From Gammaproteobacteria bacterium (lineage in GTDB: Bacteria; Pseudomonadota; Gammaproteobacteria; Steroidobacterales; Steroidobacteraceae), in the NCBI GenBank assembly GCA_003137095.1, contig PLET01000098.1, forward strand, positions 1 through 35,476: a stretch of DNA of 35,476 bases, given 5' to 3'. A program made the translations under genes and the position numbers. Of this stretch, positions 1-35,476 are shown one piece after another (within the stretch, counting starts at the first letter, position 1; every line of letters starts with the position of its first letter). The notes beneath the pieces are model-generated. The model worked only from the letters and a program-made list of their open reading frames with translations, searched no databases and had not been told where the DNA came from.

Positions 1-497
1 CCCTGCGGCCCGCGCAGCACTTCGACACGATCCATGTCGAAGGTCTTCGGCAGCGTGTCATCGGGGTTGAAGCCGAGGGCTCGCATTTGTATCGGCGTGT
101 CGTCGATGTAGATGCCGGTGGTGCCGGCGCCGCCCGAGGAGGAGATGCCGCGGATGGAGATGGCGTTCGTGCCGGAGGTGTCGATGTTGACGCCGGGCGT
201 GAATCGCACGATGTCCTGGAAATCGCGAATACCCCGCTCATCGAGCGCGTCCTGGCTCAATGCCGTGATGGACAGCGGCACCCGGCTGATGCTCTCTTCG
301 CGTCGGGTGGCCGTGACCGTGATTTCCTGCAGTGCGTTGCCGCCGGCGGCGTTGTCCTCCTTCTCGGCGGCCGCATCGGCGGCGTGCGCGCGCCCGCTGA
401 GAATTGCGGCGCCCATGACGACGCCCGCGAGCGAGCCGGAAAGCAACAGGGTCCTGAAAACCGGCCGCGCGAGCGGCATGGAGTGGATTTTCGGCAT
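1..497 (-). CDS. TonB-dependent receptor, N-terminal part (cut by window start)
   Basis: Outer-membrane receptor for energised uptake of an unknown ligand. The reading frame is open from the ATG at 497 to the window edge, giving about 165 residues. It starts with a basic region and a hydrophobic signal segment ending near AHA-AD. It continues with the TonB-box-like stretch EITVTATRREES and the start of the plug domain (VPLSITALS, RDFQDIVRFTPGVN, SIRGIS, GIYIDDTPI, FDMDRVEVLRGPQG). This set is typical of the FecA/CirA-like receptors abundant in sphingomonads and Steroidobacter-like gammaproteobacteria. The substrate cannot be inferred because the barrel is missing. GGGGA lies five bases before the ATG and acts as ribosome binding site. 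Confidence 0.93.
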   Translation of the reverse strand, partial: MPKIHSMPLARPVFRTLLLSGSLAGVVMGAAILSGRAHAADAAAEKEDNAAGGNALQEITVTATRREESISRVPLSITALSQDALDERGIRDFQDIVRFTPGVNIDTSGTNAISIRGISSSGGAGTTGIYIDDTPIQMRALGFNPDDTLPKTFDMDRVEVLRGPQ

Positions 498-505
498 CGT
501 ATCCC

Positions 506-532
506 CGCGTTATATGAGTATATAAATACGCG
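506..532. promoter_or_regulatory. AT-rich interrupted palindrome just upstream of the receptor gene
   Basis: CGCGT-TATAT on the left and ATATA-(AAT)-ACGCG on the right form an imperfect inverted repeat, nine bases upstream of the receptor start codon. It stands out as an AT-rich core in a GC-rich region. On the minus strand it contains TATATA and TATAAC, which could be a -10 element or an operator for the receptor. The rest of 498-714, between the receptor and the next gene, shows nothing else recognisable. Confidence 0.3.
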
Positions 533-714
533 ACCGACACTAGCATCGCTGCTGCGCCCGTGCAACCGCCGGGGCATTATTGTATCTTTTCCGCATCATC
601 CGCCCGCAAGGGGCATGGCGCAGCGCGCAACGGACCCGCAAGCTCCTGAAGATCACGGCATGAGGTCATTCGCCGTCCCCGCTGTAGACTCGAAGGGAGT
701 CAACGGAGATTCCT

Positions 715-1116
715 GTGTCCCCATCCACGGTTTTCCTCGCGCGGCTCATCGGACTTTTCACGGTCCTGGTCGTGATCTGCCTTCTGGTGCGCGGAACGGC
801 AATCATCGACACCACGGTCTCGAACGCGCCGGTCATGCTGATCTATGCCGTCGTCAGCCTCGCACTCGGTATCGCGATGGTGTTGCGGCACAATATCTGG
901 TCGGGCGGCGCGTTGCCGGTGATCGTGACCGTGGTCGGATGGCTGATTCTGGCGAAAGGGCTGGTTCTATTGCTCCTCAAGCCCGAGGCGCTGGCCGGTC
1001 TGATCGAGGGTATCCACTTGGGTGAAAATCACACGGTGTATCTCGCGCCTGCCTTGGTGATCGGACTTTATCTGACATGGGCCGGCTTCCACGCTGATGT
1101 CCCGGATCGAAGATAG
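715..1116 (+). CDS. Small four-helix membrane protein, function unknown
   Basis: A 133-residue protein made almost entirely of hydrophobic segments, with about four predicted transmembrane helices near residues 5-28, 38-58, 67-88 and 105-127. I recognise no catalytic motif and cannot name the family. The GTG start at 715 is supported by GGAG at 705-708, seven bases upstream. The 3' end overlaps the start of the RidA-like gene by 20 bases, so the two are probably co-transcribed and translationally coupled. No function follows from the neighbours. Confidence 0.72.
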   Translation: MSPSTVFLARLIGLFTVLVVICLLVRGTAIIDTTVSNAPVMLIYAVVSLALGIAMVLRHNIWSGGALPVIVTVVGWLILAKGLVLLLLKPEALAGLIEGIHLGENHTVYLAPALVIGLYLTWAGFHADVPDRR

Positions 1117-1576
1117 GCTGCAAGCCCTCGGGCTGACGCTGCCGCCGCCCGCAGGCGTGATCCTTCCGTTCCAGTTCGTGCGCGTCGTTGGACATCGAGC
1201 GCTCATCTCGGGCCACGGGCCGCAGAATTCCGACGGATCCTTCACTTTGCCGTTGGGAAAGGTCGGACGCGAACTGACGGTGCAGCAGGGCTACACCGCC
1301 GCCCGAATGACCGGCCTGTCCATCCTTGGAAGCCTGCAACGCGCGCTCGGCAACCTCGATCGCATAGCCGCATGGTCTCGCGTATTCGGCATGGTCAACT
1401 CGGCCCCGGGTTTCGACCAGCAGCCGAGCGTCATGAACGGATTTTCCGATCTCATCCTGGAGCTGTTCGGGCCGGTGGTGGGTGCGCATTGCCGTAGTGC
1501 CGTGGGTCTCGCAGAACTGCCCTTCAATATCCCGGTCGAAATCGAAGGTGAAGTCGAACTTCTCCCCGACCGATGA
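1097..1576 (+). CDS. RidA/YjgF-like family protein
   Basis: A 159-residue single-domain protein of the YjgF/YER057c/UK114 superfamily, closest in pattern to the longer subfamily that begins RIEDRLQALGLTLPPP. Key stretches are the LISGHGPQ strand, the helix TAARMTGLSILGSLQRALGNLDRI, the pair RVFGMVNSAPGFDQQPSVMNGFSDLILELFG (split between strand and helix), and a C-terminal HCRSAVGLAELPFNIPVEIE region. RidA proteins deaminate reactive enamine/imine intermediates from PLP enzymes. Members of this longer subfamily often lack the RidA catalytic arginine context, so the reaction here is uncertain. It overlaps the preceding membrane-protein gene and lies in a cytosolic enzyme fold without a signal peptide. 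Confidence 0.85.
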   Translation: MSRIEDRLQALGLTLPPPAGVILPFQFVRVVGHRALISGHGPQNSDGSFTLPLGKVGRELTVQQGYTAARMTGLSILGSLQRALGNLDRIAAWSRVFGMVNSAPGFDQQPSVMNGFSDLILELFGPVVGAHCRSAVGLAELPFNIPVEIEGEVELLPDR

Positions 1577-1719
1577 GTCGCGGCGCTTCAGAGCGACGTC
1601 GGCAATGCCACCGCCGGCGCTTCCTCCGACGCATCGCGCTATGGTAGCGTTACGCGCGCTGGCTTAGAGCCCCAGGGGTGCTGGGCTCGGATTCGGGTCT
1701 CGACACGAGGATAATCACA

Positions 1720-2661
1720 ATGAGCATTTCATCTGCATCCGTGGGTTTTCGCATCGCGATCTGGTTGGGCGCCGAAGCTGCGCTGCTGGCTGCGGCGGGT
1801 GCCATGGCCGCCGATGCGCCGCCGCCTCAGATTCCCACCTGCGACAAGAAAATCGGCACCCTGGCGGTGACCGAACCGCAAAATCAATGGTGGACCGCGC
1901 TCAACCTGGACTCGCCGGCCGCGCTGATCAAGGTGTACGTGTCGCAGTCGAAGTGCTTCACACTGGTGGATCGCGGCAAGGGATTGCAGGCGGCCCAGGC
2001 CGAACGCCAGTTGGCGGCCAGCGGCGAGGAGCGTGTGGGTTCGAACATCGGCAAGGGTCAGATGAAGGCGGCCGACTACGTGCTCGTGCCCGATATCGCC
2101 AATCAGAATCGCAACTCCGGGGGCACCAACATCGGCGGCGCAATCGGCGCATTCCTGCCGCATGGCATCGGTGCGCTGGCGGGCGGCCTGAGTCTGAAAA
2201 GCAAGACCGCGGACGTGGTGCTGACGCTGACCGACGTGCGCTCGACCGAGCAGCTGGCATTGGAACAGGGCCATTCGAAGAAAACCGACCTGGGCTTTGG
2301 CGGCGGCGGCGGCGCCGGGTTCTTCGGCGGTTTCGCAGCTGGCGGCGCCAGCACTTACGCCAATACCGACATCGGCCAGGTCGTTGCTATGGCCTATCTC
2401 GATGCGTACATCAAGATCGTCAATGACATGAAGAGCGCCGCGCCCGACGCCAAGGCCGACAACGTGCAGCAGGCGGTCCGGATGGCGAAGCCCGGCAAGC
2501 TGTACGCCGAGTCGAACTTGAAATCCACCGTGGTACGCGACCTGGATCCCGGCATGATGCTCTATCCGACAGGCGACAAGATGGGCGTCTGGTGGAAGGT
2601 CACCGATGAACTCGGCAATGAAGGGTGGGCGGTGTCGACCAATTTCGAGCTGGCGCATTAG
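1720..2661 (+). CDS. Exported CsgG-like protein with C-terminal SH3-like region
   Basis: A 313-residue protein with a signal peptide (hydrophobic to about residue 30, ending AMAADA). The core resembles the CsgG/HfaB lipoprotein-pore family: a strand 'KIGTLAVTEPQ', 'KCFTLVDRGKGLQAAQAERQLAASGE', a 'KAADYVLVPDI' strand, a glycine-rich stretch, and 'TADVVLTLTDVRSTEQLALEQGHSKKTD'. It lacks a lipobox cysteine, so it is probably periplasmic and not a CsgG pore proper. The last ~65 residues (YAESNLKSTVVRDLDPGMM...WWKVTDELGNEGWAVSTNF) look like a bacterial SH3 domain. I prefer the ATG at 1720, preceded by GAGG ten bases upstream, over a GTG at 1678. No curli genes are nearby; function unknown. Confidence 0.75.
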   Translation: MSISSASVGFRIAIWLGAEAALLAAAGAMAADAPPPQIPTCDKKIGTLAVTEPQNQWWTALNLDSPAALIKVYVSQSKCFTLVDRGKGLQAAQAERQLAASGEERVGSNIGKGQMKAADYVLVPDIANQNRNSGGTNIGGAIGAFLPHGIGALAGGLSLKSKTADVVLTLTDVRSTEQLALEQGHSKKTDLGFGGGGGAGFFGGFAAGGASTYANTDIGQVVAMAYLDAYIKIVNDMKSAAPDAKADNVQQAVRMAKPGKLYAESNLKSTVVRDLDPGMMLYPTGDKMGVWWKVTDELGNEGWAVSTNFELAH

Positions 2662-2668
2662 CGCAAAT

Positions 2669-2691
2669 CGCCGGCGCTCCGGTCGCCGGCG
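2669..2691. terminator. GC-rich hairpin between convergent genes, possible terminator
   Basis: CGCCGGCG at 2669-2676 pairs with CGCCGGCG at 2684-2691 across a seven-base loop, in the 48-base gap between the CsgG-like gene and the convergent cysA. There is no T tract, so the terminator call rests only on stem strength and position. Confidence 0.35.
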
Positions 2692-2709
2692 CTTCAGCGG
2701 CTCCCGCGA

Positions 2710-3774
2710 TCAATCCGCCGGGATCCCGGCCGGATAGATCTGCCAGCGCCTGAACTTCAGGTTCACAGCTTCACCGACGCCGAAGCGCTCGGCCTCGTGG
2801 CGTTCGCGGCTGATTTCCGCTTCCAGCGGCGGATGCGCCTTGCGGCCCTCGGCTTGCAGCTCCAGCCGCACCACCGGGCCGATGACGCGCACGGTAAGCA
2901 CCGTTGCGGGCCATCCGCCGGCACCGCGTCCGACATCGATCTCGTGCGGTCGTATCAACGCAATGCTTCCCGCGGTGCTTGCCGCCGCATCCGCGGAGAT
3001 GTCGATGGGACCCAGGTGCGCGCGGCCCTCGCGCATCTGCACGGCCACCTCGTTGACCTGCCCCAGGAAGCGATGCACGAAGGCCGACGTCGGCAGATCG
3101 TACACCTCGCCGGGAACGCCCAGTTGCTCGATCCTGCCGCGGTTCAGCACCACGATGGTGTCGGCCACCTCGATGGCCTCCTGCTGATCGTGGGTGACGA
3201 AGATGCTGGTGAAGTGCAATTCATCGTGCAGCCGGCGCAGCCAGCGGCGCAGTTCGTGACGCACCTGGGTGTCGAGTGCGCCGAACGGCTCGTCGAGCAG
3301 CAGCACGTCCGGATCGACGGCGAGTGCGCGCGCCAGCGCGACGCGCTGCCGTTGGCCGCCGGACAGCTGCGCCGGGTAGCGGCCGCCCGCCCATTCGAGC
3401 TGCACCAGTTCGAGCAGCGACTCGACTTTCCGACTGATCAGTGCACCGGGCGGCCGTTCGGCGCGCGGCTTGACCTTGAGGCCGAAGGCCACGTTCTCGA
3501 AAACCGTCATGTGCGAGAACAGGGCGTAGTGCTGGAACACGAAGCCCACCTTGCGCTCGCGCACCGGGCGAAAGGTGGCGTCGCGCCCGTCGAACAGCAC
3601 CTGGCCCGCGTCCGGGATCTCAAGGCCCGCGATGATCCGCAGCAGCGTCGTCTTGCCGCAGCCAGACGGGCCGAGCAGCGCCAGCAATGCACCCGAGGGC
3701 ACATCGAGGTCGATGTTCTCGACGGCCGCAAATTCGCCGAATCGCTTGCCGATTCCGCGCAATGCGATGCTCAT
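2710..3774 (-). CDS. cysA: Sulfate/thiosulfate ABC transporter ATP-binding protein CysA
   Basis: ATPase of the sulfate/thiosulfate importer, 354 residues, the usual length. Visible motifs: Walker [10 protein letters not shown] (35-43), Q-loop in FVFQHYALF, signature [15 protein letters not shown], Walker [13 protein letters not shown] and switch histidine in IFVTHDQ. A C-terminal ~110-residue regulatory/TOBE-like region follows. The start chosen (MSIALRGIG) overlaps the cysW stop by four bases (ATGA). It is the last gene of cysB-sbp-cysTWA and drives import through the CysT/CysW pore in the inner membrane. CysA proteins are distinguished from other MalK-like ATPases mainly by context, which is unambiguous here. 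Confidence 0.97.
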
Positions 3775-4694
3775 GTCTTCGCCCTCCGGCCCCGATCGCG
3801 CCGCGGCAGCGCCGTGCGGCGCAATTCGGGCTGCCGCCATTCGAGGATGCTCTTGCCCGCCAGCGTTGCGAGCGCCAACAGTGCGAGCAGCGACGCCACG
3901 GCGAAGGCGGCGGTGTAGTTGTATTCGTTGTAGAGGATCTCGACGTGCAGCGGCATGGTGTTGGTCAGGCCGCGAATGTGCCCGGAGACCACCGACACGG
4001 CGCCGAATTCGCCCATGGCCCGGGCATTGCACAGCAGGATGCCGTACAACAGGCCCCAGCGGATGTTCGGCAGAGTCACGCGCAGGAACGTCTGCCAGCC
4101 CGTGGCGCCCAGCGACAATGCGGTTTCCTCGTCGTCCTTGCCCTGTGCCTGCATCACCGGAATGAGTTCGCGGGCGACGAACGGAAAAGTGACGAACACG
4201 GTCGCGAGCACGATGCCCGGCAGCGCGAACACGATGCGCAGATTGTGCGCCTGCAGAAACGGGCCGAACCAGCCATGCGCGCCGAACAGCAGGATGAACA
4301 CCAGTCCGGCGATCACCGGCGATACCGCGAACGGCAGGTCGATGAGGGTGATCAGGGTGCTCTTGCCGCGAAACTCGAATTTGGCGATGGCCCAGGCCGC
4401 CGTCAACCCGAACACCACGTTCAACGGCACCGCGATCAACGCCACCAGCAGCGTCAGCTTGATCGCGGACCAGGCCATCGGATTCGATATCGCCGCGAGA
4501 TAGGCGCCGAAGCCCTTCGCCAGGGACTGTACGAACACCACGATCAGGGGCAATGCCACGAACAGTGTGAGAAAGCCGAGCGCCAAAACGATGAGCAGGA
4601 GCCGCGCAAGCGCCGCGCTCCCCGCGGGGCGGCGCCCCCGCCGCGCGCGCAGCTCAGCTGTGGTGTCGGTCGTGTCCGCAGCCGATCCGATCAT
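3771..4694 (-). CDS. cysW: Sulfate ABC transporter permease CysW
   Basis: Inner-membrane permease, 307 residues with about six transmembrane helices after a ~40-residue polar N-terminus. The BPD-transport EAA loop is visible as [22 protein letters not shown], and [16 protein letters not shown] is characteristic of CysW. Start [10 protein letters not shown] overlaps the end of cysT (ATGA at 4691-4694), and its own stop overlaps cysA in the same way, so the three transporter genes are translationally coupled. It pairs with CysT to form the heterodimeric pore. An upstream in-frame extension to 4967 lies wholly inside cysT and was discarded. Confidence 0.97.
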
Positions 4695-5548
4695 CGACCA
4701 CCATGGCGGGAGAGCGTCCAGGCCTGCAGCGCATTGATGCCCAGCATCAGCAGAAAGGAAAGCACCAGCATGACCACGGCGATGGCGGTGGCTCCGGCAT
4801 AGTCGTACTGCTCCAGTTCGGTGACGATCAGCAGCGGGGCGATTTCGGATTTCATCGGCATGTTGCCCGCGATGAATATCACCGAGCCGTACTCGCCGAC
4901 GGCCCGCGCGAATGCCAGCGCAAAGCCGGTGAGCAGTGCCGGCCACAGGGCGGGCATGATCACCCACAGAAAGGTTTGCCGCGCGGTTGCGCCGAGCGTG
5001 GCGGCTGCCTGTTCCACCTCCTTGTCGAGGTCCTCGAGCACCGGCTGCAGGGTCCGTACCACGAATGGCAGGCCGATGAAGGTCAGTGCGACCACCACGC
5101 CGAGTGGGGTGAAGGCCACCTGAATTCCCCAGGGACGCAGCAGCTGTCCGAGCCAGCCGTTCGGGGCGTACAGCGCCGTGAGCGCGATGCCAGCCACCGC
5201 CGTGGGCAGCGCGAACGGCAGGTCCACCATGGCGTCGACCAGCCGCCGGAACGGAAACGTGTAGCGCACCAGCACCCAGGCGACCAGCAACCCGAAGGCC
5301 GCGTTGATCGTGGCCGCGATGGCCGCGGCGCCGAAGCTCAGACGCAGGCTCGCGAGCACCCGCGGCGTCGACACCACCGCCCAGAAGTGTCCCCAGCCCA
5401 ACCCGAAACTGCGGATGAAGGTGGCCGACAGGGGAATCAGCACGATCAACGACAGGTACAGCATGGTGAATCCGAGGGTGAGCCCGAATCCGGGAATGAC
5501 CCGCCCAGCCCTGACCCCGGGGTTGATTGCCGCGACGGGCGTAGCCAT
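4691..5548 (-). CDS. cysT: Sulfate ABC transporter permease CysT (CysU)
   Basis: Second permease of the sulfate importer, 285 residues, with about six hydrophobic helices. The EAA loop reads [23 protein letters not shown], and the CysT-type stretch [21 protein letters not shown] follows. Start MATPVAAI at 5548 is chosen because AGAGGA lies seven bases upstream; an earlier TTG at 5566 has no such site. It follows sbp after about 34 bases and overlaps cysW by four. Localised in the inner membrane, receiving sulfate from the periplasmic Sbp protein. Confidence 0.97.
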
Positions 5549-5582
5549 GGTGGTCCTCTGCAGCAAAGAGAATTAGGCGGGT

Positions 5583-6644
5583 TTACTGCCCGTAAATTCT
5601 ATCGAAAGTACCATGGTCCGCGAAATGCGTGGCCTGGGCCCGGGTCCAGCCGCCGAAAACCGCGTCGATGGTCACCAGCGGAATGCTGGCAAACGTCTTC
5701 GTGTACTTGGCGGCGATCTGCGGATCCCGCGGCCGATAGTAATGCCGCGCGACGAGTTCCTGGCCTTCCTTGCTGTACAGGTGCTTCAGGTACTCCTCGG
5801 CGACCTTGCGCGTGCCGTGCCGGTCCACGATCTTGTCCACCACGCTGACCGGCGGCTCCGCGAGAATGCTGAGCGACGGGGCGACGATCTCCACCTTGTC
5901 GGGGCCGAACTCCTTGACGGCGAGGAAAGCCTCGTTCTCCCAGGCGAGCAGCACATCGCCGATGCCGCGCTCTACGAAGGTGACCGTCGAGCCGCGGGCA
6001 CCGGAGTCGAGCACCGGGACGTTCTTGTACAGCCTCTTCACGAAGGCCTCGGCCGACGCATCGCTGCCGCCGGGCTGCTTCAACGCGAAGGCCCAGGCGG
6101 CCAGGTAATTCCAGCGTGCCCCGCCGGAGGTTTTCGGATTGGGCGTGATCACCGCCACGCCCGGCCTGACCAGATCGCCCCAGTCACGGATGTTCTTCGG
6201 GTTGCCCTTGCGCACCAGGAAGACGATGGTCGAGGTGTAGGGCGTGCTGTTGTAGGGCAGCCGCTGCTGCCAATCCGCCGGGATCAAATGACCCTGGGCC
6301 GCCAGCGAATCGATGTCGTAGGCCAGCCCGAGCGTCACCACGTCGGCCTCCAGGCCGTCGATCACCGAGCGCGCCTGTTTTCCCGAGCCGCCGTTGCTCT
6401 GATTGACGGCGAGCGTGTCGCCGGTCTTGTTCTTCCAGTAGGCGGCGAAAACGGCGTTGTAGTCCTCGTACAGCTCGCGCGTCGGATCATAGGAGACGTT
6501 CAGCAGCGTGATGTCGGCGGCGCGTATGGCGGGTGCCGCCACCAACGCGGCCGCGAGCGCCAGCCACGCCGCCGGGCGCATCGTCCAAGGCGCCCGGCGG
6601 CGCTGTTCCCTTGGACGCAGATCGGGAATGACGGCTGTGCTCAT
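5583..6644 (-). CDS. sbp: Periplasmic sulfate-binding protein Sbp
   Basis: Soluble receptor that delivers sulfate to CysT/CysW. The family signature is clear: [83 protein letters not shown] and HYYRPRD. With the ATG at 6644 it has 353 residues and a long arginine-rich n-region (REQRRRAPW) before the hydrophobic signal core ending AIRA-AD. An internal ATG at 6581 would give 332 residues, nearer the usual ~330, but lacks a ribosome binding site at a suitable distance. The 6644 start lies one base after the cysB stop codon region, implying coupling to cysB. Confidence 0.95.
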
Positions 6645-6647
6645 CGA

Positions 6648-7631
6648 TCAGGGCAGGTCGCGCACCGGCACGTGCAGGTCGTCCAATATGCGATCCACCT
6701 CCTCCTGCGTCTCGAGCTTCTCGGTTTCGCGCACCAGCTTGCGCGGCAGATGCGGCGCCAGCAATTCAATGAACTCGTACATGTAGGCGCGCAGCAGGGC
6801 GCTGCGGCGAAAGCCGATCCAGGTCGTGTGGCCTTCGAACAGATGCGTCGCATCGAGCACCACCAGATCGGAGTCCGTGACCGGGTCGATGGCGACGCTC
6901 GCCAGGATTCCCACGCCGAGGCCGATGCGCACATAGGTCTTGATCACATCCGAATCGCGCGCCGTGAGCGCCACGTCGAGCGACAGCCCGGCGGTCTCGA
7001 ACAGCGCCGGCAGCGAGGAGCGCCCGGAGAAGCTGAACACATACGTGACGATCGGATGCTCGGCGAGCTTCTTGAGGGTCAGCTTGCCGGCGGCGGCCAG
7101 CGGATGGCCGCGCGGCACCACCACGGCGCGATGCCAGCGGTATACCGGCAGCCGCACCAGATGCGGAAACAGCTCCTCGGAGCCGGTGGCGATGGCGAAG
7201 TCCACCCGGTCGCGCGCCACCAGTTCGGCAATCTGTTCGGAGGTGCCCTGGTGCAGGTGCAGGCGAACCTTGGGATAGCGGGTGCGAAACGCGCGGATAA
7301 CCTGCGGCAGCACGTAGCGGGCCTGGGTATGGGTGGTCGCAATCGACAGGCTGCCGCCGTCCGCCTTGCGCAACTCTGCCGAGGTGCGGCGGATGTTTTG
7401 CATCTCGCGCAGGATGCTGCTCGCGCGGGCGATGATCTCCTCGCCCGCGGCGGTGGTACGCGTGAGCGCCCGGCCTTCACGCTCGAACAGCTGAAATCCG
7501 AGCTCCTCCTCCAGCAGCTTCAGCTGCCGGCTCACGCCGGGTTGGGAGGTATGCAGCTGACGCGCAGCCGCGGTGATGTTCAGACCGTTTTCGTGCACTG
7601 CGACCAAATAGCGCAATTGTTGGAACTTCAT
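6648..7631 (-). CDS. cysB: LysR-family regulator CysB
   Basis: Transcription factor of cysteine and sulfate assimilation, 327 residues (CysB is usually ~324). The N-terminal winged helix-turn-helix is MKFQQLRYLVAVHENGLNITAAARQLHTSQPGVSRQLKLLEEELG (in two blocks), followed by the effector domain with ATTHTQARYVLP, which lines the sulfate/N-acetylserine pocket in CysB/Cbl. CysB and its paralogue Cbl cannot be separated with certainty; length and position as first gene of the transporter operon favour CysB. I start at 7631 (MKFQQL), the usual N-terminus, not at the upstream TTG/CTG-type alternatives. It probably acts on the divergent region shared with cysG. Confidence 0.93.
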   Translation of the reverse strand: MKFQQLRYLVAVHENGLNITAAARQLHTSQPGVSRQLKLLEEELGFQLFEREGRALTRTTAAGEEIIARASSILREMQNIRRTSAELRKADGGSLSIATTHTQARYVLPQVIRAFRTRYPKVRLHLHQGTSEQIAELVARDRVDFAIATGSEELFPHLVRLPVYRWHRAVVVPRGHPLAAAGKLTLKKLAEHPIVTYVFSFSGRSSLPALFETAGLSLDVALTARDSDVIKTYVRIGLGVGILASVAIDPVTDSDLVVLDATHLFEGHTTWIGFRRSALLRAYMYEFIELLAPHLPRKLVRETEKLETQEEVDRILDDLHVPVRDLP

Positions 7632-7890
7632 GAGCCTGACCTGCACATCTTGGCTAGTATCGGGGCTTGGCGCCCCGCCTCGCTATGACGAATTGGCATG
7701 TGCTCATACACTTTGGTTCGTTTCGTGCGGTCCGGGTGTCGCCTATAGTTTCGCCTCTTTTCAGGCAAACTTGGCGCGAAAAACCCACCTGTCCTACCCT
7801 ACAATAGCCTGCACGACAGCGGTTTTCCCAGCATCGGCTGTGCTCCCGGTAGCAGCGCCGCAAATCGGGCAATCTTGAGCAATTAGGCCC
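7632..7890. promoter_or_regulatory. Divergent cysB/cysG promoter region
   Basis: This 259-base gap separates the minus-strand cysB operon from plus-strand cysG and must hold both promoters. TACAAT at 7800-7805 is a plausible -10 for cysG, but no good -35 sits at 16-18 bases. CysB sites are degenerate and I cannot point to one with confidence. No coding frame with a ribosome site is seen. Confidence 0.45.
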
Positions 7891-9315
7891 ATGAGATATT
7901 TCCCGGTTTTCTTCAATCTCGACGCGAAGAAGGTCCTGGTCGTCGGCGCCGGCCAGGTCGCGTTGCGCAAGGTGTGCCTGCTGGAGCGCACCGCCGCGGC
8001 CATCACGGTGGTGGCGCCGCAGGTCGCCCCGGAACTGATGCAGCGCGCGACCGCAGGGCGGCTGCAAGTGGCCATGCGGGAATTCGCGCCGTCCGACCTG
8101 GACGGCGCCCGGCTGGTGATCGTCGCGACGCCGCGCCGCGCCGTCAATCGCTGGGTCGCCAAGCTGTGCGAGGCGCGGGGCATCGCGGTGAACGTGGTCG
8201 ATGATGCCGGTGCGTCCGGTTTCATCGTGCCGGCCATCATCGACCGCGATCCGGTGCTGGTCGCGGTCTCGACCGCGGGTGCATCGCCGGTGTTGGCGCG
8301 CCGGCTGCGCGAGCGCCTCGAGGCATTCATTCCGCGGGGATTCGGCGAGCTGGCGTCGTGGCTGCGGGAATTGCGTGCCGCGGCCATCGACAAGCTGCGC
8401 GGCAGCGATCAGCGCCGCCGGTTCTTCGAGACCCTGATCGACGGACCCGCGGCGCGCCGCTTTCTTGCGGGCGACCGGCGCGGCGCACTGCGCATTGCGC
8501 AGACGCTGCTGGCGACCACCGCGAGCAGCGCTCCCGCCCACGGCGAAGTCACCCTGGTGGGCGCGGGACCGGGCGATCCCGAACTGCTCACCCTCAAGGC
8601 GCTGCGCGTGCTGCAGGACGCCGACGTGATTCTGCACGACCGCCTGGTGTCCGCCGAAATTCTCGATCTGGCGCGGCGCGATGCCGAGCGCGTCTGCGTC
8701 GGGAAGTCGGCCGGTGCCGGCAGCACCGCGCAGCAGGAGATCAACGAGCTGCTGGTGCACCACGCAAAGCTCGGCAGGCGCGTGGTGCGCCTGAAGGGCG
8801 GCGATCCCTTCGTGTTCGGCCGCGGCGGCGAGGAGCTGCAAGCACTGGCCGGCGCCGGCATCGATTTTTCGGTGGTACCCGGGGTCACGGCCGCCGCGGG
8901 CTGCGCCGCGTATGCCGGGATCCCCCTGACGCATCGGGATCATGCCCACGGCGTGACCTTCGTGACCGGCCATGTCGTGGCCGGCGACGGGGAAAATCGC
9001 GAGCCGGACTGGCGGTCGCTGTCCCTGCCACAGCATACCGTGGTGTTTTACATGGGATTGGGCCGGTTGGAGCACATCGTCGCCCGCCTGATCGCACACG
9101 GTGCGCCCGCCGCCCGGCCGGCGGCCGTGATTGCGCAGGGCACCACTGCGCAGCAGCGCGTGGTACGGGCGACGCTCGCCACCCTGCAAGGCGCCTGCGC
9201 CGGCATGCAATTGCAATCACCCGCCCTGCTGGTGGTGGGCGACGTGGTGGCGTTGCACGATGCCCTCGCCTGGTTCAACCCTGCTGCGGACGAGCGCGCC
9301 GCCCGCAGCGCTTAG
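7891..9315 (+). CDS. cysG: Siroheme synthase CysG (trifunctional)
   Basis: Makes siroheme, the cofactor of sulfite and nitrite reductases, from uroporphyrinogen III. The 474 residues hold both halves of CysG. The N-terminal dehydrogenase/ferrochelatase (NAD site VVGAGQVALRK near 17-27, the dimerisation region to ~210) is followed by the SAM-dependent uroporphyrinogen methyltransferase (LVGAGPGDPELLTLKALR, DVILHDRLV, RLKGGDPFVFGRGGEE, VPGVTAAAGCAAYAGIPLTHR). It reads divergently from cysB, which suggests control by sulfur status. The next gene, an NADP reductase, starts 12 bases after the stop. No sulfite reductase gene is in this window. Confidence 0.97.
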   Translation: MRYFPVFFNLDAKKVLVVGAGQVALRKVCLLERTAAAITVVAPQVAPELMQRATAGRLQVAMREFAPSDLDGARLVIVATPRRAVNRWVAKLCEARGIAVNVVDDAGASGFIVPAIIDRDPVLVAVSTAGASPVLARRLRERLEAFIPRGFGELASWLRELRAAAIDKLRGSDQRRRFFETLIDGPAARRFLAGDRRGALRIAQTLLATTASSAPAHGEVTLVGAGPGDPELLTLKALRVLQDADVILHDRLVSAEILDLARRDAERVCVGKSAGAGSTAQQEINELLVHHAKLGRRVVRLKGGDPFVFGRGGEELQALAGAGIDFSVVPGVTAAAGCAAYAGIPLTHRDHAHGVTFVTGHVVAGDGENREPDWRSLSLPQHTVVFYMGLGRLEHIVARLIAHGAPAARPAAVIAQGTTAQQRVVRATLATLQGACAGMQLQSPALLVVGDVVALHDALAWFNPAADERAARSA

Positions 9316-9327
9316 CATCGAGGACTC

Positions 9328-10413
9328 ATGACCCTGTCGCATTTCCCGGAGCAGCAGCCGCTGCTCACCGACGCCGTGATCATCGGTGCCGGTCCGGTCG
9401 GTTTGTTCCAGGTCTTCGAACTCGGCCTGCTCGGCCTCAAGGCGCAGGTGGTCGATTCCTTGGCGCAGCCGGGCGGGCAGTGCACCGAGCTCTATCCGGA
9501 CAAGCCGATCTACGACATTCCCGCCGTACCGGTGTGCACCGGGCGCGAATTGACCGAGCGTCTGCTCGAGCAGATCGCGCCATTCTCACCGGGTCTGCAT
9601 CTGGGGCAGGAGGTCAATCGCGTGCAGCGGCTGGCATCCGGCCGCTTCCTGGTGGGCACCTCCGCCGGCGCGCTGTTCGAAGCGGGCGTGGTGATCATCG
9701 CAGCGGGCGTCGGCGCCTTTCAGGCGCGACGCCTCGATGCCATCGGCGCCGCCGAACTCGAGGGCAGCGCCGTGCATTACCGCGTCAGCGATCCGGCCGC
9801 GTTCGCGGGGCGTGATCTGGTGATCTGCGGCGGCGGTGATTCGGCGCTCGACTGGGCGCTGGCGCTCGCCGACAAGGCACGCAGCCTGGTGCTGGTGCAC
9901 CGGCGCGAGGAGTTTCGCGCCGCCCCGGCCTCGGTCGCCAAGCTGCGGGCGCTGCAGCACGAGGGGCGCGCCGACCTGCTGACGGGCACGGTGCGCGAAC
10001 TCGACACCGCCGGCGGCGGATTGCACGCCGTGCGCGTGCTCTGCGCCGACGGCGTCACGCGGCGCATCGCCGCGGACCAGCTGCTGGTGTTCTTCGGCCT
10101 GCATCCGAAGCTCGGACCCATCGCCGACTGGGGGCTCGAGCTCGAACGCAAGTCGCTGAAGGTCGATACCGCGCGCTTCGAGACCTCATCTCCGGGCATC
10201 TTCGCGGTGGGCGACATCAATGCCTATCCGGGCAAGAAAAAGCTGATTCTGTCCGGCTTTCACGAGGCCGCCCTGGCGGCCTTCGCCGCCAAGGAGCACC
10301 TGTCGCCCGGCGAGAAAGTGCGGCTGCAATACACCACCACCAGCCCCATCATGCACCGCCGCCTCGGCGTCGATGCAGGTCAGGGAGAGGCGCAGTCGCA
10401 GACAGCCGCTTGA
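9328..10413 (+). CDS. Ferredoxin/flavodoxin-NADP reductase, thioredoxin-reductase-like type
   Basis: Flavoenzyme of 361 residues that moves electrons between NADPH and ferredoxin or flavodoxin. FAD-binding GAGPVG at 20-25, [19 protein letters not shown], the NADPH-binding [10 protein letters not shown] at 168-177, HRREEFRA, and [27 protein letters not shown] (in two parts) match the YumC-like FNR family. These resemble thioredoxin reductase but lack its CxxC pair, as here. It follows cysG by 12 bases on the same strand and is probably co-transcribed. A role in feeding electrons to assimilatory sulfite or nitrite reduction is an inference from that position. Confidence 0.9.
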
Positions 10414-10440
10414 CCTTTGATCCGGAGTGCGCGCTGATGC

Positions 10441-11430
10441 TCAGTGCACGCCGGCGGCCTCGAGAAAGCCGCGCTCGGCGAGCCAGGCGCGGTTGAACAG
10501 CCGCGACTGATACTTGGCCCCGCCGTCGCACAGGATGGTGGCGATGGTGTGCCCGGGTCCCATTTGCCGGGCCAGCAACACCGCCGCAGCAACATTGATG
10601 CCCGCCGTGCTGCCGAGCAGCAGGCCTTCCTGGCGCAGCAGCCGATACACATAGCTTATGGTCTCGGCATCCGCGATGCGCAGCGCATCGTCGATCGGCG
10701 CCCCGGCGAGATTCGCAGTGACGCGCCCGGTGCCGATCCCTTCGGTGATGGAGTTGCCGCCGTCGCTCTTCAGTTCGCCGTCCTTGATGTAGTGATACAG
10801 CGCGCTGCCGGGCGGATCGACCAGCACGATTCTGACGGCGGCGGATTTGGACTTGAGGAATCGCGCCACGCCCGCCAGTGTTCCGCCCGTGCCGGTGGCG
10901 GCGCAGAAGGCGTCCAGCTTGCCGCCGGTGTCGTGCCAGATTTCCGGTCCCGTGGATTCGAAATGCGCATCGCGGTTCGCCGTGTTGTCGAACTGGTTGG
11001 CCCAGACGGCGCCAGGCAGCTCGGAGGCGACGCGTGCCGCGACCTTCTGGTATTGGTTCGGATTGCTGTAGGGCACCGCCGGCACCTTGCGCAGCTCGGC
11101 ACCGAGCGCCTCGACGATCTGGTATTTCTCCGCCGCCTGGTTGTCGGGCATGACGATCACGCATTTGTAGCCGCGGGCGTTGCACACGTGCGCCAGGCCG
11201 ATGCCGGTGTTGCCGGCGGTGCCCTCCACCACGGTGCCGCCGGGTTTGAGCGCACCGCGGCGCTCGGCGTCGAGGACGATCGATTTGGCGGCGCGGTCCT
11301 TCACCGAACCGCCCGGATTCATGAACTCGGCCTTGCCGAGAATCTCGCAGCCGGTCTCCTCGCTCAAGGCATGCAGACGGATCAGCGGGGTATTGCCGAC
11401 GCTGCCCGTGAAGCCCTCGCAGATGCTCAT
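10441..11430 (-). CDS. cysK: Cysteine synthase A (O-acetylserine sulfhydrylase)
   Basis: PLP enzyme of 329 residues that makes cysteine from O-acetylserine and sulfide. The PLP lysine is K44 in NPGGSVKDRA, and the substrate/phosphate loop is EGTAGNTGIGLA (69-80), with VMPDNQAAEK, TGTGGTLAGVARFLK and ILCDGGAKYQSRLFN further on. The TAGNTG version, rather than TSGNTG, marks the subgroup of longer cysteine synthases. GGAAGGA lies just before the ATG. It starts 22 bases after the ChrR-like cupin gene, placing a cysteine biosynthetic gene in an ECF sigma operon. It converges on the NADP reductase with a 27-base gap. Confidence 0.95.
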   Translation of the reverse strand: MSICEGFTGSVGNTPLIRLHALSEETGCEILGKAEFMNPGGSVKDRAAKSIVLDAERRGALKPGGTVVEGTAGNTGIGLAHVCNARGYKCVIVMPDNQAAEKYQIVEALGAELRKVPAVPYSNPNQYQKVAARVASELPGAVWANQFDNTANRDAHFESTGPEIWHDTGGKLDAFCAATGTGGTLAGVARFLKSKSAAVRIVLVDPPGSALYHYIKDGELKSDGGNSITEGIGTGRVTANLAGAPIDDALRIADAETISYVYRLLRQEGLLLGSTAGINVAAAVLLARQMGPGHTIATILCDGGAKYQSRLFNRAWLAERGFLEAAGVH

Positions 11431-11452
11431 CGATCCTTCCCTTGTTGTTGTC

Positions 11453-11941
11453 TCACGCGATTCGAAAGTTTTGCGGCGGCCTTTCCGAACGGATCAGGAG
11501 CAGGGCGCCCGCGGGCGCCCGGATGGGCGCATGCACCGCGCCCGGCTTCGCAACGTGCATGTCGCCGCGCGATAAACGGTGGCTGCCGATGAACACCTCG
11601 CCTTCCAGCACCAGGCATTCCTCCTCCTGGGTGTGTCGATGCCCCACCACCTCGGAGCCCGGCTGCATGCGGATCAGCACGGTTTGATCGTTGCGCTGCG
11701 CATCCATGCGCAGCAGCATGACCTCCACGCCCGGTCCGGCGGCGATCCACTGCATCTGCGACGCGCGTGTCGTCACCGTCCCGGGCGGTGCTTCGTCCCG
11801 GATACGCGCCATGATGCGCGCATGCATCGCCTGCTTGTCGGCCGCCGACGGTTCCGCGGGGGATATCGCCTGCGCCATGCGCTGCAGCGTGGCGGGATCG
11901 AGCACCTCGGACGGCGGTTCGGACTTGGGTCGACTGGCCAT
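11453..11941 (-). CDS. ChrR-like cupin protein, probable anti-sigma factor
   Basis: A 162-residue protein. The N-terminal ~60 residues are helical and polar (ATLQRMAQAISPAEPSAADKQAMHARIMARI), as in anti-sigma regions. The C-terminal half is a cupin with metal ligands visible in GHRHTQEEECLVLEGEV and RGDMHVAKPGAVHAPI. This layout matches ChrR, which holds an ECF sigma factor inactive until singlet oxygen or peroxide acts on it. The HxxxCxxC zinc site of classical ChrR is not visible in the N-terminal region, so the contact with sigma may differ. It overlaps the sigma gene stop (TAATG), and cysK follows. Confidence 0.82.
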   Translation of the reverse strand: MASRPKSEPPSEVLDPATLQRMAQAISPAEPSAADKQAMHARIMARIRDEAPPGTVTTRASQMQWIAAGPGVEVMLLRMDAQRNDQTVLIRMQPGSEVVGHRHTQEEECLVLEGEVFIGSHRLSRGDMHVAKPGAVHAPIRAPAGALLLIRSERPPQNFRIA

Positions 11942-12543
11942 TACGCGTCGATTCTCAGTTCACTCTGCAGTTCGTTGAGCGCGCGGCGCACGTGCGACTT
12001 CACGGTGCCGAGCGGCATGCCGACCGCGTCGGCGATTTCCTGGTGCGTCAATCCCTGGAAAAAGGCCAGCGCGACCAGGTGCCGGCGCTGCGGCGTCAGC
12101 GACTGCAGCGCGCGATGCACTGCGCTGCCGGACTGGAACTGGTCGAGGATCTGTTCCGGATTCGAGCCTTCTCCGCATAGCGATGCCGCAAGCCCCTCCT
12201 GTCGGGCGTCGTCCAGGGACAGCACCTCGCGCCGCTGACGCAACCGATCAATGGCCCGGTTCCTGGCCATGACGGTGAGCCAGGCGATCACGCTGCCCCG
12301 GCTCGGATCGTAGCCGGTCGCGCGCTGCCAGGCACAGGTATACACGTCACAGACCACCTCCTCCGCATCCTCCTTCGAACGCAGCATACAGCGCGCGATG
12401 CCGAACACGTGAGCCACCGTGCGTTGGTAGAGCGTCGACAGGGCTGACTGGTCGCCACGGATCATGGCGCCCACCAACGGTTCGAGATCCGCGCTTTCCC
12501 CCGGCGCAGCGAACGGCGTTCGCATTTCAGATGTCACCTGCAT
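11941..12543 (-). CDS. ECF-type RNA polymerase sigma factor
   Basis: A 200-residue sigma-70 family factor with only regions 2 and 4. Region 2 is LYQRTVAHVFGIARCML...DAEEVVCDVYTCAWQ...SVIAWLTVMARNRAIDRLRQRR; region 4 is SLTPQRRHLVALAFFQ followed by the helix-turn-helix LTHQEIADAVGMPLGTVKSHVRRAL. I start at the ATG at 12543, which has AAGGGG ten bases upstream; 12579 is a longer alternative. It is the first gene of sigma-cupin-cysK. The pairing with a ChrR-like cupin suggests an oxidative-stress response, and autoregulation is usual in such families, but the target promoter was not identified. Confidence 0.93.
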   Translation of the reverse strand: MQVTSEMRTPFAAPGESADLEPLVGAMIRGDQSALSTLYQRTVAHVFGIARCMLRSKEDAEEVVCDVYTCAWQRATGYDPSRGSVIAWLTVMARNRAIDRLRQRREVLSLDDARQEGLAASLCGEGSNPEQILDQFQSGSAVHRALQSLTPQRRHLVALAFFQGLTHQEIADAVGMPLGTVKSHVRRALNELQSELRIDA

Positions 12544-12922
12544 GGCGCACCAGCCCCTTCGTTTGGATATTCCAGTCATTCGACCGGGGTGGCGGGTCGG
12601 ATTCAGCGCGCCAAAGCGCAGCGGCGATAAAATAATCCCCGGACATGCCGGGGATTTGAGTGGAACAGGTGATCAGGAATTACCTTACACGTCCATCATT
12701 GGCCGATGCGCGGCAAAAAGGCGCCTCTAGGCTCGGCCTTCTTCGATTTCTGTGCTGTTGCGACTAAGTAACGACAGAAATGCTTTAGGGAATGGATGCA
12801 CGACCCAGATCCTAGCAGTTACATCTGATAAATCCAATAGTTGTAGCGAACAAGTAGAAATCACTCACACTATGAACATTATGTCGCCAATTGATGACAG
12901 TCGTACAACAGGAGAAACCGGC
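12544..12922. promoter_or_regulatory. 379-base divergent non-coding region with a perfect hairpin palindrome
   Basis: Separates the ECF sigma operon (minus) from the glyoxalase gene (plus). AATCCCCGG at 12634-12642 and CCGGGGATT at 12648-12656 form a perfect nine-base inverted repeat with loop ACATG. No gene ends here, so it is more likely an operator or leader hairpin of the sigma operon than a terminator. The stretch after about 12760 is noticeably AT-richer than its surroundings. No gene with a ribosome site was found in the gap. Confidence 0.4.
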
Positions 12923-13342
12923 ATGAAATATCTGCACACCATGGTCAGGGTGACAGACATCGGGCAATCGCTCGCGTTCTATCGGGACGCGCTCGGACTC
13001 ATCGAAATGTCGCGCCGGGACCATGACAAGGGGCGCTACACCCTGGTGTTCCTGGCGGCGCCGGGCGACGGCGCGGCGCAGGTGGAACTCACCCACAACT
13101 GGGATCCGGAAGCCTACGCCGGCGGCCGCAATTTCGGGCATCTTGCCTACGAAGTCGACGACATCTATGCGACCTGCAGACGCCTGATGGATCACGGCGT
13201 GACGATCAATCGCCCGCCGCGCGACGGCCGCATGGCCTTCGTCAGATCGCCCGACGGCATTTCGATCGAGCTGCTGCAGAAGAAGCCGGCGCTAGCGCCG
13301 GCCGAACCGTGGCTTTCGATGCCGAACACCGGCGCCTGGTAG
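12923..13342 (+). CDS. gloA: Glyoxalase I (lactoylglutathione lyase) family protein
   Basis: A 139-residue vicinal-oxygen-chelate protein. Typical GloA stretches are visible: [26 protein letters not shown] with the metal-ligand histidine H5, 'YTLVFLAAP', QVELTHNWD (Glu ligand), [15 protein letters not shown] (His ligand) and [15 protein letters not shown] (Glu ligand). GloA converts the hemithioacetal of methylglyoxal and glutathione to lactoylglutathione. Nickel/zinc dependence cannot be decided here. The start at 12923 is fixed by AGGAG nine bases upstream, although the frame stays open to 12752. It stands alone and converges on the acetolactate synthase gene. Confidence 0.92.
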
Positions 13343-13348
13343 GCGCCG
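13330..13348. terminator. Hairpin at the convergent gloA/ilvB ends, possible terminator
   Basis: CGGCGCC at 13330-13336 pairs with GGCGCCG at 13342-13348 across the loop TGGTA, which includes the gloA stop codon. It lies in the tight convergent junction with the acetolactate synthase gene. No T tract follows, so the call is weak. Confidence 0.3.
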
Positions 13349-13355
13349 CCGGCCT

Positions 13356-15173
13356 TCAGAACATCTCGGAGGCGTCCGGCGCCTTGATCTGCACAGGGGT
13401 GCGCGATGGAATGTGATCGCCCGTGATCATCTCGTCGTAGGCCTGCCCGGGACCGACCATCGGGTAGACGCCGGCGTCCGGATCGATCAACACCTCGAGG
13501 AAGGCCGGCCCCTTGAACCCGATGAATTCGCGGATGACCCGCGGCACCTCGGCCTTGTCGGCGAGGCGCACCGCATATTTGAAGCCGTCGGCCTGCGCTG
13601 CCTTGACGAAATCCTTGGTGTGCAGGCTCTTGTCACTGGCGGACAGGCGCCCCTTGAAGAACAGCTTCTGCCACTGCTTGACCATGCCGTCGCCGAAATT
13701 GTTGAGCACCACCACCTTGACCGGCAGGTCGTACGTGGTCACGGTCTCGAGCTCGCCGAGGTTCATGCGGATGCTGGCGTCGCCGTCGATGTCGATGACC
13801 AGCCGGTCGCGCGCCGCGAATTGCGCGCCGACCGCCGCCGGCAGGCCGAATCCCATGGTGCCCATGCTGCCAGAGGTGAGCCAAAGGCGCGGGCTGCGGA
13901 AGTCGAAATACTGCGCGGCCCACATCTGATGCTGGCCGACGCCGGTGCTGATGATGGCCTCGCCGCGGGTGAGACGGTTGATTTCCTCGATCACGTAATT
14001 CGGCTGGATCAGCGCGCTGTCACGATCGTAGTTCATGGCGTACTTGCGCCGCAGGGCATCGCAGGCCGCGATCCAGGCCGACCAATCGCGCTTGAAACCG
14101 CTGCGCCGGCCATGCTCCAGCAGCGCGAGCAGCGCCTCCGGCATCAGACCCACGTGGCTCCAGTTGACCGCCTTGACCTTGTTGATCTCCGACGCGTCGA
14201 TATCGAGATGGGCGATGAATCTGGCATTGCCGGCGAACTTGGCGGGATTGCCCGCGACCCGGTCGTCGAAGCGCGCACCGATCGCGATCAGGCAATCGCA
14301 ATCATCCACCGCATAATTCGCGTATGCCGCGCCGTGCATGCCGAGCATGCGCATCGACAGCTCATCGGTGGTGTCGACGGCGCCGATGCCCATCAGGGTG
14401 GTGACCACGGGGATGCGCAATTCCCGTGAAAAGTCCCGCAGGGCGGCGGCGGCATTGGCGTTGATCACGCCGCCGCCGGCATAGATGAGCGGGCGCTGCG
14501 CGGCCGCCAATCCGGCGAAGAAGTCCACACAGGCGGCCGGCGGCAGCTTGTTCGCACCGAGTCGGCTCATGCGCTGGCGGTAGCCGGGCACCGGCAATTG
14601 TCCGGAGCCTTGGAACACGCCCTGCCAATTCTGCACGTCCTTCGGAACATCGAGCACCACCGGGCCCGGCCGGCCGGTGCGTGCGATTTCGAAGGCGGTC
14701 CGCACGGTGGCCTCCAGCTTGGCCGGGTCCGTGACCAGGAACACGTGCTTGGCAACCGCCCCCATGATGCTGGGCACCGGCGCCTCCTGGAAGGCATCGG
14801 TGCCGATCGCCGTGGTCGGCACCTGCCCGCAGATGACGACGATGGGCACCGAATCCGCCATGCAGTCGCGCACCGGTGTCACCGTGTTGGTGGCGCCGGG
14901 CCCGGAGGTGACCAGCGCCACGCCCACGCGTCCACTCGCCCGCGCGTAGCCTGCCGCCATGAAGCCGGCGCCCTGTTCGTTCGCCGGCACGATCAGCGGC
15001 ATCGACTGGCCGTGTTGCTGGTTGTAGCGGAACACCGCGTCGTAGATCGGCAGGATGGCGCCGCCGCTGTAGCCGAAGACGAGATCCACGCCCTCGTCGG
15101 CCAGCACCTGCACCAGCATTTCCGCCCCCGTCATGCCGGCGCCGGCCAGCGGATGTGCGGCACTGTTTATCAT
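13356..15173 (-). CDS. ilvB: Acetolactate synthase large (catalytic) subunit
   Basis: First enzyme of branched-chain amino acid synthesis, a ThDP/FAD enzyme of 605 residues condensing two pyruvates, or pyruvate with 2-oxobutyrate. Domains in order: pyrimidine-binding (TGAEMLVQVLADEGVDLVFGYSGG; catalytic Glu in VPANEQGAGFMAAGYARA), central FAD-binding (to ~370), and C-terminal ThDP/Mg site at IDGDASIRMNLGELET. The ATG at 15173 is chosen; a GTG at 15191 would add six residues, and neither has a strong ribosome site. The regulatory subunit gene lies divergently 81 bases away. Biosynthetic rather than catabolic type is supported by the presence of that subunit and the FAD domain. Confidence 0.95.
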   Translation of the reverse strand: MINSAAHPLAGAGMTGAEMLVQVLADEGVDLVFGYSGGAILPIYDAVFRYNQQHGQSMPLIVPANEQGAGFMAAGYARASGRVGVALVTSGPGATNTVTPVRDCMADSVPIVVICGQVPTTAIGTDAFQEAPVPSIMGAVAKHVFLVTDPAKLEATVRTAFEIARTGRPGPVVLDVPKDVQNWQGVFQGSGQLPVPGYRQRMSRLGANKLPPAACVDFFAGLAAAQRPLIYAGGGVINANAAAALRDFSRELRIPVVTTLMGIGAVDTTDELSMRMLGMHGAAYANYAVDDCDCLIAIGARFDDRVAGNPAKFAGNARFIAHLDIDASEINKVKAVNWSHVGLMPEALLALLEHGRRSGFKRDWSAWIAACDALRRKYAMNYDRDSALIQPNYVIEEINRLTRGEAIISTGVGQHQMWAAQYFDFRSPRLWLTSGSMGTMGFGLPAAVGAQFAARDRLVIDIDGDASIRMNLGELETVTTYDLPVKVVVLNNFGDGMVKQWQKLFFKGRLSASDKSLHTKDFVKAAQADGFKYAVRLADKAEVPRVIREFIGFKGPAFLEVLIDPDAGVYPMVGPGQAYDEMITGDHIPSRTPVQIKAPDASEMF

Positions 15174-15254
15174 GTCGTAACGGTCTTTCACGGCCGCAGA
15201 CTAGCAGTTCTCGCCCTGGCGCCCAAGTGCCGCACTCCTTTATCCTAGCCGGCC
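15174..15254. promoter_or_regulatory. Short divergent ilvB/ilvH promoter region
   Basis: Only 81 bases separate the two start codons of the acetolactate synthase subunits, so both promoters and leaders must overlap or nearly so. I see no leader-peptide run of branched-chain codons or attenuator hairpin, and no confident -35/-10 pair. Confidence 0.4.
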
Positions 15255-15755
15255 ATGCGCCACCTCATCGCCATTCTCCTGCAAAACGAAGCCGGCGCGC
15301 TTACCCGCGTCACCGGGCTGTTCTCCAGCCGTGGCTACAACATCGAATCCCTGTCGGTGGCTCCCACCAATGATCCCACCGTGTCGCGCATCACCCTGGT
15401 CACCGTGGGCTCCGATGCGGTGATCGCGCAGATCAACGCCCAGCTGCTCAAGCTGGTGGATGTGGTGGCCGTGGAGGACATGACGAGCGGCGATCATCTC
15501 GCGCGAGAATTGATGCTGGTCAAGCTGCAGATGGCCGCGGATCACGTCGAACCCGTCAGCGCGCTGCTGCGCAGGGCGGGCGGCAGGGTGCTGTCTGCCA
15601 ATCCGTCGAGCTATATCATCGAGCTCACCAGCACCGAGGCCGAGATCGGCGAGTTCATCGCCGCTGTCGGGGCCTTCGGCGAGATCGTCGAAGTGGTGCG
15701 CAGCGGCGTACTCGGCATCTCACGCGCCAATCCGCGTCTGCACGCCGTGCGATGA
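15255..15755 (+). CDS. ilvH: Acetolactate synthase small (regulatory) subunit
   Basis: A 166-residue regulatory subunit that stimulates the catalytic subunit and confers valine feedback. The N-terminal ACT domain is clear: MRHLIAILLQNEAGALTRV followed by GLFSSRGYNIESLSVAPTND, with the GALTRV/RGYNIESL valine-site region intact. The C-terminal ALS_ss_C domain follows from about residue 85 (ELMLVKLQM, SSYIIELTSTEAEIGEFI, EVVRSGVLGISR). Length matches IlvH (~163). It is transcribed away from ilvB instead of following it in an operon. The start is the ATG at 15255. Confidence 0.95.
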   Translation: MRHLIAILLQNEAGALTRVTGLFSSRGYNIESLSVAPTNDPTVSRITLVTVGSDAVIAQINAQLLKLVDVVAVEDMTSGDHLARELMLVKLQMAADHVEPVSALLRRAGGRVLSANPSSYIIELTSTEAEIGEFIAAVGAFGEIVEVVRSGVLGISRANPRLHAVR

Positions 15756-15835
15756 TGGCCCGCCCGACGGCGCGCGCCAGGGGTGCGTCTGCCGGCTACA
15801 ATATGTCAATGCCGCCCGAGGTTTGAATCAACGCC

Positions 15836-16357
15836 ATGACCGAACTCGAATTGAAGCCCGAACACGCCGCAGACCCGGACACCCGCCGCGTCGGCATCCT
15901 CGTCGGCGTCGTGGGTATTTTTCTGTCGGTGGTCACCATCGCCTCGCATCGCGCGCACACCGACGCGGTGATACGGCGCACCGAGTCGAACGACCAGTGG
16001 ACCTATTATCAGGCCAAGAAGACCCGCGAGAACACCGACGAGGTGGCCCTGACGCTGCTGCAGACGCTGACGGTGGATCCGGTCAAACTGCAGGCGCCGC
16101 AGCACAAGCTCGAGGCCGATCGGGAGCGCTACGCCGGCGAAGCCAAGGACATCCAGAAGGACGCCCGGGCAAAGGATGAGGAGACCGCCCTCGAAGAGCG
16201 GCGCGCGCTGCGCTTCGACATCGGGGAGGGTCTGCTGGAACTCGGCCTGGTGCTGTGCTCGCTGTATTTTCTCGCGCGCAAGAGCTTTTTTCCGATCCTC
16301 GGCGTGCTCGCCGGATTCGCCGGCACCGTGATGGGACTGTGGGGATTTCTGCTTTGA
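15836..16357 (+). CDS. DUF4337-like membrane protein
   Basis: A 173-residue protein with an N-terminal transmembrane helix (GILVGVVGIFLSVVTIA), a central polar coiled-coil-like region (NDQWTYYQAKKTRENTDEV ... KLEADRERYAGEAKDIQKDA) and two C-terminal helices (LLELGLVLCSLYFLA and ILGVLAGFAGTVMGLWGF). This pattern matches the DUF4337 family, whose function is not known. The end overlaps the next start codon (TTGA at 16354-16357), so the pair is coupled. TACAAT at 15797-15802 could be a -10 but lacks a clear -35. Confidence 0.78.
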   Translation: MTELELKPEHAADPDTRRVGILVGVVGIFLSVVTIASHRAHTDAVIRRTESNDQWTYYQAKKTRENTDEVALTLLQTLTVDPVKLQAPQHKLEADRERYAGEAKDIQKDARAKDEETALEERRALRFDIGEGLLELGLVLCSLYFLARKSFFPILGVLAGFAGTVMGLWGFLL

Positions 16358-16878
16358 AGAACGCCGCGGGCGCCTGCGCGCTCGCCTGCCTGGCGGCTCT
16401 CGCGTCGGCGGCGACCGCGCACGCGGCGGCGTCCGCTGCCGCATCGCCCGACGCGGCAGCGCCGGCTGCCCCGCCCACAGCGCGGGTGGAAGCCCGTTCC
16501 GCGCATTTCCTGGCGGTGGGTTTGGTGCACGGCGAGGTGATGAACGTTCACCTGAGCCGCCTGTTGGACAATGCGCCGGTGCCCGACGCCACGCTCACCC
16601 TCGGCCTGCGGGGCAGCACGCATGCCGCCACGGCCGAGGCCGACGGCAGCTATTCCGTACACGCGGCGGATCTGGCCCTGCCGGGATCCGCCACGGTGGT
16701 GTTCATCCTGGCGCAGGGAGCCGTGCAAGAGCGGCTGCAAGGCACCCTGCAGATCGCCGGCACGCCGGTCGATGAAACGCCGAGGAGCGCCGCCCGTCAA
16801 TACGGATGGTGGGTGCTGAATTTCGCCGTGTGCATCGGCTTCCTGGTTCTCTGGTCGCGGCGCAAAAAGGCCGATTGA
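16354..16878 (+). CDS. Exported protein with C-terminal membrane anchor, function unknown
   Basis: A 174-residue protein with a signal peptide (ALACLAALASAATAHA), an Ala/Pro-rich linker, a domain of about 100 residues that looks like a beta-sandwich (FLAVGLVHGEVMNVHLSRL, ATLTLGLRGSTHAATAEADG) and a C-terminal helix followed by RRKKAD, so it is anchored to the inner membrane and faces the periplasm. I do not recognise the family. The TTG at 16354 is chosen because it overlaps the stop of the preceding gene and directly precedes the basic and hydrophobic signal; a 16255 start would begin inside the upstream gene. It converges on hypE with a four-base gap. Confidence 0.7.
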   Translation: MKNAAGACALACLAALASAATAHAAASAAASPDAAAPAAPPTARVEARSAHFLAVGLVHGEVMNVHLSRLLDNAPVPDATLTLGLRGSTHAATAEADGSYSVHAADLALPGSATVVFILAQGAVQERLQGTLQIAGTPVDETPRSAARQYGWWVLNFAVCIGFLVLWSRRKKAD

Positions 16879-16882
16879 GCGA

Positions 16883-17890
16883 TCAGCAGATCCGCGGCAG
16901 TGGATCGTCCTGCAATTCATCGAGAGCACGCTGTCCGCCGAATGCGGTGTCCAGGATCACCTGCGCCGATCCGCGGGTGAATTGCCCGATCAGCGCGGCC
17001 TGCGGGGCCACCGCCCGCAGCGCATGCAATGCCTGGTCGGCCGCATCCGCAGCGACCACGGCCACCAGCCGTCCCTCGCAGGCGAGGTAAAGCGGATCGA
17101 AGCCGAGCAGCTCGCACACCGATTGCACAGCCTCGTTGACGGGAATGCGCTCCTCGGACAAAGACAACGTCAGACCCGTCGCGCCGGCGAGCTCATGGGC
17201 AACCGTCGCAAGACCGCCGCGGGTGGGATCACGCATGAAGCGCAGACCCGGCACCCGCAAGAGCGCCTGCGCCGCCGGCAGCACGCTGGCGCTGTCGGAA
17301 CGCAAATCCCCCTGCAGGCCGAATTCCTGGCGGGCCAGCAGGACCGCGGCGCCGTGGTCGCCGACGGGGCCGCTCACCAGGATGCGATCGCCGGCGCGCA
17401 CATCGGCCATCGCGAGGCGGGTGCCGCGCCGTCGAAAGCCGATGCCCGTGGCGGCCAGGTACATGCCGTCACAGTCGCCGCGCCCGAGGACCTTCGTGTC
17501 GCCGGCAACCACCGCCACGCCGCAATCCTGCGCCGCCGCCGCCAGCGCGCCGATCACCCGGCGCAATGTCGCGATCTCCAGACCCTCCTCCAGGAACACG
17601 CTCAGGGTCAAAAAGCGCGGCACGGCGCCGCTGACCGCAATGTCGTTGACCGTGCCGTGCACCGCCAGCGATCCGATGTTGCCGCCCGGAAACTCGAGCG
17701 GCTTGACCGTGAAGCCGTCCGTGGTGACGACGAGCTCGCGGTCTGCGGGCAACGGCAATGGCACGGCATCCGCACCGATGTCGAGCTGTGGATTGGACAA
17801 CGCCGGCAGGAACAATCCCTCGATCAGCTCGCGCATCATGCGTCCGCCATTGCCGTGTCCGAGGCTGATGTGGGTGTCGCGAACGCTCAA
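16883..17890 (-). CDS. hypE: Hydrogenase maturation protein HypE
   Basis: Dehydrates the carbamoyl group passed from HypF to a C-terminal cysteine, giving the thiocyanate that supplies CN- ligands for the NiFe site. The 335-residue protein has the AIR-synthase-like fold: SLGHGNGGRMM, VTTDGFTVKPLEFPGGNIG, VAGDTKVLGRGDCDGMY, MRDPTRGGLATVAHEL, and it ends in the required PRIC with the carbamoylated cysteine last. No ATG lies near the expected N-terminus; a TTG at 17890 overlapping the hypF stop (TTGA) gives the normal start. It is the last gene of hypABCDXFE. Confidence 0.95.
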   Translation of the reverse strand: MSVRDTHISLGHGNGGRMMRELIEGLFLPALSNPQLDIGADAVPLPLPADRELVVTTDGFTVKPLEFPGGNIGSLAVHGTVNDIAVSGAVPRFLTLSVFLEEGLEIATLRRVIGALAAAAQDCGVAVVAGDTKVLGRGDCDGMYLAATGIGFRRRGTRLAMADVRAGDRILVSGPVGDHGAAVLLARQEFGLQGDLRSDSASVLPAAQALLRVPGLRFMRDPTRGGLATVAHELAGATGLTLSLSEERIPVNEAVQSVCELLGFDPLYLACEGRLVAVVAADAADQALHALRAVAPQAALIGQFTRGSAQVILDTAFGGQRALDELQDDPLPRIC

Positions 17891-20169
17891 GCAGGCGCCT
17901 GCTGCCGCGCGTCTGCACCGGCCTCGATGATCTGCCCATAGCTGATGGCGGCATCGTTGACCGGCAGGCGCCGCGGCACCAGCACCTCGAATCCGGCCGC
18001 CTCCAGCAGCCTTTGTGCCGCTTCGGTCAGGACACGGTTCTGGAACACCCCGCCGCCGAGACCGACGCGCTCGACACCGGTTTGCGCGCGTACCGCGAGC
18101 GCCTGATCGCACAGCGCCGCCGCCAGCGTCGCGTGCAGCAGCGCCGCGCGCCGCGGCCGCGACAGGCGCGCATCGAGCAGGGTCGCGAGCAGCGGCGTCC
18201 AGTCGCTGCGCCACACACCGAAACCGTCCCGTTCGAGCGGCAGGGCGATCGGCTCGCACGTCCCCTCGCACAGCGACTCCAGCAGCATGGGTGCCTCGCC
18301 TTCGTAGCTCGTCTGCAGGCACACCCCGAGCAAGGCCGCCGCGGCATCGAACAGGCGCCCCACGGCCGTCGTCAGATGGGTGTTCACACCGGCGTCGAAG
18401 GCCTGTCGCAGCAGCGGGCCGCCGCGCCGTTCGCCCGGCGGCCAGACCCGGCCCGTCTCCCAGCACAATCCCAGTGCGGAGCGCCACGGCTCACGCGCCG
18501 CGCGCTCGCCCCCGCACAGCCGGAATGGACGGAAGCTCGCCACACGCCGCCAGTGGCCGGGCCGGCCCAGCAGCGCTTCGCCGCCCCACAGTGTGCCGTC
18601 CGGCCCGAGCCCGACCCCATCCCAGGCGAAACACAGCAGCGGCGAGCGGCTCGGATATTCGCCTGCCACTGCGCCGGCGTGCGCGTGGTGATGCCAGATC
18701 GCGCGCGCCGGCCAGCCGCCGGCGCGCGCCCAGCGTGTGTTCGGAAAGTCGGGATGCGCATCGTGCACGACGCAGCGGGCGCGCACCCCGTACAGCTGCT
18801 GCAGGTCGGCGGCGACTTGCGCAAACACCTCGCGGCCCCGGGGACTCGAGAGATCGCCGATGTGCGGCGAGACCACGACGCGCCTGCCCCATGCCAGCGC
18901 CACGGTGGTCTTGAGGTAGGCCCCCACGGCCAGCGTGGGCACATCCATTTCCATGGGCAGATCGAGTTCGAGGGGCGCCGTTCCCCGGCCGAGGCGCACG
19001 GGGCGCAGGGCAGCGCCCATCACGCGCACCACGGGATCCTCCGCCGCTCGTGCAATCGGCCGGTCATGGTGCAGGAAGCCGTCCGCGACTGCGCCGAGCC
19101 GCGCTTCGGCCGCCTCGGGTTCGGTCAGCACGGGCTCGCCGCTCAAGTTGGCGGAGGTTGCCACCAGCGCCCCGCCGAAGTCCCCGAGCAGCAGATGATG
19201 CAGGGGACTGTAGGGCAGCATGAGCGCCAGTTCCCGCAGCCCGGGCGCAATGCCGGCGGCGAGCGGTGCGCCGCGCGGGCTGGCCAGCACGATCGGCCGT
19301 GCCGCAGCACGCAGCGCCTGCGCCTCGAGCGGCGTGATCATCGCGAGCCGGCGGGCATGATCCAGGCCGTCACGGCCGCACCAGGGCACCATCACGCCCA
19401 GAGGTTTGCCGGGCCGGGCCTTGCGCAGCCTGAGCCGTTCGACCGATGCGCCATCGCCGGCATCGCAAAACAGGTGGTAGCCGCCGACGCCGCGCACCGC
19501 GACGATCAGGCCTGCACGCAGGGCGGCCACCGCCGCGGCCAGGGCCGCCCCGTTGCCGTCGATCTCGAGGGCTCCATGACGCCACCGCAGGCGTGGACCA
19601 CAGGCGGCGCAGGCCAGCGGTTGGGCGTGGAATCGCCGGTCGAGCGGATTCGAATACTCCGCGGCACAAGCGGCACACAGCGCGAACTGCGCCAGCGTGG
19701 TGTTCGGTCGGTCGTAAGGCAGCGCACGAATCACGGTGTAGCGCGGCCCGCATTGCGTACAGTTGATGAAGGGATAACGGTGGCGCCGCGCCAGCGGGTC
19801 GCGCATCTCCTGCAGGCAATCCGCGCACGGGCCCAGATCCGCGGGGATGTGCACGCCGCGCGACGCGCCGCCGCTGCTCCGTTCGATGCGAAACAGCTCG
19901 CACGCTTCGGGTGGGGCGGCGCGCACATCGAGCATCCTGGGGGCGGCGGCCGGCGGCGCCAGCAACAGCAGCGCTTTACCGAACACCCGCAATCTTGCGG
20001 GTACTCCTTGGGCGTGGATCTGCACCTCGCCGCCGTCGTTGCGCACCCAGCCGGCGAGTTCGAGGCGATGGGCAAGTCGATACACGAAGGGCCGGAAGCC
20101 CACGCCCTGGACCCGCCCGCCGATCCGCCAGCGCTGCGCGGCGGGGATCTGTCCGGCGGCGGCGCTCAT
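17887..20169 (-). CDS. hypF: Hydrogenase maturation carbamoyltransferase HypF
   Basis: Makes the carbamoyl group for the cyanide ligands from carbamoyl phosphate and ATP, and loads it on HypE. The 760 residues show all domains: acylphosphatase-like (RIGGRVQGVGFRPFVYRLA, 15-33), two zinc fingers (CADC...CTQC and CAAC...CAAC, ~114-190), a YrdC-like domain (~200-385; KARPGKPLGVM, VATSANLSGEP) and a Kae1-like domain (VVHDAHPDFPNTRWA, HHHAHAGAV, GLGGGVFQNRVL). Length is normal. The start overlaps the hypX stop (ATGA). Confidence 0.97.
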   Translation of the reverse strand: MSAAAGQIPAAQRWRIGGRVQGVGFRPFVYRLAHRLELAGWVRNDGGEVQIHAQGVPARLRVFGKALLLLAPPAAAPRMLDVRAAPPEACELFRIERSSGGASRGVHIPADLGPCADCLQEMRDPLARRHRYPFINCTQCGPRYTVIRALPYDRPNTTLAQFALCAACAAEYSNPLDRRFHAQPLACAACGPRLRWRHGALEIDGNGAALAAAVAALRAGLIVAVRGVGGYHLFCDAGDGASVERLRLRKARPGKPLGVMVPWCGRDGLDHARRLAMITPLEAQALRAAARPIVLASPRGAPLAAGIAPGLRELALMLPYSPLHHLLLGDFGGALVATSANLSGEPVLTEPEAAEARLGAVADGFLHHDRPIARAAEDPVVRVMGAALRPVRLGRGTAPLELDLPMEMDVPTLAVGAYLKTTVALAWGRRVVVSPHIGDLSSPRGREVFAQVAADLQQLYGVRARCVVHDAHPDFPNTRWARAGGWPARAIWHHHAHAGAVAGEYPSRSPLLCFAWDGVGLGPDGTLWGGEALLGRPGHWRRVASFRPFRLCGGERAAREPWRSALGLCWETGRVWPPGERRGGPLLRQAFDAGVNTHLTTAVGRLFDAAAALLGVCLQTSYEGEAPMLLESLCEGTCEPIALPLERDGFGVWRSDWTPLLATLLDARLSRPRRAALLHATLAAALCDQALAVRAQTGVERVGLGGGVFQNRVLTEAAQRLLEAAGFEVLVPRRLPVNDAAISYGQIIEAGADARQQAPA

Positions 20170-21848
20170 GCCGAGCGGTGGCGGGCGAGGTGCAGCGGCG
20201 TCCAGGCGTGCGGCGTACGGTGCACGAATCGATGCCGTGCAATGTGGTAGCTCGGATCGAAACCATAGAAGTTCAAGTGCATCTGTGCCAGCTCCTGGTC
20301 GCGGTAGTCGGCGAGCGCACGCTTGCGCTCGTCATCGGCGCGGCACGCGCGCTTGTGCTGCAGCGCCGACTCGAACACGTCCTCGACGGCGAGGGCTTCG
20401 GCTTCACGCCTCACCATTTCCAGGAACCCGGCGTCGTCGGGTCCGGCGTGGTCGTCGATGAGCCCGAACGATCGGGCCCGTTCGGCACCCAGGGGCAGGC
20501 GCGATTCCATCAGCTCGCGGGCGCGCTCGGCGCCGACCCGCCGCGGCAGCAGGTAGGTCCAATATTCCGAGCCGTACAAGTTGCCCATGTTGCGATAGTG
20601 CGGGTTCAGGACCACGCTGCTGCGCGCCAGCACCCGGTCGGCCGCGAGCGCCAGAAACACTCCGCCCGCGGCGGCGTTGCCGCCCAAGGCGGCAATCGTC
20701 AGGTGGGTGTCCGTCAGCAGTATTTCCCGCGCCAGATCGTCGATTTGATTGATGTTGGCCCAGGACGCATCGGCGGGACTGTCGGCCGCCTCGATGCAGT
20801 GCAGGTGCATGCCGTTGCACCAAAAATCCGTTCCACCCATCAGCACGATGACCCGGGTCTGCTGCCGCCGCGCCTGCACGAAGGCCGAGCGCAGGCGTTC
20901 GCATTGTTGCTCGCCGAGCGCCCCGTTGTAGAAATCGAAATGCAGATAGCCGACGGCGGCGCGTTCGACATAGCGGATGTCGCCGCCTGCGGGCTGCCGG
21001 CCGCCGTCTCCCCAGCCCGGATCACGCGGCAGCGTCTGCGCCACCGCCCCCAGCGCGAGCGCGGCCGGCCGCTTGAAGCTTGGCGGCCCGTCGGCAGGCT
21101 GCAATTGCCCGATCCAGACGGCTCCATCCGGCGTGGCGCGGCACACCGAGTCGTGCCGCCGGGCGATCAGGTCGCCGGGCCGGCCGCTGCGCGCGGGCTC
21201 CGCATGCGCATCGAACAGTCGGAAGCGGCGGTGGTCCAGGACATCCTCGAGACCCGGATGGCCGTCGGCCGAGCGGATCTTGCGCAGCACGGTTGCCATG
21301 TCGTCGTGGCGCCAGTCGATGGCCCGCTGCGCCTGCGTCATCGCCGGCTGCCACGTCGCCGATCCGCCGGCCGGTTCGAACAACGGGCCGAGGCCGCTCG
21401 CGACGCGGGCAAGCGCCGCACGGACGGCGGTGACCGCGCCTTCCGTGACCTCATGGCGGTACAGGCTGCTCTTGCGCGCGGCGCGCATCTCGAAGGAGGC
21501 ACTTGCCCACACCGGACCGGCGTCGAGTTCGGCAACGGCCTGGATGACGGTGATCCCCCAGACCGGGACAGCGCGCAGGATCGCCCAGTCGAGTGCGGAC
21601 GGGCCGCGGTCCCCGGGAGGCCCCGGATGCACGATGAAGCAGCGATGCCGCTCCCAGACGGGGCGCGGAATGGCGCGTTTGAGAAAAGGCGCAAGCACCA
21701 CGTCCGGATGGAACAGTTGCGCCGCCTCGCAGGTGACGTCGTCGTGGATGTCGAACTCCACCGACAGCTCGTGCCCGTCGGCACGCAGCTCCACGTGCAG
21801 CCGCTGCGCCAGGCTGTTGAAGGCGTGCGCCAGCATCAGGATGCGCAT
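20166..21848 (-). CDS. hypX: HypX/HoxX, CO-forming [NiFe] hydrogenase maturation enzyme
   Basis: Fusion of two domains, 560 residues, as in Aquifex HypX and Ralstonia HoxX. Residues 1 to ~270 resemble formyl-tetrahydrofolate transferases (MRILMLAHAFNSLAQRLHVE, HPGPPGDRGPSALDWAI at 74-90); residues ~290-500 are an enoyl-CoA hydratase-like domain (YNGALGEQQCERL, VLMGGTDFWCNGMHLH, GGNAAAGGVFLALAADRVL, NPHYRNMGNLYGSEYWTYLLP). In the known family, formyl-THF is turned via formyl-CoA into the CO ligand of the active site, supporting hydrogenase assembly in air. The start at 21848 shares a base with the hypD stop (TGATG). It sits between hypD and hypF in the operon. Confidence 0.95.
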   Translation of the reverse strand: MRILMLAHAFNSLAQRLHVELRADGHELSVEFDIHDDVTCEAAQLFHPDVVLAPFLKRAIPRPVWERHRCFIVHPGPPGDRGPSALDWAILRAVPVWGITVIQAVAELDAGPVWASASFEMRAARKSSLYRHEVTEGAVTAVRAALARVASGLGPLFEPAGGSATWQPAMTQAQRAIDWRHDDMATVLRKIRSADGHPGLEDVLDHRRFRLFDAHAEPARSGRPGDLIARRHDSVCRATPDGAVWIGQLQPADGPPSFKRPAALALGAVAQTLPRDPGWGDGGRQPAGGDIRYVERAAVGYLHFDFYNGALGEQQCERLRSAFVQARRQQTRVIVLMGGTDFWCNGMHLHCIEAADSPADASWANINQIDDLAREILLTDTHLTIAALGGNAAAGGVFLALAADRVLARSSVVLNPHYRNMGNLYGSEYWTYLLPRRVGAERARELMESRLPLGAERARSFGLIDDHAGPDDAGFLEMVRREAEALAVEDVFESALQHKRACRADDERKRALADYRDQELAQMHLNFYGFDPSYHIARHRFVHRTPHAWTPLHLARHRSA

Positions 21849-22978
21849 CAGCCGGCCGCCGCCATGCCGCGACGGTATTGGTGGTACGCGGCGCAGGCGC
21901 CCTCCGCGGACACCATGCAGGAGCCGATGGGATCGCGCGGCGTGCAGGTCGTGCCGAAGAGCGCACAATCGGTGGGCTTCTTGGCGCCGCGTATGATGGC
22001 CTTGCACTGACAGGCGGCATTCTCCCGCACCGCGTGCGTCGTGAGATCGAAGCGCCGCTCGGCGTCGAAGTCCGAATACCGGCTCTTGATGCGCAATCCG
22101 CTGTACGGCAGCTCACCGAGGCCGCGCCACTCGAATTGCGGCCGCAGCTCGAACACTTCCGCGACCAGATTCTGCGCCTTGCGATTGCCGAGGCGGGTCA
22201 CTCCGCGGGTGAACTGGTTCTCGACGCTGGCGCGGCCCGCGTTGAGCTGGCGCACCAGCATCAGGATCGCCTGCAGCACGTCCAGGGGCTCGAAGCCGGC
22301 GATCACCACGGGCCGCCGGTATTCCTGTGCGAAGAATTCATACGGCCCGCTGCCGATCACGGCGCTGACGTGCGACGGGCCGATGAACCCGTCCACGCGG
22401 ACCTTGCCCCACTCGCGCACTTCGGGTGAATCGAGGATGCTCTGGATCGCCGCGGGCGTCACCACGTGATTGCAATACACGCTGAAATTCGTCAGGCCAC
22501 GCCGCTGCGCCTGAAGAATCAGGTGCGCGGTCGCCGGCGTCGTCGTCTCGAAGCCGATGGCGAAGAATACGACCTGCCGATCCGGGTGCGCCGCGGCGAT
22601 GTCCAGGCCCTCGAGCGCCGAGTAGGCCATGCGCACATCCGCACCCTGCGCACGCGCCTTGAGCAGGCTGCGGCGACGCGAACCGGGCACCCGCAGCATG
22701 TCGCCGTAGCTCACCAGCGTGATGCCGGGTCGCAGGCAAAGTTCGATGGCCGCGTCCAGACGCGGCACGGCGAGCACACAAACCGGACAACCGGGGCCGT
22801 GCACCAGGTGCACGTTGCCGGGCAGCAGGTCCTGCACCCCATAGCGGAAAATCGCATGCGTATGGCCGCCGCAGAACTCCATCAGGTGATATTGGCGGCC
22901 GGGATCGGCGTCGGCCACGAGCCGCCGCGACAGCGCCGCCGCGGCGGCTCCGTCACGAAAGCCGCGTATGTAGCGCAT
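21848..22978 (-). CDS. hypD: Hydrogenase maturation iron-sulfur protein HypD
   Basis: With HypC, forms the scaffold on which Fe(CN)2CO is assembled. It has 376 residues and the conserved elements FCGGHTHAIFRYG, LVHGPGCPVCV, SYGDMLRVPGS, GFETTTP and GFIGPSHV, plus a C-terminal [4Fe-4S]/cysteine region (CQCKAIIRGAKKPTDCALFGTTC split over two helices, then DPIGSCMVSAEGACAAY). The start MRYIRGFRDG overlaps the end of hypC by 26 bases. The annotated ATG is the usual N-terminus; the frame's upstream extension lies inside hypC. Confidence 0.97.
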   Translation of the reverse strand: MRYIRGFRDGAAAAALSRRLVADADPGRQYHLMEFCGGHTHAIFRYGVQDLLPGNVHLVHGPGCPVCVLAVPRLDAAIELCLRPGITLVSYGDMLRVPGSRRRSLLKARAQGADVRMAYSALEGLDIAAAHPDRQVVFFAIGFETTTPATAHLILQAQRRGLTNFSVYCNHVVTPAAIQSILDSPEVREWGKVRVDGFIGPSHVSAVIGSGPYEFFAQEYRRPVVIAGFEPLDVLQAILMLVRQLNAGRASVENQFTRGVTRLGNRKAQNLVAEVFELRPQFEWRGLGELPYSGLRIKSRYSDFDAERRFDLTTHAVRENAACQCKAIIRGAKKPTDCALFGTTCTPRDPIGSCMVSAEGACAAYHQYRRGMAAAG

Positions 22979-23210
22979 GGCCCGGATTGCGCAGCTGGTC
23001 GGCAATCTCATCGAACAGCGCCAGGCTCTTTTCCGCCTCGGCGACGTCGAGCCGGGATATGGCGAAGCCGGCGTGCACGATGACGTAATCGCCGACCGCG
23101 ACACCATCGACCAGCGCCAGCGAAACCCGGGTGTGCACCCCGCCCACTTCGATTTGCGCCCAATCGTCCTCGAAGAGGGCGGCAACCCGCGCCGGAACGG
23201 CGAGGCACAT
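22953..23210 (-). CDS. hypC: Hydrogenase assembly chaperone HypC
   Basis: An 85-residue HypC/HupF chaperone that carries the Fe(CN)2CO group from HypD to the hydrogenase large-subunit precursor. The N-terminus MCLAVPARV carries the essential Cys2, and GGVHTRVSLALVDGVAVGDYVIVHAGFAIS is the conserved barrel (written in two pieces in the family profile). Starts three bases after hypB and overlaps hypD by 26 bases. A single HypC-type gene is present, so the large subunit here has no dedicated HupF copy in the window. Confidence 0.96.
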   Translation of the reverse strand: MCLAVPARVAALFEDDWAQIEVGGVHTRVSLALVDGVAVGDYVIVHAGFAISRLDVAEAEKSLALFDEIADQLRNPGHALHTRLS

Positions 23211-23213
23211 GGA

Positions 23214-23957
23214 TCAGGCCTCCATCATGGCGTCGACCCGCGGCGCGCGCAGCGGCGCTGCACGTCTGGCGCGCAGCTCGCATTCGAGCCAGTGCAGCCA
23301 CTCGCCGAGGGCCGGCGCACGCCGTGCCGCCGTGTGGATCATCGGCACGCCGCCGCCCAGCGCCCGCAGCGCGGTCGCGGCGCGCGCCGGATCGAAATCA
23401 TCCAGCACGTCGAGCAAATCCGTCTTGCTCAGCACCACCAGATCGCTCGCCCGGAAGATCACCGGATATTTTGCCGGTTTGTCATCGCCCTCGGTGACGC
23501 TCAGCAGGGTGACGTTACGGTGCTGACCGAGATCGAACCCGGCCGGGCACACCAGGTTGCCGACGTTCTCGATGAACAGCAGATCGAGGCCGGCGAGCGG
23601 CAGTTCGTGCAGCGCGGCGTGCACCAACTGCGCATCCAGATGGCAAGCGCTGCCGGTGGTGATCTGCAGCGCCGGAACGCCGTGCGCGCGAATGCGGGCG
23701 GCGTCGTTGTCGGTTTCCAGATCTCCCTCGATGACGGCGATGCGATAGCGCTCGCGCAGGGCCACGATGGTCGCCTCCAGCAGTGCGGTCTTGCCGGCGC
23801 CGGGCGAGGACATCAGATTGACCACCAGCACACGATGCCGGTCGAAATGCTCGCGATTGTGCGCCGCCGCCCGGTCATTCGCGGCGAGCAGACCCTGCAG
23901 CACGTCGATCGTGACGGTGTCCGCGGGTTTCATGGCGCAGCCACAGGTGTTGCACAT
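23214..23957 (-). CDS. hypB: Hydrogenase nickel-insertion GTPase HypB
   Basis: GTPase that inserts nickel together with HypA, 247 residues. The N-terminal metal-binding motif MCNTCGC is intact, the P-loop is SSPGAGKT (50-57), and EGDLETDNDA, ENVGNLVCPAGFDLG and VLSKTDLLD are the switch and guanine-recognition regions. There is no histidine-rich nickel-storage stretch after the first motif, unlike HypB of rhizobia. The start MCNTCGC has GGGAGG five bases upstream, fixing it against the longer frame from 24092. Follows hypA after 19 bases. Confidence 0.97.
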   Translation of the reverse strand: MCNTCGCAMKPADTVTIDVLQGLLAANDRAAAHNREHFDRHRVLVVNLMSSPGAGKTALLEATIVALRERYRIAVIEGDLETDNDAARIRAHGVPALQITTGSACHLDAQLVHAALHELPLAGLDLLFIENVGNLVCPAGFDLGQHRNVTLLSVTEGDDKPAKYPVIFRASDLVVLSKTDLLDVLDDFDPARAATALRALGGGVPMIHTAARRAPALGEWLHWLECELRARRAAPLRAPRVDAMMEA

Positions 23958-23976
23958 GCTCGCCTCCCTAAGGGGC

Positions 23977-24417
23977 TCACGCGGTCGCGCCGGGGCCGCT
24001 CGCGCGCGCCCGGCGCCGCAGCAGCCCGGACGGCTCCGGAACCGGCGGCAGCTGCGCAAGCTCCGGCAGCCCCGCCAGCCGCAATTCGACATCGCGCAGG
24101 CGCAGGTCTTCGCCGGCCACCACCCGGGTGCGGTAACCGCCGCATTGCGTGCAGATCAGGCGGTTCGGCGCAGCCGGTGACTCGGTGCCGCAGGCCAGGC
24201 ACTCGATCCGCACGCCGGTTGATTCGATCCGCAGGGCGGCCGTTGCCGCGCAGCTGCCGGCGCGCATGACCGCGAATGCCGCGGTGAGCAGCGCCGGATC
24301 GACGCCGGCGAGCGCGCCGATTTCGATGGTCACCCGCTCGACCGCAGCGGCGCCGTTGACGGCGGCGATTTCAGCGACGCGAATCAGCAACGCCTGGCAG
24401 ATCGACAGTTCATGCAT
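23977..24417 (-). CDS. hypA: Hydrogenase nickel metallochaperone HypA
   Basis: Delivers nickel to the hydrogenase large subunit with HypB. The N-terminus MHELSICQALL holds the nickel ligands His2 and Glu3, and the zinc site is two CxxC motifs (CLAC and CTQC). It has 146 residues, about 30 more than usual; the extra residues form a C-terminal tail (ELRLAGLPELAQLPPVPEP then an Arg-rich end) after the normal fold. The second of two adjacent ATGs (24417) fits the family N-terminus and has AGGA eight bases upstream. First gene of the hyp operon and divergent from the hydrogenase operon. Confidence 0.93.
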   Translation of the reverse strand: MHELSICQALLIRVAEIAAVNGAAAVERVTIEIGALAGVDPALLTAAFAVMRAGSCAATAALRIESTGVRIECLACGTESPAAPNRLICTQCGGYRTRVVAGEDLRLRDVELRLAGLPELAQLPPVPEPSGLLRRRARASGPGATA

Positions 24418-24452
24418 CATCGGAATCCTAGGGCGTGGAGCGCTCACCTGTA

Positions 24453-24468
24453 TGTACGCCAGCGTACA
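24453..24468. promoter_or_regulatory. Perfect palindrome in the hyp/hydrogenase divergent promoter, candidate operator
   Basis: TGTACGC and GCGTACA (seven bases each, two-base spacer CA) form a perfect inverted repeat in the 107-base gap between hypA and the hydrogenase operon. It lies 36 bases before hypA and 57 before the endopeptidase start. The sequence, with the following GAC, recurs as a close variant at 31450-31468 in the other divergent region of this cluster. Size and symmetry suit a dimeric regulator. I found no sigma-54 -24/-12 pair in this gap. Confidence 0.6.
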
Positions 24469-24524
24469 GACCCGGCAGCCCGGCGGATGATCCCATTTCC
24501 GGCACATCGGCACGGGGGAATCGG

Positions 24525-25064
24525 TTGCAGCATCACACGCAAGATAATACCCCTGACTCCGGAAGCCCCGCGCTCCCGGCGCCGCGCACCGACGAATCCG
24601 GCGTGCTGGTGCTGGGCTTCGGCAATGTGCTGCTGGGCGATGACGGGGCCGGCGTGCGGCTGGTCGAACGGCTGTGCCGGAATCTCGGTCCCGGGGCGGC
24701 GCAATTCGTCGACGGCGGCACCCTGAGCTTCAGCCTGCTGTCGCACGTCGGGGCAGCCGACTCGATGCTGCTGATCGACGCCGCCAATCTGCACCGCCCT
24801 GCCGGCACGGTCGAGGTGTTCGAAGGAGCCGTGATGGACGAATTCCTGTTGAGCACCCGCCGCCGCTCTGTCCATGAGGTCGGCCTGATCGACCTGCTGG
24901 ACACGGCACGCCTGCTCGGTTGCCTGCCGCCGCGGCGCGCGCTGCTGTGCATTCAGCCGCTGCGCATCGATTGGTGCGATGCGCTCTCGGCGCCGGTCGA
25001 CGCCGCCTTCCCCGGGGCGCTTGAGCGAGCCAAGGCCATCCTCGATGCCTGGAAATTGCCATGA
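24525..25064 (+). CDS. [NiFe] hydrogenase maturation endopeptidase (HyaD/HoxM family)
   Basis: Protease that removes the C-terminal tail of the large subunit after nickel insertion. The family signature VLGFGNVLLGDDGAGVRL carries the nickel-sensing Asp, followed by FVDGGTLSF, LLIDAANL and HEVGLIDLLD. Its target, the 15-residue tail after DPCLACAVH, is present in the large subunit downstream. The TTG at 24525 (GGGGGA six bases upstream) gives 179 residues; a GTG at 24435 would run through the palindromic operator, and a GTG at 24603 lacks a ribosome site. Unusually, it is first in the operon, ahead of the structural genes. Stop overlaps the next ATG. Confidence 0.92.
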   Translation: MQHHTQDNTPDSGSPALPAPRTDESGVLVLGFGNVLLGDDGAGVRLVERLCRNLGPGAAQFVDGGTLSFSLLSHVGAADSMLLIDAANLHRPAGTVEVFEGAVMDEFLLSTRRRSVHEVGLIDLLDTARLLGCLPPRRALLCIQPLRIDWCDALSAPVDAAFPGALERAKAILDAWKLP

Positions 25065-25495
25065 GCCGCCTCGCCGACATTCCGGTCAGGATCGAACCCG
25101 CGGTCCGAACCGGCGGCCTGGGCGGCGGGGTCACCGCGATCCTGGCCGAGCTGGCTGCCTTGCTGGAGCGGCTCGCGGAGCACGGCGACGCGGGCGCCAT
25201 CGACCTGCGCAGCCTGCCGATGAGCGCGCAGGACCGCGCGGCATTGCAGGCGGTGCTGGGAGAGGGCGAAGTTCAGGCCACACTGCAGGCGGACGGCGCA
25301 TCGAGCATCCGTGAAACCCAGGTCGCGGGCGTGTGGTGGATCGAACACCGGGATCGGCACGGCGAGATCATCGCCGAACTGCTGGAAGTGGCCGCCGTAC
25401 CGCTGATCCTCGGCCGGGCGGCCGATGAGATCGCCGCCGCCGCACGGCGTCTGCGCGCCGGCATCACGGTGGCGGCGGCGACCGGGCAGCCATGA
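25061..25495 (+). CDS. HupH/HyaF C-terminal-domain-like hydrogenase assembly protein
   Basis: A 144-residue cytosolic protein. ALQAVLGEGEVQATLQADGAS then IRETQVAGVWWIEHRDRHGEII matches the repeated C-terminal domain of HupH/HyaF/HoxQ, proteins that assist small-subunit maturation or Tat export. Only one copy is visible here, against about 280 residues and two copies in HoxQ. The HyaE/HoxO thioredoxin-like partner is missing. It overlaps both neighbours by four bases and directly precedes the Tat-exported small subunit, fitting a chaperone role. The assignment rests on this motif and context. Confidence 0.72.
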   Translation: MSRLADIPVRIEPAVRTGGLGGGVTAILAELAALLERLAEHGDAGAIDLRSLPMSAQDRAALQAVLGEGEVQATLQADGASSIRETQVAGVWWIEHRDRHGEIIAELLEVAAVPLILGRAADEIAAAARRLRAGITVAAATGQP

Positions 25496-26628
25496 TCACG
25501 CGCGACGCCGCGACGCCGGCAAGCGGCCAACTCAGCGTGGGCGAGATGCTGCTGGCGCACGGCATCGGCCGGCGCGGCTTCATCAAGTTCTGCACCGCCG
25601 CCGCCTCCGCGATGGCCCTGCCGCCCTGGATGGGCGCGGCGATGGCCGAGCAGTTGCGAAACGCAGCGCGACCGTCGGTGGTTTACCTGTCATTCCAGGA
25701 GTGCACCGGCTGTTTCGAATCCTTCACGCGCTCCTTCGCGCCGACCATCGAGAACCTGATTTTCAACGTCATTTCGCTCGACTATGACGACACGTTGATG
25801 GCCGCCGCCGGCGATGCCGCAGAGGCCGCGCTGGCGAGCGCCATGCGTGACCATTTCGGCAATTACGTGGTGGTGGTTGACGGATCGATTCCCACCGGCG
25901 CCGGCGGCGCCTACTGCACGGCGGGCGGACGCAGCGCGGTCGACACCTTGCGCGAGGCCGCCAAGGGAGCATCGGCCATCATCTGCGTCGGGACCTGCTC
26001 GTCTTTCGGCGGCATTCCGTTCGCCGATCCGAATCCGACCGGCGCCTGGCCGGTCACCGCCATCGTGGGCGGCGTACCGATCATCAATGTCTCCGGCTGC
26101 CCGCCGATACCCGAAGTGATCACCGGCACCCTGCTGCAGCTGGTCAGCACCGGGCAGATACCGGACCTCGACGAGCACCGGCGTCCCAAGGCGTTCTTCG
26201 GCAACACCATTCATGACCGCTGCTATCGGCGGCCGTTCTTCGACGCAGGCAAGTTCGCCAAGACCTTCGACGACGAAGGGGCGCGCAACGGCTGGTGCCT
26301 GTACGAGCTCGGCTGCAAGGGGCCGACCACCTTCAATGCCTGTGCGACGCTCAAGTGGAACGGCGGCACCAGCTTTCCGATCGAGTCGGGTCATGGATGT
26401 CTCGGCTGCTCGGAACCCGGTTTCTGGGACAAGGGCAGCTTCTACAGCGCCGAGTCCACCCCGCAATGGGGCAAGGCGGGCGAGGCCACCCCCAAGCAGG
26501 TTGTGGAGCTCGCCGGCATCACGGCGGGCGTCGGCGCCGTGCTCGGCACCGCATCCGCCGGCGTCAGCCGGCTGCGGCAGGCTTCGAGGCAGAAGGCCGC
26601 CGAGCACGAACACCAGGGAGACGAATGA
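25492..26628 (+). CDS. hynS: [NiFe] hydrogenase small subunit, Tat-exported (HynS-like)
   Basis: Electron-transfer subunit, 378 residues, exported folded with the large subunit. The Tat signal RRGFIKF lies at 27-33. Cluster ligands: proximal C71, C74, C169 and C203; distal H241, C244, C269, C275; medial [3Fe-4S]-type C284, C303, C306 with P297. At the two positions that carry extra cysteines in oxygen-tolerant group 1d enzymes there are glycines (G73, G174), so a standard [4Fe-4S] proximal cluster is expected. A weak hydrophobic helix (340-360) may anchor the C-terminus. The order small-Isp1-Isp2-large is that of group 1e (Isp-type) hydrogenases of Thiocapsa, Allochromatium and relatives. Confidence 0.96.
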   Translation: MITRDAATPASGQLSVGEMLLAHGIGRRGFIKFCTAAASAMALPPWMGAAMAEQLRNAARPSVVYLSFQECTGCFESFTRSFAPTIENLIFNVISLDYDDTLMAAAGDAAEAALASAMRDHFGNYVVVVDGSIPTGAGGAYCTAGGRSAVDTLREAAKGASAIICVGTCSSFGGIPFADPNPTGAWPVTAIVGGVPIINVSGCPPIPEVITGTLLQLVSTGQIPDLDEHRRPKAFFGNTIHDRCYRRPFFDAGKFAKTFDDEGARNGWCLYELGCKGPTTFNACATLKWNGGTSFPIESGHGCLGCSEPGFWDKGSFYSAESTPQWGKAGEATPKQVVELAGITAGVGAVLGTASAGVSRLRQASRQKAAEHEHQGDE

Positions 26629-27287
26629 TGGATCTCTTGTCCTTCGCCCGCGGCCCCGCCCTCAAGGTGGCACTCGCCGTGTTCTGCGCCGGCGTCGTCT
26701 GGCGCATCGCGGCCTTTGCGCTGCTGCGCATTCGTCGCGACCTCAACCGGCCGCGCAATTCGCTGTTCAAATACCTGGGTGCAGGGCTGTACACCATCGG
26801 CACGCGCTCGTGGCCGCACCCGGAATTCATCCGACGCACCGGGGCCGGAGAAGCGCTCGGCTACAGCTATCACATGGGGCTGTTCGTCGTGGTGCTGCTG
26901 TTCGCGCCGCACATCGCCTTCCTGGGCAGCCTGTTCGGCATCACCTGGCCGGGCCTGCCCAACAGCGTGATCACGGTCATCGCGGTGATCTCGCTGACTC
27001 TGTTCCTGGCCGTGCTGTTCAGGCGGGTGACCAGCCCGGTGATACGCATGCTGTCGAATTTCGATGATTACTTCAGCTGGTTCATCACCATGCTGGTGAT
27101 GGTCACCGGGCTGGCGGCGACCGCCCAGATCGGCGCCCGCTACAGCACCCTGGTGGCCGTGCACATCCTCAGCGTCGATGTGCTGCTGCTGTGGTTCCCG
27201 TTCGGCAAGCTGATGCATGCGTTTTACATCTTCCCGTCACGTGCCATCAACGGCGCCATCCTGGCGCGCAAGGGAGCCGCCTCATGA
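26628..27287 (+). CDS. isp1: Isp1: NarI/DsrM-like membrane cytochrome b subunit
   Basis: A 219-residue integral membrane protein with about five helices, lying between the hydrogenase subunit genes as in hynS-isp1-isp2-hynL. Histidines within or beside helices (YSYHMGLFVVVLLFAPH, VAVHILSVDVLLL, KLMHAFYIFPSR) are candidate heme b ligands, and the C-terminal WFPFGKLMHAF stretch is typical of the NarI/DsrM family. Its expected role is to pass electrons from the hydrogenase and Isp2 to the quinone pool. The second of two ATGs (26628) is chosen, with GGGAG seven bases upstream; it overlaps the hynS stop (TGATG). Confidence 0.92.
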   Translation: MDLLSFARGPALKVALAVFCAGVVWRIAAFALLRIRRDLNRPRNSLFKYLGAGLYTIGTRSWPHPEFIRRTGAGEALGYSYHMGLFVVVLLFAPHIAFLGSLFGITWPGLPNSVITVIAVISLTLFLAVLFRRVTSPVIRMLSNFDDYFSWFITMLVMVTGLAATAQIGARYSTLVAVHILSVDVLLLWFPFGKLMHAFYIFPSRAINGAILARKGAAS

Positions 27288-28582
27288 GCGACGTCGCGGT
27301 CGAAGGCCTCCCCGCGCAGGCGCGGGTGGCCGGCGCCATGCAGGGCTTCTCGCGGGAGATCGGCGCGCTCAGCGCCTTTCGGCTCGAGTCCTGCATCCAT
27401 TGCGGGATATGCGCCGACGCCTGCCACTACTACGTCGCCACCGAGGACCCACAGTACACGCCCATCTGGAAGGTCGAACCCTTCAAGCAGGCATACAAGC
27501 GCGAGGCCAGCGCCTTCGCGCCCTTGTTCAGGCTGTTCGGCTTCAAGCGCGCGGTGAGCGCCGAGCAGCTGGAACATTGGCAGCACCTGCTGTTCGACAG
27601 CTGCAATCTGTGCGGACGCTGCAGCCTGATCTGCCCCATGGGCATCGACGTGGCGGCGCTCATCGAACAGGCGCGCCACGCGATGTTCGATGCCGGTCTC
27701 GCGCCGAAGGAACTGTACGACAAGGCCGCGCACCAGCGGGCCACCGGGCAGCCGGAGGCGAGCGCCGAGCCCTACCGCGATCAGCTCATCGCAATCGGCG
27801 TGCGCTTCGATGTGCGGATACCCCTCGATGAATCAGACGTGGACGTCATGTTGTGCATTCCGAGGACGGACATCGACCACTATCCGGGCGCGGTCGCGGC
27901 GCTCGCACGGGTGATGTCCCATCTCGGGGTTTCCTGCACCTTCCGTAGTGACGGGCTGATCGCCGAGAACTACGGCTACTACGCCGGCGGCAGGGAATGG
28001 CAGCGCGACATCAGCCTGCGGCTGATCGACACGGCGATCGCCTGCAAAGCGAAGACGCTGATCGTCCCGGAGTGCGGCCATGCCTACGCCGCGCTGCGCT
28101 GGGAGGCCGCCGATCTGTACGGCAAGCCGCTGCCCTTCAAGGTGCTGGCGGTCACGGAATTTCTCGCCCAAGAGCTCGGGGCGGGCCGCCTGCGGCTGGG
28201 CAATGCCACCACCGGCCCCACGACCTTTCAGGACCCGTGTCAGCTGTCCCGCACGGGCGGCGTGACCGAGGCGCCGCGGGCGCTGATGAAGGCCATGGGT
28301 GTGGATCTTCAGGAAATGCGCAATAACGGCAGTTTCAGCTACTGCTGCGGCGGCGGCGGCGGAGTGGTGGATATAGAACGGGCGGCGCCGCTGCGCTACC
28401 GGACCATGGAGATCAAATTGCGGGAGATCGACGACACCGGCGCGAACACGTTCCTGACCACCTGCTCGGACTGCCGGCGTACCTTCGACGATGCACAGCG
28501 GCACTTCAGCTGGGACAAGTCACCGGAGAGCCTGCTCGAGCTCGTCGCCAAGAATCTGATCGACGCGGGCGCGGGCCGATGA
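27284..28582 (+). CDS. isp2: Isp2: HdrD/DsrK-like iron-sulfur protein
   Basis: A 432-residue protein with two ferredoxin-type [4Fe-4S] motifs, CIHCGICADAC (~37-47) and CNLCGRCSLICP (~108-119), and a C-terminal cysteine-rich CCG domain (DPCQLSRTGG, SYCCGGGGGVVD, CSDCRRTF) like HdrD, DsrK and GlpC. The first half-domain has only PECGHAYAALR, so one complete CCG site is visible. No signal peptide or transmembrane helix is seen, so it should lie on the cytoplasmic face beside Isp1. In Isp-type hydrogenases Isp1 and Isp2 link the enzyme to electron acceptors. Overlaps both neighbours by four bases. Confidence 0.94.
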   Translation: MSDVAVEGLPAQARVAGAMQGFSREIGALSAFRLESCIHCGICADACHYYVATEDPQYTPIWKVEPFKQAYKREASAFAPLFRLFGFKRAVSAEQLEHWQHLLFDSCNLCGRCSLICPMGIDVAALIEQARHAMFDAGLAPKELYDKAAHQRATGQPEASAEPYRDQLIAIGVRFDVRIPLDESDVDVMLCIPRTDIDHYPGAVAALARVMSHLGVSCTFRSDGLIAENYGYYAGGREWQRDISLRLIDTAIACKAKTLIVPECGHAYAALRWEAADLYGKPLPFKVLAVTEFLAQELGAGRLRLGNATTGPTTFQDPCQLSRTGGVTEAPRALMKAMGVDLQEMRNNGSFSYCCGGGGGVVDIERAAPLRYRTMEIKLREIDDTGANTFLTTCSDCRRTFDDAQRHFSWDKSPESLLELVAKNLIDAGAGR

Positions 28583-30321
28583 GCGCGCAGACCATCGTGG
28601 TCGATCCCGTGACGCGGATCGAGGGCCATCTGCGGATCGAAGCCGAGTTCGACGGCCAGGTGATCACCCGCGCCTCGAGTTCCGGCACCATGGTGCGCGG
28701 GATCGAGATCATCCTGCAGGGCCGCGATCCGCGCGACGCCTGGGCGTTCGCGCAGCGCATCTGCGGAGTCTGCACCCTGGTCCACGGCATCGCCTCGGTG
28801 CGCGCCGTGGAGAATGCGTTGAGCTATGAGATTCCCGCCAACGCGCAGCTGATCCGCAATCTGATGATCGGCGCACAATTCGTTCACGATCACGTCATGC
28901 ACTTCTATCATCTGCACGCCCTCGACTGGGTGGACGTGGTGTCGGCGCTCAAAGCCGATCCGAAGTCCACCTCGGCGCTGGCGCAGTCGATCTCGAGCTA
29001 CGCACGTTCCTCGCCGGGCTACTTCGCGGACGTGCAGAGCCGCGTCAGGAAACTGGTCGAATCCGGGCAGCTCGGCATTTTCGCCAACGCCTACTGGGGT
29101 AGCCCGCTGTACCAGCTGCCGCCGGAGGCCAACCTCATGGCCGTCGCGCATTACCTGGACGCCCTCGCGTGGCAGCGCCAGATCATCCAGCTGCAGACCA
29201 TTTTCGGCGGCAAGAATCCGCACCCGAATGTGCTGGTGGGGGGCACGCCCGCCGCCATCAGCGTGCACGCCGGTGCGGGCACCGCCACCACTGCGGTCAA
29301 CGAGGTCGGATTGCAGAAGGTCGCCGAGCTCATCGATCAGATGCGCATGTTCGTCGATGAGGTGTACGTGCCCGACATCTTGGCGATCGCCTCCTTCTAC
29401 AAGGATTGGTTCAAGAAGGGCTACGGCGAAGGCACCGGCAACTTCATGACCTACGGCGATTTTCCCGCCACGGGAAGCCAGGATCCGAAGACCTTTCTGG
29501 TGCCGCGCGGCGCGATTCTGGGGCGCGATTTGTCGCGCATACTGGAGGTGGACGTCACCTCCCAGGACGACATCCAGGAGTTTGTGGCGCACTCCTGGTA
29601 CGACTACCGCGGCGGCAAGGAAACCGGCCTTCACCCTTTCAAAGGCGAGACGCAGCTGAACTATTCCGGGCCGCAGCCGCCGTACCAGCATCTGGACACC
29701 ACGGCGAGCTATTCCTGGATCAAGTCGCCGCGCTGGAAGGGCCACGCCATGGAGGTCGGCCCCTTGGCGCGCATTCTCATGCTGTACGCGAGCGGCCACG
29801 CCCCCACCCGGGCGCTGGCCGACAAGTCGCTGGCGCAGCTCGGCCTGCCGCTCGAGGCGATGTTCTCGACCATGGGCCGCACCGCCGCCCGCGCCTTCGA
29901 ATCGAAAATTCTGGCCGATGCCATGCCGGGTTGGTACGGCGCGCTGATGGCGAACATCAAGGCGGGCGACGTGCGCACCTTCAACGAGAAGCTGTGGGAA
30001 CCCTCGACCTGGCCGCGGCACGCGCAGGGGGTGGGGTTCATGGAGGCGCCGCGAGGCGCCCTCGGTCATTGGATCGTCATCGACGACGGCCGGATCACGA
30101 ACTATCAGGCGGTGGTGCCCAGCACTTGGAACGCCGGGCCGCGGGATCCAGCCGGTGTCGAAGGTCCGTACGAGGCGGCGCTGAAAGGCCAGACCATCCG
30201 GGATCCGAAGCAGCCCCTGGAAATCTTGCGCACGGTGCACAGCTTCGATCCCTGTCTGGCCTGCGCCGTGCACGTCCTCGATCCCGGCGGCGAGGAATTG
30301 ATCCGGATCCGCGTGCAGTGA
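28579..30321 (+). CDS. hynL: [NiFe] hydrogenase large (catalytic) subunit (HynL-like)
   Basis: Carries the NiFe(CN)2CO centre that splits H2; 580 residues. The L1 motif RICGVCTLVHGIASVRAVE (C62, C65) and L2 motif DPCLACAVH (C559, C562, H565) supply the four cysteines, and VTRIEGHL holds the proton-relay Glu (E15). Fifteen residues follow H565 and should be removed by the endopeptidase. No signal peptide is present, as expected for Tat co-export with the small subunit. The sequence is of group 1 membrane-bound uptake type. Last gene of the operon, its stop is ten bases from the convergent RatA-like gene. Confidence 0.97.
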   Translation: MSAQTIVVDPVTRIEGHLRIEAEFDGQVITRASSSGTMVRGIEIILQGRDPRDAWAFAQRICGVCTLVHGIASVRAVENALSYEIPANAQLIRNLMIGAQFVHDHVMHFYHLHALDWVDVVSALKADPKSTSALAQSISSYARSSPGYFADVQSRVRKLVESGQLGIFANAYWGSPLYQLPPEANLMAVAHYLDALAWQRQIIQLQTIFGGKNPHPNVLVGGTPAAISVHAGAGTATTAVNEVGLQKVAELIDQMRMFVDEVYVPDILAIASFYKDWFKKGYGEGTGNFMTYGDFPATGSQDPKTFLVPRGAILGRDLSRILEVDVTSQDDIQEFVAHSWYDYRGGKETGLHPFKGETQLNYSGPQPPYQHLDTTASYSWIKSPRWKGHAMEVGPLARILMLYASGHAPTRALADKSLAQLGLPLEAMFSTMGRTAARAFESKILADAMPGWYGALMANIKAGDVRTFNEKLWEPSTWPRHAQGVGFMEAPRGALGHWIVIDDGRITNYQAVVPSTWNAGPRDPAGVEGPYEAALKGQTIRDPKQPLEILRTVHSFDPCLACAVHVLDPGGEELIRIRVQ

Positions 30322-30331
30322 CGGCGCCGGA

Positions 30332-30790
30332 TCAGCCTTTCGCAGCCGCGTACAGCGAGTGAGCGCGGGCTTCGAAGGATTCGACGATGTCGTCGATGGC
30401 GGGCGGCAGCAGCCGATTGACGATGGGCTGCAGCAAGGCCGACTCCAGCTCGAATTCGGCCGCAACGCTCACGCGGCAGCCGGCCGGCGCGCAGGATGCG
30501 ATGTTCCAGGTCAGATCGTATTTTCGGAACGGCGGATCGCTCGAAGTGACGTCGATGCGATGCGGCCGCTGCAGCACCGCCTTGGAGGTGAACGGCAGGC
30601 GGATGGGGCCCAGGCCCATGATCTGTTCCACGTACCAGACATTGAGTTCGCGCCGTCGAATTTTCGCGGATATCCACCACTTCAGGAACTGCGGATAGCG
30701 TTCGATGTCGGCCGCCACATCGAACACCTGTTCACAGCTGAAGGGCAGCAGGGCCCCGGCTTTTTCGACCGCGTACCGGAGGCCGGGCAC
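30332..30790 (-). CDS. Coq10/RatA-like START-domain protein
   Basis: A 152-residue SRPBCC/START protein: LPFSCEQVFDVAADIERYPQFLKWW is the family N-terminal signature, with a long lipid-binding pocket helix near the C-terminus (QPIVNRLLPPAIDDIVESFEARA). In bacteria this group includes RatA/YfjG; in mitochondria it is the coenzyme Q carrier Coq10. The GTG at 30790 lies two bases after the napC stop, so the two are translationally coupled. That pairing with a quinol-oxidising cytochrome suggests a quinone-related role, an inference. The frame to 31048 overlaps napC and was trimmed. Confidence 0.82.
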   Translation of the reverse strand: MPGLRYAVEKAGALLPFSCEQVFDVAADIERYPQFLKWWISAKIRRRELNVWYVEQIMGLGPIRLPFTSKAVLQRPHRIDVTSSDPPFRKYDLTWNIASCAPAGCRVSVAAEFELESALLQPIVNRLLPPAIDDIVESFEARAHSLYAAAKG

Positions 30791-30792
30791 CG

Positions 30793-31377
30793 TCAACCGC
30801 CGGCGGGCAGGGTGTGCGCCATGCCCCGGTGACAGTCGATGCAGGTCGTGCCGTTCTTCGCCAGGGATTGATGCGCGCTTGCCGCCGCCGCCGGCTGCTT
30901 TGCGAAAGCCATGGCCGCCGGCGTGTGGCAGCTGCGGCACTCGGCGGAGTCGTTCGCCCCGAGTTCCTTCCAGACCTTCTGTGCGAGCTCCAGGCGGTGG
31001 CTTTCGAATTTCGCAGGGGTGTCGAGTTCGCCGGTGGCGTGTCCCCACACCTCGACCACGGCCGCGGCGTGGCGCATCAGTCCGGGCACGAAGGCCGGCG
31101 GCACATGGCAGTCGGCGCAGCTCGCCCGGACCCCGAACTCGTTGGAGTAATGCACGCTGTGCGTGAGTTCCTGGTAGGGCGTGTTCATTTCATGGCAGGA
31201 CGTGCAGAACGTTTCGGTGGACGCGTATTGCAGGCCGCCGAAGAAGCCGCCGGTGAATCCCACACCGACGAGGAAGGCGAGCAATCCGCCGGCCGGTATG
31301 CCGAGCAGATACCAGCGCCGCGGCCGCCGCCACAACCAGGCGGCCAGCCCCGTGCCGGGCAACTTCGGCGAATTCAC
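30793..31377 (-). CDS. NapC/NirT (CymA-like) tetraheme cytochrome c quinol dehydrogenase
   Basis: Takes electrons from quinol at the inner membrane and passes them to periplasmic cytochromes. The 194 residues contain one N-terminal anchor (RRWYLLGIPAGGLLAFLVG, 21-39) and four CXXCH sites: CTSCH 58-62, CADCH 87-91, CRSCH 147-151, CIDCH 179-183. Size and heme spacing match CymA/NapC. I start at the GTG at 31377, close before the helix as in CymA; a TTG at 31488 would add 37 polar residues and cover the candidate operator. A seven-codon leader with strong ribosome site ends on this GTG (GTGA). Divergent from mtrCAB, its likely partner. Confidence 0.93.
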   Translation of the reverse strand: MNSPKLPGTGLAAWLWRRPRRWYLLGIPAGGLLAFLVGVGFTGGFFGGLQYASTETFCTSCHEMNTPYQELTHSVHYSNEFGVRASCADCHVPPAFVPGLMRHAAAVVEVWGHATGELDTPAKFESHRLELAQKVWKELGANDSAECRSCHTPAAMAFAKQPAAAASAHQSLAKNGTTCIDCHRGMAHTLPAGG

Positions 31378-31397
31378 TCGGGCACCGACCTGGCCAT
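31374..31397 (-). CDS. Seven-codon leader ORF coupled to the napC start
   Basis: ATG at 31397 has GGAGG seven bases upstream (31405-31409) and encodes MARSVPE before a TGA that overlaps the napC GTG as GTGA. The napC GTG itself has no good ribosome site. Either ribosomes reach napC by termination-reinitiation, or an indel hides a direct in-frame ATG start. Too short for homology. Confidence 0.4.
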   Translation of the reverse strand: MARSVPE

Positions 31398-31449
31398 GCG
31401 CGTTCCTCCACGACCGGCGCAACACTACGAGATTGGGCCTGCGCTGCTC

Positions 31450-31465
31450 TGTGCGTTGGCGTACA
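31450..31465. promoter_or_regulatory. Second copy of the palindrome, in the napC/mtrC divergent promoter
   Basis: TGTGCGTTGGCGTACA, then GAC, matches TGTACGCCAGCGTACA-GAC at 24453-24471 in 15 of 19 bases, with GCGTACAGAC identical. It lies 73 bases from the napC GTG and 66 from the mtrC ATG. The same orientation and a similar mid-gap position relative to both divergent genes make a shared regulator plausible. The rest of 31378-31530 shows no other clear element. Confidence 0.55.
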
Positions 31466-31530
31466 GACAGGGGTGCGCCCTTCGCCAATGATCCCTTAGC
31501 TCAGGGACGCGATCTCGAGGGAGAGCTTGC

Positions 31531-33972
31531 ATGCCGATTCGAATCCGCGCATCGCGCCACGTACGCCGGCTGGCCGGATTGACCGGCGCCGCATTGACCG
31601 GCCTGCTGCTCGCTGCCTGCAGCGGCACCACCGGCTCCTCGGGTCCGGCCGGTGCAACCGGCGTCACCGGCGCGCAAGGTCCGCCGGCCACGGGTTCGGC
31701 ACTCAACGTCAGCACCGCGACGGCGATCACCGGAACGATCACCGGCGTCACCATCGGCGGACCCCCGGTGGTCAAATTCCGGCTGGCCGACCAGAACGGC
31801 GCGCCGCTGCAGGGCCTGCCGGCGGCCGACCTCGGCTTTGCGATCGCGCAACTGGTGCCGGGACAAAATGGCATGTCCAGCCAATGGAACTCGTACATCT
31901 ACAGCACAGTCCCCCCCGCCGCGTGCCCCGCCGGGGTGCCGGCCTGCGCGACCACACCCGAGGTTCAAGCCTCGGTGGAAGCGGCCACCGGCGGCGCGCT
32001 GGTCGACAACGGCGACGGCACCTACCAGTACACGTTCCTCAAGGACATCACCAAGGATCCCAACGTCGTCTACAGCCCGCTGTTGACGCATCGCGTCGGC
32101 TTCGAGATCCGCGGCCTCGCCCAGGCGAACAACGGCGCCTTCACCTTCCAGCCCTCGAGCGGGGCAACCACCGGCATTTTCAGCCGCGAGATCGTCGAGA
32201 CGGCCACCTGCGACGGCTGCCACACCATGTTGACGGCGCACGGCGGTGCGCGCGTCGAGGTGCAGTACTGCGTCATGTGCCACAACCCGGGGACCAGCGA
32301 TCCCACCAGCGGCAATCCGCTCGACATGAAGCAGATGATCCACAAGATCCACGCCGGCAATACGCTACCCAGCATCCAGACGCCCGCCGGCCCGAACATC
32401 GTGCCGACGCTGGGCATCGGCTACTGGATCGTGGGCTACGGCGATTCGCTGTCGAATTTCAACACCGTGCTCTATCCCCAGGACACGCGCAACTGCACCA
32501 CCTGCCACGTGCAGAACATCCCGACCCTGACGGAGGCCGCCAATTACAGCAGCGTGCCGACGATGGAAGCGTGCGGCGCCTGCCACGACAACGTCAATTT
32601 CGCCACCGGCGCCAACCATGGCCCGAGCATCGTCGCCAACGACACCCAGTGCACCACCTGCCACGGCACCACCTCGACCATCGACAACGGCCAATTGCAG
32701 GTGGTTGCGGCACACGTCATTCCCGAGGTGGCCGCGGCCGCAAAATTCCAGTACGTGGTCAACAGCGTCACCTTCACCACCGACAACGCCCACAACGTCT
32801 ATCCGGTGGTGAAATTCTCCGTCGTCGATCCGACCAACGGCAATGCGCCGTACAACATCCTCACCGCCGCAGCATTCGTCGGCACCGATCCCGGCACCGG
32901 ACAGCCGGTGTGCGCCAACGGCGGCACTGCGCGCCTCGCGATCGACTTTGCCTGGGATACCAGTGATTACACCAACTGGGGCAGCGGTGCGACGCCCGCC
33001 ACCTGGGGTCAACCCGTCTCCTTGAACCCGCTGAGTGTGGCCGGGTGTGCCGCGGCGGTGCCGGGAGCGGCGATCACGGGACCGGATTCCACCGGCGCCT
33101 TCACCCTGACCTCGCCCACCGCGCTGCCCGCGCCGCCGGCCGCGAACTGTCCGCCGGCGGGCGCCGCCGCCTGCGCGGCCATCAGCAACGTCGCCGTCGT
33201 GATCGAGGGCCATCCCGGAGTGGTCACCACCGGTCCCGGCGCCACCGCCATCCCGGTGGCAAGCACCGTGAGCTACGCGAATGTGGCGGGAACGGCCCCG
33301 GCGGCACGCCGCGTGGTGGTGGACATCGCCAAGTGCAACGTGTGCCACAGCCTGCTCGCCCTGCATGGCGACAACCGCAACGGGAACACCCAGGTGTGCG
33401 CGGTCTGCCACAATCCCGCGTCCACCGATGTCGGCAGCCGGCAAACCCTGGTCACCGCAGGCACCGACGGTCTGTGGGAACAGACCATCGACTTCAAGCA
33501 CATGATCCACGCCATCCACGACGGCAGCGTGCGCGGCGCCGCCGGATCGCCCTTCGTGATCTACGGCTACGGCGGATCGGTGAACAATTTCACCGACGTG
33601 GTGTATCCGGGCCAGATCAACCGCTGCGACGCCTGCCACGTCGGCACCAGCTACTATCCGGTGAACGACGCCGCGGTCCAGGCCACCACCTTGCTCACCG
33701 GCCTCTCGAAAGAGGTCCCGAATCCGACCACCGTCGGCAATCCGATCTCCACCTCGGCCAACATGTCGGTGTGCTCGTCGTGCCACGTCGACACCCTCGC
33801 CGCCGCGCACATGCTGCAGAACGGCGGCTCGACCGCGGTCGCCAAGGATGCCGAAGGCCGCACGATCGCCAATGCCAATCCGGCGAACGCGGAAACCTGC
33901 GGCGTGTGCCACGGTGCCGGCGGCGTCGCCGACGTGATGGTCGTGCACAACATTCCCACCACGGCGGATTGA
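31531..33972 (+). CDS. mtrC: OmcA/MtrC-family outer-surface decaheme cytochrome c lipoprotein
   Basis: Terminal extracellular reductase or conduit of porin-cytochrome systems; 813 residues. The signal peptide ends in lipobox LAAC with C30, so the protein is lipid-anchored. Ten CXXCH sites fall in two groups of five: C227, C247, C322, C348, C374 and C602, C623, C698, C748, C790, in two alike halves (CHNPGTSD / CHNPASTD; MIHKIHAG / MIHAIHDG), joined by a ~200-residue beta-rich region as in MtrC. A Gly-rich collagen-like stretch (GSSGPAGATGVTGAQGPPA) follows the lipid anchor. The ATG has GGGAGAG upstream. mtrA follows without a gap. Confidence 0.95.
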   Translation: MPIRIRASRHVRRLAGLTGAALTGLLLAACSGTTGSSGPAGATGVTGAQGPPATGSALNVSTATAITGTITGVTIGGPPVVKFRLADQNGAPLQGLPAADLGFAIAQLVPGQNGMSSQWNSYIYSTVPPAACPAGVPACATTPEVQASVEAATGGALVDNGDGTYQYTFLKDITKDPNVVYSPLLTHRVGFEIRGLAQANNGAFTFQPSSGATTGIFSREIVETATCDGCHTMLTAHGGARVEVQYCVMCHNPGTSDPTSGNPLDMKQMIHKIHAGNTLPSIQTPAGPNIVPTLGIGYWIVGYGDSLSNFNTVLYPQDTRNCTTCHVQNIPTLTEAANYSSVPTMEACGACHDNVNFATGANHGPSIVANDTQCTTCHGTTSTIDNGQLQVVAAHVIPEVAAAAKFQYVVNSVTFTTDNAHNVYPVVKFSVVDPTNGNAPYNILTAAAFVGTDPGTGQPVCANGGTARLAIDFAWDTSDYTNWGSGATPATWGQPVSLNPLSVAGCAAAVPGAAITGPDSTGAFTLTSPTALPAPPAANCPPAGAAACAAISNVAVVIEGHPGVVTTGPGATAIPVASTVSYANVAGTAPAARRVVVDIAKCNVCHSLLALHGDNRNGNTQVCAVCHNPASTDVGSRQTLVTAGTDGLWEQTIDFKHMIHAIHDGSVRGAAGSPFVIYGYGGSVNNFTDVVYPGQINRCDACHVGTSYYPVNDAAVQATTLLTGLSKEVPNPTTVGNPISTSANMSVCSSCHVDTLAAAHMLQNGGSTAVAKDAEGRTIANANPANAETCGVCHGAGGVADVMVVHNIPTTAD

Positions 33973-34968
33973 GTGCCGCGGCCGGCGCGCGTGCGACAGG
34001 CGGCCGCTCTCGCCCTGCTGCTGGGGGGCGCCATGCCGGCCGTCGCGGCCGCGCCGCCGGCGCAGACCGCCCCAGCGCCGACCGCCGCGGTTGCACCGGC
34101 CGCCGCAGCCGGTCCACCGCCGGCCGGCGGTGCCTACAGCCCGCATGGCGCGGATAGCTGCCTGGGATGCCACGGCGATGCCGCGGTCACGGGAATCTTC
34201 CGCACCAAGCATGCGCATCCGAACGATCCCAACGGTCCCTTCGGCCACGGCGGTTTGCAGTGCGAAGCCTGCCACGGACCGGGCGGCGCGCACGTGAAGG
34301 CAGGCGGCGGTCCGTTGGCGGGCATGATCGACTTCGGTCCGAAGGCGCACGCGCCCGCATCCCGGCAGAACGCGCCCTGCCTGTCCTGCCACCAGTCGAA
34401 CGCCGCCCACGATTGGGCCACCAGCGCGCATGCGGCGAGCAACGTGGCCTGCGCCAGCTGCCACCAGCTGCATCTCGCGAAGGACCCCGTGCAGGCGGTC
34501 GCAACCCAGGTCGAGGTCTGCTCGACCTGTCACCAGGCAGAGCATGCCGATCTCCTGAAGCCCTCGCATCATCCCCTGCGCGAGGGCACGATGGCCTGCA
34601 CGGCGTGCCATGCCCCGCACGGTTCGACCGCCCCGGCGCAGCTGGTCAAGAATACGGTCAACGAGACCTGCACCACCTGCCACGCCGAATACCGCGGACC
34701 GTTTCTCTGGGAGCACCAGCCGGTCACCGAGGACTGCAGCAACTGCCACGCGCCGCACGGATCGGTGCAGCCGGCATTGCTGAAAATGCGCCCCCCGCTG
34801 CTCTGCCAGACCTGCCACGAAGGCGCCGGACATCCCTCGATCGCGAACACGCCGCAGGGCCTGCCCGGCGGCATGCCGAGCGCCTTCCTGCTCGGCGGCG
34901 GCTGCTTGAATTGCCACTCACAGGTTCACGGCTCCAATAGTCCGTCGGGCCGGGCGCTGATGCGATGA
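33973..34968 (+). CDS. mtrA: MtrA/DmsE-family periplasmic decaheme cytochrome c
   Basis: Carries electrons through the outer-membrane porin to the surface cytochrome. The 331 residues comprise a signal peptide (ALALLLGGAMPAVAAA), an Ala/Pro linker and ten CXXCH sites: CLGCH, CEACH, CLSCH, CASCH, CSTCH, CTACH, CTTCH, CSNCH, CQTCH, CLNCH. The spacing with two repeated pentaheme halves and CHAPHGS repeats is that of MtrA/PioA/DmsE. The GTG start directly follows the mtrC TGA, and the stop overlaps mtrB (ATGA). Whether it inserts in MtrB (MtrA) or serves another reductase (DmsE) is settled by context in favour of MtrA. Confidence 0.95.
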   Translation: MPRPARVRQAAALALLLGGAMPAVAAAPPAQTAPAPTAAVAPAAAAGPPPAGGAYSPHGADSCLGCHGDAAVTGIFRTKHAHPNDPNGPFGHGGLQCEACHGPGGAHVKAGGGPLAGMIDFGPKAHAPASRQNAPCLSCHQSNAAHDWATSAHAASNVACASCHQLHLAKDPVQAVATQVEVCSTCHQAEHADLLKPSHHPLREGTMACTACHAPHGSTAPAQLVKNTVNETCTTCHAEYRGPFLWEHQPVTEDCSNCHAPHGSVQPALLKMRPPLLCQTCHEGAGHPSIANTPQGLPGGMPSAFLLGGGCLNCHSQVHGSNSPSGRALMR

Positions 34969-35476
34969 CGCCGCGCGCAAGCACGAAGCGCCGTGGCGGG
35001 CTGCACATGCTCGCTCTCGCGGCCGCCGTCGGCGCGCACGCCGCTCCTGCCCCGACCCCGGCCGACCCGGCGCCGCCGGACAGCAGCGACTGGAAGTGCA
35101 CCCAATGTCCGTTCCTGCAAGGCTCCGTCAACGAGGTCGAGCTCGGCGCGATCGATGCGAGCGGCGCGGATGCGAGCTTCGGCCGTTACAACGGCCTGGA
35201 CCACAGCGGCACCTATGTGGACGCGGCGGCGTCGGGACAGGCGCGCAGCGAGGAGGGTGCCTATGCCGGCTACGATCTCGAGCGGCTGGGCTTGGCCGCG
35301 CGCCAAGGCACGGTCGAGGGCGGACGCGAAGGCCGCTACGATTTGCGCATCAGCTACGACGGCCAGCCCACCGCGCTCTACGACGGCGCCCTGTCGCCCT
35401 ACCAGGGGCACGGCGGCAACCTGAGCCTGCCGGCGGATTGGGTGGCCGCCGGCAGCACCGCCGGCATGAGCGCGCT
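34965..35476 (+). CDS. mtrB: MtrB-family decaheme-associated outer-membrane porin, N-terminal part (cut by window end)
   Basis: Beta-barrel sheath in which MtrA is held. The 170 residues visible show a signal peptide (LHMLALAAAVGAHA), then DWKCTQCPF with the N-terminal CXXC pair (C45, C48) characteristic of Shewanella MtrB, and the first barrel strands with alternating aromatic/polar pattern (VELGAIDASGADASFGRYNGL, AYAGYDLERLGLAAR, EGRYDLRISYDG, each a strand). The ATG overlaps the mtrA stop. The frame is open to the window end; MtrB proteins are about 700 residues. Confidence 0.92.
   Translation, partial: MTPRASTKRRGGLHMLALAAAVGAHAAPAPTPADPAPPDSSDWKCTQCPFLQGSVNEVELGAIDASGADASFGRYNGLDHSGTYVDAAASGQARSEEGAYAGYDLERLGLAARQGTVEGGREGRYDLRISYDGQPTALYDGALSPYQGHGGNLSLPADWVAAGSTAGMSA

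Follow-up and report, generated by a model that had tools for sequence, protein, structure and literature searches.

Does a gene neighbourhood in which a [NiFe] hydrogenase adjoins an extracellular electron conduit encode one respiratory chain, running from H2 to an acceptor outside the cell? The question was raised by a DNA stretch of 35,476 nucleotides (the window, meaning the whole stretch analysed) from a gammaproteobacterium of the family Steroidobacteraceae. A sequence-only reading had listed here a complete hyp set, a protease, hynS-isp1-isp2-hynL, a tetraheme cytochrome and mtrC-mtrA-mtrB. When family and structure matches were collected, every one of these genes was found where it had been placed (Table 1), and the gene content and the families of the locus are established. 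The cluster also holds a hypX gene and a HupH_C gene, which that list had lacked. HypX/HoxX is the source of the CO ligand under aerobic conditions. The protease frame is open from 24435, and its real start is probably further downstream.

Table 1. Genes of the hydrogenase-conduit cluster, with positions in the window
Gene or product	Position	Strand	Evidence
hypE	16883..17884	-	NCBIfam TIGR02124 366 bits (cut-off 251.6); start codon inferred
hypF, carbamoyltransferase	17887..20169	-	TIGR00143 679 bits (cut-off 466)
hypX/hoxX	20166..21848	-	best PDB match HoxX 6j0p, 565 bits, residues 1-558
hypD	21848..22978	-	TIGR00075 458 bits (cut-off 192.8)
hypC	22953..23210	-	TIGR00074 75.9 bits (cut-off 48)
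hypB, nickel incorporation	23214..23957	-	TIGR00073 258 bits (cut-off 121)
hypA, nickel chaperone	24028..24420	-	TIGR00100 82.7 bits (slightly below cut-off 88.1)
hydrogenase maturation protease (HyaD/HybD/HynD type)	24435..25064	+	TIGR00072 110.5 bits (cut-off 47); PF01750
HupH-like hydrogenase expression protein (HupH_C)	25061..25495	+	PF04809 101 bits
hynS, small subunit	25492..26628	+	TIGR00391 (hydA) 425 bits, passed; PDB 3myr_A 378 bits
isp1, membrane subunit	26625..27287	+	TmcC family 104 bits, HmcE 88 bits, both below cut-off
isp2, HdrD/DsrK-like iron-sulfur protein	27284..28582	+	PF02754 CCG, Fer4_8; TmcB/DsrK/HmcF-like, below cut-off
hynL, large subunit	28579..30321	+	PF00374 762 bits, passed; PDB 3myr_B 899 bits
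SRPBCC/START-domain (RatA-like), 145 aa	30332..30769	-	PF03364 79 bits; NCBIfam RatA 54 bits (far below cut-off 258)
napC/cymA-type membrane tetraheme cytochrome	30793..31377	-	PF03264 (NapC/NirT) 209 bits; 4 CXXCH
mtrC, OmcA/MtrC family decaheme	31531..33972	+	TIGR03507 511 bits (cut-off 209); 10 CXXCH; lipobox-like LLAAC
mtrA, DmsE family decaheme	33973..34968	+	TIGR03508 295 bits (cut-off 192); 10 CXXCH
mtrB, first part	34965..35476	+	TIGR03509 56 bits

The large and small subunits are those of a group 1 [NiFe] hydrogenase, and isp1 and isp2 sit between hynS and hynL, which is the Isp-type order. HynS carries the Tat motif RRGFIKF, a CTGC motif and a hydrophobic C-terminal stretch, while hydropathy gave about five hydrophobic segments for Isp1. 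The names isp1 and isp2 were assigned from position and from similarity to TmcC/HmcE and DsrK/HmcF that lay below the cut-offs of those models. For both HynS and HynL the top solved-structure match was 3myr, which we take to be from Allochromatium vinosum. Gene order and this match suggest a group 1e-like enzyme, and from the Tat motif of HynS it should face the periplasm.

All three members of an MtrCAB conduit were recognized: a surface decaheme, a periplasmic decaheme and an MtrB/PioB barrel. MtrC, a predicted surface lipoprotein, matched OmcA, MtrF and MtrC chains among solved structures, and MtrA matched PDB 6r2q_A over most of its length (residues 25–331, 295 bits). The mtrB gene runs into a scaffold gap (a run of N) at the end of the window; its remainder extends outside the window to about position 36924 of scaffold C75 (106063 bp), with a second MtrB match of 204 bits at 35494–36888, beyond the N run. 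Taken alone, the two parts (56 and 204 bits) each fall below the 240-bit cut-off, and the intact relative in genome G003 scores 331 bits. Despite the gap, an assembly artefact is unlikely, as the identical gene order was found on a 133-kb contig of G003.

The tetraheme protein (frame open to 31488, start near 31377 inferred from relatives) has a NapC/NirT domain and four c-type heme motifs, which places it in the quinol dehydrogenase family. Since its score for the curated NapC/NirT subfamily TIGR02161 was 200.7 bits, below the cut-off of 310.6, it is named NapC/CymA-like only; it is predicted to be a quinol oxidase. The claim that no unrelated gene separates the modules was slightly inaccurate: the SRPBCC gene, overlooked in the sequence-only reading, intervenes between hynL and napC.

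We searched related genomes for the same neighbourhood, as the sequence-only reading had proposed. Within the genus, mtrB or mtrAB was found in 3 of 23 genomes (G000, G002, G003), all of them with this hydrogenase. Both modules lie on one contig in G000 and G003, and are split in G002 over two contigs, each with part of mtrC. Seven genus genomes carry a very similar hydrogenase in another gene order, without mtr nearby. Across the family, an MtrB match was obtained in 49 of 217 genomes (38 above the cut-off), and 32 of the 49 also had a HynL homologue. In 10 of these 32, the two modules were no more than 15 kb apart; in 21 there was no pair on one contig, to which contig breaks contribute, as in G002. 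Random placement, with a target of about 30 kb per 4-Mb genome, would give about 0.2 of the 32; as the genomes are related, the excess should not be read as a count of independent events.

In the class sample outside the family, co-location was seen in 0 of 13 genomes with both modules. Five of these (G269, G425, G461, G485, G546) have contigs that stop too close to the mtr genes for a decision, which leaves 0 of 8 as the firm control. The family and class counts (10/32 vs 0/13) differed with a Fisher p of 0.042, relatedness ignored. The co-location test took in 26 of the 36 class genomes that gave a match and left out 10 (two own-family, eight weak). Among named loci, mtr genes followed hynL in 10 of 80, or, restricted to the 54 loci whose sequence extends 5 kb or more beyond hynL, in 9; six of the ten apparently come from genomes already included in the family count, and four are new (L060, L083, L100, L103). 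For L057, a close Isp hydrogenase (85% HynL), the first 10 kb downstream contained no mtr gene. The joint locus was also found in Wenzhouxiangella, one carrier being the isolate W. limi C33, where hyn-isp, mtrCAB and napC lie within about 17 kb, and in a Burkholderiales MAG. Recurrence of the neighbourhood in further species and genera is established; its conservation is not confined to a single strain.

The hyp genes are on the minus strand, the hyn operon on the plus strand, the SRPBCC gene and napC on the minus strand and mtrCAB on the plus strand. Such an arrangement implies about four transcription units, and places the two halves in separate ones. A single operon is ruled out, the orientation switching three times in the cluster. 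Between hynL and mtrC of W. limi lies a strong terminator-like hairpin (−26.7 kcal/mol, z −6.2). Consensus terminator scans of the window and of L145 gave no clear excess over shuffles; the same scan also failed to pick up the W. limi hairpin.

Separate transcription units are what would be expected of a respiratory hot spot, in which anaerobic respiration genes cluster and travel together while encoding separate chains that share only the quinone pool. The complex I genes that come after mtrB in G003, the mtr-free hydrogenase loci of close relatives (L057) and the three further NapC-family genes elsewhere in the window's genome point the same way. Against it, mtrAB of the genus was found only together with this hydrogenase, and the neighbourhood turns up on separate branches whose hydrogenases, quinol cytochromes and conduits differ, as described below. 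We consider a hot spot improbable.

The separate branches were identified from a tree of MtrA, whose rows were labelled by hand from contig ends and co-location data (14 with the hydrogenase, 35 without, 13 undecided). The split G002 was labelled as 'with', the family genome G052 is absent, and rows lacking a usable MtrA were excluded. With the undecided rows dropped, the 14 associated rows need at least five changes, and a single clade for them was rejected (AU test, p 2e-41), a rejection that may rest mainly on L060, which has a distant MtrAB without MtrC. The Wenzhouxiangella rows and those of the window's family fall in one large clade that also holds unassociated rows; hence, for these two groups, there may have been one old joining followed by losses. 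The parts themselves differ between loci: a hydrogenase with a HyaC-type cytochrome b is present at the joint locus L135; L137 and L147 have a multiheme protein with a cytochrome b-like half, and no NapC-like match nearby; small tetraheme proteins adjoin the cluster in L083 and L103. Module exchange is thus established, and the sequences indicate that the same two parts have been combined more than once in related bacteria, with modules swapped for non-orthologous equivalents. A neighbourhood that is kept across species, reappears in different parts of the MtrA tree and usually retains a quinol-facing cytochrome supports the functional link from H2 to the conduit that had been proposed, as does the menaquinone operon described next.

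A menaquinone operon is also linked to this cluster, an observation that is new here. In G003, menF-D-H-B-C-E adjoins the hyp genes; in G218, the same genes and menA adjoin the hyn operon. The window's genome has menF-D-H-B-C-E and menA as well, on another contig (C117). In the genus, MenD was present in 2 of 3 mtr genomes vs 0 of 20 others (Fisher p 0.012, relatedness ignored). No MenD above the cut-off was found in G002 or W. limi. A general pairing of mtr with menaquinone made by this route is rejected, MenD being above the cut-off in 6 of the 44 mtr-bearing genomes tested and 38 being without it. That search left out 8 of the 49 MtrB-positive family genomes (G028, G068, G081, G083, G090, G096, G210, G211) and took in G221 and G222, whose genomes lay outside the mtrB search. 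The linked operon leads to the prediction that its carriers make menaquinone and their relatives do not.

We therefore favour, with a probability of roughly 60%, a locus for H2-fed extracellular respiration by way of the Isp hydrogenase, menaquinone, NapC/CymA and MtrCAB. The periplasm-facing hydrogenase would oxidize H2, and Isp1/Isp2 would deliver the electrons to quinone in the membrane, which is most probably menaquinone. The NapC/CymA-type cytochrome would take them from quinol and pass them to periplasmic MtrA, from which, inside the MtrB barrel, they would reach surface MtrC and an acceptor outside the cell; candidates are Fe(III) or Mn(IV) mineral, humic matter, an electrode or a partner cell. 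We infer this path, its direction, the acceptor and the joint use of both halves from the genes. The term 'self-contained' in the sequence-only reading is only partly apt, given the men operon on C117, the separately oriented halves and the W. limi hairpin. Counted against our model were the orientation of the halves, the W. limi hairpin, similar hydrogenases without mtr, the 21 family genomes with no pair on one contig, the other NapC-family genes, the tie of group 1e to sulfur respiration, the men operon being off the contig in the window's genome, the lack of MenD above the cut-off in G002, W. limi and most mtr-bearing genomes, and the chance of one old joining for Wenzhouxiangella and the window's family.

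The conduit and NapC could instead work inward, with electrons from H2 and from a donor outside the cell, for example Fe(II) or a cathode, both feeding O2 respiration and CO2 fixation. HypX suggests hydrogenase maturation in air, L060 has MtrAB without MtrC, and RuBisCO occurs in all three joint genus genomes, though among 14 of 23, the other 11 genomes included. Mtr-type conduits are reversible, and MtrC occurs in some iron oxidizers, according to an excerpt of PMC10734462. The menaquinone operon that adjoins the cluster in G003 and G218 counts against this direction, because low-potential menaquinone, which fits electron flow from H2 to Fe(III), accepts electrons from Fe(II) poorly. Electron input is unlikely in our estimate.

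A periplasmic hydrogenase might also reduce MtrA directly or through small cytochromes, bypassing quinone. Its expected periplasmic side, shared with MtrA in known systems, and the small tetraheme proteins of L083 and L103 would suit such a shortcut. The loci have nevertheless retained membrane subunits (Isp1/Isp2, or HyaC in L135), and most joint loci inspected keep NapC or the multiheme protein with a cytochrome b-like half, so that a quinol-facing cytochrome is usually present even where its type differs. With the menaquinone operon linked in two genomes, we regard the shortcut as very improbable.

Returning to H2-fed extracellular respiration, a wider reading is that the hydrogenase with its maturation genes, a menaquinone pathway of its own, the quinol cytochrome and the conduit form a portable lithotrophic module, built up and transferred as a single island between bacteria with MenD-less relatives, and assembled several times from different hydrogenases, quinol cytochromes and conduits. 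We put this forward tentatively, at slightly under even odds. If the main reading is true, the extracellular respiration of uncultured Gammaproteobacteria and of Wenzhouxiangella has H2 as a directly encoded electron donor, and group 1e hydrogenases gain an acceptor besides sulfur. Since W. limi C33 is an isolate with all modules within its short locus, the idea is directly testable.

No prior description of a joint hydrogenase-mtrCAB locus was found in the literature searched. The word 'hydrogenase' has no occurrence in the main text of an MtrCAB survey that discusses genomic context (PMC8805035), nor in that of a study of Rhodoferax ferrireducens (PMC6295460). From an excerpt of the latter, R. 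ferrireducens resembles the window in having quinol-facing cytochromes beside mtrABC, there two cymA genes and mtrH. Like Shewanella MtrCAB and CymA, the window's conduit, known here from its genes, has the C-A-B order, 10 + 10 hemes and an adjoining tetraheme protein; unlike them, its locus includes a hydrogenase and maturation genes. The hynS-isp1-isp2-hynL order and the 3myr match recall the Isp-type group 1e enzymes of Thiocapsa roseopersicina (excerpt of PMC3325256) and Acidithiobacillus ferrooxidans (excerpt of PMC7735108), where the same order is described; the latter excerpt also ties group 1e to sulfur respiration. In contrast to those systems, the window's hydrogenase adjoins a NapC/CymA-type cytochrome and mtrCAB. 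At. ferrooxidans, with its Isp-type hydrogenase, likewise couples H2 oxidation to Fe(III), but the path proposed in that excerpt involves, instead of MtrCAB, a bc1 complex, rusticyanin, further carriers and a cytochrome c in the outer membrane.

The scaffold that holds the window (C75, 106063 bases, the window covering its bases 1-35476) belongs to a 4.74-Mb draft genome, G000, of 129 contigs and 91.8% completeness. Its genes, and the features of other genomes discussed below, are collected in the table. It may be noted that mtrB is picked up again beyond a run of N and ends near C75:36924; the genes 3' of it were read from their translations as GGDEF-like, BamA-like and reductase-like.

Position of the genes and gene groups discussed in the text
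Feature	Sequence	Position	Strand
Sulfate uptake/assimilation genes (ABC transporter, CysB-like regulator, siroheme synthase, cysteine synthase; read from translations)	window	2710-11430	
hypE, hypF, hypX, hypD, hypC, hypB, hypA	window	16883-24420	minus
Maturation protease, HupH-like gene, hynS, isp1, isp2, hynL	window	24435-30321	plus
SRPBCC-domain gene, tetraheme NapC-type gene	window	30332-31377	minus
mtrC, mtrA, start of mtrB	window	31531-35476	plus
menF (part), menD, menH, menB, menC, menE	L043 (G003)	3-6453	
men set with menA	L203 (G218)	2336-10909	
men set with menA	L201 (G000, contig C117)	8365-17156	
Apparent tandem mtrC pair	L045 (G002)	3-2937	
Apparent tandem mtrC pair	L046 (G002, same pair as L045)		
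nuoN, nuoM, nuoL	L044 (G003)	8859-13793	opposite to mtrB
Long open frame, weak multiheme match	G018, C21	93653-98911	
Long open frame, weak multiheme match	G013, C528	6335-10504	
HyaC-type hydrogenase with mtrCAB	L135	6157-18111	
HemN-like gene	L142	10802-12187	
HemN-like gene	L135	10881-12350	
HemN-like gene	L139	9801-11183	
HemN-like gene	L137	9691-11106	
ArsA-like gene pair	L103	13064-15123	
ArsA-like gene pair	L083	12587-14646	
ArsA-like gene pair	L145	8664-10726	

The small subunit HynS has a hydrophobic tail and both a Tat and a CTGC motif, from which it is predicted that the hydrogenase should face the periplasm. The top solved structural relative was 3myr for HynS and HynL alike. MtrA residues 25-331 aligned with chain A of 6r2q, for which the listed molecule name is odd; the entry also contains an OmcA/MtrC-family chain, and we take it to be the Shewanella baltica MtrCAB complex. 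In a scan of named genomes, the closest HynL relatives came from metagenome-assembled genomes (MAGs) labelled bog, fen and palsa, presumably labels of the Stordalen Mire project; three of the first four were titled Gammaproteobacteria and one Rhodanobacteraceae.

Within the genus, a hydrogenase of the window's kind (HynL identity at least 70%) was present in 11 of 23 genomes and mtrB in three (G000, G002 and G003), the same three in which mtrA exceeded the curated cut-off. G000 and G003 showed the order hyn-isp / napC / mtrCAB on a single contig, with an unbroken mtrB in G003. For G002, one contig carries hyn and napC together with an mtrC and breaks off after the start of another mtrC; a second contig ends with mtrA, mtrB and the end portion of an mtrC. 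We infer that the two contigs join. There seems to be a tandem mtrC pair here, the napC-proximal copy being ~43% and the next ~80% identical to the MtrC of the window. The contig of G004 breaks off within hynL, and the other seven hydrogenase-bearing genomes have the order (hynS-)isp1-hynL-isp2, with no mtrB match in any of the seven. The SRPBCC gene found no match in the G003 or G002 loci, nor hypX in that of G003; an SRPBCC relative (29% identity) lies near the hydrogenase of another locus, L061. Complex I genes follow mtrB in G003. Among the genus genomes lacking mtrAB, at least seven contain open frames of ~1200-1840 codons whose multiheme matches are weak; these may encode very large multiheme cytochromes.

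When the search was extended to the family, MtrB was matched in 49 of 217 genomes (38 over the cut-off), and 32 of these 49 had a HynL homologue (E <=1e-30). HynL and MtrB lay within 15 kb in ten of the 32 (G000, G003, G038, G040, G050, G052, G055, G056, G075 and G139). In G163 they were on the same contig, separated by almost 70 kb, and the remaining 21, G002 included, had no such pair on a common contig. An even sample of the class gave an MtrB match in 36 of 369 genomes, and 26 of the 36, with a sizeable match and from outside the family, served as control. HynL was near MtrB in none of the 13 control genomes having HynL, the mtr contig being too short to judge in five of them.

The best 80 HynL loci of the named-genome scan were also taken. 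Genes of the mtr type occurred at ten of them, and at 9 of the 54 having at least 5 kb downstream. Where such a downstream stretch was combined with a HynL identity of at least 74%, six of seven loci had mtr genes, the exception being L057 (genome G221). Along with L059 (G222; only 2.3 kb downstream visible), L057 represents the nearest-sequence Isp hydrogenases without mtr seen nearby. Six of the ten mtr loci (L055, L056, L063, L064, L066 and L069) apparently come from the same genomes as in the family search; L060, L083, L100 and L103 were new, L083 and L103 being near copies. L100, from the isolate Wenzhouxiangella limi C33, reads hynL, mtrC, mtrA, mtrB, two ArsA-pair look-alikes (as in L103) and napC. 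The ArsA-like ATPase pair adjoins napC in the Wenzhouxiangella loci tabulated, its name resting on a profile scan of one L103 gene.

A tree of 62 MtrA proteins was built, in which a hydrogenase lies nearby for 14 rows and not for 35, the other 13 being undecided. The 14 were placed in the window's family, in a Wenzhouxiangella trio and in the far-off Burkholderiales MAG represented by L060. At least five changes were required on the tree (undecided rows dropped, gains and losses alike), and a single clade for the 14 was rejected (p-AU 2e-41). The window's family and Wenzhouxiangella share one 33-row clade, and for these two a single ancient joining followed by losses is possible.

The component genes vary from locus to locus. 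In L135, of the window's family, the hydrogenase joined to mtrCAB is of the HyaC cytochrome b type (169 bits for TIGR02125, whose cut-off is 121.5). Its genome, G038, seems to carry the Isp type with the start of mtrC as well, on another contig (L069). L136 has a similar HynL (57%), and isp found no match in that locus. L137 and L147 each encode a multiheme protein (9 or 7 hemes) whose C-terminal half resembles cytochrome b, a match under the Pfam cut-off; we presume the protein to be CbcL-like. The undecided locus L144 has a 7-heme relative. The NapC family was not matched anywhere in G219, the genome for locus L066. L060 retains the Isp hydrogenase and NapC (64-79% identity). Its MtrA is distant (~40%), as is its MtrB (26%), which scored 305 bits for PF11854 and 237 bits where the cut-off is 240; no mtrC was found at this locus. 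A HemN-like radical SAM gene, possibly for heme supply, lies between or beside the hydrogenase and mtrC in several joint loci, an identity based on profile scans in L066 and L135 only.

Genes for menaquinone synthesis accompany some of these loci. The men genes of G003 lie ~1.7 kb past the 3' end of hypE, with menF (232 bits, cut-off 225), menD (349, 244) and menB (470, 343) over their cut-offs and menH, menC and menE under. G218, the genome to which L060 belongs, carries menF-D-H-B-C-E and menA immediately past the protease side of its hyn operon. The same set in G000 is on C117, away from the window, its MenB and MenD being 91% and 72% identical to those of G003. MenD exceeded the cut-off in 6 of 66 genomes tested, all six with mtr: G000, G003, G149, G151, G218 and G220, among 44 mtr genomes. 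Within the genus it did so in two of the 23 genomes (G000 and G003) and in none of the 20 without mtrB; neither G221 nor G222, both outside the mtrB search, had it. G002 and W. limi likewise gave no MenD over the cut-off. UbiA-family, MenA-like genes were verified at four joint loci (L066, L103, L135 and L147) and next to the hydrogenase of L061; L066, L135 and L147 passed the MenA cut-off, and their apparent source genomes (G056, G038 and G040) had no MenD over the cut-off. Candidate UbiA/MenA-like genes were also seen in L083 and L144.

From this gene content we infer, as the most likely mechanism, a path in which the hydrogenase would oxidise H2 in the periplasm, Isp1/Isp2 would reduce menaquinone, NapC/CymA would oxidise the menaquinol, and the electrons would leave the cell via MtrA-MtrB-MtrC. 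Menaquinone is better suited to outward flow than to the uptake of electrons from Fe(II). RuBisCO is present in 14 of the 23 genus genomes and in all three with the joint locus; H2 as donor together with RuBisCO would permit CO2-based growth.

Both halves, hydrogenase and mtr, are well-known families. No earlier description of the joint locus was found in the open-licence papers searched. The main MtrCAB survey (PMC8805035) considers mtrCAB in its genomic context and mentions Wenzhouxiangella; the word hydrogenase is absent from the available portion of its main text. We regard the joint locus as known modules newly combined. In At. ferrooxidans, H2 is coupled to Fe(III) by a route that differs from the path proposed for the window (PMC7735108).
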